From Morchella semilibera (Eukaryota; Ascomycota; Pezizomycetes; Pezizales; Morchellaceae), in contig WBVU01000004.1 in assembly GCA_009192285.1 (NCBI GenBank), positions 2,316,001 through 2,380,000 on the forward strand: a stretch of DNA of 64,000 bases, read 5' to 3'. This document shows positions 1 through 64,000 of the stretch, in pieces (position 1 is the first letter of the stretch; each line of letters begins with the position of its first letter). Position numbers and translations under genes: made by a program. The notes under the pieces are model-generated. The model ran no database searches. It was not told the origin of the DNA and worked only from the letters and a program-made list of their open reading frames with translations.

Positions 1-1058
<1,058 letters not shown>

Positions 1059-3920
1059 ATTGGCGGCTCAGTAAAGGAAAGACTATCACCGGAACCGGAT
1101 TTGGTTGGCGGTTTGGGATGAACGAGTCGTCTGTCTCTTACTTTCTTGAGAGAGATAGTACAGGAGATCATGGAGGACCGATGGGGTTCTTATATCGATT
1201 CTCGGAGAACCTTTTTGACTAGCAGTGGGCAATAAATGAAGAGTCGAGGAAATTCGTATGGTTCATTACATCGTTAGCGCGATGGCCGTCTGGATAGGCC
1301 ATGCACTTGGGAAGTGAGGTTTCCTGGGGTACATGTTAATTGTTAATTTGCAGTTGGAGCCGTATGCAGGCATGGATGAGGAAGCACCTACCTGCCTGTG
1401 CAGCACAACAGAGAAACGCCGTCGGTACGTTCACACGTTTTTCCGTACATGTGTGGGGGATCTCCGAGCTAGCAAACAAGACGGTATCACTTTAAATTGG
1501 TGTTTAACACTGTCACCGTGGTAGAGCTAGAGTATGATACCCTTAGGCATTGCAGTACAATTAACGGAATGGTAGAAATGATATCTACAAGTCAGTGGTT
1601 GACTACATGTCTGTTAACTTTACATGCATAGGTGGTTTCTACAGCTAACGGACGGAAAGCTCCGAACATTCGTCCTTACACACAAAAAAAGGCTTATTTT
1701 CTTATTACACTTATTAAACCGTTTTCAACAAGCGGATCGACGACCTTCTCTTCTCCTCCCCCTGTGGATCATTAATAACGGTCTCTAGGCCCGAGTCTCC
1801 TGGTAACATGCAAGGATCATGGGTTTACTTTTTGCCGAGAGCGCCCAGAGCCAATAGGGGTCGAGTCAATTAATTCAAATGCCATCCCTGTACGCTACTA
1901 CTGCAGTACTCCTGCCCAGACCACAACCTGTACCTGCTTCAGATGGCGGTGTGGGGTGCGGGGAGATGCGTGCCTATATGCCAGATTGAAATTTGAAGAT
2001 GCGCTTGCGGAGTCTTTGGGTGATGGTCCAGCCGACGACTGGGTTTTCGAGAACATATTCCGTTAGCTTATCATCTAGATGAAGTTTTGGCTTGCTCGAG
2101 CACTCATGATAAAGCATTACAAAATCAGGTCTTTCTACTGGCCACAAAGATGGATACTTGAATCATAATTATTTGTTCATGATGCTATTCGTTCACTTGC
2201 AGATATGTTCTCTGGAATGTTGCATGTCGAAATAAAGATAAATACCCTTGGCGTGTGGTATATAAAGTAAATTTAATGTCATGTACTCTCTAACCCCTGT
2301 GTAATAATTAGCTCAATACCCCGAAGTTTTGGTTATCTACCCAGTACTATGTATGTCTCCTTCACTAGGACATAACTCTCTGGACGCGCAGATAACTCCC
2401 CCCTTAAAAGAAGGTTATTGGTTAGAACCGCATGAATTGTCTTCCTTTGACTGGTAACATGAGCGCCTGGTAACATTGAATGTACCACCAGCAAACCTCC
2501 CCCCCATTCCCCAAAACTTGGTTCTGTTTAGGCTGCCATTTCAGACCCGATTAATGCGGAGAATCCGCCTCAGTTTTCCGGGAGGTCGTGCCACGTGCGT
2601 TCATACCTTCGGGCCGTTAAGCAGTTCCACCATTTGACCCTAGCTAGAGGCGCCTCTTGTGTCATTGGGGTCGGAAGTTGCTCAAAGTCTCTCCCTCCTT
2701 GTGGTAACCAACGCTAGGTGTAGTTACCGGGCTAAATTTCGCCGAGATTGCACATGGTAGAGTTTTTCGCTATGCAAGAACCATGCCATCGTCCGTTCAT
2801 CCTAGAAAATATAATGGTAGACAGATATCATATAGGGGGGCGTAGTCCTTCAATCCCCCGGTGTGTGTGTCGTGGACATAAGGCCTTATAACGAAGAACC
2901 ATATATATAAGCTTACATTACTATAAATTGCTGTGCCCCAAGTTCGATGATCGTAAAATGACCAGTCGTAGTCGTCTGCAGCGATTTCAGAGTATGTTGT
3001 ATCCCCATAGTATGTCACGTCTAGATTTTTTGAGCGGATCGATGACCCTGACCATGAGGCAGATTCCCGGATGAGAAGGCGGACAATGAGGGTTCGTAGA
3101 AACAACGTCTGGCGTACTTATTTTGCAGAGTCTAGCCTACTTGAGAGGTGGTCGAGATTGATATCAAGCGCGGACAGGTGCTTATCTGAGCTCGTATTCG
3201 AGACAACACAATCAAGAGGGCGATGGATTTTCTCTCGCGCACTTGAAGAGTGCATAACGCAATATCACAGTACGCGTGTCGTTCAGAGTTTCTTTGCGGT
3301 ATTCCCTAAATTAAATAGTATTTGGAATTAACTCCTGTTGATCATGTTCAGCAAAGATAATATGCGTGTAACAACGCCTACTCTATATCTAAACGCATGT
3401 ACTTACATCATATACATTTACATAGTGCAATACGTTGCCCTGTGATAAGTACATTCATGTACGAGCATTTCCCGACCCTTGGCCGGAGTAGGAAGTGATG
3501 TAGCTTAAATAGCCCCTTTTAAGCAATTCAGACGGAGATTAAGGAGTTTTAGCTACGCCAGTTGAACAGAAACTCGGACAGAGGTTCTAGCTGTTTTAGC
3601 TAATAAGAGGTACAGGACTTTCTGTCTAAGTGCTTGACTTTCTGTCTAGCTCGTGTGACTAAAGCTCTCTATTGCAACAGGCCATAGTTCTAGAGACTTT
3701 CCCCACTCTTGTGGTACATCTGTTATGTGGTTTAGTTGACTCAAAATCTGTTGACCGAGTCAACACGGGTTGATAGAGGCCGGAAAGAAAAGAGGAGAAA
3801 AGAGGGGAAAAACCGCTTAGACTTGGCACGGACTTTATGTACACATGTGTATGTACAGTCTGTATACCTGCTACCTGCACATACATGTACTTACATGTGG
3901 TAATTGGTGAACATACATGT
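1059..3920. other. Gene-poor stretch
   Basis: I see only short, unrelated open frames with no recognisable domain. A partial copy of the fold-back element described below lies near 3665-3715. Nothing else can be supported. Confidence 0.5.
3665..3715 (+). repeat. Half copy of the fold-back element
   Basis: Begins with TTGCAACAGGCCATAGTTCT and continues through GACTTTCCCC to a terminal GTAC. This matches the loop and right arm of the complete copies at 3921-4010 and 4545-4639. The left arm is missing, so it is a truncated copy. Confidence 0.6.
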
Positions 3921-4010
3921 AGTACTACGGGGGTAGGGGAAAGTCTCCAGAACTGCGCCATGGTTGCAACAGGCCATAGTTCTGGGGGCTTTCCCCTAAC
4001 TCCATAGTAC
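3921..4010 (+). repeat. Fold-back (hairpin) MITE-like element, copy 1
   Basis: Arms of about 35 bp run from GTACTACGG..GGGGAAAGTCTCCAGAACT to AGTTCTGGGGGCTTTCCCC..CCATAGTAC and pair with a few mismatches. The loop contains CCATGGTTGCAACAGGCCAT. Small size, terminal palindromy and repetition suggest a non-autonomous foldback element. There is no coding capacity and I cannot assign a superfamily. Confidence 0.7.
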
Positions 4011-4397
4011 TTTATACATGTATGTACATGTATGTACTTATTCACAACATTCCCCGCCCTTTATCCCACATCAGTTGGCCAAAGGTAATTTTTGCAGCTG
4101 CAGCCTGGATGTAAAGGTTTATCGCCCCCATCTGAACGTGCCGACTTCCAGCATGAAGATTTCGGGGGGCTCTTAATATACGTACAGGAAATGGGTTGTA
4201 CAGCAATTCTCCTAGGCGCTATCTTGATCCCAAACTAAGTAAGCCACATGATGCGCTACATTTAGTATCAACTGGTTAACAATATTAGGAAAATTCTGTG
4301 TTTGAGCTTCGAGGACTAAGATTGGATGTAGTTCGGTTTTGAGTGCCAAAAATATAATGAAACCCATAAAATAAATTTGTTGCTCGAGGTGATATAC

Positions 4398-4402
4398 AAA
4401 AA
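4398..4402 (-). terminator. RNA polymerase III T-tract of tRNA-Cys
   Basis: Five A on the plus strand (TTTTT on the minus strand) about 12 bases past the tRNA 3' end, the normal Pol III stop signal. Confidence 0.6.
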
Positions 4403-4413
4403 GTTATATTCTA

Positions 4414-4486
4414 AGCTCTGAGACCGGTTTGAACGATCGACCCTGCGATCTGCAATCGCATGCTCTAACCACTGAGCTACCAGAGC
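4414..4486 (-). tRNA. tRNA-Cys (GCA)
   Basis: A 73-nt cloverleaf folds cleanly. Acceptor GCTCTGG pairs with TCAGAGC (one G-T); D-arm is GCTC..GAGC; the anticodon stem TGCGA/TCGCA carries loop TTGCAGA, giving anticodon GCA; T-arm is GATCG-TTCAAAC-CGGTC. The discriminator base is T, the U73 identity base expected of tRNA-Cys. There is no intron. It sits between two fold-back elements of the same family. Confidence 0.93.
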
Positions 4487-4544
4487 CAATATTGTGAGGT
4501 CTACGCAAGTTCCCACATGTAGTAAATATCTTGGCAGTCAATAT

Positions 4545-4639
4545 GCACTACGGGGACAGGGGAAAGCCTCCAGAACTATATATGGCCTGTTGCAACCATG
4601 GCCACAGTTCTGGAGACTTTCCCCTACCACGTAGTACTA
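4545..4639 (-). repeat. Fold-back (hairpin) MITE-like element, copy 2
   Basis: Same family as 3921-4010 in opposite orientation. The arms GCACTACGGGGACAGGGG and CCCCTACCACGTAGTAC are paired, and the loop is the reverse complement (ATGGCCTGTTGCAACCATGG). Lies 59 bp upstream of the tRNA-Cys 5' end. Confidence 0.7.
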
Positions 4640-7600
4640 CAAATTTCAAATTATACTAGGTACACCCGCATGGAACGACGGCGGATGATGCCTAATGGTC
4701 ATGAGGGACTGTAGTCAATACTGTATTACAAACACCACCATCAGCAGGGTTACCGCCACTCTTGGAGTTTTAGTTAGATCTCTAGGCTAAGCAGTGAACT
4801 CTCCAAATAGCCTGCTGGGTACAATATCCCTTTTGTCTCATGGGCTGTTATTAGAACGTGTTATATTTTCAACTTTTGGGTTTAAATTTTGAGCTCTTGG
4901 CGCGGCGGGCTATCACACCAAAAACCAGTCGCCAAGAACTAAATATTTAGACCCAGAACTTATTGGCCAATACGCTCTATTTAAGTGTTATTTACTAAGG
5001 TACTAACATGACATATAATACCAAGTATTTCTCGAGCGTAAACCACAGGGTTGAAACGACTTGGCAAAGTTGGCATCTTTAACATTGTATGGGATATATT
5101 ATATTAAGCCACACTAGCAATTGGGGGCATTCACCACATTTATCCCCGCGAGGACCCCGATCCCCCCACGGCCTGAAATTAGCCATGTTTTATCATGGGT
5201 GATTCGAACCGGTAATTCGAACCGTGCAGAAGAGCTGTTCTATGAGTTTGTGGGTAGATCTTCCAAAGCGTACTACCTTGTATGGCCAATATTCTTTTTT
5301 CTCCTCACCCAGCTGATATGGGTTTGAAACTAACTGCTTTAGGCTTATGTAAAAACCAAACCACCAACTCTTTAGCTACATGTAGCTCTTAAAAAAAATG
5401 CCAATATTTGCAATTTGAAAGCTAACGTGATGCTCTTCTTGGCATAAATTGATGTTGTGTAGTAAGCATCACAAGACCAAGAAATATGATACGGAAAAAC
5501 CATAAGGAACCCTGGTCATAAATTTTCGTATACAGCAACTCTCTCCCCAGCCCCAGCCTTCATGGGCTCAGGCCCCTATATTGCCCGGCTCGGGCCGCGA
5601 TCTTTCAACAGTACATACTCGTGCTGCCGGATTGAAGTTGTTCGTACAGAAAAGGTAATTGCATGACCTGTTATTGGCCGCCAGACTACCCCAAACCAAC
5701 CACGCGGCTACCACTAGATCTGGGCTTTCCGTCTACTTTTATGTACACCTCGGGATACATATTTGTACACGTAAGTAGATATCATCTACCTACACAGGTT
5801 TCATCCTGTGTATCATTTAGGGTTATCGGTAGTTAAGATAAGCAGCTACCTTTACGTTCTAGAATATGGTAGGCTGTCCATGGAAGTTCAAGTCACGGAA
5901 AGATAGTCTAATGACACAAAGAGACGTTATTAGCAATGCCGGTTACGCACGTGTATGTGGGTGAAGTGCATTGAAACGGTGGTAGAATGCAATGCAACAT
6001 CGACGCCGAATAAGACAAGGATTTATCGTTCACTTTCTTTGTCAATTAACTCAAGTCCGAAATATATAACGATAAATCTCTTCTTTGTCTGAGTAGAAAA
6101 TGGTGCGAGCATAGGTTTGTTCAACCCAACCCCTAATCATGGTGTATCACTCGCATGTTTATGAGGATGCCCAGCTCTATGCCTAGCCGGCATGTTGCAT
6201 TGCCGGTGAAAAATATCTAGCTAGAGCTTCCTGACACATTCAGACGCTAGGGTAGGTGATATCTGGGGGGTACCAAGGATTAGGACGCGAACCTATCAAA
6301 AGTTAAATGCTTCAGAAACCATGCTGTGGGCAAAAAAAAAACTTGTATAAGTGCCGGCGCTATCTTGCAAAAAAGAAAGAACAATATGGAAGGATACATC
6401 GTTGTTGCAGGTATAAAACCTTCAGGGGAGAGCACATGGTTGGCAGCTACTCATTCGTCTGATCAGATCAAACAATGCATACAGACGGTCGCGGGCTGGA
6501 GATACCTGCGGGTTTCGTTCATATATCTGGTGGGTGGCAATGTAATGTGGCGAAAAAATAAAATACAATGTACTCTACAGCTTGGTTCAGGATAATAGGC
6601 TTCTTTTAAGCCACCCTCATATTCTATCCAGCGGAAATTCCGTACGCCACAGAAAATTACTTGCTAAATTTGTATTCTCGTCCTAAACCTAAAATCTGGC
6701 AAGTACACATCTGCATACCGCGTACCAATAACTTCCTTCACCATGAAAGAGTTCTTTTAGTCAGAACAGTATTAGTCCCTTTTGCCCCTCATGCTCTATC
6801 CCATCCCAATCAAAAGCAGAAAAGTTTTTTATGTATTGGTTTGAACGATCGATCACATTTCTCCGCCAAAAACCTGCTTGTAATCCTGACCGTCACATCC
6901 CTAAACCCACAAATTAAATAACCAGCTAGAATCCTACATACCCAAAATACCCCCACGTTTTACCATGGGTCAATGATCATAATTTTGATAATCCTCATAT
7001 TTATGGTTACTTTAACAGCGGTTTTAGCTTAAACATTACTAAAGTTGATATCTTAATTTACGTTTTAAGCTTATAAATTATCCTTTTTACCACCTTTCAT
7101 CTCAACATTTAAAGGAAAGAGATCTAGGTCTTTAGTATAACGGTTATGCACATCCATGAGTGATATTGTGGAGAGGACAAAGGCCATTTATGTGGATTAA
7201 AGGACCCCAGCAATTCTCCGGCTAGGTAGAATGGTGCGGGGCTAGATACATCTTGAAAAGAAACACGGCTGTAATGGTAATGTGGAAATAACGACGCATA
7301 TGATCGTTACATGTAAGAACATCGTGTTACACCACGCATGAATTCCTCTACTTACGATTGGTCCTATGGACATTACATACAGGTATATATTTAATTTGGG
7401 AAACGTGCACTTTATCACCCATGGCCATGTGCTTGGATAACCAGTATTAAAAGTTGCCGCAGGGCTGGGATTGCTGCCACTTAGACATCTGCATTCTCCT
7501 CGGAATCCCAAATATGGGTATAGAGTGCCGGTATGCCAGAAACAATGTAGACTGGGTGAGATACTCAAAAATACATATACAAGTACATGCTATCAGATCT

Positions 7601-8759
7601 AGAGCCCAGCGGGTAGCGGAATATTTACAAGGGGTGGGGGTTAAATCCCGCACATTGCATATGCCTTTATTAAACTTCTCTTGTCTTTTTTCCCGAAGTA
7701 GACGCGAGTGGCGAGTTGAAGGACAACACGGCTTTCTTGGAGAGTTTCCTCATGTTGAAGTTAGACTTGTGGGTTGGGTCAATGTGCCCAGGTTGTTATC
7801 AACAGTCACATAGACTGCATCACGAAGCAGTGTTAGAACCAAGACGCAATGTGTGCGCGGAAACCAGGTTTGCTTAGAAAAATGGTGTTATTCTTGTATA
7901 CATAGTATCTTCGGTAGAAACACTAGTGCAGAAGACTATCTTTCTAGAATCATATATACAAATCACCCGCGATTTTCTGATTCGTTCGCTTTGTCGCACA
8001 TGTACATTCTCAACATGCTTTAAAGACCTGGACCTGACCATGTGGCTTCGTAGCAAGTTGCTGACTTTATTAGAAAGATAGATATGGTTATACCGAATCA
8101 AAGTCTATAACAACTACAGGAGCCCAGGCGATAATTACAACTACTTTTGAGGGGAAACCGAATCCGCAGAAGCAAAAACTGACGCACGCGTGCACCGTTA
8201 CGTGTTTGACCACAGGTCACCTGCTCATTTCATATCACGAACATTCAAGCCTTGGAAGCTTCTGATCGCTCTAGGGGAGCAATCTCACCTCATCAGGTAC
8301 GACTTCTATATTAGTTAAGCCTTAAATTTATGTTAGCCTTCCTGGCTCTTTTTCAACCCAGCAATCGTAACGTTCCTCAATTGAATCCCGCACAGTTTCC
8401 CCATTTCTGACAACTGAGATGATAGTATTGATATTCATCTCTAGGGAGGATACAAGATTACGCTCTACAGTCACCTGTCTCACCAGTTTCACAAAACCTT
8501 TGGGTCAGAAGATCAAGTGGTAGGCACAAAGAAATAAGTTGGAAAGCCCCTTCATAAAAGAGCTAGTTATACAAATTGTTATTCTGGATGCCCCACTAAC
8601 CTCGCACTAACCCTCTAGACGTTGGGATATAAGTCATAGATCACACAAAACGAGTCCATTACTCGTATTTACCCAGGACTGAGGCTATCTAAGTATATAG
8701 TTAGGTCACATTTCCGGATCCATCTACGGGAACTGGGCTAACAAAGGTTTCCCTAGGTT
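4640..8759. other. Gene-poor stretch
   Basis: No open frame here has a recognisable domain. Near 5195-5228 two B-box-like motifs (GGTTCGAATTACC and GGTTCGAATCACC on the minus strand) stand in tandem without a cloverleaf. A 15-base match to the tRNA-Cys T-arm (GGTTTGAACGATCGA) lies near 6838. Confidence 0.45.
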
Positions 8760-10765
8760 ATGGAGTTGGACTCTGATTCTGAAGGTAATACCTGGCGCTT
8801 ATATGAAGCGGATATGAAGGTAATCAATTTCTAATCTACCCTGACAAGCTCTGAAAGAGTGCTATGACATCTAATTATTTTCGAGTCAATAGGCATTCTC
8901 TACCGACTTTGAGCATACTTTTGCGGACAGGCCAGGCCCACTTCATATGGCAATTTTAGGACCACTAGAATCACAAGAAAGAAATGGACTCAATAATGTT
9001 AGAGCAGGACTTAGTGTCGATTGGGTGAGTCATAATACTTTATCTAAATATATTTACCTAGTCAATTATCTCATGTCAGTTAATGTCCAAATTCTTCAGT
9101 CTCGGCCTCCCAGAGAGTCCAGAATTTTGGTACAAGATATGCCTCCGTCTTACAGCATACTTTCTTCTCCTTGCTATCTCCAGGATCAAGATTGGAGCTT
9201 CGACACACAATATCCGCTACATGTTCAGGAGCAGCATGAGGTTGAAATTAAACAGGAGGACACACAATATCCGCTACATGTTCAAGAGCAGCATGAAGTC
9301 GAGGTTAAACAGGAGGACAAGCAAGGTATGCATATGGCAGTGGGGACGGGAGTACCCTTAGGCTTCCTATCAAGTCCTGACTATAAAACACAACCCAACA
9401 CCCCAGAAAATATAACAGCACCACCGAATTCACCTGAATACTTCTCTGCTGCTCTTAGTACAGCTGCCACTCCCTTTGATTCCGGTACTACAGCTTTTAC
9501 AGTCGCAGCTCACCAGGCTGTTGTTGACCTCTTCCCAGAAATCGCGGATACCTGTATATTCAGGGTGAAACCAACCCTCTCAGAATTAGAAACACAGGGT
9601 ACATCATCTCTCACTCGAGTTTACCCCGCAGTAGAGCCCCGTGAGATCTATCACGCACTACCTTTTCCTAACCTACAATCCTCGAAGCGAAAACGGGCCA
9701 GTGATATGTACCCCGGATCTAACGAAAAATCACTCCCGCCTCCATTAGTCCCCATCGAATCATCGGGTGTTGAGGATCCTCAAGAGGAAGACCAAACATC
9801 AATACGGCCACCAACCGTAGGTGGGCATATACAGCCTCCATTTGCCTCTACTTGCGCTGTCGATGCGTACGAGCCGCTCAAAAGTGGCTACCTATCACAA
9901 CTCTCCTCCAATCTAGTCAATTTAGATTTGCAAAACGTGGTTACTTCCTGACTCCTATAATCTGACTCAAATATGCTAATAAGCTTATCGAGGTATTAGC
10001 CAGGAATATTCCCCACGCGTTCGAAATTCCGGACGTAGCCTCGAACCCCAGCGTTACAATCTCCCCTCGTCATCTTTCTAAGCTTCAAATACCTTCTGCG
10101 CCCCCAGCAAGAAGTTTGTTCGGCCCTGAAGCACCTGAAGGGTATCACAACTTTTCCAAGTCGGTCCTAGATCAGGAGTTTATAGATAGTGACGAAACAG
10201 CCATGTCTGACAATGACATGCTTTCCCCTTCCCCAACCTCAACCCCTACCCCCTTCATATCTAGACCTCTAGCTTTACGCGACTCAAAAGAAATTTTAAA
10301 GGAACAGAATCGGCTACTCCTACGATGGAGGTCCGAAGGTATCAGCTATCGAACTATCAAGAAAAAACTTGGAATTAATGAAGCCGAGAGTACTCTCCGT
10401 GGAAGATTGAGAACTTTAACTAAGCCCAAAAACGAAAGACTAAGAAAACCACAATGGACGGAAGAGGACGTTTGTCATCCACTCACTCTCCCTAAGATGA
10501 TGCATTTGGTACTAATCAACCAGAGCAGATCGAACTCCTCCTCGAAACAGTTGATCCATCTGTTTTAAATGTGAAATGGAAGCAGGTATCGGACACTATC
10601 GTAAGTCTTGGCGGGAGTTATAGGTTCGGACCGAGCACGTGCAAAAAGCAGTATCTTAAACTCGTGGATGAGGGTAGAGCAAGCGCCTTAGTGGGGTGTG
10701 GCGCTGTTGTAGGGAAAAGGTCGAGGTTAGGATCTGAAGGTAGGGAATTGAGAAGACAGGGATAA
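8760..10765 (+). CDS. Myb-like DNA-binding domain protein
   Basis: Exons 8760-8819, 8893-9024, 9100-9936, 9993-10469 and 10526-10765 (the last acceptor could be 10528), all phase 0, give about 581 residues. Branch sites GCTAAT and TACTAAT precede the last two acceptors. The C-terminal third carries the recognisable part: EQNRLLLRWRSEGISYRTIK, EAESTLRGRLRTLTKP and RKPQWTEED, then WKQVSDTI..GGSYRFGPSTCKKQYLKL, resembling Myb/SANT-like proteins I associate with Pezizales. The N-terminal two thirds is Pro/Ser-rich and probably disordered, with an exact-register 19-residue duplication. Function is probably nuclear DNA binding; the target is unknown. The first small exon is the least certain part. 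Confidence 0.72.
9202..9315 (+). repeat. 57-bp tandem duplication inside the Myb-like gene
   Basis: Units 9202-9258 and 9259-9315 differ at a few positions, mostly third bases. Each encodes 19 residues ending in (I/V)KQE, which fits the SUMO-acceptor consensus psi-K-x-E. Confidence 0.9.
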
Positions 10766-12924
10766 CAATTTATACTTTTTTTCGCAGCCCAGACGCTTTC
10801 TGAATATTAGCCTGGTCAGGTCAATTTCATGTGCAGACCAGTGTAGTCCCTTCGATATAATCGGACCCAGCTCGAGCTAATACTTAGGAAACATCTTACT
10901 ACATACGATTCACATTGGATATATCGAAGTCTCGGCTAACCAGGGCTTATAACATGGCATGACGTGTCGTGTTGTAGATATAAAATTGCCGCCTGTTTTA
11001 TTACAGGATTAAAAACCCTTATAACTTTATTATTTAAATCAAATCAATAACTTTCCTTCATATGAAGTATCAATCAATCAATCAATAACTTTCCTTCACA
11101 TATTGTCACTCGTTATTTGAGTCAGCGACTTCAAAAACATACCTCTTGGCGCTCCTGAAAGCCCCTTCTGCCGCTTTGTTCTCTCGCCAACCGAGTAAGC
11201 CCTAATAGGAAGCTTCGCATTGGTACATAAATACATGTACATACATGCACTTGAAAGTCAGAAATCTACTGGTACATATCATAAGGGGGTAGGCTCATGT
11301 AAGTGCCTATCAATCTACCTATAGCGATAAGACACCCAACTTAATAGAACAGACAACGATGAGTAATCCCTTGATACTCGATCTACCGGCGAGGTAGATC
11401 TCCTCGATCGATCCAGGATCACGGTATCACGAATACTAAACAAAAAAAAAAAGCTAAGACAGTAGGTCTAGATACGATCATCAACCAATCCAAAGAGATT
11501 ACTAATTGATACGATCATCAAGTTCAACTTAAATGAAACTTTAGTAGCACCACAAGCCTTGCGTAAAAATTATGGATTTTGATCATTTCCTTTCATTCTG
11601 TCGTCTACATAGTTGCAAGATGTATCTGCCAGAACGTAATAAGGTACAGTTGTACCTCTTGCGTTCTATGCGCTCCTTTTAAAAAAATCCTTAATTCTAG
11701 GGATTATACGTCATCAAAGCTCCAGAAAGCTTGAGAACTGCCAAAGGAAGACGTACGGCTATATCAGATGTTGCAGAGACAGCGCAGAAAAGGGCCTTTT
11801 TCCAGCAGAATTTATTGATAGCTCTTCTTAGCTCTCTCTTCTCTACTCTGAAGCTCCCGTCGTGGGGAAGACCTAGAATATTCTCTATGGTGGACTCTTG
11901 GTATATGTTGTCTATAGTACTCCGGTACCTACGGCACCGCCTTCTCGCATTAACACACGTTTCAAAACATTTTGGGAACCCCATTGTTTCGATTGCCCCT
12001 CTTCTCCAAGGTTCTGCGTCACGCAAAGACCCCACTTCTGCCCTCTCTCTGCGACGGCACGGCCTGTCGGGACAGCAGCGAGAAGGTAACAAGAGATGGG
12101 CTAAGACTTACGATCTGGTCCATTCATGCATGCGATCACATCAAGAGAAAGGTAGGTACATGTAGCAGTTCGGTTCGTTTGGTCTGAATCCGGGGCTCAT
12201 CGGTTTTGGGTACGGTAGTTGGGCGGGGCATTAGTGGTTGGACTTGCGGAAGTAAAGCTGTTACGTTATGTATGATGTGGTAATACAGGGAACTACAAGA
12301 TTTATGCGCATGCACTAAAGGTAAGAATGAAGAACCCCCCCCCTTCCCTTCTGCGCACGCTAGACAAAAGAAAGACGCTCTCTAAAGATTGACAGAAAAG
12401 GAGAAAGAAAGAAAGAAGAGTGGGAGAAAGAGGGGGGGAAACTTGAATTAAGGAAAGGAAATAACAGAAGTACTCGTCAGAACATAAAATAATATTTACA
12501 AGTGAAACCTAACAAGTCAATAAGTGCTACGTTTTCACTCCGTCACAGAAGGCAATAGCGCTCCAAAACCTAAACACCTTCCCCTTCTTCGAGCCACCTC
12601 TAGCCTCGAAAGATGTACCAATAAAGACCCTGGGATCTCTCTCGTCTCTGCCCTTGAAATCAATAAACACGCTAATTCACTCATTTTCATTAGTCTCAAC
12701 CTTGATCACCAATAAGATTCGAAGTAAACCAATGTACCTTTCCGTCCCTAGGAAATCCACATGCCGCATTCTTCTTGAGCGGTCATAGTTCCGCTTGGAA
12801 CAAATCGTCGACCCGAAAAAGGTACCGAAAGTGATTTTTGCTTCCCTCATCTTACTATTCGCGCCGGTTATAGTTAGTTAAGGCCCTAACCACCACCACC
12901 ACCACATGTCTCACTTCTCACTTA
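10766..12924. other. Intergenic stretch with unassigned open frames
   Basis: Overlapping open frames on both strands at 11697-12165 (131 and 144 codons) match nothing I recognise and neither is favoured. A direct repeat of CAATCAATAACTTTCCTTCA occurs near 11042 and 11080. Otherwise nothing can be supported. Confidence 0.4.
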
Positions 12925-13407
12925 CTATTCTGCCAGTGCAACCACCACATCCCACACCGTCACGCCTGCTGGATTCTCAACTACGCAGTGCGGGTGAAAT
13001 TTCAGCACCTCGAAGGCTGCCCAGGCCGTCGGCGGGTCTGTAGCAAACTGAGCGCAAACCGGTGATTCCTTCAGACCCGCCGACGGCCTATCATCATTGC
13101 GGCGGCCAAATGTTGTATCCGCAGCGCACAATGATGGCGAGAAGTGAATTAGCCCAAGCACGGGGTGTAGTGTATATGTCTCCGCCAGTTGGGAAGGTAG
13201 ATGGTGGGTGGGCGCGAGGAAGCGCTTGCTACGAAGAGAGCGACGGGTCTGTAGAACGTCATTCCAGAGGCGGCAAACTTGCTGGCAGGCAATGAGGTCG
13301 TAAAGGTCGAGGTGGGCGAAGATGTCATGGAGGAGGTAAGAGGGGATGCCAGCTCGTGGGGCAGCCTCTGTCTCTGTCTTGGGGATTGTAGGGGGAGGTG
13401 TGAACAT
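12925..13407 (-). CDS. Short F-box protein
   Basis: Single exon, 160 residues. An F-box lies at about residues 20-50: IPSYLLHDIFAHLDLYDLI followed by CQQVCRLWNDVL, with the conserved Leu/Ile/Trp spacing. F-box proteins bind Skp1 and recruit substrates to SCF ubiquitin ligases. The remainder has Trp and Pro but no repeat domain (no WD40, LRR or ankyrin), so the substrate cannot be guessed. Short F-box proteins of this layout are numerous in filamentous ascomycetes. The ATG is the only one ahead of the F-box in this frame. No close neighbour suggests a pathway. Confidence 0.75.
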   Translation of the reverse strand: MFTPPPTIPKTETEAAPRAGIPSYLLHDIFAHLDLYDLIACQQVCRLWNDVLQTRRSLRSKRFLAPTHHLPSQLAETYTLHPVLGLIHFSPSLCAADTTFGRRNDDRPSAGLKESPVCAQFATDPPTAWAAFEVLKFHPHCVVENPAGVTVWDVVVALAE

Positions 13408-16400
13408 TATGGGCGACCTAAGTTGCTAATTAGTGGGATAGATATATAGCTAGTATGGTAGATCGTAGAGGTCAAACTAAGTTCTAGTAGAGCCCTAAGA
13501 GGTCTTTATAGAGGAGTCCTGGAAAAGGGACAAAGGTGAAGTTATAACCAAATCGCTATTTAGCTCCCCAAGTGCGAACTAGCAGAACCATAAGATATCC
13601 AAACCCCAACTGGATAGAAAGAAAAAAAAAGCGAAACAACCCAGTTTCTCCACTGAAGCCCGATCACCGAGCGCCCGCTAGCTACCGTCATCGAGCTAAT
13701 TACATATATGTAGCTGCTCATGGTGGAGGTGGTCGGTGCACGCGCACGCACGGCAATTTCCACAACAGCTAAACATAAGGGAATACATCCCTTTCCCCTC
13801 TGGTGACCTGTGGAATACATTGATATTCAGGGTTGCCTCGCATCATGTAAGTATATGTTTGTACATATATAGAGTACAATAACTTACTAATACACAGCTT
13901 CCTCAGGTGACACTGGAACGCCCGGGAGCCTGGTTACGGGAACTATATAACTTACAAGGTTTGGTTGATCAGTTGTTATCGCATGATGAGCCCTTGCTTC
14001 TGCCCATTTTGCCTTATCCTAATTTATTCTTATTTTGGTCATAGACCGGCTAGCTTCCGAGAGGATATAATAATAACCTAGGTTATTTTTTTTCTTTGAG
14101 GGGGGAAACTGTATTCTGACGCGTGATTGCTGCAGTTAAGAGAGAGAAAAGGGTATGTAGGACCTGTGAGGTCATGTTGGCACTGGCCATAAGATGCTCC
14201 GTGCGATCATCACAAACAGGGCTACAAAGGAGAACGAATTATTTGGTATTAGTAGCTGCAGTTGTAGTTTACTATTGGCCTGTTAGTAGTAAGTAAGGCA
14301 TCAGTTTATATCCTGTTTTCCTTTATAACCACCTACTATTTCGCTCCCGATCTAAAGTATTCTGACAAAAAAAAAAGTAGCCAACCCTAAAAGACCGTTA
14401 TCTCTCCGATTCAGGCGATGGTTCCAAATAAATCAAGATCTGTGTGAGAAACGGGATATGCGTCCTTGACAATAAATCCTATCGTAATATCCTATCATGA
14501 TGTTGTTGGCTGGCCGATCACTTTTTTCTTTCTGGTTGCCAAGAGTGTTTGAAAGGGGAGGATGGAAAGAGTAGGGGGCCACCTGACACGAGGGATCTTT
14601 GTACGAATCACGGAGTGGGATAGGGCATAGCTGGGGAACTATACCCCGCAATGGAGCTGCAGTGTGGCTGCCAGTTCTGGGTGCTTAATTACCAGAATGT
14701 AGATCTTCATAGATTAGTCGCACTTACAAAAGGGAGTATTAGCGGTGGTTGTGCATTGACCGGAGTGTTGAATATCGATATACCTATAGGTACTTGTGGT
14801 AGCTAGACTATCAGATAGCCTCACTGAGTGGAGTAGAGCTAGAGACCATGTGCTGCTGTGTAGCTACAAAAATGTATAATGTCAGATATAGTCCCATATT
14901 CCATAACACGATACCGTCCCATCTCTCGTTAAGCCAGTCAATCACAGTCGCCTGCCGTTGACGAATCACGTTCCGATTAATATGTCTACGACATTCCATC
15001 CACAGGATAACAGCAGAATCTAGACTTACGGGAAAGGTACTTTCCTCCTCGATCTTCAACAGCAGGGTAGTCTTATAAATTAGTTGCAGCAAATGTAGGC
15101 AGCCGTAGCCGCGATAATCGCGAATTATTCAGGGTTGGATTTTCGGCCAGCATGACTAAGGAATAAGTTAACTGAATAGTGCCCCGCCAGCGCCAGCTCA
15201 AACGCGCGGATAGTGTATGAAATGCCCATCGATGACCAGATATCAGCTCCGACCAAAATATGCACCGGCCAGCTAAGTTGGTCAATCTCACTTACCTTAG
15301 TTGTGTATGCATCTCACGGCATGACGCAGAAGGGGATTAACAAGTTTTGGGCCAGTTTGGCGGTCTCGGGAGGATCCGAGCTTGTTTGGGGCTGTAGGGG
15401 TTTGGAGATCCCCTGTAAGATAGAGGAACAAGGACATCCGAGCTTTGCTGTATAGGGTTTAAGTTTTTTTTTTTTTTTTCTCTCTCTCTCTCTCTCTTTT
15501 TTTTTTTTACTTTTACTTTTTTTTTCCCTTCAGACGTTGAATATCAAACGGTACACTAGTACTAGTGCCCGCGTGCTTGTTCCATACTGAGTTTGACCAA
15601 GTACATACATACATGTACTTAAGATTAATCAAATCTCGAGCACATCAGGGGGGGAAGTTAAAAACATCCAAGCAGCAGCCGAAAGCTCGGGGACTTTGGT
15701 GAGCCGAACTCTAACTACAGCACCCTCCCAAAAGTTGTAATTCTTACTTACCTGTTAGATCACATGCCATACAATAAAAAGTAGCTAAAAGTTGATACTT
15801 ACCGTGCCCTTTTGTCTCGAATGATATCTCGGATTGTCTAACCCCACCCTTTACAATACCAGTAGGTACCCACCCCACCACCCCACCACCATGACATCCA
15901 TTTTTTTTTTTCATACCGGCTGTCATTCCGGTGGCCTAAGGCTTTTCCCGCATCCATGTCGAATATCCGGTGTACTAGTAAGTTTACCAAACCTACCCCC
16001 GACCATCATCTCTGGGACATTCATCCCACCAGTAAACTTGTAGAGTTCACAAAGAGGAGGGTGCCCCGAGAGAGACTGTCTCTTGCTGAGAACGAAGATG
16101 GGAGACCCTATGGTGGCACAGTAATTTTTGCAGTCAATGCGGACGGCTAGGGTAGATCTTATGTACCCTACCAATCGCTTCTTAAAAAAAAAAAAAGAGG
16201 CCCGACCAAGCGGTGGGAGTTGAGGTCGGGAAAGCTATCGGTGTATTGTGGGGTTGAAAAGAAAGCTAGTGTTTACCTAGAGCTGAGCGTTGCACGTTGA
16301 CTGTGCTGGATAGGAATATACCCCACCACTACATGTCACTAACGCATTGCGAAGTAACCTACTAGTAGCCATTACAAAAACTCGCAATTCCTAATTCACC

Positions 16401-17201
16401 AACCAACCAAAGCCTCTCTATACCATACAGCAGGGCCACGTACCATTACGGTTCGATCTCCCTCACAGACCTTCCCCTAATATTCAGGTGTTGACTGAGG
16501 GTGTAAGGCCCAGTGATAGCGATGGGTGTGTGATCGATGGTAAAGTGACAATCAATGGGGGGGCTTATGATTCACTCAGATCCGCTAGGCGTGCGTATAT
16601 AATTATTAGTCCCAGATTTACTCAGATAGGTATCCCGCGATCGAAGCCTGTAATTGTGTTTCTTCCTGGTATTCCAATAACAGCCTTGACAATCTAGGAC
16701 CTTAGAGTTTCTAATTTTATAATATATACATACATGTATCTATCAGTCGAGGTCCTGCATTTGTTCTTTCTTTTTCTCCCCTCCTTGCCTTCCGTTCTTC
16801 TTCTTTGCACCGTTAAATGTCAATTGACCAGAACATAGGCGTTAGGTTTTCCCAATATTTACTCATTTTATTTCTAGGTATAGAATGTTGCGTGCAGTCA
16901 TAGACTACATGTACTCAGGGTCTGCTATTGAGTATAATCAGCGCGCAAGCGATCCAACTACAACTTCATTCAATCCTTTTGAGGTAATTTCTTGAAGGAA
17001 ACTATTGATCATTAATAATGAACCAAGGGAGAAAGAGGCGCTATGGATAAGGCGGAATCAGAGAGACTAAAACCCCCGGGTTGTAAAATACTAGCGTTAC
17101 AAATCTCAAACCACGCAGATAGAATTCGATCCTACCCCATTCCACACCTAGGAACGGAGGACAGAGAAACAAGGAAGTAGCTAAAAGTACAATTGAAAGC
17201 A
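13408..17201. other. Intergenic stretch
   Basis: No recognisable gene. Holds poly-T/(TC)n tracts near 15464-15508 and several TACATGTA palindromes. Open frames at 14811-15291 on the minus strand have no recognisable domain. The last part is the 3' flank of HRD1. Confidence 0.45.
15464..15508. repeat. Poly-T / (TC)n microsatellite
   Basis: About 16 T, then about nine TC units, then about 12 T. A simple pyrimidine tract with no coding sense. Confidence 0.9.
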
Positions 17202-20200
17202 TCACTCATCATCAGCATCCTCCACCGTGGCCTTAGCAGGAGTCTTCCCCTTCCCCTCCGGAGTTACTGAAGTGTCACCCTCTTGACTATCATTTACCTC
17301 CACTTCTTCCTTTGCCTTTCCCTTTCCTTTACCCGTTTCGCTGGTAGATCCTTCAGAAACTCCTAATAGGCTCTCTACGGCTGCAACTCCCCGTTCCGAC
17401 CTCCACTCCTTCTCCGCCTGTACGACCTCCTGCTCCAGCGCATTCAACGCCTGCTCCTGCGCGCGAGAATCAAAAATGCTCCTTTGTCCAAACAGTGAGA
17501 GTTGATTCTCAGTATTGAATTGGGTAGGAAGTCTTGATAAATCGACTGAGCTGGTAGGAGGGGCTGCGGATTGAACCCGTCTCCCGCTCACTTGTTCGAG
17601 TTGCCCTGCTGCATTTCTCATAATTCTGCTTACATCATTGAGGACCTGTATACGTCTATTGGCGATCTCGCGAGTCTCCCGTTCTACCCTCTCAATGTCT
17701 TCCCGAGAACTTGTTTCGTCCAAAGGTGATATCTGAGTCCAGTCGGAGATACTCTCCATCATGCCCGAAACTCCGGGTGGTGAAGTTGTAGTAGGAGTCT
17801 CACCGGATTCATCATTGAGACTTCTCAGTAGAGCAGACAGTCTTGTAACTTCTTCCCTGAGTCCTGGATGATGCATCATTATAAAATCCCTAAAGCCGGT
17901 TTCGGGAAATCCCAACAAAACCTGAATCCTTTCTTCTCTAGGCAACATCTCAAACCATCTAGCAATATTCTTCGCAGAACGCATTATGTCTTCACGAGGT
18001 TCAAGACGGGTGGCATTTCTAGCACCTTCCGCAAGCTCCCGAGATATATCTCTATTGGGCCAGCCCTGTAGAATTTCTTCTCGCGTTTCATCTGGGATTC
18101 CAGCAAGAGTTTCGTGTACAGATGTACTATTTCCCGATTCTAGTTGCCATTGTAAAAGCCTACTAATAGTTGCAATGCTCCTTTGAACTGTTGGGCTCAG
18201 CCTTCCCATCTGTTCCTGAGAAAGTCGTTCACCTAGATTTCTACCAGTGACCAATCCGCTGGTGCTTTGGGTTGTCCAGCGTTGTTGTGAGCGGCTGGAT
18301 CCGCTTGGGGCGGTTGTTGCCCTGCTAAGAGCTGGTCTAAGAGGGCGAAATGCCTGTTCTCTTGGGGTCAATCTAGCGTGGTGATCCATCATATGCTCCC
18401 GATATATCTGCTGTCCCCTCCGACTCCTTAGCGATTCCGCACCTCTGAGTGACATTGTTCCACCTGGAGTTGCAGCTGGTAAAGCAGTGGTAGTAGACCC
18501 AGGGGCAGTCAAAGGAATAACATTCCATCCTGGTGGCAGGACCATTCCTTGGGGCAGCGCCGCCGCAGCGCTGGCACCGTTCAATACTGGCCCCCCGTGG
18601 TAAATTGACATGCCTGGTGTTCTGATTCCTGGAGGCAAAGTGGTTCCAAGATTATTTCCAGGATCTAAATGTGGGTTGGCGGCGGCTACGGTGGGGACTG
18701 TCCCAGGAGCAATTGGGGCTTGTTGGCCTTGTAAACCACCAGCCCCCGGAATGCGTGCAGCTTGCGCCTGTAATTCTCTCAATTGCCTTAACTGTTGCTG
18801 TGTTATCTCCAACATGGCTACCTCGCGGTCAAGAATCTGCCTTGTCCTAAGAATGTATTGCGCAAGATCTGTATATCCAACACCAACGTCTGCTGGGCCT
18901 TGATTTTGCACCTGTGCTTGAACTTGTGCCTGAAATTGTGCTTGTTGGTTATGTTGCTGGTTGTGTTGCTGGTTATGTTGCTGGTTTTGGTTTTGCTGAT
19001 TTTGCTGCAGTTGAGGTTGTTGCTGTTGGTTCATTCTATCCATTAGATTTTGGACAAAACCTGGCCCTCCAACTCCAACTCCAACTCCAATATCAAACCC
19101 TAGTGGCCCGAGCTGTGCGCCAAATGCCAGACCCTGTCTACCAGCAGCATTTGCTTGTGCTTGTGCAGCAGCGTTTTGCGCGCCTGCACCATTAAGAGGC
19201 TCGTCTAGTACAGGCCTACGACATGTAGGACATCTTTGCTGCCTTTCAAGCCAGCTTCTCAAACAGGCAAAGTGCAGTACATGGCCACATGGGAGCTTTT
19301 TCGGTCTTGATCTCTGGTCTTGAGTGCCGGCTGCTCGGCCACCTTCACCCGCGCCACCTTCAGTCCACGCTCTCATTTCTTCCCTACATATAATACAGAC
19401 CCCTTCACGCTCAACCTCTTCGGGGGTTGCATCCGGGTACCGGGAGTTCATGTGAGCAGTTGCCCGGCGATAGCGGATGAAGTCACGGATGCGGGTAATG
19501 AAAGAACGAAGAGTGAGGTAGACATCTCGGATGATATGGAGCGGGAGCCCATAATATCTGAGAACAATCGAGAAGAACGATAGATATGTGAGCAGCTTAA
19601 GAAGGTCTATTTAGATTTGTCAGCACTATTCTTAAATACCCTTAAACGGCGACCCCTACCTGTAACCAATTCCAGGTAAAAAACCCAGGTTCCCTTCTCT
19701 TCCCAACCACCGACATCCAATTCCTCCTCCTCCTCGTCCTCTTCTTCCAGTTCAGGAACATCTTCGACGAGGTCACCCGCTCTGCGTCTTCTTTCTACCT
19801 CCACAACTCGGTCTGCATGTCTTTGACGAGCGGCTTCCCTCTCTAAAACCCTTGCTGCACGTCTCCGCCCCGCCTCACGCTTCAGGATATATTTTTCGAC
19901 CAAACTTAAAACATATCTGCCGGTAATCCCGAGTGATGTTATCAGAAGAATTGCGAATTCGAAAGCGAACATGACCATCATATTCGGTCTCCCACGCTCA
20001 AGCACTGAAGAAACGGAGTGCCAAAGCATAGCCGAACAGGCTGAAAGAAGTAGAATCAAGGAAGAAGCCAGCCGAATATGGAAGAGTGTCGGATTGTCCG
20101 GAGGTGAGGTTTCCATAAATTCCACCCTGCTGCCCCCTATCCAGCAGAAGCACTTGATAAATAGCAATACACCAAACATGACGATAAAGCGAACATCGAA

Positions 20201-20625
20201 CTCATCACGGAATATGGTCATGGCCAAACATGTCTCCGTCACAGCATACCAAGCTTTTTCGTATAGATTCTCAATCTCGGGGGTCCGTAGGGGCCCATAG
20301 AAGATAAGTTGTAGAGCATGGCCGAAGAGTATCGAGAGAAGGAGCAGTAGGTTTGTGAGGACCTGAGTGACCGAAAAGGTCAGTGACTCCGACGAGTTAA
20401 ATCTGATGGGGGGGTAAGGAGGAAATGGACCATAAGACAAGCATTGGACTGAGCGAGGTGAACACAGGCTGAATAGAAGTTTGCGCGTTGGTTGAAAGCT
20501 GAGATAATGACGCCGGCGCCCAAAATGACGCTGGTCTAGTTATCAAAATGAACTACGGGTTAGCTGCTGTGGCGTAAAGCGGAGGGAAACAAGCTACTTA
20601 CAGCTCCGTACACGGCGAGCCGCAT
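17202..20625 (-). CDS. HRD1: ERAD-associated RING-H2 E3 ubiquitin ligase
   Basis: Core ligase of the Hrd1 complex, which retrotranslocates and ubiquitinates misfolded proteins at the ER membrane. Exons 20625-20602, 20535-20431, 20362-19660 and 19606-17202 give about 1078 residues. The start MRLAVYGA and the second exon ([18 protein letters not shown]) match Hrd1 N-termini. The ATG at 20440 lies inside the intron 20363-20430 and should not be used as start. The N-terminal region is multi-pass membrane; a stretch ending in [20 protein letters not shown] leads to RING-H2 at about 348-406 ([21 protein letters not shown]). The cytosolic tail is very long, with Gln/Asn-rich NQQH repeats at about 470-510 and an acidic C-terminus. 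It is much longer than yeast Hrd1 (551 residues). Divergent from AGC1 across a 2.1-kb spacer. Confidence 0.95.
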
Positions 20626-22774
20626 CTTGAATTAACTTGAACGAGTCCGGCGGGGGACTCTGACGTTGTAGTTGAAAGCCCTTCAAATGGAGATGATAGG
20701 AAGATATATCTGGAGACCAGAATTACAATTGACGCTTGGGACTTTACGCCGTTGCTCGGCTATGGGTAGAAAAAGAAAGGAAGAAAGAAGCTTTTGGATG
20801 TCCACTGAATTCGCGTTTCAACTTGAGCACGAGAGAACACGGTGTCGCTGACCTACATAGCCATTACATAATGTGGGATTTGCATGTGGCACGTGCGCAA
20901 AGCAAAATTGCCCATCCTAGGATACATGTAATCTTGAGCCAAACACAAAATATACCCTGAATTGTAATTTATTGAAAATAAACGCACCTAATCGCGGGAT
21001 TGATCAGCGACATTATAGGTTCCGTCCTATAATAACCCGAGTGATGGGCTATGAGGCCCGGGCCACCAGGGTTAATCCCGAGCCCTCGGCTGATGAATGA
21101 ATTCACCCGCCGATTTATAAATATAAGTATATGTATGTGTGCCTCATATAAGCAAGTCTGTGCATCTCACCCAAGAAATCTACTCACTACCACCGGTCTT
21201 TAACCTTTGTGGAATGACGGACCCTCTCCACCCCGTGAAGCCATAAGATAAGTTCAGCTCTTTCGTTCATCTGGCCAACTATATAAGGGCTTCCGCCCGA
21301 CTGGAACCTCTGGACCGTCAATCCTGACTCTATATTCATCAATGAAGTGGCCTCAGTCTGACCGCAGGTCTGTATGGAAGTATAAGTATCGTTTTTCAAC
21401 AAAAGCTAGTCGATCATTCAGGCTTTTTGGATCTGCTTCTTAGGTCTTGAAGAAGGAAGATATTATAGTATTTATTATAGAGAAGACGTCGTTTGTATGA
21501 TTATACCCCGGTAGTTTTGGTACAGAAGCTGACAAACTGATATAGAAGGCGATTCACATGTCGAATTAATTCATGTAGTCCCTACTGCCACTATTGATCC
21601 CAGCTAGGTTAGAAGCTATATAACCTCAGTGCTACTGCTAGCTCTCATTGGCCCTCCTAAAGCAGGCTTAATCTAATTGGTGCCCCGCCTAGCCCAACCT
21701 GCTCGAGGCGAGTTCTGTTCTGAACTTTGGGACTGCTTTCCGAACCTGGGGTCGGGCCTTCCAATTTTATCAATCTTATCAGATTGGATTTGTTGAAGCA
21801 ACTACTAACCATTGATAGTTAAGGTTTTCAAACTCAGATCAAGCAGCTTTTCAGGGGACGGCTAAATAGCAAACTACCAGCTCACAGGTGCTCTAGTTAT
21901 CGGGGGTTTCTAACCACTCCCCTAGGTCTATTACTGGTGAAGGTGAAGAAGTCATGTGGGTGAGTGGAGGGAAAATCTCGTCTGCGGTGACAACTAACTC
22001 GGATGGTTCCCGATCTTCCACGAGGCAGGGTTCAAGCGGCTCTTGGAGGGGGAGTGGGAGAAAAAAAAAACGAAAAAAAAAAATACATATCCCGCCAATA
22101 ACGGCACTCCAGTGGGCAACCTCATTATTGAACAAAAGGACAAATTGATATTAGATATTCCAAACAGCAGAGGACGTTTTCAAAACCATTTGCGCAAATT
22201 CTGTTTTCTGATGTCCTCGAATCGAGCAAGATTAGTGAGCTTATCCAACGTAGATCCAATCTCAGCCGCGAACTGTCCCCCTCTTAAGCTCATCTTTACA
22301 CCCATCCCACGCTATAGAATATTTTTCTTTTGGGCCAGAAACAAACGCAAGACTTCCCGTCCCCATTCCACTTTTAGCGTGGGATTTTAGAAGCTCCCCA
22401 TCCACTAATAAACGAAGCCCCCGGATTCTGTTTAACCACCCCCGGGATTTCACCCCCTCCGTCATTTCCCTCCCCGCTCTCTAGACTCCTACATACCTAC
22501 TCCCCCTCTTCCTTCTTTCATTCCTCAATCGCTCTCCATCTTAGGCTCCCCTTCGTTTGGCTTCAGTACCTGTATTTTGGGATTGTTAGTAGTGACACAG
22601 TCTCCTCTGCTGGTGTGACTTCGACACACACTACCCACAATTCTTTCCTTTTTTTTTTTGAACCCCTTACAAGAGCCATCGGCAATAACCGTCCCTTGCA
22701 GCTCTGCAGATAGTCCCACAACACCAACTAGTTCGACCCGAGAACCCTCAATTTTCAACTGCTTGTCTTCAGAA
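20626..22774. other. Divergent spacer between HRD1 and AGC1
   Basis: Contains both promoters. Open frames here are short and unrecognisable. A homopolymer-rich stretch lies near 22060-22085 and a T/C-rich leader precedes the AGC1 start. Confidence 0.5.
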
Positions 22775-25050
22775 ATGGCTACAGTTAAGGAAGCCATCAA
22801 AGAATCTCTTGTGGGTAGCGAGCATCCTGCTTTGCTTACCGACGAGGCCAAAAAAACTTTTGACAAGTATGCGTCTCATACGACTCCGTCCGGAGAGCGC
22901 TATATGACCAAGGAGGACTTTGTTTCTGCCATTGCACCCCCGGATCAGGATTATCATAAAATTAAGAGAGAGCAGTACTCGATCTTGTTTGAGGTGGCCG
23001 ACCGCCGTAAAGAAGGAATCATTAACATCAACGATTGGGCGAATTTCGAGAACCTTCTTGCGAAACCAGACGTCGAGTACGAAATTGCGTTTAGATTATT
23101 CGATGTCGAGGGTAAAGGCAGTGTGAGGTATGATGAATTCACTAAGCGTTATACAGCCAACAGAGACCCTGCCGGTATACCATTCGACTGGAATAGCATG
23201 TGGGCGTCTCTTTATCTCGGGGGGAAAAACAAGCGCCATGACATGACATATCCTCAATTCTCGCAGATGCTCCGTGGGCTTCAGGGGGAACGTGTTAGGC
23301 AAGCGTTCCATTATTTCGACAAGAAGGGTACCGGTTTTATCGAACCAGAGGAGTTCCAAAGAATTATCCTTGAAACCTCGGCTCATAAGCTTAGTGACCA
23401 TCTCCTTGAGAACCTGCACACACTTTGTAATATCTCAGTCGGTTCCAAGATCAACTATGCCAATGTTCGCGCGTTCCAGAACATTGTTCAAGGAATGGAT
23501 ATGGTCGATCTGATTGTGCGCAACGCTACCGCTAAATCTACTGACGGGAAGATCACCCGTACAGATTTCCTAAATGAAGCAGCAAGGATCACCAGATTCA
23601 CCTTCTTCACACCCATGGAAGCTGATATACTATTCCATTTCGCCGGGCTTGATACACCCTCCGGCCGTTTGGGACTAAAGGACTTTACTCGTGTTCTTGA
23701 CCCATCATGGCGGGGGCCAAAGCTCAGTGTCCCCGAGCTACTGCCTTCTGCCAAAGGAATTCTCCCTACAGTTGATTCAATTACCCACGGTCGAGGTTTT
23801 TTTGGACAAGCTCTGGATGCGGCCCAGAATTTTGCCCTTGGATCGCTTGCAGGAGCCTTTGGTGCAACCATTGTTTACCCTATTGATCTTGTTAAGACAC
23901 GTATGCAAAACCAACGGAGTAAGGTGGTGGGTGAACTCATGTACAAAAACTCTTTGGATTGCGCCAAGAAGGTTATCCGTAACGAGGGATTTTTGGGACT
24001 TTACAGTGGCCTGGGGCCACAATTGATTGTAAGTTTTATATCACCATATATTGCCCAGACCAATGATTACCAGGCCGATGATTAGGTACTAATAATAGAT
24101 CGTTTTGAGTTTAGGGTGTTGCACCAGAAAAAGCCATCAAACTTACGGTCAATGATTTAGTGAGGTCCAAGGCAAAGGACAAAAATGGCGAGATTACCCT
24201 TCCATGGGAGCTCATTGCCGGAGGTAGTGCAGGCGCTTGCCAGGTCGTTTTTACCAAGTAAGATCTGACTTCCTGCTACCAGGAGCTTAGACTAATTCCT
24301 TTCAAGTCCCCTTGAGATTGTAAAAATTCGTCTTCAAGTTCAAGGAGAAGTGGCTAAGAATGTCGAAGGAGTTCCCCGCCGCTCAGCCCTGTGGATTGTC
24401 AAGAACCTTGGTTTGGTTGGTCTTTATAAGGGAGCATCCGCATGTCTCCTGCGTGATGTCCCATTCTCGGCAATTTACTTCCCCACCTACAATCATTTAA
24501 AATCCGACTTTTTTGGCGAATCGCCTACTAAGAAGCTCGGAATTCTTCAATTGTTGGCTGCTGGTGCCATTGCTGGTATGCCTGCCGCATACTTCACCAC
24601 CCCATGCGATGTCATCAAAACACGTTTACAGGTTGAGGCTAGACAAGGACAGACCCATTACCGTGGTTTGGTCCACTGCGCTACAACTGTCTGGAAAGAG
24701 GAGGGGTTTAAAGCCTTCTTCAAGGGTGGCCCTGCAAGGATCCTGCGAAGTTCGCCTCAATTTGGTGCGACCTTGGCTGCCTATGAACTCCTGCAAAATA
24801 TTTTCCCGACAGCTGGGAAAGACAAAAAGGAGGCAGAGAGCCTTTCGGGTGGAATTATACCAGCTATCGGAGCGGCAGAACAGAAGGCACCCATGCCCTA
24901 CCTTAGAAGCCGGAATGCGTTGAAAATCATCATGGTAAGTCAATCTGACCTGACTATTGCGGGAATCGTGTGAGGCTTACTATGAATCAGGATCTTGATC
25001 AAAACTTCGGACGTCCAAAGGTCCCACAAGGGTTTGGCCAGAAAGCTTAA
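22775..25050 (+). CDS. AGC1: Calcium-binding mitochondrial aspartate/glutamate carrier
   Basis: Inner-membrane antiporter exchanging mitochondrial aspartate for cytosolic glutamate, part of the malate-aspartate shuttle. Exons 22775-24028, 24115-24257, 24307-24934 and 24991-25050 give 694 residues, the usual length. The N-terminal half has EF-hand-type segments ([26 protein letters not shown]) as in metazoan aralar. The C-terminal half is a mitochondrial carrier with three signature repeats: [20 protein letters not shown] and [10 protein letters not shown]. The start [11 protein letters not shown] is the first ATG in frame; upstream codons follow a poly-T leader. The last exon is only 20 codons (ends QGFGQKA). 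GACTAAT branch site before 24307. Cytosolic calcium regulation is expected from the EF hands, though the loops are not all canonical. Confidence 0.95.
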
Positions 25051-26383
25051 TTCCTTTACCCAGCTGGGGTCAAAAAAATTGAAAAATAAGAGAGAGATAA
25101 CTAATTCCCCTCTTTATATCCTTCCTTTATATATTTTCTTTTAGGAGCTAAGCAATTCCATACATCTTCTTAGATTTAGATCATGTATACGTCTTTAGAA
25201 ACAATTATATTTCTTTAGAGGTAGTTTTTTTTTTTACATGAGTATAGAGGCCCATACACAAGACCATCTCATTTTTCTTTGTGTATAGATTTTTTTCGCT
25301 GTTTTTTCGCTGCTTTTTTTTTTTTACGAGTTATAAGCGTGTGGAGTTTGAAGTTCAATATCTGTGGTTACATGTAGTTAGGGATTTTGAAAGGGTCTTT
25401 TGGGTTTTATAAGTTTCTGGATGTAGCCTCACTCTTCTTTTTTGAGGTTGAACTGGGTTTGCATAAACAGCACTATAGTACTAGAGAATATTAGACACCT
25501 GTACAAGGACCTAGCATTTAAAGATCTATCAACACCCCATGCATGTAGTTCACTCAAGCTTGATGCCAGAGCCTTGTATGTTTGAGCATGCGTACGTGTA
25601 TTTTGCAAATCTATCTGTTTAGTTTGTCTCTGAATAAACATAAAAATTGGCGAAGCCAGATAGGTGATAGGAAATCAATGATACAAATCGCACGACACCA
25701 TTAAGGAAGGTTAAAACCGGGCCAACGTATACATTTAGTCTACTGCCTGTGAGAGTCTGATGGGAAGAGTAAAAAAAAAAAATAATACCAGTGCAATGTA
25801 TATAGCTAGACCGAAAGCTACATGTAATCTTGTATACCTGTAATAAACGGGGGAAATGATCAAACCATCAAGTAAGTAAGAAGTGAAGAAAAGGGGTGGG
25901 GAAGAAAGGAAAATAGGTGGGCATGTATGCGTGCTTGCTTATAACAACTTAAGAGAACAGATCCGCAAAATATGTGGGGGAAAAAACAAAAAAACATGGG
26001 CGAGCGCCCTGTCCATCCAATCCATTTCCTTCGCTCAGTTCATTCCCCATCATGCATAACATATCATCCAAAACCCTGAAATAATAATTATCGGATATAA
26101 GAAATTAAAAAACAATAAGAAATTAACCCGTAAAAGATCGCCCCGACCCACCCAGCAGGTTACAGCCAGGCCCCACTACAGCTCTATCACGCTCCCAACC
26201 ATCGCCAGGATAGAAACAAGAGCCCCAGCAGGAGCCTTTTTCCTTTTTCCTTTTCTTCCTCTAGAGGTGGTATATGTTAAATTTTCTTTGGATACCAATC
26301 TAGACTAAGGCGCGGGTCAAGAAGACGGATGTGATACCGGCGGTAGGGCTCTTGTCTTCGACTCGCAATCAGGAAATCATAAC
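25051..26383. other. 3' flank of AGC1
   Basis: AT-rich with long T tracts near 25225 and 25315, plus TACATGTA at 25369 and 25819. No gene seen. Confidence 0.5.
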
Positions 26384-26464
26384 CTTCGTATGCTTCGTAT
26401 GCTTTGTATGCTTCGTATGCTTCGTATGCTTCGTATGCTTCGTATGCTTCGTATGCTTTGCAGG
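26384..26464. repeat. 9-bp minisatellite CTTCGTATG
   Basis: Eight tandem units from 26384 to 26455 (one has a C-to-T change), plus a degenerate ninth. Confidence 0.92.
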
Positions 26465-26489
26465 CTCCGTAAATTAAAATAAATAAATA

Positions 26490-26640
26490 AAAGAAATAAA
26501 GAAAATAAAGAAAATAAAGAAAATAAAGAAAATAAAGAAAATAAAGAAAATAAAGAAAATAAAGAAAATAAAGAAAATAAAGAAAATAAAGAAAATAAAG
26601 AAAATAAAGAAAATAAAGAAAATAAAAGAAAATAAAGGGA
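26490..26640. repeat. 9-bp minisatellite GAAAATAAA
   Basis: Around 15 units of GAAAATAAA, degenerate at both ends. Same 9-bp period as the neighbouring array, different sequence. The long open frame across it on the minus strand is low-complexity and not a gene. Confidence 0.9.
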
Positions 26641-26886
26641 ATGAAGGGAATGAAGGAGGTGAGGGGGAAGGGGAGGGGACCTCCGGATCAAAATAAAAAT
26701 AAGGGTATGATTTAGTTTAAACTAGACTGAAAATATAAACGAAGAGAGGAAGGGAGATTAGATAAGAAATTAACAGAACGAGTGATAAGTACGTGCTCGA
26801 TCCGCTGTGACGTTATTTGAGAAGAAAGGGCAAATAAACAATAATAGTAAATGGTGAGACAAAACAAAATTATAGAGGTAATAGAG

Positions 26887-27957
26887 TTACTTGTTATAGT
26901 TGTAATAATTGGTAGTAACGCCTCTCAATTTGCGGTTTGCTTTGATCTGCTGCATCCTGTAATATCTCCCCACTGATTCAATGGGGCAGGGTTTGGAGGT
27001 CCACCAGGCCTTCACGATTGATCTGGCTCGGTTTTTGAAGCCGCGTCCACAAGCTAGCTTCCAGTACTCGCGTTTCCCTTTGGGCCTCCGCACATCGTAG
27101 AATTTGCCTCCCAAAGTGGGAATTAGCTCCCTCTCTTGCAATAACCTCACCACCTGATATGTTTGTTCGCATTTGTCCTTAGTTATCTTATTCGTACTTT
27201 GGTCTGGAAACGTCTGGATCAATGCCAGGTCGATTGCTGTCTCCCCGTCTGCCGATTTGGTGTACGGGTTCGCGCCCAAGTCTAGCAAGGTTTCCAAGGC
27301 CTCTAAATCCGTATACTTGACTGCAAGGTGCAATGCAGTCTCACCTTCCTTATCCTTTGCGTCGAGACCCGCCTCGGCCTTAACTAGGAGCTTGAACACG
27401 TTTACGTTCTTCGTCGTGTGGTCATGCACGTTGCTTTTCAATGTCTTGCTGATAACCGACAGCCCTGCGTGATCCACTGCAGTCGCATCCGCACCGTTAT
27501 CCAAGAGTAAGCGGACGATTTCTTCATGCCCTCTCATGGCAGCAAGGTGCAGCGGTGTTGTTCCGGTCTCGTCTTCTTGGTTGATATTGGCACCTCTCTC
27601 TAGAAGGAGCCTCACAATGGCTTCATTGCCCCTGAAGGCGGCGAAATGGAGGACAGTTTCTTGACTGTGACAGTGATGAACGTCAACTGGGCATTCGATG
27701 CTGACGTCTTTGTCGAGAAGTAGTTGGAGTAGAGCCTTGTGGCCATTCCAGGCAGCCCAGTGAAGTGTGCAGCGAATATTGAGATCCCCCCGACGATAAA
27801 CATTACGGCGAACTTGGAGTGCGCGCTTGTGCAGCTCTGGGATTAAGGGTTCCCGGAGGCGTCTGTTCGTTCTTACGAGCGAATATAGCTCTGGCTCTTG
27901 GAGATATGTTGATATTAACAGGAGGAGCTCGTCGGGCAAGTTGAGTAGATGTCCCAT
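26887..27957 (-). CDS. F-box / ankyrin-repeat protein
   Basis: Single exon, 356 residues. An F-box-like start (LNLPDELLLLISTYL, residues 5-19) is followed by ankyrin repeats: CTLHWAAWNGHKALLQLLL, ETVLHFAAFRGNEAIVRLLL, GTTPLHLAAMRGHEEIVRLL, GETALHLAVKYTDLEALETL and a weaker one. The C-terminus is basic and ends in a Tyr/Asn-rich tail. F-box/ankyrin proteins are a large, fast-evolving family in filamentous fungi, presumed SCF substrate adaptors. The substrate is unknown. Two 9-bp minisatellites lie about 250-500 bp past the stop codon. Confidence 0.88.
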   Translation of the reverse strand: MGHLLNLPDELLLLISTYLQEPELYSLVRTNRRLREPLIPELHKRALQVRRNVYRRGDLNIRCTLHWAAWNGHKALLQLLLDKDVSIECPVDVHHCHSQETVLHFAAFRGNEAIVRLLLERGANINQEDETGTTPLHLAAMRGHEEIVRLLLDNGADATAVDHAGLSVISKTLKSNVHDHTTKNVNVFKLLVKAEAGLDAKDKEGETALHLAVKYTDLEALETLLDLGANPYTKSADGETAIDLALIQTFPDQSTNKITKDKCEQTYQVVRLLQERELIPTLGGKFYDVRRPKGKREYWKLACGRGFKNRARSIVKAWWTSKPCPIESVGRYYRMQQIKANRKLRGVTTNYYNYNK

Positions 27958-30840
27958 GAGGGATTCTTAGGGCTCTCGAGCGTTAGACCTGCTAAGCGTA
28001 TCAAGAGCTGAATCGAATGTCAGTAAACTAGGCAACGAAAAAAAAAAAAAGTGTAAGAATGCGTACCTGAAAATCACCAGGACTGGATTAAGATATAACT
28101 TTTTTATGACTGAGGTAAGCTTGCCTGAAGCTAGGTATGATATAACGTTCCTAATCTCTCGACTGAATTATCTGTCTTCGGAGGTGAGGTGGGCGGCGAG
28201 GCAACGATTAAGAATGAAAGAATGAAGGTGACCATTGTGTTTTTTCAGATCAGGAATAATTTACAGCGCCAAACACGCGCATCGTGCATATTCGCACATT
28301 GCACGTTCGTGTGACGTGCACGTGACACAGCTGCACACCAGTTCCAAATATATATTTGTGTGGTTGCTGACCTGGCTGATGGTTTCAGTTCTTTTCTTTT
28401 GAGAACAGCAGCTTACCACAACGGCGCAGTTACGTGCTATTCCATACCATTAAAGAAGACAATAAGGCCCTTTGCCAAAAGACGGAGAAAATCATCATAT
28501 CGTCATCCGCTACGCACCCCCAATGTTCAAGAGAGTATTGTGAAGAACCCAGGAAGCAACTTCGCCGTGGGCTTGCGAAGATAGGAACGAAAATGAAGAG
28601 AATACCCGTTCATACTATCATACTAGGCAACAATGCATATGTAGTTGGTGCGCATTCGTTATTTTGCCCAATAGTGCGTCATTTTGAAATTTGCACTTTT
28701 CAGATGTCGAGATCACGCAGCTCTACTTGTACTACAAATAACTCAAGTAGGTACAGGTACTAGTATATTCCACCACAATCTAGACCAGTTAATCAATGCA
28801 TGTCTCCTATCATTACGGCGAAATCGTTTGAAAAAGATCAAGAAATAAGGGGGAGAAAAACCGTACTTGTATGAAGGTAGCATTTAAAATTATATTGAAA
28901 AAACGTCCAGGCGGATCGTAAGGCAGACGAGGACATTCTCTTTTCAACTCGAGATTTTAATTTTTATTCGCAACCTGCCCATCGGCAACCAAATCCGGGT
29001 TAAGATCCGGTTGGTGTGTAGGTACTTTATAGTGCACGGTACTTTTCAGCCCCGACCCAGCTCAGCTCGCCAGTTTGTGTTACCTTAGAGAATCTTATAT
29101 GCATGTTCCTCCACAGTACCTTGTTTTCGGACAACGCCTCAACGCCTACAATTACAATAACATAGATCTTGAAGTTCAACCATCCGTACCTGGCCCCTGG
29201 CTATGAGCATAGCACTACATGTATGCCGCTCATGTCAATGCTTTCCGTTCGGCTCAAGCGTCGAGGCTAGAGCCCGCATCAGTTGTAAGCGGCGGTTACA
29301 TGTAAGTAAACAATTCGAAGGCCACTGGCTTATATCGGGACCTAATATATATAACAATTGCTGATGCAAAGCATTGAACCATCTGTTCAAAATTTTCTTC
29401 TAGACCCGCTAGAAATAATGGATCGTGCATGAGATGTAGGGGTAAGTCTGTAGACAGTTACGCAACTACGACCACTGTCTACAGCCTTACCCCGATATGC
29501 GTACTTTCATGCAGGTACATACGATGTAAGGGTATGTATATTCTTCTTTAGGGCACACATTAATCAGTACTAGCCCAATACACGTATGTACATGTAGGTA
29601 CTAAGAGGTACTTACATATACTTGAAGTGGAAGTACCGAATTTTGATCTGATCGTGGCCGATATACAATGCATAAATGCGGTGTTACAGAAGTACAAGAT
29701 AACCGCTACGTTTGAGGGCGTGTCTCAGCAGTTGTCTTCGTCAGAAGAGGGAGAGAAGAAGAGAAAGACGCTCTCCTGTGGTTTTCCAGTTTCAGAACAC
29801 ACAAGTAACGGGATTCATGAACCACGACCTGATGCACGGGCCAAGTGATATATATGCACGACCAAGTATCCGAGAGACATATAGATAACGTCCCTCCCTG
29901 CCTGAGTTTGGGGTTGTCACTGCCCTCTGCAGCTTCTACGCACGAGATTGATTGGCACCCTAACTAGTATCAGCCCAGCTAGCAGAACTTGCTTTACCAA
30001 GGTTAGGATCCTCTTATGCGGCTAGTTGTCAGTGCATGTATGTACATATGCATGGGATTGGTTGACGTTGACAACGTCCCATCATAACGGTACCGGCCTC
30101 GTTCTCCAGTGGTGAGAAGGACGCTCTCTGACGTCGAGAAGCAGCTAATACAGTATCAATATGCACCACAGGAACACAGTTGTTCTATTCAGCGGTTTCG
30201 GTTTCGCCAGTACCTATATGCGCATCATCATACATCACTCGAGTCACAGAAATGTTTACCGGTTCGAGTTTACCCTCCAACCCAGCCCATTATGTGCGCT
30301 TCGTTAAAGGCTCGGGCGACTCACTTAACCACACGTATAGTTATAAGACAGCCTGGCCTGCATCACCGAGAAGTTTCTATCGGCCGGCCCCGATTCGAAT
30401 GTGAGTCGCCAATTGATTAACACTCTGATTGGAGCAAGACTTCAGATACAGAATAAGTGGCTTTGGCAATAAAAAGAAAGGGTAGGGAGGTGGTGAGGGA
30501 GGTCTGGAGTAAGATCAGGGCGATGTGTCGTGTCCAGGAATGGTTGAATCACAAGAAATCACTCAACTGCACTAAATCATATATGATCACTCAGTGTCAT
30601 CCCCAAAATCATCTAGAGCCTTTAAGATAGCTCGTTACGTGCTATATATTTTATTAAACATATGGGTGTTATTGGGCGTATTACTCTGAAATCATGTACT
30701 AGTAGTACACGTAGTCGATCGCGACTATGGATTCCTCATATTATTATATGTAAATATTTACATGGATCGGATGGTATCATTATCTAAGAAACCCGCTATC
30801 CCAATGGAAAAAAAAGGAATTTTTTAAAAAAGTGTACCGC
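27958..30840. other. Intergenic stretch with a hairpin
   Basis: No recognisable gene. Contains the fold-back hairpin at 29439-29493 and TACATGTA at 29216, 29297 and 29589. Confidence 0.45.
29439..29493. repeat. Fold-back hairpin
   Basis: Arms GGGGTAAGTCTGTAGACAGT (29439-29458) and ACTGTCTACAGCCTTACCCC (29474-29493) pair at 19 of 20 positions around a 15-base loop. Size and the GTAGGGG outer end resemble the elements at 3.9 and 4.5 kb, but arm and loop differ. Confidence 0.75.
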
Positions 30841-32308
30841 TCAATGAGGAAGATCCGGTAATAATATACTTGTCCGAATCCCAGACTCGGGGGGAAATGT
30901 CTCTTCTCTCGAACGCACCATTCCGAGTCTTGCCTGGGCTGGTCTCAACGCTGCTTCTTCATCATAGTCCTGTCTTTCCACAATCCTAGTACCCTTATCC
31001 AATCCCTCCTGGGATCCACCCCTGGACCCATTCCCGTTCAAAAAGCCTTCATTCGAGCCCTTTTGCTCCCGGGATTTCATGCAGTGGGTATATGCTGCCT
31101 TCATCGACGGGGCTGACGAGGTGAAAATACCTAACGTGCACTCGAGGAGGTTGTATAGGTATATGTAAGTGGCATTGTCTATTTCTACAACGGTTAGGAT
31201 TGGGATTCAACTGAAAGCTTATTGGGAGTATTTGGATTGTGCACTAACAGGTGGCGTCAAAGGAGGTGATATACGTGTAGAAATGGTAGAGGCGGAGTAC
31301 AGATATTATGCACACGCTTTATAACCCAAAATCATTAGCGGCTGGGTGGTACTATAAGGAGATGGCGGGAGGGACATACACTCCACCAAGCCCTAGGATC
31401 AGGGTTGAAATAACCTTCTGGATACATGGAAGTTGTAGTCGCCAAACCATCCTCATCGGGAGTATCAATATTGCAATCTCCAGGCTCAGGTGCACCCCAC
31501 CCAATGGGTAAAGTAGCCCGAACGAAGCGTTCCTATGTATTTGATTGAATCAGTGCTATTATCAGATTAAATCGGGGTATATATGGGATATACTAACAAA
31601 AAGAATAAACAAAAAAAGCTTGTCACAAAAAAGATGATATTAACGACAATATATAGCATTATAAGCTTCGTCATCCACCCTGAGGTATTTGCGAAGAGTC
31701 TCCTCAGGAAGTAAAGTATCGAGAGCTTGATGAAGAGGACAGCCGTAGCATACATGGCGCCGTGGAAACTCATAATCTATAAAATGGTAAAACTTTAATC
31801 CCAATCAGATCGAATTGTTATGATGGTACGGGTTTGGTTCTAATACTGACAATTCCCCGACCCCTTTTGAATTCAGAGTATTCTAGATCCCACCAATGCA
31901 CACCCGCGCCGCCGCTAGTAACACCAACGATGATGGTTGCACCAACTGCTATGGTATTTAGCTACACCCATGCAAGTTAATTAACATCCAATCGTATTAA
32001 TCGATCGAGGAATCTCCCACAGTTGCACCAATGATCAGCCAATCATCCACGCCCAAGGTTTTCAGCATAACCCTAGATCCAATCCTCACAACCACAACTA
32101 ACGTCGAAAGCACTACCATCACAACTGTCAACGCAAACAGATACTCCGCCTTATGCTCTGGCTCGTACTCCCAAGGGTATGGGTAGCTTCCGACTGCTGG
32201 GTGGACAAATCCCGCTGGATAGTAACCCGTCCGTGAACCCCCCCAGCTTCCATTTCTTGGGATTGGCCCATCTCCACCAGGTAGCACTCGTAGTTCGTCG
32301 GGAGTCAT
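30841..32308 (-). CDS. SAT4/rhodopsin-like seven-helix membrane protein
   Basis: Fungal integral membrane protein of the SAT4/Pth11-related rhodopsin-fold family; individual functions are mostly unknown and some members sense surfaces or nutrients. Exons 32308-32021, 31961-31851, 31776-31598, 31532-31380, 31316-31249 and 31178-30841 give about 378 residues, with phases consistent at all five junctions. Family landmarks: RIGSRVMLKTLGVDDW in the second helix region, FIKLSILYFLRRLF, the helix ending LILPMRMVWRLQLP, GGVVCIISVLRLY, and DATYNATYIYLYNLLE. The final intron (31179-31248) removes an in-frame TAG. The C-terminal tail is hydrophilic with Gly/Ser and Glu. No CFEM domain is visible at the N-terminus. 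The first ATG is taken as start. Confidence 0.85.
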
Positions 32309-35300
32309 CGAGGCTCGAGTTTCTCGTCTGGTGTTGGGGGATTAAGGGCGAAAACGCTCCCGGGACGGAGAAGGATATAGTTATATACAACATCTTCTCA
32401 CATCCCTCCCTTCCGGGTTCCGACTCTCTGTGCCCTGTGGGGGGGAAACACAAGAAAAGCCTGGAATGGGCGAACGTGCCACCATTGGACCAATGTGCCA
32501 GTGTGGGGGCTTCTGGTACGAGCTACTAATATCATGTCAGCATAACCTTGCCCTGAGAACTCAGCCCTATCCTATCATGCAATGTATGTACATATATACT
32601 GCAGCTAACCGCACCACCCCCTGGATAGATCGCTATGGATCGTTCACCAATCATAAGCTTTTCTTCCATAATAATCTTCAGGGCGGGCGGATTAGTGGAA
32701 TCTCGGAGGGTGTTGGGTGGGACAGTTACTCTGTCCAACAAAAGCTAAGGCCCGCTCTTAAGCATTGAAGGCATTTTCTCACCTTTCCCCCAATACAAAT
32801 ACCCTCTATCTCAACTATATTTAGTGAGTACTGAGTACGTCAGTTGATGGCCTCGAGTTAGGCTAGTTGCATATGTCCCAGGGTCTCCTGTATCTGGTGG
32901 CCTTAAGACTTTTGTTTCTTCTCAGGGCACATAATAATAGGTACCGTGGTCTCGGTTCTTAGCACAAGGACCCCACCAAGAAAGATCACCAAAATAACTA
33001 CCGACGGAGGGGCTCCGTTTAGTTATCGTTTTTCCCTCCTGCGCTCGTTTTCGTACACTCTCGCTGATCTACAGTAACGCCGCATATAAGCATGTTGCTT
33101 TACACTGCCATGAACTGTAGCCGCCAGGGCCACATATTATATTATGTTTACATGTCGAGAACAGTCAGCAGCTGCTGGGTTGGTGGAGTACCACTGGGGT
33201 TTACAGTAACACGCAATAGATCTTCCCCATGCGGGATTTAATTAAAAACCCTCGTCAAGCTGTCAGAAATGCTTCTTTCAGGACAGTCAAGCAAGGTTTT
33301 TGATAGCTGCACATCCCATCCTAGATAACTGGTAGATAACTGATGTAGAAATTTTCCAAGAATAAAACTGTTGAAATCTATGCGCGCAGCCCGGGGTTGT
33401 GGCCGATGGTGGTGGCCGATGGTGGTGGGTACGATACATAGGTTAAGGGTTCTTCGTTATGCGAATTTTGGACCGATCAAGGGTTTCTATCAAGATACCA
33501 AATCATCGAGAGCAGGCCCGACAAAACCAAGCCGAGATTTCCGAACAAGATTGGCTCGCGGTACTAAAGCCTTGCCGCCGATAGAGTTTTGCTACCTAGA
33601 CATAAAAAGGCTCCAAGATAGGATGGGGAGAGAAGAATGCAAAGTGGGAGAGGTGGGATGCGGCAACTTATCTTTTAACTATGTGGGGAAGGGGCGCGGG
33701 CGGGGATGTCAACTTCTTTGGCAGATAGAGCCTGTAGCCCCATCTAGACTTTAGTAGGCACCCGTACAGATTGTTACCGCTCAGCTAGGCCTGTTTTGGA
33801 ACACTAGTACTGGACCCTTGCTGATCGTTGGTTGAGGGCACCGGTACTCACATCATAGAATTGAAGGTATAACTACAACTACATACCAACTACAGAGTCT
33901 GGTGGAATTATTGCAAAGGTGGGGTCTTGCGTGACTCAATAGTCTGATTGACCCTTAGAGGAATTTTTTGTTCTAAGCGTTGACCAAGAAGAATAAAGGT
34001 ACCTGCTATGAAGGGTTAATCGCCTAGCTATCCATCTTTTTCCCCAAATATGCAAATCAGGTTTAAAAGAGCAAAGAAGGTTACCCTATCATGCGTTGAG
34101 AGGCTGTGGGCTAGTAGTGGTTGTGGGAGATGGAAATGGGGTGGTCGTGGAGGAGAGGTTCCCCAGCCGCGCATGGGGGTGGGTTCGATCCCCACCCCTG
34201 GAGGACTAACTTTTTTTTCCTTTCCCTTTTAAGGGTTATGCAAGGCCCACTTTTGCAAAAACTCTATTAGACTCCTGCCTGTCTCTATCCCTTGTATGGG
34301 GGCGGCCCCAGTCTACATTAAACGCGAGGAATCTTGTAATTGAGACCCACCGAAAGGTGAGCCACCTGAATACTGGAGACTAGATAAACTTCACACGATC
34401 AAAGGTTCAGGCTGCATTACTTTACTCAATAGGCCCTCCATGCGAGAACGCTCTATCCTCCGGTAACCCTATCCGCAATTGATCAAAATACTTAATCCCC
34501 GAGCTCTCCTGCGCAACTACCACTGAAGCCTGATGCTGCCTGTCCTTGAGCACATACACGTACCTCGCGCGGCTCTAGGAATGATCGACGCCCAGCTACG
34601 GACCCGATATCCGCGGCCCCGGTAGGGCCCAATTAGCTATTATAGCCTGGGGAGGGGGCATCGGTTTAGTCATGTCAGTGCCCCCCTCCCCTTGATGGCG
34701 GAGGTTCCCTTGAGAGTGTCCTGGATCGTGCGGCGCGAGGACGTGTAAAATCGCTTAGGCTTTGTCCGGAGAGGGGATTTGTGGCGCTGTACCTACACAC
34801 TCGCGGGAGTTTAAATGTATAGGGTGTTTGTATATCTGCCCCAGAGGGACATCATCTAGCGGCACTACTGGTGATACGTCCTATCGAGTGAGAAACCCGT
34901 CCGCGCCCCCGCCATCTACAGACCCAAGAATGCTACCAACCATCGCCCCAGAGCGCCGGCCATCGAGCCCGGGAACTGGCCACCCACCGGAATCGGGCGG
35001 GACCCTCTACACCTGTTTCTGTGTAGGATGCGTCGTTGGTGGCAGGCGGAGGTACGCCGACTCTGCCCCCCCCCCCCGTCTACAGCGGACTGGCAGGTCT
35101 GGTCCGTCAAGTTGGAGGCTATGAAAGGGTGAGACTCTGATCATGGGGTATCACTCGGGTGTGGTAGTGTATCCTTGGCTTTCTTGGCTGGTTTGTATAA
35201 CTGCGTTCGCCTGGCTTGTGTACTCATAAGATGGAGGCGGGGTCCTGTGGAGCGGTATGGGGAGCGGTAAATGTGTCAAAGGTAATTTTACCAACGGTAG

Positions 35301-36721
35301 TATGTAGACCGTTTTACCACCGGTGGTGAAAGTAATACCATCATTTATACAAATGACGCTTTTTTATAGAAGCACAGATCTTTTGGCTATAACGCCAGTA
35401 TGAGTCCAGCCGTCCACCAGTAGAAGGCCTTCACTACGGGTGAGAGTTAATGATTGAACACCCACTAATGAATGGGGTTAGCGCAGCATAAGGACTGGGG
35501 CTCAGTGTTTATACTGGCACAAGGACTGAAATTCAGTCCTTGGGCCGCGTTGGTAAATAACTTCTATACTATCGTTGGTAAATTAAAGTTACATGTACTT
35601 TCGACACATCCCCACACTGCAACCGCTCGACAGCTAAACCCTCATAGAGAATACCCAACCCCAACGAACGGGCACAGCACTACCCAAAAAGAAAAGACTA
35701 CCCATCCCCACTCATCCCGACCTGTTTGCGGGTCGACTCGGAAGCCTTCAGATAAGTAAGGCCCCGGCCTAAGACGCTAATAGAAAAGCAAGGGTTACCG
35801 CACCACATACCTGCGTACTGTACTGCGCTGTATGTACTCTACTGGCTACTACATACATGTACCCTCAAGGGCCACCGGGTCCAGACAACCGAGGGCAGCT
35901 CTAGAGCGTGCTAGCTGCATACATGTACCGTATGTACACACGGGTCTAAACCGAGAAGACGCCGGCCTCACCCCGTAGTGCCTCGACCCCCCCCCCTCCC
36001 CGCTCACCAACGCCAAAGGATCCCCCCTTGTTTACATCCCACAAGGGCCCAGATGGTGTGTGTGTGGTCTGGTGTATTGTAACTACATGTACCGCTCTCC
36101 ATGATGTAGATGTAGGTGTAGGGCGCCCCGGACGGGTTGCTGCATGTGCTGTCACTCGGCGCGCGGGTCCGTTCTATTGTGATACATACCAGAGGTTCTA
36201 TTCCAAGTGCATGTATTCAAGCATTCTCTTCTCTTTCCTATATCTGTATGTGCGTGTATTCTCTTCTTCCTCCCTTGGTCCAGTTCCTCCAGACATACGA
36301 TGTGTGATCATTACAACCCTAACCCTGACTCCACAGGGCCAATCATAAATCGAACCTTGTTTCCGAGGACAAGGAACCAGAGCACAATGTTAAGGGAACA
36401 ATATCAAGACTTTTTTTATTTTATTTTCGTCTTCCGAGAGGCGACCTCCCCCCCTCCCCAGGAAGGGGGGAGGATATTAGAACTTGGGAAAGGCAATTCT
36501 ATGTAATACAGCAATTTTGAATGGGGCATCTTCGACTTTTGAGCTTCAAGGAGTTATATTTTCCGCAGAAGCTGCAGGTTTGGGATCTAGAACTATCGGT
36601 ATAAGCCCTGAAGATTTCAAGCAGTGAGTAGAGACATCGAGTCAGCCAGTCAGTCAGTCAGCGAGTTACGTATTATAACATTCGATCGGTATACGAATTT
36701 CCAAAAGTTACAAAAGAAATC
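32309..36721. other. Gene-poor stretch with a tRNA-like relic
   Basis: No protein gene recognised. Holds a tRNA-derived element (34102-34218), four TACATGTA copies between 35590 and 36091, and a two-unit telomere-like CCCTAACCCTGA near 36318. The last 100 bp are the STE6-like gene leader. Confidence 0.45.
34102..34218 (+). other. tRNA-Ser-like relic or SINE head
   Basis: Starts GGCTGTGGGCTAGTAGTGG (degenerate A box). It has CCGCGC before a perfect B box GGTTCGATCCC (34182-34192) in a strong T-stem, then eight T at 34211-34218. Acceptor and anticodon stems do not close, so it is not a working tRNA as read. Resemblance to tRNA-Ser is from memory. Confidence 0.4.
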
Positions 36722-39700
36722 ATGATACCCACTCGCCTCCGCCCTAATGATCCCCCACAACCACAACCACCCCCGGACCCCGTCTACGACGGCGGCGGCG
36801 ACGAAGACGATGAAGCATCTCCGCATGCCCACCCCTGGACCTCCCTCTTCACCTTCACCCGCCGGAAGCACCTCCCCGCTCTCCTCGCCGCCATCATCTT
36901 CGCGCTCCTGAACGGCCTCGTGGTCCCCGCCACAGCCATCATCCTCGGCCGGCTCTTTGGCGCCTTTGCGGCGTATGGCGGCGGCCTGGTGCCTGCGGGC
37001 GAGCTGGTCGACCAGGTGTCGGTGTTTGCGGCACAGCTGGCAGCACTCGGCGGCGCGAGCTGGTGTCTGGGGGGTGCGTTTTTTGCGTGTTGGGGCATAT
37101 TTGGGGAGTTGCAGGCGGAGGCGGCGAGGGAGGGGTTGTTTGTGGGGTTGGTGGGGAAGGAGATGGAGTGGTTTGATATGAGGAGGGATGGAGTGGCGGG
37201 GTTGCTGGCAAGGGTGCAGACGTATGTATGGCCGAGGAATTTGCAACTCCCGTTCTTGTAAGGTGGGTAATTATAAGGTTGAGCTGATTGGTATGGTACA
37301 TAGACAGACAAAGGAGCTACAGACGGCCGTGTCCCAGCCGCTGGGACTGTCGCTGCAGGCGCTCATGACGGCCGCCGTATGCCTATTCGTGTCCATCACG
37401 ACCTGCTGGTCATTGACCCTTGTCGTGCTGATGGGCGTCCCACTGGCATTCGTGCTCCTGGGCATAGTCTCGCGGCGCATCCAGGCGCAGATCGACACGC
37501 AGAAGGAGCACCTCTCGAGCGCGACCAAGATCGTCAACAGGGCCTTCACGGCCATAGAGACCGTCAAAGCATTCAACGGGCAGCAGTACGAGCGCTATAT
37601 GTTTGCGCTGGCGGCAGGCAAGGCCGCGCGCGCGTATAGGGAGCAGGCCCATAGTAATGCCCTGGTTGTGGGGTTCATAAGGATAGTGATATTGACCATG
37701 TTTGTGCAGGGCTTCTGGTTCGGCGGGAGACTGGTTAGGTTGGGGAAGGCGACGGTCGGGGATGTCATGACGACGTTTTGGTCGTGTTTGATGGCGACGC
37801 AGGCACTATCGATGGTCCTACCACAGCTGATTGTGTTGGAGAAGGGGAGGGCAGCGGGTGCAGGGCTTGGGGTGCTGTTGGTGAAGTTTAGGAGGGGAAA
37901 GGGGGTCTTCCAGGCAGAGGGGGGGATCATCCCGAAGAGCTGTCAGGGCGAGATTGTTATTAAAGATGTAAATTCCGAAAAGGATCATCCTCCCTGATCA
38001 ACATGTAGTGTTTTACTGACTGCTAAGGTGTCGTTTGCGTATCCTTCCCGTCCTTGTCATTTGGCACTGGACAGAGCCAGTATTTTTATACCATCAAATG
38101 AAACGACATTCATTATTGGTAAAAGTGGTTCTGGAAAAAGCACTTTAGGAAACCTAATCCTCAAAACGTACATGCCTCTGTCTGGAAGTATAACGCTGGA
38201 TGGAACCCCAGTCCAGGATATCGACCATGAGTGGTTGCGAAGTAATATTACCATGGTACAGCAGGAGAGCGTGTTGTTCAACGAAACAATCTTCCGAAAT
38301 ATCGCATTTGGAAGAAAAGACTACAAGAACACCACTCGCGAGGAAGTTCATCAATCCTGCCGGATGTCCATGCTTGAAGAAACACTCCGAAATTTCCCTT
38401 TGGGGTCCAATACCATAGTCGGTGTTGGGGGCGCCGCGTTGTCTGGTGGTCAGCGCCAGAGGGTGAGATTCCATGACGCAGTTGAACTTCGACCCGTACC
38501 TAAGGAAAGTAGTTGACGTTTTTAAAAAAATCTTCTTAAAGGTTACCCTAGCACGAGCCATACTCCGAAACACACCAATACTGATTCTAGATGAAGCTAC
38601 AAGTGCACTTGACTATGTCAGCAGATCACTAGTCATGGAAGCAATACACGCATGGCGGCGGGGGAAGACAACAATCATCATCACCCATGACATCTCCCAG
38701 ATTACGCCGGAAGACTTTGTCTATGTACTTAAAAAGGGCCAGGTCGTTCAAAGCGGCTATAGGTCTGAACTTTGTAGTGTCGATGGCTTATTCCGAGATT
38801 TCGTGAGTGTATATGATACTAACAAACAAATGAGAGATAAATCAAGTTTATCTGAGAGTGAACCGGGGAATGATATTGGGGTCAAAGATCTTAAGGTTGT
38901 TGGTCATGTGTGTGGGGATGAGTACCCAACTAATAGGAACTTACCTTCAATCTCAGAAGAAAGCTCGACGGAACCAGACGTAGAGTTCTTGGGCGGGGGC
39001 AAGGAGGCCACTTTTAGGATGGAGAATCTATCGCTACTCGGCAGAGAAGAATCGTCAGGCCCCCAAAGAACCAGGAATAAGCGTCGAGCACGCCCGTTTG
39101 AAAGAAGGCTCAACACTAAGACCAAGCGCTTTGACTATGTACCGGTCCATTCCCCAACATTTGACATTGGCTCCATAATCCCCGAAACTCCGAGGAAAGA
39201 ACCTGTCCGAAGGCTGGAGTCGAAGCACATAACCCTTTTCCAGATATTCTCCACAATATGGCCCTCATTAAACATTGGCTACAGGTTTCTGTTAGTCACT
39301 GGCTTCATGTCAGCCTTCATTCATGCTTCGGCAACCCCGGCGTTCTCCTACGCCCTTGCACGGCTTCTCTCCTCGTTCGTCCAGAGCGAGAGCTTGCCCT
39401 CGGAGTCGTCAAAATGGTCTGTAGCAATCCTGTGCATTGCGGTCATGGATGCAGTGAGTAGTTACTTGATGCACTACTTCTTGGAGTCTGCTGCGCAATC
39501 GTGGATAGACACACTTCGTACAAAGTCATTGGGCCGCATTCTTGACCAGCCCCGCTCATGGTTCGACGAGAACCCTGTAGCGATAGTAACAGAGGATATA
39601 GAAAAGAATGCTGAGGATATGAGAGACTTGCTAGGACGGTTTGCTGGGTATGTGTTTATTGGGGCGACGATCATGATTTTAGGCGTTGGTTGGAGCTTCA

Positions 39701-41169
39701 TGGAAAGCTGGCAATTGACAATGGTCGGTTTATCCATCGCCCCAGTCATGTATGGCTTGACAAGAACCTTCACATGGGTGTCAGACAAGTGGGAGAAAAA
39801 TAGTAATGAAGCAGCCGAAATTGTCGGCGGCGTGTTTGATGAAACGATCACGAATATCAAGACGGTAAGGGGGCTTGCTCTCGAAAGATACTTTAAGAAA
39901 AAGTATGCAAAGGCCACTCGTGCTGCATTAAGGATAGGCGTGAAGAGGTCCATCTATACAGGTGCTGGCTACGGGTTATCAGACTCTGCGGTATCATTTG
40001 CAACAGGTGCGCCACTGAAGTTCCTCCCCCTTTAAGGATACTAATTTTCGTTAGCTCTAATCTTTTGGTATGGTGCGGTATTAATCGAGAAGGATTTATA
40101 CGACATCCAACACATCCTTACAGTATTTAGTCTTCTGCTATTCTCTTTAGCAGGAGCAAACACCATCGTTGGTTTTGGTAATGCCCCCCACTCCAGCGTA
40201 ACTTCCATAGGATCTAATTCTCTCCAAAGTCCCCCAGATAAGTAATAGCAAAGACACTGCACGGCGTGTGCTGAGACTCTACACCCTGCCTCGTAATTCC
40301 CATGAAATGAATGGTTCGAGGACATTGAATTTCAGAGGAGCCATCTCGTTCTCCAACGTTACTTTTGCATACCCCACCCGCCCAGACACGATTGTGCTCC
40401 GAAATTTTAACCTCAAAATCGCACCCGGGGAATGTATTGCAATTGTAGGGTAAGAGAAGAAACTGTGCATGGTTCAGAAATCCAACGTTAACAAGGTGTT
40501 TATAGTCTCTCCGGCTCGGGAAAGTCAACCGTCGCGGCACTTCTTCAACGTCTTTACTCATATTCGACAGGCAGCATCACAATCGATACATTCCCCATAG
40601 AGGGCCTCAATATCCGGTCTCTTCGCTCACAGATGGCTATTGTCTCGCAGTCAGCAACATTATTTGATAACAGCATCCATGAAAATATTTCCTACGGGAG
40701 TAACTATACTCGCTGGGAGGTAGAGAGGGCGGCCAAGGCAGCAGGAATTCACGAATTTATCATGAGCCTTCAAGACGGCTATGACACATACCTAGGAGAT
40801 AAGGGAGGACATATATCAGGGGGTCAGGCCCAGATGATTGCAATTGCAAGGGCTCTTATCAGGAGGCCAACCGTGTTGGTCCTGGATGAATGCACCAGCA
40901 ATTTGGACCCTGAGAGTGCGAGTGTTATACATAAGACCATCGACCATCTTATCAATGAAGGCGGTGCTTATGGGGAAAATATGACGGTTATCATCATTAC
41001 CCACAGTCAAGAGATGATGCGGTGCGCCGAGAAGATTGTGGTTATGAGTTATGGGGAGGTTGTAGAAAGCGGGAAATATGCGGAGCTTTTAGAGCGACGT
41101 GGTGAGCTCCATAGACTTCTCAACAAGGGAGAATGGGTAAAAAGCGGTGGAAATGAGGAAGGTGCTTAG
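36722..41169 (+). CDS. STE6: ABC transporter, STE6-type a-pheromone exporter (ABCB)
   Basis: Full-length ABCB exporter; the family secretes farnesylated mating peptides in yeast, and many fungal members also act in drug efflux. Exons 36722-37221, 37304-37967, 38028-38462, 38542-40006, 40055-40177, 40230-40449 and 40506-41169 give 1356 residues, with phases consistent throughout. Order: TM domain 1, NBD1 with Walker [10 protein letters not shown] (about 419), LSGGQ, Walker [13 protein letters not shown] and H-loop THD; long linker; TM domain 2; NBD2 with [26 protein letters not shown] and THS. Both NBDs retain the catalytic Glu and a Q-loop Gln, so both sites look active. The segment [19 protein letters not shown] after NBD1 is typical of the STE6 subgroup. 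GC-rich first exons differ from the AT-rich remainder. Convergent with the downstream PPTase (168 bp apart). Confidence 0.9.
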
Positions 41170-41337
41170 ATTTCCATGCCATTTATCATTATCATCATTC
41201 GGATAGTTCTGTCAATAACTTATTTAGAATTCCGTTTCACTTTTGTCTTTATATGTAATTAGCCAGCTATATTTTGATCGTGCACTTCTAAGAATCAGAA
41301 TGCACACCTATAAACCTGTTCAGATTGAAAAGAACGT

Positions 41338-42301
41338 CTACTTTTGTTTGCTCCAGACTTCCAAGATATCTTTCCCGAAATCTACCCATGACCACTTTCC
41401 TGCTTCCTCACCCTCCTCTTCGTTGCTCCAAGAGTCTGTCGCAATTGCAACATAGTAATCTTCCGATAATTTCCCAATCTCCAGCATCCATTCATTTCTC
41501 TGGACCCCGTCCACAAAAACCTTCACTTGGGTATCTCGCTCACCCTGCTCAACCTTATCAAGCTCAACCTGTCTAAACTCTATAGCTAAAAGGTTTGTTA
41601 CCAACCCTGTACCTACAGCTTTACAGTATGCCTCCTTGAGTGCCCAATGTAGATACATCTTCTTGACCCGATCCCCCTCAAGTGGTAGTGAATATATAGC
41701 CCGTATCTCGCTCTTAGTAAAGACATCTGAATCCCTAAAGGTCTCCAGGAAGTCTGCGGCAGAGGTGTTGCCTCGGTTATGGACCGTAGGTACCAAATCA
41801 ACTCCAACCCTAAGAGGATGAGAAGATGAAGCAGCGGTAACTCGTGCTACCAAGATGACAAGGCACGGTACCGAATCAGACTTTGACTTTGGGTTGTGAT
41901 GTGAAACATTGTAGTCCCTCAGTACCAACCCATGACCCTTCTCTAAGAACTCGGCGGGAGTGTGATAAGAAGGACGTCCACTCTCAGAATCCCGAGTTAT
42001 CGAAACCGAGGCCAGGGTTGGTATATGGGCACTGGGACTCCCATTGCTATAAACTTTTGAAACAACGAAGCGCTGGAGAAGCTGTGAGCCTAGTGCGAGC
42101 TTGCGGTCGGCGAGGAAGTAGAACTTTGTCACCGATGGTCTTATTGGGTCTGGCAGAAGATTAAGAGCCTCGGTAAACTAACAAAGTTATGCATACAAGG
42201 GTTAGTTAAATATATATATATACAATGATCAAAACGGGTTCTTGAACCTCTTCCGAGGAGTTCCAAAGTGGAGCAACGTCCAGCGCGTAACGAAGCAGCA
42301 T
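41338..42301 (-). CDS. 4'-phosphopantetheinyl transferase (Sfp/NpgA type)
   Basis: Transfers phosphopantetheine from CoA to a serine of carrier proteins in polyketide synthases, nonribosomal peptide synthetases and alpha-aminoadipate reductase. Exons 42301-42224 and 42177-41338 give 305 residues (an acceptor nine bases later is also in phase). The N-terminus MLLRYALDVAPLWNSSEE is followed by SVTKFYFLADRKLALGSQLL. Signature motifs: VGVDLV with the metal-binding Asp, FTKSEIRAIYSLP, and HWALKEAYCKAVGTGL (the W..KEA..K motif). The C-terminus extends about 90 residues past it. Filamentous ascomycetes usually need this enzyme for secondary metabolism and lysine synthesis. No PKS or NRPS gene is visible nearby. 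Confidence 0.93.
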
Positions 42302-43163
42302 CGAATCTGGTGATTGAGCCTTGGGTGAGACCAGGGTAAATGAACGCTTCAAGCAATCCCGTCAACCGGGTAACCCGTCAGCAATTTTTGATTTGGTAAG
42401 CGAGTGACAGCTGGTGCATGGACATAATACATGTATGCGCGCCCTGACTGAGTGAAGTCCTCTATATAGATCTAATGATCCGAATACGGCCGCTATTGAG
42501 TACTATAACAAAGGGTTGACTTAGCACCTTTTTACATGGCACGCCAGAGTACGTATAGCATATATTGATATATCATATAAACTACATGTATACTACATGT
42601 ATTTCGAATTGAGGTCACTTTAAGGCCCAATGCACGTTTTATATAATTATACATCCTTACGTGTACGCACAAAAAGTGTTCTCTATCCCACAGGGCTCTA
42701 TATACTGATATGCTAATTCTTTTTCTAACCCAATTATGAGTCCCAAGATACGAAGAGTTCACTTATCTTGATTCTCTACATTTGCCAACCAGTCTATGAT
42801 GTGAGCGGTACAGAAATGAAATTGGAGCTTAACGTGTTTCACGGGAAAGCAATCATCACCGGGTAAGCAATCAACCATGACAACAGGGCTTTAAAAATTT
42901 CAGATTTCGGGGCTGGAGCGAATCAGGTATCCAGAAACACCCTTTAGATTTCTTTTGACTATTTTAGATGATATCTGCTAAGGAGGATGGCTGTCATAAT
43001 ACATAATTTCTTCTCCTTGAAAGTACCCCCACCACACTACCCTAGGTAAATATCACAAAAGGCTTCATCAACGGGACCCGGTGGCAACCGCCCCCCCGGC
43101 GAAACACGCCATCTACCGGACCCAGCCCGCCGCTGCTGGAAGTGACCATTACATACATGTATA
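42302..43163. other. Intergenic stretch
   Basis: PPTase promoter side, then AT-rich DNA with TACATGTA at 42428, 42583, 42594 and 43154. No gene seen. Confidence 0.5.
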
Positions 43164-43339
43164 TAGTCGCAACTCGATATGCCGGATTGCTAAGATTCTA
43201 AGGATTTCGTACGGGATAGTAGAACTGGGATAGCAAATTGATTTTAATTTTGCAGTAAAAAAATAAAAATCCCAGAGGATTTCGTACGGGACAGCAAGAG
43301 GTCCGTAGTATTGAGATCCGGCATATCGAGTTGCGACTG
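43164..43339. mobile_element. Pogo/Fot1-like MITE (176 bp)
   Basis: Terminal inverted repeats of about 24 bp: TAGTCGCAACTCGATATGCC at the left and GGCATATCGAGTTGCGACTG at the right. Flanked by TA on both sides (43162-43163 and 43340-43341), the duplication made by Tc1/mariner-pogo transposases. The internal phrase GGATTTCGTACGGGA occurs twice. No coding capacity. Confidence 0.85.
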
Positions 43340-44307
43340 TACTACTATAGCCTACGAGGGATGAAGTTGGAACGGCCAGGGTATCATAACTGCTGTAGCT
43401 AATTCGACACGGTTTCGCGGAAGAACAGACCTCCTCAGGCTCGTGAGATGCAAAGTCTCTTGTTATTCGTCAGCGCAGCTGCAAATCTAAGACACCTCAG
43501 GCAACCAGGCCCAGGCTCGTCACTGCCGCCAGCAACCAGGCTCGTCGCCTCAGGCTCGACGTCACTGTCGCCAGCAGCCAGGCTCGTCGGCTACATTTCC
43601 CAACCTGATAAGTACGTGGTAATATTAAGCGGCGCCTCAACTAGTTTTTTAGGCAGCAGTTTGACTTCAATCCCCCGCCGAGCGCAACACCCAATTCCAG
43701 GCAAGTATCTCTTGGCTGCCATTTTTCTCACACTCAGTAGGTGGTGGTGGGGAATGAGGGTATATACATGTACATATATATACTTACTGAAAATTCCGGT
43801 GCTAGTTTCCTGCGTGGTTCGGGGCCCAGTGGATGTAATATTTATTTACATTGGTACATGTACTTTACATATATGTGATTCCGAATTAAAGGTACTGGGC
43901 AGGGAGTTACATGTAGTTCGCCCGAAATCCAGAAAACAGAGTAATAGATTAAAACAACTTGAACTTCCGAAGGGGGTGATATGTACATAATTTAAAGCGA
44001 AACCTAATAGTGAAAATAGGTACGTTACAGAGTAAAGTACAAGTGAAGCACATATGTAGTAGAAGCGCCTAATGTCGTCGGTGACTTGATGGTTTGAATG
44101 TGCTGTGCTTAAGTGCGGCGGCCAGGGGAGAAAATAAAATATATAACCTAGAGCTCCCCCCCGCTGCCTTTCAATCTCTTTTGCGCCTTACTTCCAACCT
44201 ACACACTTACCAGCTGACTGCCAAGCTCACCCTGCTTTCTTTTTTGAGACATTGCAGCACTGCAAGACGCCTATCACATTTTAGATAACCCAGCATAACC
44301 AATCAAC
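43340..44307. other. Intergenic stretch with CAGGCTCGTC repeats
   Basis: Between 43436 and 43600 the phrase CAGGCTCG recurs about five times at irregular spacing. An open frame across it is probably not a gene. TACATGTA at 43765, 43855 and 43908. Confidence 0.45.
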
Positions 44308-45357
44308 ATGGATTTTCGGTAGTTTTTTTTTTAACCCAAGCTGACGAGCCTGAACTGTGGGTGCAAGATGGACTCTTGAGAGCTATATTTGGGACAAATC
44401 GCAGCTTCAGCTTTCTGGAAGGCCCGGTAACGCGGAACAAACCTATTGGGCACAATCCACCTCCGCCCCCACGGTCACAAGCCTACTGGACCATGTTGCG
44501 GACCACCCTCGGCCTGAAGAACCCTTGTCTGAATCTGAATATACTATGAACCACAAAGGTTCTGCGGAGAGATATGACGATCTTCCAGCACAGACTCTAT
44601 CACTTCCTGTAGGTCTAGAGCCCGCCTATGATGGCTTCAATGCACAGCAAAACCGCCAGACCCAGTTCAGCCCAATGGCCATGAACCCACTAGGCTATGC
44701 TGAAAACCATTCTGCGCCGAACGAAACTCCCGGTGAACAGCCCTCTGGAGTTATTATGGACTACGAGGGTTCCGTGGGACAAGACGATAGTTCCCCAGTA
44801 CAGGCTCTGCCACCACCCCCGACTCTTACACTGAGGCCCGGCGCGAAGGTTAAGGCAGTCAAGGCTTCCCCACTTGATGAATATAGTTGCGGTATCAACT
44901 GCGGTGGTGGGTTTTTGTATGTATCCTGCAATATTGTTCATATCTTTTTATTTATACCCTAAACTTGCTGTCAGAACATATGCTAACATGTAATTTCATA
45001 GGGGCAAACACCAATGTAGTAGGACTGATAAAAAAGTTTACCATAAAATGCCCGGAACCCTGGTGGTATTGTCGCAATAGTATATTCGGAACCAAGAATG
45101 GCTTCAACCGCCATTTTAGAAGCTGGCACCTTGACTACGAAACCAGGGTTGCGAACGCTTTCTTCTGTCCGGTCAAAGGATGTAAGAAGGCAGGAGGGAT
45201 GGGGTTCACTCGTTACGATAACCTACTCCAACACCGAAGGAATAAACACAAACATGACATCCCAAAGACCCACGTTACGCCCAGGACGAAGGCACCCAAG
45301 CCTTACACACGCAAGACTGCCGATCCCAACCGCGCAGGGCCCTCGAACGAAAAGTAA
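44308..45357 (+). CDS. C2H2 zinc-finger protein
   Basis: Proposed exons 44308-44318, 44368-44906 and 45002-45357, about 301 residues. The tiny first exon (ATG plus 8 bases) joins in phase to a Pro/Gln/Ser-rich acidic region with an internal similarity (MNHKGSAERYDD and MDYEGSVGQDD). The third exon carries two C2H2-like fingers: CPEPWWYC..RHFRSWH, with unusual six-residue Cys spacing, and CPVKGC..LQHRRNKH. The basic tail suggests DNA binding in the nucleus. The second donor is uncertain: GTGGGT at 44907 keeps the frame, while the better-looking GTATGT at 44917 does not. Branch TGCTAAC lies just before the acceptor at 45001. Role unknown; probably a transcription factor. Confidence 0.68.
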
Positions 45358-46016
45358 ACACACCCAGATTGCTTGGTTCTACCGGCGGCGAGCATTCTTG
45401 CTAGGAACTCGGTTTCCCTGCAGACCTTGGTTGGTATTCGGTGGCATGGTTTATGATCTACGATTTTAGGTTTTGTTTATCTATCCTTCTCTCTCTCTCT
45501 CTCTCTTTTGTGTGTGTGTGTGTTTCTGTTTTATAAGTTAAAAAGGAAAAAGAAAAAAAAATGGAAAAAGGGAAAACCAAAACCAAAAAAAAAGAGGAGG
45601 GGACATGATTTCGATTCTTTTTTACTTTCTTTTTTTAAATGGCCTACCGCTCGTTAATCTTGTTCCTTTTTTTATATTTCCTTTCCTTTTATTTCCTATT
45701 TTCCTTACTCTACATAAACCCAAAAAAATAAGAAAAGGAGAGGAGAAAAGTGAACGGAAAAAAAAATTACTATTTCTTTATTTTATTTAGTCTATTTTCT
45801 TTAGCCCAAAAAAGAATATACAGGCCATTTCTTTATATAAAAAAAAACCGATCACCAAGTACTGTAGTCCAGGAAGCCAAACAAGATAGTAAAGACTCAT
45901 TTAACCACTGCATCACAGAACATCACTCGACCACAGGCCAGTCCAGTCCAGCACCAACCCGCAAAGAAACAAAAACAATAAAAAAAAAAAGAGAGAGAGA
46001 GAACCCCATACCCCCC
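45358..46016. other. Spacer between convergent genes
   Basis: Begins with 3' flank, then a (TC)n(TG)n microsatellite at 45488-45525 and A- or T-rich simple sequence up to the IRC3 stop codon. No gene. Confidence 0.55.
45488..45525. repeat. (TC)n(TG)n microsatellite
   Basis: About nine TC units followed by about seven TG units. Confidence 0.9.
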
Positions 46017-49000
46017 CTACCACAGTCTCCCCACCTTCACCTCCTCCATCTTCCTCCGCTTCTCATACTTCTCCAGCAACTTCATCTCCTTCGCCTCCTC
46101 CCTCATCCTGGCCTTCTCGCGCTCCTTCTCGCCCTTGACGCGCTCCCTCATGTCCTTGATCTTCTCGCGCTCCTCGCGCCTCTTGCGCCGCTCGAGCTCG
46201 CCGAGGCCCCCGTGCCGCAGCTTGGTGATGAGGTCGCCGGCCTGCCCGACTGTCAGCCCCTCCGGGACGTCGTACTTGCCGCGGAAGTTCTCGAGGAAAT
46301 TTAGCTGCGAGTCGGAGGCGGGGCGCTTGCGCCAGGGGGCGCTGTGGAGGAGCAGGTTGCGCGCTTGGCGCTGCGTGGCGAGGGTGTCTGGTGTGGCACG
46401 CATGTATATTAGTGGGGGAAAAAAAAAATACAGTACAATCTTGTTATAAGGGATATTGTTTATAGCGATATTCGGCCTCTAAGGATATGTAATTTGGGTC
46501 CCCACAGGGATTGTTTTGGGTGAGCTGGGCACTTAGAAGGGGTAAATGGCCTATAAGGATATTTTTGGATGCGGAATTGTCACATAGCAAGATTGTACTA
46601 TAATTGTTTAAGGGGGAGGGGAGCAAACCGGCGCCTAGTATGATGTCTGCGAGTGATTGGGCACCCTCCATGACTGTCCGCTTGTTGGAGAGGAAGGACT
46701 TTGCCTTTGTGATCTCAGGCGGGATCTTTGAGAACTCAATCAACGAGAACGTGCCTAGTATACGACACCATTGTCAGACCCGATGGGAACTCACAGAAAC
46801 CAGGGGGGGGGGGGGCACAAACCATCCTTCTCCCTCTGGATCTTCAGGTACTTCCCCGCTTGTAGCGACAGCACATGCTTTCCGTCCGATATTGTTACCC
46901 ACGAGTACTGGCTCAACCTCCTGATATGGCTTGACTCCTTTGTGTCCTTTAAGAGGTCAAATATGCTCTCATAGTCCGTGAACTCGACATTCAGCCTTGG
47001 CCCCTCTCCCTCCTCTTCTGCCCCCGCCTCCGCCTCGTCCTCGGCCTCCTGTTGCTGTTGCTGCTCCTCGCGCTCGAGCCGCCGCCTCTCAAGCTCGCGC
47101 TCGTGCTTCTCCTTCAGCTTCTGCAGCTCCTCCACGGACAGCTCCTCGATCAGCTCATCGGGGTCGAGCCCAAAGAGCGTGGGCACCGTGGCGATCCCGC
47201 GCTTGAGGACGCCCACCATGTCGATCACGTGGCAGTCGGTTTTGCCGGGGAAGAGGCGCATGCCGCGCCCAATCATCTGGACGAGGAGGTTGCGCGACTT
47301 TGTGGGGCGGGCGAGGAGGACGCAGTCAATGTTTGGGATGTCGGTGCCCTGTGTATATCAGCACACACATACATACAAAAAGGTCTTTTGAGTAGATATT
47401 GTGATGGGGAAGAAACAAACCTCGGTGAAGACACCGCAGTTGACCAGCACGGGGAACTTCCCGCCCCGGAAGTCTTCAAGCCTCTCGCGGCGTACTTGGA
47501 GTAGTGTGTTGCTGGTGATGGGCCGTGCGTCGACGCCGTATTCGCGGAACTTGTCGACGATATCATTGACATGCTGGATGTTTACACAGAACACAATTGT
47601 GGATTTGCGGTCGTCTGCACTGCGCTGTCAGCACTCGATTTGGCTACAAGTTATATAATATATATATATATAAAACGAGGAAACTATCTGTGCAGGAAGG
47701 AAAAAAACCCTACCCGCTTTCCCTAGCCATGACCGTACGGTGACGTTGTTTATCTCTGGTGTGTTGACGGCACGCTCGAGATCGGAAATGTTGAAGTCTC
47801 CCGTCGAGGAGTCGCCGACATTGCTCAAGTCGACTGAGGTCTGGACGGTTGTGAATTTACAGGGCGAGAGCCTTCATGAGCTTGATTTTTAGCACGATGG
47901 GTAGGTATATACGGTGGGGGCTAAGGGGGGGGGGGGGCCAATGAGCGACAAACCAGTTATCTGCAATCATATCCATATAATCCCTACGCAACTCACCCCA
48001 CGCCCAACAATCAGTCTCTACAACTCCCAAATAACAGAACAGAACAGAAGGAAAAGAAGAAAAGAAGCAAAATCATGGGTATAATTGAATGCTAACTTGT
48101 GATAGACAATCCTATCTAACACCTTCCCTAACTTTAGCCCATCAAACCTCGACATCGTCGCACTGACGCCCACCAGGATCGGCACCTCCTCGCGAAAGGT
48201 TCCCAGCTCCGCCTCGCCCCTCACGAGCCCAAAGTGCTCGAGACACCTCAAATACCCCTTACTGACGGCATGGTGGCACTCGTCAATGAGCACCAGCTTG
48301 AAGCGCGCGGGCTCAAACTTCTCCAGCCGCTCGCCGCTGACGATGCTCATGATACTGGCGACGGTGATGTCGGCGTCCCCGCTCGCGTGGGCCGCCGCCA
48401 TCTCGATCTCGACGCTCGCGTCCGGGTACTGCCGCCGACAGTGGCTCGCGGCCTGCTCCACGAGCTCCTTGCGGTGCACTAGGATCAGTGTCTGGGTGGC
48501 CTCGGGGCGGCGCGATGGGTGTGACAGCCGTGAGATCAGTTGGGTGAAGATTACGGTTTTGCCGGAGCCGGTGGCGAGGGAGACGCCGAGACGGCGTTCG
48601 CCGAGGGAGACGTGGTCGAGGACGGCGCGGATGCATTCTTCTTGGTAGGAGCGGAGTTGGAGGGGTGGAGGATTGGAGGTGTTGACTGCGGGGGGTTGTG
48701 GGGTCAGTTTGTATATTGATTCTCGGGGGAGGAGGGGAGGGGGAGGGGTTTCAGTATTTATATTATTATTATATAGAGATATAGAGCTTTTCTGTTTGAG
48801 GGCGGAGGACTTACTGTCTTTACCAATTGATGCTGTAGCTTTTACTGACGGCGTAGTAGCTATTCCCCTACTACTACTACTTATACTTATATTCACAGCT
48901 TGCATAGACCTCAGAGGCTGCCTTAATATTCCTCCTCCCCCCGCCGTGTGCAGACATAGTATCTGATTGTAGCTGTAGGTGTAGTTTTGTCTCTGTTGTA

Positions 49001-49037
49001 ATATCAGCGTCCCTATATTCCTGGATACCGTACGCAT
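46017..49037 (-). CDS. IRC3: Mitochondrial DEAD/DEAH-box helicase IRC3
   Basis: Superfamily 2 helicase that maintains mitochondrial DNA in yeast. Exons 49037-48097, 47983-47954 (30 bp), 47871-47714, 47614-47421, 47348-46823, 46754-46629 and 46387-46017 give 781 residues; all phases agree. The N-terminus [19 protein letters not shown] is basic and acid-free, as in a mitochondrial presequence, followed by a Ser/Pro-rich stretch. Motifs: LRSYQEECI (Q-like), Walker A ATGSGKT (about 155), [11 protein letters not shown], and [13 protein letters not shown] (motif VI). A charged coiled-coil ([20 protein letters not shown]) follows, and the C-terminus is Lys/Glu-rich. The intron 46388-46628 contains a pogo-like MITE. 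Divergent from RPB6 with a 335-bp shared spacer. Confidence 0.93.
46431..46600. mobile_element. Pogo/Fot1-like MITE in an IRC3 intron (170 bp)
   Basis: Ends CAGTACAATCTTG at the left and CAAGATTGTACTA at the right, flanked by TA at 46429-46430 and 46601-46602. Inside are TATAAGGGATATTG and CCTATAAGGATATTT, further imperfect inverted copies. It lies wholly within the intron between exons 6 and 7. Confidence 0.85.
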
Positions 49038-49372
49038 TGTGGGGGGTTGCGGGAATTGTGAGGGGGATTGCGGGGAAGTATTTTGGTGTTTTGGAGGGCC
49101 GATGCCTGAGGGTTTGATTAACTGGCGATCACGTGATCCGGAGATCTTTAAAACCAAATTCTTACTAAGAAAGAAAGAGGAAAAGTAGGCAGAAAGCTTG
49201 GCGTTCGAGAAGCGCGTTGAGAATTTTTGAAAGATCGCCCCCCAAAACACCAAAACACCAAGAAACTCCGTTTTCAGTCTCCATCAACATCACGTCTACT
49301 CTACACAAGCCTCAAGCTCTCCCCCCACTCTAAGTTTAAACTCTACCAACACCCACCCACACACATACAATC
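49038..49372. promoter_or_regulatory. Shared divergent promoter, IRC3 / RPB6
   Basis: The 335 bp between two divergent start codons must hold both core promoters unless leader introns exist. The RPB6 side is C/A-rich just before the ATG; no TATA box is evident. Confidence 0.6.
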
Positions 49373-49974
49373 ATGTCCGACTACGGTGGTGATGATGGCG
49401 AGAACGAGTAAGCAGCAGTCTCTCCCCTTGCTATTATACTCACCTCACCCCCGAACTAACACACACACAGCTACGCCCAAGACGCCTACGAGGAAGACTA
49501 CGAAGGCGACAACTTTGACGCCGACCCCCAGGACCTCCTCTCCGGCGACGAGGGTGATAACAACAACCATAGCAGCGCCGGCCTCAACGGACAAGACTAC
49601 ATAGTCGCCGGTGACCCAGCTGCAGCAGCGGCCGCAGCGGCCGGCGGCACCCGCGGGAAAGACCCAAAGAAGATACCCGACGACAAGCGCACCACCACGC
49701 CCTACATGACAAAGTACGAGCGCGCGAGGCTGTTGGGCACCAGGGCGCTGCAAATCAGCATGAATGCGCCTGTGTTGGTGGATACGGGCGGTGAGACGGA
49801 CCCGTTACAGATTGCGCTGAAGGAGCTGCAGGAGAAGAAGATCCCGTTGGTGGTGAGGAGGTATCTTCCGGATGGATTGTAGGTTATCTTCTTCTTCCCC
49901 TTCCCTGTCGGGTGTGTGAGGGCTTACAGCTGGGTGATAGCTATGAGGATTGGACCTGCGATGAGCTTATCTAA
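49373..49974 (+). CDS. RPB6: RNA polymerases I, II and III shared subunit RPABC2
   Basis: Small subunit common to all three nuclear RNA polymerases (yeast Rpo26). Exons 49373-49407, 49471-49878 and 49941-49974 give 158 residues (yeast 155). The N-terminus is acidic ([20 protein letters not shown]) and the middle has an eight-Ala run. The conserved C-terminal core contains [47 protein letters not shown] and RYLPDGFYEDW. The terminal exon is 34 bp. Likely constitutive. Confidence 0.97.
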
Positions 49975-51322
49975 GCTCCACATTCCACTGTATCTACATT
50001 CCTCGATACAGAAAAGAGTATCTTTAAACGCAGCCTTATTTCTAAAAAAATAAAAATAAAAAAGAGTCCGGAGTTTTTTGTTTTTATTGTTTTATTTTTT
50101 TTCTTTCTATTTTTACTCTCCTAGCTACATGTATCTGTACTTTTTCTCCCTTTCATCAAAGAATAATTGCCTCGCGGCAGCAGACCTGTGTTTTTTTTTT
50201 ATTGTGAATGCTTGATTGAGGAGTCGGAGGGGGTGGGGTAGACTCTGTTTGATCAATTGAATGTTTGCCTGCTTTGTTCTCCACCCCCGGTAGATACATG
50301 TGTATGTACTTACGTATATGATGATGCCTCTTCACCGGCACTGCCAAATGCCTGAGCAAGAGTCCTTTTTAATCTCATTCCCTCTGCACGACGATTCCTG
50401 TTTATCAGAGTGGAGTGGTGGGTGGAATGGGTTGTTGTAGATTTCTGGATGGGTACCGCACCCCTTATCGGGATTCGTGCATCCACATCGCGGGTGACAT
50501 TATGTGATTCTCTTAATTCCCACCTCAACCGCCACTGCGCCACCCCGTCCATCCGTTTATCCACAGTCGGAGAGATAAGTAGAGGATGGTAAGGTTTCTT
50601 GTATGTATTGTAGACGTTAATACAGCACATGGGAGAAGATCTCCTCATCCTCGGGAGGTTTCTGGGGTGTAGCAAAGCAGGCATGCTAATTAGTAAATAC
50701 CTTCCTTAGACGCTGACCACATCCAACCAACCAGGCAAGAGAAAGGAAAGGGTTTGCTGGCATCCCACAGCCCTTCTTCTCTTCCTTCTCTCCATTTACA
50801 TCATGGTAAACCAATAGAAACGCTTCCGCCCCCGCGTGCCCAATTTCAGCTCGGCTGAACCCTGAGGGGGTTTGTGTGTTTTCCTCGGATCTGTGCTTGG
50901 TGTTGAGGATGCCATTCGATGTCTCTCATGTAGGGACAGCGGAGGTTTTCTTTCTTCCTCGATTCCAGATGCCAAACTCAGGCAACTGGGAAGATGGGGA
51001 GAGTGAATGTGGAAGGTGGAGAAGAGGAGAAGAGGAGAAGAGGAGGGTATGCTGTGCGCGTGTGTCTCTTCTCTCTGTTAGAATAAATAATTAATTGTGG
51101 GACATCGCCAGTTCGTTCTTTTCATTATTACCATACAAGACATTAAAACTCTTTCTCACCATCTATCTATCCCCCCCCCCCTTCTCTCTATCTCTCTCCA
51201 TCTCTCTCCATCTATCTTCCCCCCCCCCCCTCTCTCCATCAAGAATTCCACCAAGAATTCCATCTTCAAAACATCGAGAAAGAGATCGATTGATTCGATT
51301 CTACTCTATCCGATATCTCGCG
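49975..51322. other. Intergenic stretch
   Basis: RPB6 3' flank with A/T tracts, TACATGTA at 50126, then the pyrimidine-rich leader of the next gene (C tracts near 51171 and 51222). A 124-codon minus-strand frame at 50310-50684 has no recognisable domain. Confidence 0.5.
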
Positions 51323-52428
51323 ATGTCATTATCCATAACCAGCAGCTCCATCACCCCCGACTTTCTAAAAACCCTAACCTATCCGCGCCCCGACCTAAGT
51401 AATTGTATATTGCGCACCCCCCCACCATCCTCACCACCACCCCCGGCGCTGTCCCCGCGCCCCCCCGCATCCCTCGGCGCCCTCGACACCCTCCCCCTCG
51501 AACTCCTCCACGACATAATTCTCTCCCTCCCCCTTAGCGCGCTCAGCCCCCTCCTCGCCACCAGCTCAACCACCCATTCGCTGCTCCTCTCCAGCCCCGC
51601 CTACCGCAACCTCACCACCCATGCCGCCCACGCCCTACGCGCCTACTCGGCAACCGCGCTCGGCGACTCAGTCACCGTCTCCCAGCTCCTCGCAGCGCTG
51701 TGCGCAGAGAGCTGTGCTCACTGCGGCGACTTTGGCCCCTTCCTCTGGCTACTGGACTGCACAAGGTGCTGCTGGGCATGCATGACGCAGCACCCGGACC
51801 TGCTGCCGCTCACCCCCGAGGAGGCATGCGAGACATTCGGCATCCCACACCTGCAGATCCCCGTGCTGCGCAGCGTCCCAGGCGTCTATCGCACCTGGAA
51901 GGAGCTGTGCGTGGAACCCGAGTCCCGCCGTCTGGTGTCCAAGGCGGCGGCCAGGAGGGTCGCAGTAAAGGTCCATGGCGGGGCGAAGGGCTGGAAAGAT
52001 TCCTTTCTGCTGCTCCTGTTGCTGATACTGCTCGGGTGAGTAAGGGGGCGCTGCTGGACTCGAAGGACGCGGATGTGCGTAGGCATCTCGGCGTCATTCC
52101 GCTGCCGACGCTGGACCGCAAGGCTGGCCTTGTGGACCACGGCGTCTCATGTAAGGGGTGTACGAGCACGCTTCCCGTGGTTGCCTTGAGGCGTGAGGGC
52201 GCGCCCTGTATGCCGGTTAGGATTGGGAGTGGGTTGGAGGGCTTCGATGCGAGGAAGCGGGAGCTCGGGAGGATGTTCACGACCGAGGGATATCTGGCGC
52301 ACTATGAGGTGTGTGGAAGGGCCAGGGAGCTCTGGGAGCGGGAGTGGGAGTTTGACGACGAAGTCGACGACGAGGACGAAGAGGAGTGGGATATGGAGGA
52401 GGCGGATAGGAGATCGCCGTTTTTATGA
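51323..52428 (+). CDS. F-box protein with Cys-rich segment
   Basis: Exons 51323-51970 and 52045-52428, about 343 residues; the intron branch site is GCTGAT. A Pro-rich N-terminus is followed by an F-box at about 55-90 (LDTLPLELLHDIILSLPLSA). A Cys-rich segment CAHCGDFGPFLWLLDCTRCC then resembles a zinc-binding patch seen after the F-box in many fungal F-box proteins. The second exon has another Cys pair (VSCKGC) and an acidic tail (DDEVDDEDEEEW). Likely SCF adaptor with unknown substrate. Codon use is GC-rich. Reading through the intron instead would end at a TGA at 52037. Confidence 0.8.
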
Positions 52429-53854
52429 CCGCTGGGTTGGACATGGGCGTTACTGATGGTTTGGTAAACGTTGATGAGATGACGATTCCCTTTTTTTTTA
52501 TTTTTTTATTTTTTATTTATTGATATGGGCCCTTATTTATTGTTTATATAGTTTTTTTTTTTAAATTCTGGGCCGGTGTGTGTGTGTGTGCTGGGCATAT
52601 ATACATACACAGCCCACAGACATAATAATACTATTGATTTCCTCCTGGGCTTTCGTTTCATATATATACACCAGTTTTGGTGCGTGCGATCCCTGAATCC
52701 AGCGGTGTGAATAGATATATACCCCCAGACCTTTGGGCGTTGACTGATCTGAGATGTATCGCCCCAGCAGGCAGTGCAGGCGCGGGCAGTGCCCCCATCA
52801 ACCAAGAGGTGGGTCGTAGTAGTTGTAGTAGCCCACTTGAGGTTTCCTGATACGCAGTTGCAGGTGATATATGATATCCCCCGCCGCTCCCTGACATCCC
52901 AGAGCTCGAAGTATCCAGCCCGTAACACGGATGGTCCTGGTTATGTGTTTTGCAATGCCAATTTCAGGCCGGTCTTCCTCTCGATCCTTCTAGTGGAGGG
53001 TGCGTGCGTGGGGTATATGTTATCGAGCTCGAGCCCTGCGTGAATCGGGTGTGTCTCTCCCTCTCCGTCTGTAAGGTTCGGGCCTGGTATTGTCCGTATA
53101 GAGAATATCCCCCCCCCCCCACAGCCTTGTACACCTGGGGGGCCTTAAGGCAAGCCCTGGTATGGCTCCGGGGGTGCTGAATTGAACTTGGCCCTCTGGT
53201 AGGTGACGGGGTGTGGGCGAGGCGAGGGCTAGCTAGGTTTCTGGTGCCAGAATTGATAGATGATGGGATATGGGCCCCTCTAATAGGAAGTATGATTACT
53301 GAAAATATAGTAGTGAATTGATCCTATGATGATTATCCAAAGCGGATATCGATCGTCTTGACGAAACAAGGAAAAATATAAAACAAAGAGTGCTTTATCT
53401 CGATAAGGAAAGAATGAGACCAAATAAGGACCCCTCGAGACCTCTGGGGCTATGCAGACTATGCAGACATACATACTAGGTAAACACACCCTGAGACCAG
53501 TAGAGAAAAACAACACAATAAACAGAGAAATATACATCGAAACCCCTCCCCGGGCGGGCGTATATAATATATAATTATACAAGAAAGCTTGAAACAGTCG
53601 AGTGACAGCCCATGACACCAGCCCGTTACCCGGCCCCAAGCGGCGCTTTCCGCAGGGCCTCATGATTTCTTTTTTTTCTTTCGATCCACAACCCACAACT
53701 TTTTATATATTTTTATTTATTTACATCACCACTTCTTTCTCTCTCTCTATCTCCCGAATTAAAGGAAGGGACCTCTCACACACGCCCCTCCCGCAATAAT
53801 TGAAATCCCCCCCCCTCCCCCTCCTCCCCGTAACAGGAGCTCTATCCTCCAGCA
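52429..53854. other. Intergenic stretch
   Basis: T-rich 3' flank, then GC-rich DNA with open frames on both strands at 52533-53043 that lack a signal peptide or known domain. C-rich leader before the next gene. Confidence 0.45.
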
Positions 53855-56521
53855 ATGTCACTTCTCTCACGCCTCCCCCGTGCTAGACTCCCTAGCATCT
53901 GTCGTACTCCACCGCGACTCTTCTACTCGACCGAGCCATGGCGCCGCTTCTCAAAGTACATCCAGGTCTCGGAGGAGGTCCGGCAGGCGCTGGCCGAGGG
54001 GAAGCCGGTTGTTGCTCTTGAGAGTGCAATCATCACGCATGGTTCGTCTCAATTGGATTATATATATATATGGGGGGAAAAAGGATGTATAATGGTCTAG
54101 GGAGGGGGAAAAAAAAAGCTAATTGAAGTCGACGATAACAGGTCTGCCGTACCCAGACAATGTCAAGCTCGCCATACAGGTCGAGCAGGTCGTCCGCGAA
54201 ACCGGTGCCATCCCCGCCACCACCGGCGTCGTCAGTGGTGTCGCTAGAATCGGCCTGGACGCCTCCATAATCGAGGTACTCGGCAACTCGGGCCCCAAGA
54301 ACGTCCAGAAGGTCTCCCGCCGCGATATCCCCTGGATCATCGCAACTGTAAGTTCCCCCATCCCCCCCATCCCCCCGTACCCTCGAGGCCCTGTGTTTTT
54401 CAAGGGACTCAAATGGACATTCGACAGGGCTCCGAGAGCGGCGGCACCACCGTGGCCGGCACTATGATCCTCGCCCACCACGCCGGCATCAAAGTCTTTG
54501 GCACAGGCGGCATCGGCGGCGTCCACCGCGGCGCCGCAAACAGCATGGACATCTCAGCGGACCTGGCCGAGCTCGGGCGGACGCCCGTCGCCGTGGTCTG
54601 CTCGGGCCCCAAGCCCTTCCTCGACATTGAGCGCACGCTCGAGTATCTCGAGACGGTGGGCGTGCCGACAATCACGTTTGGCAAGAAGGGCGCCAACACC
54701 ACCGTCCCGCTCTTCTACAGCAGCGACAGCCGCTTCAAGGCCGAGATGGTGATCCAGACGTCCGAGGAGGCCGCAGGAATCGTATATGCCGCCACCGAGC
54801 TGGGCTTGGAGAGCGGCCAGCTCTTCATGAACCCCATCCCCGAACGCTTCCACATCAGTCACCTGGCAATGAAGAGCATCATTACCGGCGCCGTGACGCG
54901 GTGCCGCAAGAAGGGTATCACGGGGAAGGCCGTCACGCCATACACACTCGAGGTCATCCGCGACCAGACAAAGGGCGCCTCCGTCCTCGCAAACAAGGGC
55001 CTTGTCCTCAACAACGCACAGCGCGCTGCCGAGATTGCCATTGAATATGCTAAACTCAAGAATAAGTATGTTGGGGGGGGGGGGGTCCCTGGTTGGAGGG
55101 GAGGGGAGGGGTAATGATTAGTCTGCAACTTTTAACTAACACCCAAGCTACAGAACCATTACCTCCCACGTCTCCGCCCCCGCCGGGGTCTTTATACCTG
55201 GATCCGCCGTAGAAGCCTCCGACGAAGACGCCCCCGTCAAAACCGACATCGTAGTTATCGGCAGCGTCGCCATCGACCTCTCGTGCGACGCCACCACCAC
55301 GGTCCAACTAGCCACCTCCAACCCCTCCCGCATCGTCGAGTCCCTCGGCGGCGTCGCCCACAACGTCGCCACCGCCGCGCACTACACGGGCGCAAAGATC
55401 AAGCTGCTCTCGGCCGTCGGCAAGGACCTCGGCGGCGACTGGGCCCTGCAGCGCATAAAGATCAAGGGCTTGGACTCGACGGGCATCCAGCTCGTCGACG
55501 GGAAGAGCACCGCGCGCTACGTCGCCTTCAACAACGGGGACGGAGAGATGAACGTCGCGAGCGCCGACATGTCAATCATCGAGGGCCTCGACGCCGAGTG
55601 GCTCAGCGAGCGCATCGCGCGCGCTCAACCGAAATGGGTCTGCCTGGACGGAAACCTGCCGGCGGAGACAATCAGGAAGCTTGCTGGCGGAGAGTCGAAA
55701 AGGGAGATGAGCAGGAGTAGGTAGCCCAAGAGAAAAAGGGGGAGGGTTTGTGTTTGATACTGACGGCGACCGGGGGGCGGGGGGCATAGTTGCATTTGAG
55801 CCCACATCCGTGGAGAAGGCTGTCAGGCTTATCCAGCGACGCATGCGCCTCTTCCCAAAGACCCGAATTGCCCTCGTCACCCCCAACGAACTCGAACTGG
55901 CCAGCCTCTTCGCCGCCGCAAAGGAGAAGGAGCTCTTCGAGGCCTCCAAATGGTTCGAAATGATTGACGAGCTCAACGTCAACTCCACCTTCAAAAACGG
56001 TACCCTCCCCCCCCTCGTCCTAAGTTAACTACACTAATCCACCCACAGAAGTCGAAGCGCTCGGCCATAAAGCCGGCATTGACCTGCGCGGCTCCGGAAT
56101 CCTACAGCAGGCCATACACCTGGCCCCCTATCTCCCCCGCCAACTGATCAAGCTCGGCGCGCGCGGCGTCCTCAGCGTGCGCCTAATGGAGGGCAACAGC
56201 GACACCAGCTACCTAGACCCCGCGCCCGTCGTGACGCGCGGGGGGAGCTCGTCCTACAAGCTCGTGGTGCAGCACTTCCCCGCCGAGAAGCCGAGCGCGG
56301 TCGTCAGCGTCAACGGCGTGGGCGACACCTTCCTCGGCGTCTTCCTGGGCGAGTACATCAAGGGCAAGGACTGGGAGAATGCCGTCCACAAGGCGCAGAA
56401 GGCGGCCGTGTTGACGCTCGCGAGCAGGGAGAGTGTCTCGCCCGACATCGAGGCAAAGAAGAAGACGTATTCAAAGGTGCAAGGAAAAGGGGTGACCCCG
56501 TACATAAGGATTGGGGCTTGA
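53855..56521 (+). CDS. Bifunctional pseudouridine-5'-phosphate glycosidase / pseudouridine kinase
   Basis: One polypeptide with both steps of pseudouridine breakdown. The C-terminal PfkB-family kinase phosphorylates pseudouridine, and the N-terminal PsuG/IndA domain splits the phosphate to uracil and ribose-5-phosphate. Exons 53855-54041, 54142-54347, 54428-55065, 55148-55716, 55790-55999 and 56049-56521 give 760 residues with consistent phases. The PsuG part (about 40-345) shows VALESAIITHGLPYP, SESGGTTVAGTM and GTGGIGGVHRGAANSMD. The kinase part (about 375-755) shows VIGSVAIDL, RIVESLGGVAHNVATAA, TPNELELASLF and the catalytic NGVGDTFLG. The N-terminus MSLLSRLPRARLPSICRTPP is Arg-rich and acid-free, so mitochondrial import is likely. 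The same fusion order is known in fission yeast. Confidence 0.95.
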
Positions 56522-57648
<1,127 letters not shown>

Positions 57649-59217
57649 ACTTTCCTTTTGTTGTTTCTTCCGCATCCTCCTTCCCCCCCCTCCTTTCTCG
57701 AGAGGGACGGGAGGGGGGATTTGTTATAAAAAATTGGGATCTGGGTTGTACCATTCGTCAGCAAAAATTTAAAGAAAAAAAAAATTACAAAAAAACGAAT
57801 GGTGTTTTCTCTTTCTTTACGTGCATACAAAACCAGTCCAGACAGCCCAGACAATCCAGACAGATCCAGATATACCGACTAGCATCCTCCGAAGAAAGAG
57901 AGAGAAAAGAGTACGATGGGAGGAATCCAAGGGAAAGCCATATATGGAAATGGAGGCCAAAAAAGAAAGAGAGCAGACAGGCATATTGGGATGCTTTGGT
58001 GGAGAGAGAGAAAGGGCAGTGGAGAGAGTGGAGATGTATGGATGGGCAAATGGTGCTGAGATATGAGACCTTTGTTTTTTCTCTCCATCCCATGTATTAT
58101 AAGCTCTCCCCACCTCCCCCCATCCCAAGTATGATGTAAATCGTCCCAAACTCACAGCTTTGTGTCTGTCTGTTTCTCTCAAATTCAAAGTCCGTTACTC
58201 CTCTCCATTCTTCTTTAGATCGCCAAGGTCCTCGGTCGTCTGTTGATAAAAGAGTTTGCGAAATGAAGCCGTAAAGGTGGGCTGGTTGATCGGCTTTGGA
58301 GGGCTTCTGGTAGGGTTTTTATATCTATGCATCTGCTTGACGCGTCCCTCCCTCGCTTTGAAGCCGCCCTAGAGATCCTTGGAGCCGCGAGTGCAGAACG
58401 TTTTAAAGCCAGGACTAAAATCCATAACCTAATACGTCCCCGCCCCAATCGGTCACGAGTGAGACTGTATGAACATGGCGAATGACCCTTCTGCTCATTT
58501 AATACTATTTCTTCCAAACTCCACATAGACCCCAATCCAACAGAAAGGGGAGAAAAGAATTAATTCCTAACTATGTCCACTCTCCACTAGGGATGATGTG
58601 CCCACCCGTTCAACACATTACCGCCACTTCGGCCGTTCCTAATCAAAAACAAAAACGCGCCATCCATCCAACCAAGGTATATAATACGCACATTCGCAAG
58701 ATAAAAGTAAAGGGCCGTTCATCGTGAAACTCGTAACGAGAGGCCTCCCCAAAACACAGAAAATAGATAGAGAAAATAAGGCCACAGAAAGAAAAGACCC
58801 CACCCCAACCATACCAAGCCAATTACAAAAGAAAGAACGAGTGACTATCCATGATTAACTAACCACCGAAAGGGGGAGTAACGAGAGAAGAAAAAAAAAA
58901 TGAAACAAACTCTATGACCATCCGTTAAAATTACCCCAACTTAATTAGGCCGTAAAACAGATGAAAGGATTCAAAGGAGAAGGAATAGAAATTGACAAAG
59001 AAAAAAAGGGAATAAAAATAATGAAAGTTTTACTTTTGCCTGCCAACACCTACCATTTTCCAACCCGATACCATGTACCCATATCAAATTTCAGTTTCTT
59101 TTTTGTGTTTCTCCTTGCTATGTCCAGTTAATCCGTTTTCCAGTGGCTAGTCAACGATTCTCCTCCGTCATTGTCCCCATGCTTCAGCTCAAAGGCATAC
59201 AACACCACTTGCAAATG
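57649..59217. other. Spacer between convergent RPS30 and ICE2-like genes
   Basis: Purine- and pyrimidine-rich blocks (A tract near 57775, GAGAGA near 57900 and 58000). No recognisable gene on either strand. Confidence 0.5.
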
Positions 59218-60585
59218 TTAGCTTCTTAGGTTCACTCCACCAATTGGAAGAGTCTTACTAGTAGCGCCGATATTGACCCATCTCCACACCTGACCTCCTG
59301 CCGGCATCCCCCCTTCCCAGCTCCCAGCTCCTACACCCGCATCTCCACCGGCAATCTCAAGATGCTGCATCAATAGATGCGTGTACACACTAACAAGAAT
59401 GCACGGACTATACCAGCCAAGAATCCTTGACATTGCTTCCCCACCTCTCACACTTGCACTGTTCTCATCCCTTACCGCTGGGATAATCCTCGTCGAGGCA
59501 TAAAACACAAACAGTCTATATGCGAGCGAGATCACTACAGATGGTGTAATTGTTGCAACAGCGCTAATGCCGAATGATGCGATTTGTCGCAGGAACCCGG
59601 GAAGGTAGGAGGACAGCGAGGCTACAATAGAGCTATAAGATGCCATTATAAGAGGTGGGAACGGCGGGAAGTCGGGTTTTCCAGGAGGCGCAGCGTCGGC
59701 GATATCTGGGGATGATGGTTTGTAATCCGTAAAGATTTGGTACAGGCAGAGAACTATGTATGAGAACTGAGAAATAAAGTGAATATGCTAGGCGTCATGG
59801 AATAAAGCTTTGACTTCTATTGGAGACTTACTAAAAGGGAAGACTCGATGGGGTTTCCTCTACCCGAGCCGATTCCATAGGCGCACAAGAAGATGGCACA
59901 CGTAACTGCTACACCAATAAGCGAAGCATCGATATTACCGATTTCCGGGAAAGTCGTGATTCTCCAAAGGAAGTAGACAGATGAGGAGATGACAGAGCCC
60001 GACATAACCAATAGTGCAATCTAAATCCCTAATCAGCACCACCCCAGACGCCGTGAGGATAGCGGAGGAAATCCTTACCATCCAACTATCCGACTTATTC
60101 CTATTAACTAGCCATCTTGAAATCTGGCCCACCGCCTGGATAACTAACAAGCTACAAAACCCTTCGCATAGCTGAAACACCGGTGTTGAGAATGTGAGAA
60201 AATTATCCCAAGGGACGATGCTCAGCTTATCCACCCACGATGGGTTCCAACTCTCGTCGTGAACGTAACCCGCACTTTTGTTCCCATCACCTTCGTTGTC
60301 TGAAAACTTATAGAGCGCGTAGATAAGTAGTCCTGGGATAATGATCAAATGCTGAACTAGCCCCATAGCAGGTAGCAACACGCGCATACCCCTCCAGCAG
60401 GGCGAGTTTGGTGTGAGCATTCGTACAGTGGAGAGTAGAAAGTAGACTATTGTGAGGGAGAGGCTGTATGTAAGACCGCAGTCACGGCCACCAACATCAA
60501 AGGCTATCGGTATGAATAGGATAATGAGTGACAGGAAGATGAAACCTGCCAAAACCCGCATGAGGTGCAGTAAGAAGCTCGGCAT
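59218..60585 (-). CDS. ICE2: ICE2-like ER membrane protein
   Basis: Multi-pass ER membrane protein; in yeast Ice2 acts in cortical ER inheritance and lipid supply to the ER. Exons 60585-60079, 60020-59832 and 59766-59218 give 414 residues, somewhat shorter than yeast Ice2. Many hydrophobic helices are seen (FIFLSLIILFIPIAF, HLIIIPGLLIYALY, ASLIGVAVTCAIFLCAYGI, and others). Family-like features are AFDVGGRDCGLTYSLSL near the N-terminus and QVWRWVNIGAT near the C-terminus. The cytosolic stretch FTDYKPSSPDIAD..PPFPPL separates helices in the last exon. Assignment is by overall resemblance from memory, so moderately sure. Confidence 0.75.
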
Positions 60586-62151
60586 CGGAAAGGTGGCTTT
60601 ACTATTGGTCGAGTAATGATATTGAGAGGGAGCTTAGGGTCAACCGCTGTATTCGAGCAGCGGTGGACCTGGTGGTTGGGAGTGGTGAAGCCGTCGGAGG
60701 CGCGTGTTTGTGAGCTGGTGGAGATCCACGGTGGACCGAGATGAGGTATCTAGATGAGATGAGATGCGGGGGGGAGGGGGACGGCGGCAGCGAAAGCTCG
60801 AGTAGTAGCCTCAGTAATTAATGAATGGGTGATGTTAGTACTAGTACTGTACGTATTTGAAAGTTAGAAGTTAGAGGTGAGGTTGTCGATAAGGTAGGTA
60901 GTTGTCTCAGTTGAGTGGGCGGAGTGGGGGTGGCCTCTGCCTGACTGAACAGATGTGTGAGATATGAGTGGCTGTTGAAGACTGACAGTCTGAATGGACA
61001 AAATAAAAGGCACAAAGCACCTGTCAGTTACTATTCACCTCGTGAAAAACTTCCCTTCGCAGCCAAAAGCTTTAATACAGTGAATGCCGTTTATCTATCT
61101 ATATAACAAGCCTTGCGCAGGGGGAAAATTCAAGAGCGACTGCGGGCAGCGGGCAGTCACAGCAGCAACGTTTGTGACTGATGATGACCACACAAAAAGT
61201 AATATGCCGTAACAAGTGGAGGGAAAGGGTGATAAGTGATCAGGAACCGAATATGTTTCCAGCAAAAGAACCCCACTGGTCTCTCCACAAATGGAGCACG
61301 CGAGATGATTTGGATTGGCGGGACTAGACAGGACAAGCAGGTCAAGAGAAGATGATCTTCCGTGACTGTCCGTCCACATGCAGTCAGTCGTAATTACAAG
61401 AATTCAGGGAAATCCGAAATTCTACTCTATCTGAGAGGGCCGGGGTACAAATACACGTAATAATAAAAAATAAAAACTCCCCTGCTATTTTGCCAAGTGA
61501 CACCTATGGCCAGATAAGGCTTGGATCCTCGATAGATTAAGCATCTTGATAAGACATGTTCATTGTTAACTGTACCTACATGTACCCACCTACAGTACGA
61601 CCCTCTGCCCACACGTACTCTAAAGTAGAGTGTGTACCTATAAAATTTAGTACTTGTACATATACATGTAATGATACATGTATTCTTCCATCTCTGCACA
61701 ACAAGTACGTAGGCTGGACCGTACTAGGTAATAGGTACATGTAGGATGTACTTTATATAGATTTAATTATACTACATGAATTTCGATACCTCAAATTCAT
61801 TGTATATAAAGTCTGTTACACTGTGTGACTACTACCACATCAACTACGAGGTTATTCGACAGGAGACGCTTCTTTAATGTCTAGTAGTGTGACCCAAAAG
61901 ACCATCAACTCTTGGCGCCAAGTTCGTATCTTTCAGGGTTGATTGACAGCGGAACCTAAATTCTAACTTCAACTCTTAAACTCAAACAACTCCTCTGGCT
62001 GTGAGAACCTACCCTACCTCACATCGTTCATAGATCCTTACATGTATTACTCGTGGACGATTAGAGCCTAATTACCGCCTTAATTAATGCCAACTCGTAG
62101 CACCAAATTTCCAATACATGTAGTAAGAACATCATCAGCAAACTCAACTTA
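60586..62151. other. Intergenic stretch rich in TACATGTA
   Basis: ICE2-like promoter, then gene-free DNA with TACATGTA at 61577, 61663, 61675, 61736, 62039 and 62115. Confidence 0.5.
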
Positions 62152-62521
62152 TGACTGGAGTCTCCCAGTAGTCTCCCGGGTCTCCTGAGAGTCTCCTGAG
62201 ACTCCTGGATATTTTTTAAGTCTCCTGAGGCTCAGGAGACATCAGGAGACAAATCAAGTCTTGCTGATGATGTAGATTGCAGACCTGCCCAAATGTCGTT
62301 CCAAAGATTCTTATAAACAACTCCATATAGTAGATTACAACCACCCGGTAGGACAAACTAGATTCAGGGCCGATATTCCTTTTAAGTACATGCACTCCAC
62401 ACACATCAGCAAGACTTCATTTGTCTCCTGATGTCTCCTGAGCCTCAGGAGACTCAAAAAATACCCAAGAGTCTCAGGAGACTCTCAGGAGACCTGGGAG
62501 ACTGTTGGGAGACTCCAGTCA
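62152..62521. mobile_element. 370-bp MITE with long terminal inverted repeats
   Basis: Ends TGACTGGAGTCTCCC and GGGAGACTCCAGTCA. The inverted arms are 118 bp (62152-62269 against about 62404-62521) and differ at roughly ten positions. Arms are built from repeats of GTCTCC(T)GAG, with a perfect inner palindrome GTCTCCTGAG-G-CTCAGGAGAC. The central 135 bp are unique and non-coding. No clear target-site duplication, so the superfamily is unknown. Confidence 0.88.
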
Positions 62522-62550
62522 CAATATCACGGCGTGGAACATGCTTGCAA

Positions 62551-63044
62551 TGTTGCGGGAAGAAGGATTAGTCAGGGTTTTCTATAAGGTTCTATGGGTT
62601 TCGGCTGCAGGATGTTATGAGGTAATGGTGCGTATGTATTGGTAATCGAAGGATTTCCTTTAGGTTCTATGGGATTCTATGGGATGAGTCAGCGAAGGAT
62701 GGCCAGGGCTATATATAGGGATCTCTTTCTCTCGTTTGTAGAGTTTTCCTTTCTTTCCTTTCTTCTTCACGCAACCTTCCTGTCCCTTTAGTCGATACTG
62801 TACTTTAGGATCTCTGGTCTCGATTACAAAACCCCTCCGGGGATCTCGCTCTATCTCCATAGTCCCCGTAACCCTTATTGCCTCGTGTCCCCGCTCTTGG
62901 TTATTCCCGTACCCCTCACCCTACTCATCTCGCCTCGCTTCGCTCTGCTTTCCCGCCTCGGTTGTGTACCTTGGCACCTCTGACTACGCCCTCGCCTCGC
63001 TCCGTGATACTAAGGTTGCGTCTCCAACGCCAACCTACACAACA
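62551..63044 (+). repeat. Candidate 5' LTR of the gypsy element
   Basis: Begins TGTTG and ends CAACA, a 5-bp inverted terminus of the usual TG..CA type. It contains a TATA box CTATATATA at 62709-62717 and ends 38 bp before the gag ATG. The partner LTR is outside the window, so borders are unproven. Confidence 0.5.
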
Positions 63045-63082
63045 ACCCTCCCCTAGGATCCCACCATAGAAACCCTGTTACC

Positions 63083-64000
63083 ATGTCGCAAGAAGCTCAG
63101 ATGACGGACCCGGAAGAGATTAACTATCAGCAACTAGTAACGGATATGGATGGTTTCGTTACCAGTTACCCCAATGTCCCCCCCGGAGCCACCGACGAAG
63201 CCAAAAAAATGCATAAGTTAATGCATGACGCCACCCATGCCGTCCACACTCTCCTGTCAGAACTTGATGACATTACCGAAGAAGCCAAAGAAGCAACTAA
63301 GGAATGGCAAACAAGAGTGTCGGAACAAGGAAGGGAGAACCAAGACCTGGAGAAACAGATAGCTGACCTGAAAGGGGAAGTCACCCGCCTCCAAGCCGCA
63401 GTCACCCAAGCAAACCACGCAACCCAAGAAGCAGAAGCTGCCCTGGCAGCCCAAATTGCTTTGCCCCCTCCTCCAGTTGAACCTATTGTACCACCACCAC
63501 CACCTCCAAGGCGACCCAATCGTTTCTTGCAAGGCTTCGCCCCCGTCCCCGAACCTCGTGTGGAAAAATCAGAGAAGCTTCCCGACCCGGAGAAATACCG
63601 TGGAAACAGGAAGGGACTACCACAGTTCCAAAATATGTTGAAGCTCAAGCTCTTGGGCAATGCCGACCGGTACCCCACCCTCCAGAACCAACTAACCTAT
63701 GCCATCTCTCGCTTGGAAGGCGCCGCCGCCGACCAATTTATGCCATATATTACCACTACCGGGATCAACCTTTCCTCCATGGAAAGGTTCTTTGAAATTT
63801 TGAACACAGCATTCGGGGACCCAGACCAGGTAGGTACTGCCCGTCGTGCTCTTAGGAGAATAGGCAACTCAACCGTCCCTTCTCGGAATACTTTGCCGAA
63901 TTCCAGCGCTACGCTGCAGAGGCTGGTATGGGAGAAACCGCCAATGTGGAAGCCCTCATGGAAGGCCTGAGCGAGGAACTCACCAAACTCATGGTGCACG
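63083..64000 (+). mobile_element. Ty3/gypsy retrotransposon gag, frame-broken, 3' end beyond window
   Basis: Gag of a fungal Ty3/gypsy element. The N-terminal part is a Glu/Gln-rich coiled coil, followed by a Pro-rich linker (PPPPVEPIVPPPPPPRR). The capsid-like domain begins near LPDPEKYRGNRKGLPQF and includes LLGNADRYPTLQNQLTYAIS and FFEILNTAFGDPDQVG. Near 63860 the family-like reading shifts by one base: the original frame runs to a stop at 63971, while the family-like sequence (SEYFAEFQRYAAEAG) continues in another frame. This copy is therefore probably dead as a protein source, unless it is a sequencing slip. Protease, reverse transcriptase and integrase would lie to the right. Confidence 0.85.

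Follow-up and report, generated by a model that had tools for sequence, protein, structure and literature searches.

Copies of the palindrome in the window and in the genome

The window, i.e. the whole 64-kb stretch of Morchella semilibera DNA analysed here, harbors 36 exact copies of the 8-letter palindrome TACATGTA, two MITE E copies and one MITE B copy. All 36 start positions reported in the earlier note were recovered, and no further copy is present. In the following list every TACATGTA is an exact match without strand, and hyphens mark element boundaries.

3882..3889, TACATGTA
3914..3921, TACATGTA, left edge of a MITE E copy
3922..4011, plus strand, MITE E copy (palindromic MITE) from the MITE E alignment, plain TA at the hot site
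4015..4022, TACATGTA
4025..4032, TACATGTA, 10 bp from 4015 (preferred spacing)
4547..4641, minus strand, second MITE E copy from the MITE E alignment, 4-bp TATA insertion at the hot TA (~4577-4580)
5377..5384, TACATGTA
7308..7315, TACATGTA
11232..11239, TACATGTA
12157..12164, TACATGTA
15610..15617, TACATGTA
16731..16738, TACATGTA
16906..16913, TACATGTA
20923..20930, TACATGTA
25369..25376, TACATGTA
25819..25826, TACATGTA
29216..29223, TACATGTA
29297..29304, TACATGTA
29589..29596, TACATGTA
35590..35597, TACATGTA
35854..35861, TACATGTA
35920..35927, TACATGTA
36084..36091, TACATGTA
42428..42435, TACATGTA
42583..42590, TACATGTA
42594..42601, TACATGTA
43154..43161, TACATGTA, abuts the edge of a MITE B copy
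43162..43343, no strand assigned, MITE B copy (family ends TA-CAGTCGC...GCGACTG-TA)
43765..43772, TACATGTA
43855..43862, TACATGTA
43908..43915, TACATGTA
50126..50133, TACATGTA
56537..56544, TACATGTA
61577..61584, TACATGTA
61663..61670, TACATGTA
61675..61682, TACATGTA
61736..61743, TACATGTA
62039..62046, TACATGTA
62115..62122, TACATGTA

Among all 256 eight-base palindromes TACATGTA ranks first in the window, followed by ATATATAT (16 copies), TATATATA (15) and ATGTACAT (8). Its expectation amounts to 0.77 copies under an order-1 and 2.52 under an order-3 Markov model; the A+T content, given in the earlier note as about 55%, is 52.3% according to the base counts of the window. An order-6 estimate reaches 32.95, but the underlying 7-mers themselves mostly come from TACATGTA.

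The genome of 56.76 Mb contains 22,206 copies, whereas the reversed word ATGTACAT occurs 3,723 times. The total for TACATGTA is somewhat inflated because C9/C10, C12/C13 and C21/C22 are pairs of contigs with almost the same sequence in the parts compared (up to ~6 Mb of doubled sequence, summed over contigs). The same pairs were considered as haplotypes for an allelic comparison, which is uninformative because those compared differ almost solely by short indels. In a 264-kb sample, 128 copies were counted versus 8.0 expected (order-3 Markov), and of all octamers counted 15 times or more TACATGTA has the top z value. Removal of the duplicate contigs L010 and L013 left 120 copies in 244 kb; L029 and L032 were left out of the repeat comparisons. 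Since the excess is genome-wide and persists over a third-order Markov background, the objection foreseen in the earlier note, a count close to that background, does not apply. The second one, a single repeat family, fails as well: the copies share no flanking sequence beyond a TA at +3,+4, so that one family does not explain the enrichment.

All 36 window copies lie outside coding sequence, as had been claimed, and so do all 120 sample copies (65.7 of the 244 kb being coding); the calls stem from a self-trained HMM without benchmark, which probably misses genes. By synonymous-codon shuffling just 0.37 copies would be expected in the called coding sequence, and the 0/120 observed there therefore documents a lack of enrichment rather than a proven depletion. 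Outside genes, repeat-like DNA (13.8 kb) contains four copies and the remaining non-coding DNA (164.5 kb) 116, repeats being recognised solely against sampled DNA of the genome. None was found in 46 copies of the interspersed repeat families A, B and C (8.9 kb) or inside the 37 MITE D copies. Over all A-E copies about 12 would be expected at the sample rate per TA, a number that a young age of these copies would lower by an unquantified amount, and one was found. Six of 474 tandem arrays contain TACATGTA; in the array L019 it could represent an insertion into the repeat unit, a case that is ambiguous, and the repeat-embedded copy in L017 is a substitution rather than an insertion.

One explanation for these data is a process like that behind the cyanobacterial HIP1, in which a mutational bias, through biased repair, gene conversion or otherwise, makes or keeps the word where it is nearly present, with neither transposon nor function involved. 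The exactness of the word, its genome-wide occurrence and its unique flanks conform with this proposal, and the related TA/GTA/TAC words enriched nearby could be its by-products. Nevertheless we consider it improbable, given that a blind process should act at synonymous positions too (0/120 in coding sequence), that the 46 copies of repeats A-C are devoid of the word, and that its one clear birth, in L128 (see below), is an insertion and not a substitution.

Flanks, spacing and gene context

A TA recurs two bases outside TACATGTA on both sides, resulting in the symmetric extension TANNTACATGTANNTA. The half-flanks of the sample (n=240) show T at +3 in 144/240 and A at +4 in 125/240, versus C at +1 in 50/240 and A at +2 in 43/240. 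The bases between TACATGTA and the flanking TA are variable, and a simple-repeat origin is therefore not the whole story. A resemblance to Pumilio/PUF RNA sites (TGTANNTA) was dropped because the flank is strand-symmetric (8,250 vs 8,087 on the two strands) and position +2 is without A preference. The word TGTANNTACA occurs 6,112 times versus 5,992 for a control that itself has letters in common with TACATGTA. Close pairs with gaps of 0-30 number 2,666, and 606 of them have a gap of exactly 2 (10-bp spacing) versus ~86 if all gaps were equal; this spacing is also seen in 19 of the first 100 listed pairs. TACA/TGTA, GTAC and TACATA are enriched within 120 bp of TACATGTA. Words with one mismatch amount to 163 in non-coding DNA versus 90-109 expected, and they are mostly transitions distributed over all positions, which supports a neutral decay of the word.

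The exact palindrome, its symmetric extension, the clustering at one helical turn, the enrichment of related words nearby and the absence from repeats A-C are all in accordance with a palindromic site of an abundant homodimeric DNA-binding protein, selected in non-coding DNA and occupied by neighboring dimers on the same face of the helix. The same octamer has been proposed as a regulatory motif in Phytophthora and, as told in PMC3520976, is a preferred site of the Irx homeodomain (Iroquois, TALE). However, a strong concentration beside genes is lacking: based on 62 predicted genes only, few copies lie closer than 250 bp to a predicted start or stop, there is a broad maximum 0.5-1.75 kb upstream, and the density is about equal in DNA without flanking predicted genes. 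No candidate protein was found. A search for BEN domains gave 0 matches, but its control was likewise at 0 anywhere, so that this result is uninformative. The sole Homeobox_KN gene matched (L021), a fungal TALE gene, differs in that it reads WFINARRR in our reading; Irx proteins have an alanine in place of its isoleucine. Moreover, L128 acquired its copy by a clean insertion at a TA where variant insertions recur (see below), and the 10-bp spacing is also expected from the flanking TA preference if the copies are excision footprints. A binding site is the main alternative to excision footprints, although we assign it a rather low probability.

Birth of a copy by insertion at a TA

One clear case is provided by MITE E, which is represented by 33 aligned copies. 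L128 reads GGCCA-TACATGTA-GTTCTGG at a hot TA. At this site 29/33 copies are without insertion, 28 of them with a single TA and one (L125) with TG. The TACATGTA of L128 is a clean 6-bp insertion at the TA, with 20/20 matching flanking bases in pairwise alignments, and it represents a gain because the six closest relatives (2.7-4.6% apart) lack it. The gain of a TA between unchanged flanks that characterises a Tc1/mariner footprint was accordingly found in one exact case. Three further copies carry insertions at the same TA, namely TATG, TATA and TACAATATG, the last being composed of TACA+ATA+TG before TA; for all four insertion-bearing copies the closest relative is a copy without insertion.

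Among the 330 insertion events scanned in repeats, L128 is the only exact gain of TACATGTA. Insertions between a TA and a duplicated TA account for 35/330 events, most of them with other words and several resembling deletions in single copies. Two are TA-CA-TA in L017 (one alignment, 20/20 flanking bases) and TA-CTG-TA in the MITE D copy L106 (33 alignments). A spectrum of related footprints from variable end joining may be represented by the variants at one MITE E TA, L017 and L106. In the sample, the 3-nt scars TACAGTA/TACTGTA occur at expectation, and the filler forms TACA-N(1, 2, 3 or 5)-TGTA are not commoner than other spacings. The one-sided form TACATA/TATGTA (291 vs 138 expected) has the largest ratio of all TANNTA words; its support for footprints is weak because other TANNTA words also reach 1.3-1.9 times their expectation. 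TACTAGTA, the predicted scar of elements with CT...AG ends such as MITE D, was counted just 12 times versus 3.9 expected, and it lies near TACATGTA in 3/12 cases, no more than GTA-rich controls.

Elements that insert at TA

MITE B has both family ends in 11 copies, with varied flanks beyond the TA. Copies without two readable ends were left out of the target profiles (9/20 for MITE B, 5/37 for MITE D and 23/33 for MITE E). At least 69 DDE_3 transposase matches were detected genome-wide, pogo-type DDE_1 being outside the search. Ten DDE_3 loci were inspected, three of which are without a readable terminal repeat; the ends of six of the remaining seven can be read as TA-CA...TG-TA, with TA at both edges as a condition of the scan. 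In our reading G and C stand outside the TA on 12/12 sides of these six elements, resulting in GTAC edges that are also found in MITE E. Their exact boundary is ambiguous because all are edged by GTAC, and for the six DDE_3 elements alone the alternative may be a 4-bp GTAC duplication with AG...CT ends.

MITE D target sites have T at +3 in 37/64 and A at +4 in 27/64, the autonomous elements T at +3 in 11/14 and C at +1 in 13/14. The preference for T at +3 agrees with the flanks of TACATGTA, whereas that for C at +1 does not.

Several TA-elements overlap or adjoin the palindrome. The flanks of MITE D contain 18 copies in 4,543 bp (at 14/37 elements) and those of MITE E 15 in 4,709 bp (at 10/33), seven of which share the edge TA of the element; in the autonomous element L145 the right TA coincides with the first TA of a TACATGTA. 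These observations fit a preferred target of TA-transposons whose abundance has some other cause, one of the roles suggested in the earlier note. Target choice alone cannot generate 22,000 copies, and the flanks of MITE B are poor in the word (one in 4,019 bp), which makes this explanation very improbable. The suggested transposon link stands mainly in another form, that of a footprint-like 6-bp insertion; overall, the interpretation of the earlier note is partly supported.

Excision footprints as the proposed source

We propose, with a probability of roughly 0.5, that TACATGTA mostly originates as the footprint of excised IS630/Tc1/mariner-type transposons that insert at TA and have CA...TG ends, a proposal derived from sequence comparison. 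The inserted bases may correspond to the terminal bases of candidate TA-elements (MITE B and, if they end at the TA, the six DDE_3 elements). An element would enter and duplicate a TA, with a preference for sites that have T at +3 and A at +4 on each side. The transposase would then cut about 2 nt inside each end, leaving CA and TG together with two TAs, and fill-in and joining would produce TA-CA-TG-TA, a net insertion of 6 bp. The conversion of a TA into TACATGTA with intact flanks is exemplified by L128. Scars would subsequently decay by point mutation, mainly transitions, as supported by the one-mismatch words, and their TAs, now located before CAT, probably serve further TA-elements as landing sites, which would partly explain the clusters. 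The lack of enrichment in exons presumably reflects that an inserted element would disrupt the gene.

Several observations argue against excision footprints. The spectrum is too clean, with the 3-nt and filler classes at background; at least 69 DDE_3 matches face 22,206 scars; and the motif is without the elements' C at +1. Furthermore, there is a single exact gain, none in the A-C copies, none inside MITE D, and a low count of TACTAGTA. A more far-reaching version, which we regard as doubtful, would have end joining turn CA...TG excisions nearly always into one perfect palindrome, while the scars, by placing CAT next to a TA as the TA-elements prefer, recruit insertions and breed new scars at 6- and 10-bp spacings. 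Some of these palindromes may then become binding sites.

If most copies are indeed footprints, the most over-represented palindrome of this genome would be a fossil record of cut-and-paste transposition. Each TACATGTA would mark a past insertion that is invisible to ordinary transposon annotation, thereby providing a direct count of excisions. Short abundant palindromes from motif discovery, including published regulatory motifs of the same sequence, could then be scars, and this may also apply to TACATGTA motifs abundant in other eukaryotes (e.g. Phytophthora motif-1).

Comparison with known systems

The footprint of the Sleeping Beauty type is TAC(A/T)GTA. Tc1/mariner footprints share with TACATGTA the TA duplication with terminal CA and TG, a net increase by a few bases at the TA, and the target T at +3. 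They differ in that one exact form occurs here about 22,000 times, that the sample shows 3-nt and filler forms at background level only, and that the source element is represented by candidates only. According to published work, taCATGta is a rare Tc1 footprint in C. elegans (PMC3520976), footprints generally measure 2-4 bp in Tc1/mariner, 0-3 bp in ZB and 0-4 bp in a pogo element (PMC7913693, PMC9976928), and 86 of 94 excisions counted genome-wide in rice were not "perfect" (PMC4423477).

In Phytophthora infestans, motif-1 / M93 is the identical octamer, and its great abundance in upstream DNA (motif-1 in 12,070 upstream regions of three Phytophthora species) resembles the situation in Morchella; its regulatory role was inferred from expression data, and the authors of PMC3520976 weighed an origin from Tc1 footprints and set it aside, as far as the excerpts of these sources document. 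The sister word M94 (TACCGGTA) is unenriched in the Morchella sample (1 vs 2.0 expected).

HIP1 is common inside genes. The analogy drawn "in spirit" with this word (GCGATCGC) holds for number and exactness, both being single palindromic octamers iterated across a genome far above Markov expectation; it does not extend to coding DNA, in which TACATGTA is unenriched, or to the birth of a copy by insertion at a TA. HIP1 has been linked to a methyltransferase (PMC4390886).

Among the matches listed, the literature on TACATGTA and on genome-wide mariner footprints contained no massed TACATGTA scars, that on Morchella nothing on such a word, and no work joining TACATGTA with "excision footprint" was found. 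Many literature matches to TACATGTA look like primers; in the accessible text of PMC8081344 it occurs solely in a primer.

Abundance and placement of the palindrome

The palindrome TACATGTA is real and occurs genome-wide. All 36 positions listed for the window in the earlier note proved exact and the list complete, and the excess claimed there is confirmed: the 36 copies stand against 0.77 (order-1) or 2.52 (order-3) expected, and TACATGTA ranks first among all 256 octamer palindromes of the window. The genome (56.76 Mb, 23 contigs), of which the window covers C20:2316001-2380000, contains 22,206 copies versus 3,723 of the reversed word, these whole-genome counts of TACATGTA being inflated because several contig pairs are near-identical; TACATGTANNTA occurs 8,250 times on one strand and 8,087 times on the other. 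The contig pairs C9/C10, C12/C13 and the first megabase or more of C21/C22 (genome G000) differ almost only by short indels where compared (stretches L009/L010, L012/L013, L028/L029, L031/L032) and look like the same DNA assembled twice. A sample of 264 kb, composed of the window and twenty 10-kb stretches, yielded 128 copies versus 8.0 expected, the top z of all octamers that occur 15 or more times. Omission of L010 and L013, duplicates of L009 and L012 with almost exclusively short indels as differences, left 120 copies in 244 kb.

None of these 120 copies lies in the 65.7 kb of the 244-kb sample that a self-trained HMM called as coding; a synonymous shuffle expects 0.37 copies there, thus placing coding DNA at background. 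The density is roughly uniform across the non-coding DNA of the sample, and copies are scarce less than 250 bp from the ends of the 62 predicted genes. The flanking sequences are unique except for the bases at +3 and +4, with T in 144/240 and A in 125/240 half-flanks of both sides. One-mismatch versions are in excess (163 versus 90-109 expected), mostly through transitions across all four half-site positions, and GTA/TAC-rich words are enriched within 120 bp of TACATGTA. That the copies are produced by a process like the one behind HIP1, the cyanobacterial highly iterated palindrome, appears improbable to us. A second enriched word, GTAGGTAC/GTACCTAC (27 and 19 copies versus 3.7 and 3.1 expected), has unique flanks and often adjoins TACATGTA.

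Window about 12151, 28746 and 29593, also stretches L015 and L019: GTAGGTAC/GTACCTAC sites

Birth of copies within repeats

Repeat copies with and without TACATGTA were compared. The palindrome is absent from 15, 20 and 11 copies of families A, B and C, respectively (8.9 kb). The MITE E set comprises 33 copies, two of them in the window.

Window 42830-43057: repeat of family A, whose copies are about 250 bp long and 78-86% identical
Window 4414-4486, minus strand: tRNA gene, lying between two MITE E copies

The usual MITE E site, ...GGCCA-TA-GTTCTGG..., is free of insertions in 29/33 copies; its TA has become TACATGTA in copy L128, TATGTA in L135, TATATA in the second window copy and TACAATATGTA in L134. 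L128 differs by 2.7-4.6% from its six nearest relatives, all of which lack the insertion, and the bases flanking it are 20/20 identical in pairwise alignments. All four changed copies are nearest to an insertion-free copy in a weakly supported tree based on 90 bases. A scan of repeats retrieved 330 insertion events, 35 of them shaped as a word plus TA added behind a TA. Among the words are CATG (L128), CA/TG (L135, L017), CAATATG (L134), TA (second MITE E window copy) and, in copy L106 of MITE D, CTG; the others of these 35 events represent different words, some of them plain single-copy deletions. The MITE E comparison and the scan show that at least one TACATGTA was born as a 6-bp insertion at a TA, with related insertions recurring.

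Candidate transposons and landing sites

A duplicated TA with CA and TG retained is the footprint expected from a Tc1/mariner element whose ends are CA...TG. In C. elegans, Tc1 rarely leaves the footprint taCATGta (PMC3520976), and footprints of 0-4 bp are given for related elements in PMC7913693 and PMC9976928. Judged from its sequence, MITE B is a TA-element with CA...TG ends: 11 copies with both ends read TA-CAGTCG...CGACTG-TA or near, in varied flanks. The genome harbors at least 69 transposase matches in a search covering DDE_3, and several have open frames of about 340-430 codons. Ten loci were inspected, the scan requiring TA at both edges, and terminal repeats are visible in seven; six are readable as CA...TG (L023, L025, L141, L142, L144, L145) and one as CT...AG (L140). 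Because G and C border the TA on 12/12 sides of these six, their ends may alternatively be AG...CT, flanked by a duplication of the 4 bp GTAC.

TA-elements also insert at TACATGTA.

L019:9110-9248 and L074-L109: 37 copies of MITE D, a TA-MITE of about 139 bp with the form TA-CTCGGGGCAGGT...ACCTGCCCCGAG-TA; those outside L019 match the L019 copy at 85-99% identity

The MITE D family is young, and by eye its terminal repeat is similar to that of the autonomous element L025. Its 37 copies have 18 TACATGTA in 4,543 bp of flanks; those of MITE E have 15 in 4,709 bp, seven sharing the element-edge TA, and a TACATGTA begins with the right TA of the autonomous element L145. We regard it as very improbable that TACATGTA is only such a landing site and owes its abundance to another cause. 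The target sites prefer C at +1, strongly in autonomous elements (13/14) and MITE E (19/20) but more weakly in MITE D (26/64), and have T at +3 in 37/64 (MITE D) and 11/14 (autonomous elements). The inner side of TACATGTA (CATG) matches the preference for C, whereas the outer side departs from it (C in 50/240), so that today's families are not clearly the source of most scars.

Origin of the palindrome

We assign a probability of roughly 0.5 to an origin of TACATGTA as footprints, i.e., scars left at TA by excised transposons. Several observations speak against it. The exact birth was seen only once, and families A-E contain one TACATGTA in 1,246 TAs versus about 12 expected at the sample rate, a number that age corrections would reduce. 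Scars of 3 nt lack enrichment in the sample, TACA-N(k)-TGTA is no more frequent at k = 1, 2, 3 and 5 than at other k, and the scar count is far above the transposase remnants found. One-sided TACATA/TATGTA is doubled (291 versus 138 expected), but other TANNTA words are raised as well. For rice, PMC4423477 gives perfect excisions as only 8/94.

These objections keep alive the rival reading of TACATGTA as a protein-binding site, which we consider unlikely, if still a serious candidate. It is favored by the spacing of the copies, which cluster, since 606 of the 2,666 pairs with gaps of 0-30 have a gap of exactly 2, corresponding to 10 bp, and by a precedent from Phytophthora (PMC3520976, PMC3597505).

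Other features of the window and genome

Window 33914-34236: dispersed repeat with the tRNA-like box GGTTCGATCCCC
Window 54124-56486: Indigoidine_A (pseudouridine-5'-phosphate glycosidase-like) domain
Window 63014-63970, at the window end: ORF with a weak DUF4939 (Gag-like) match, resembling part of stretch L004
L021:1501-1593: Homeobox_KN (TALE) match, the sole one in the genome search

The first repeat is presumably a tRNA-derived SINE, to go by its box, and the terminal ORF is probably a retroelement fragment. Behind the Indigoidine_A domain, in the same orientation, lies coding sequence that by eye resembles a sugar kinase, and both perhaps form a fused gene. Further genes encode a synoviolin-like E3 ligase, an EF-hand mitochondrial carrier, an ABC transporter and a 4'-phosphopantetheinyl transferase, a set in keeping with a filamentous ascomycete. 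The Homeobox_KN match reads WFINARRR by eye and is split by an intron.
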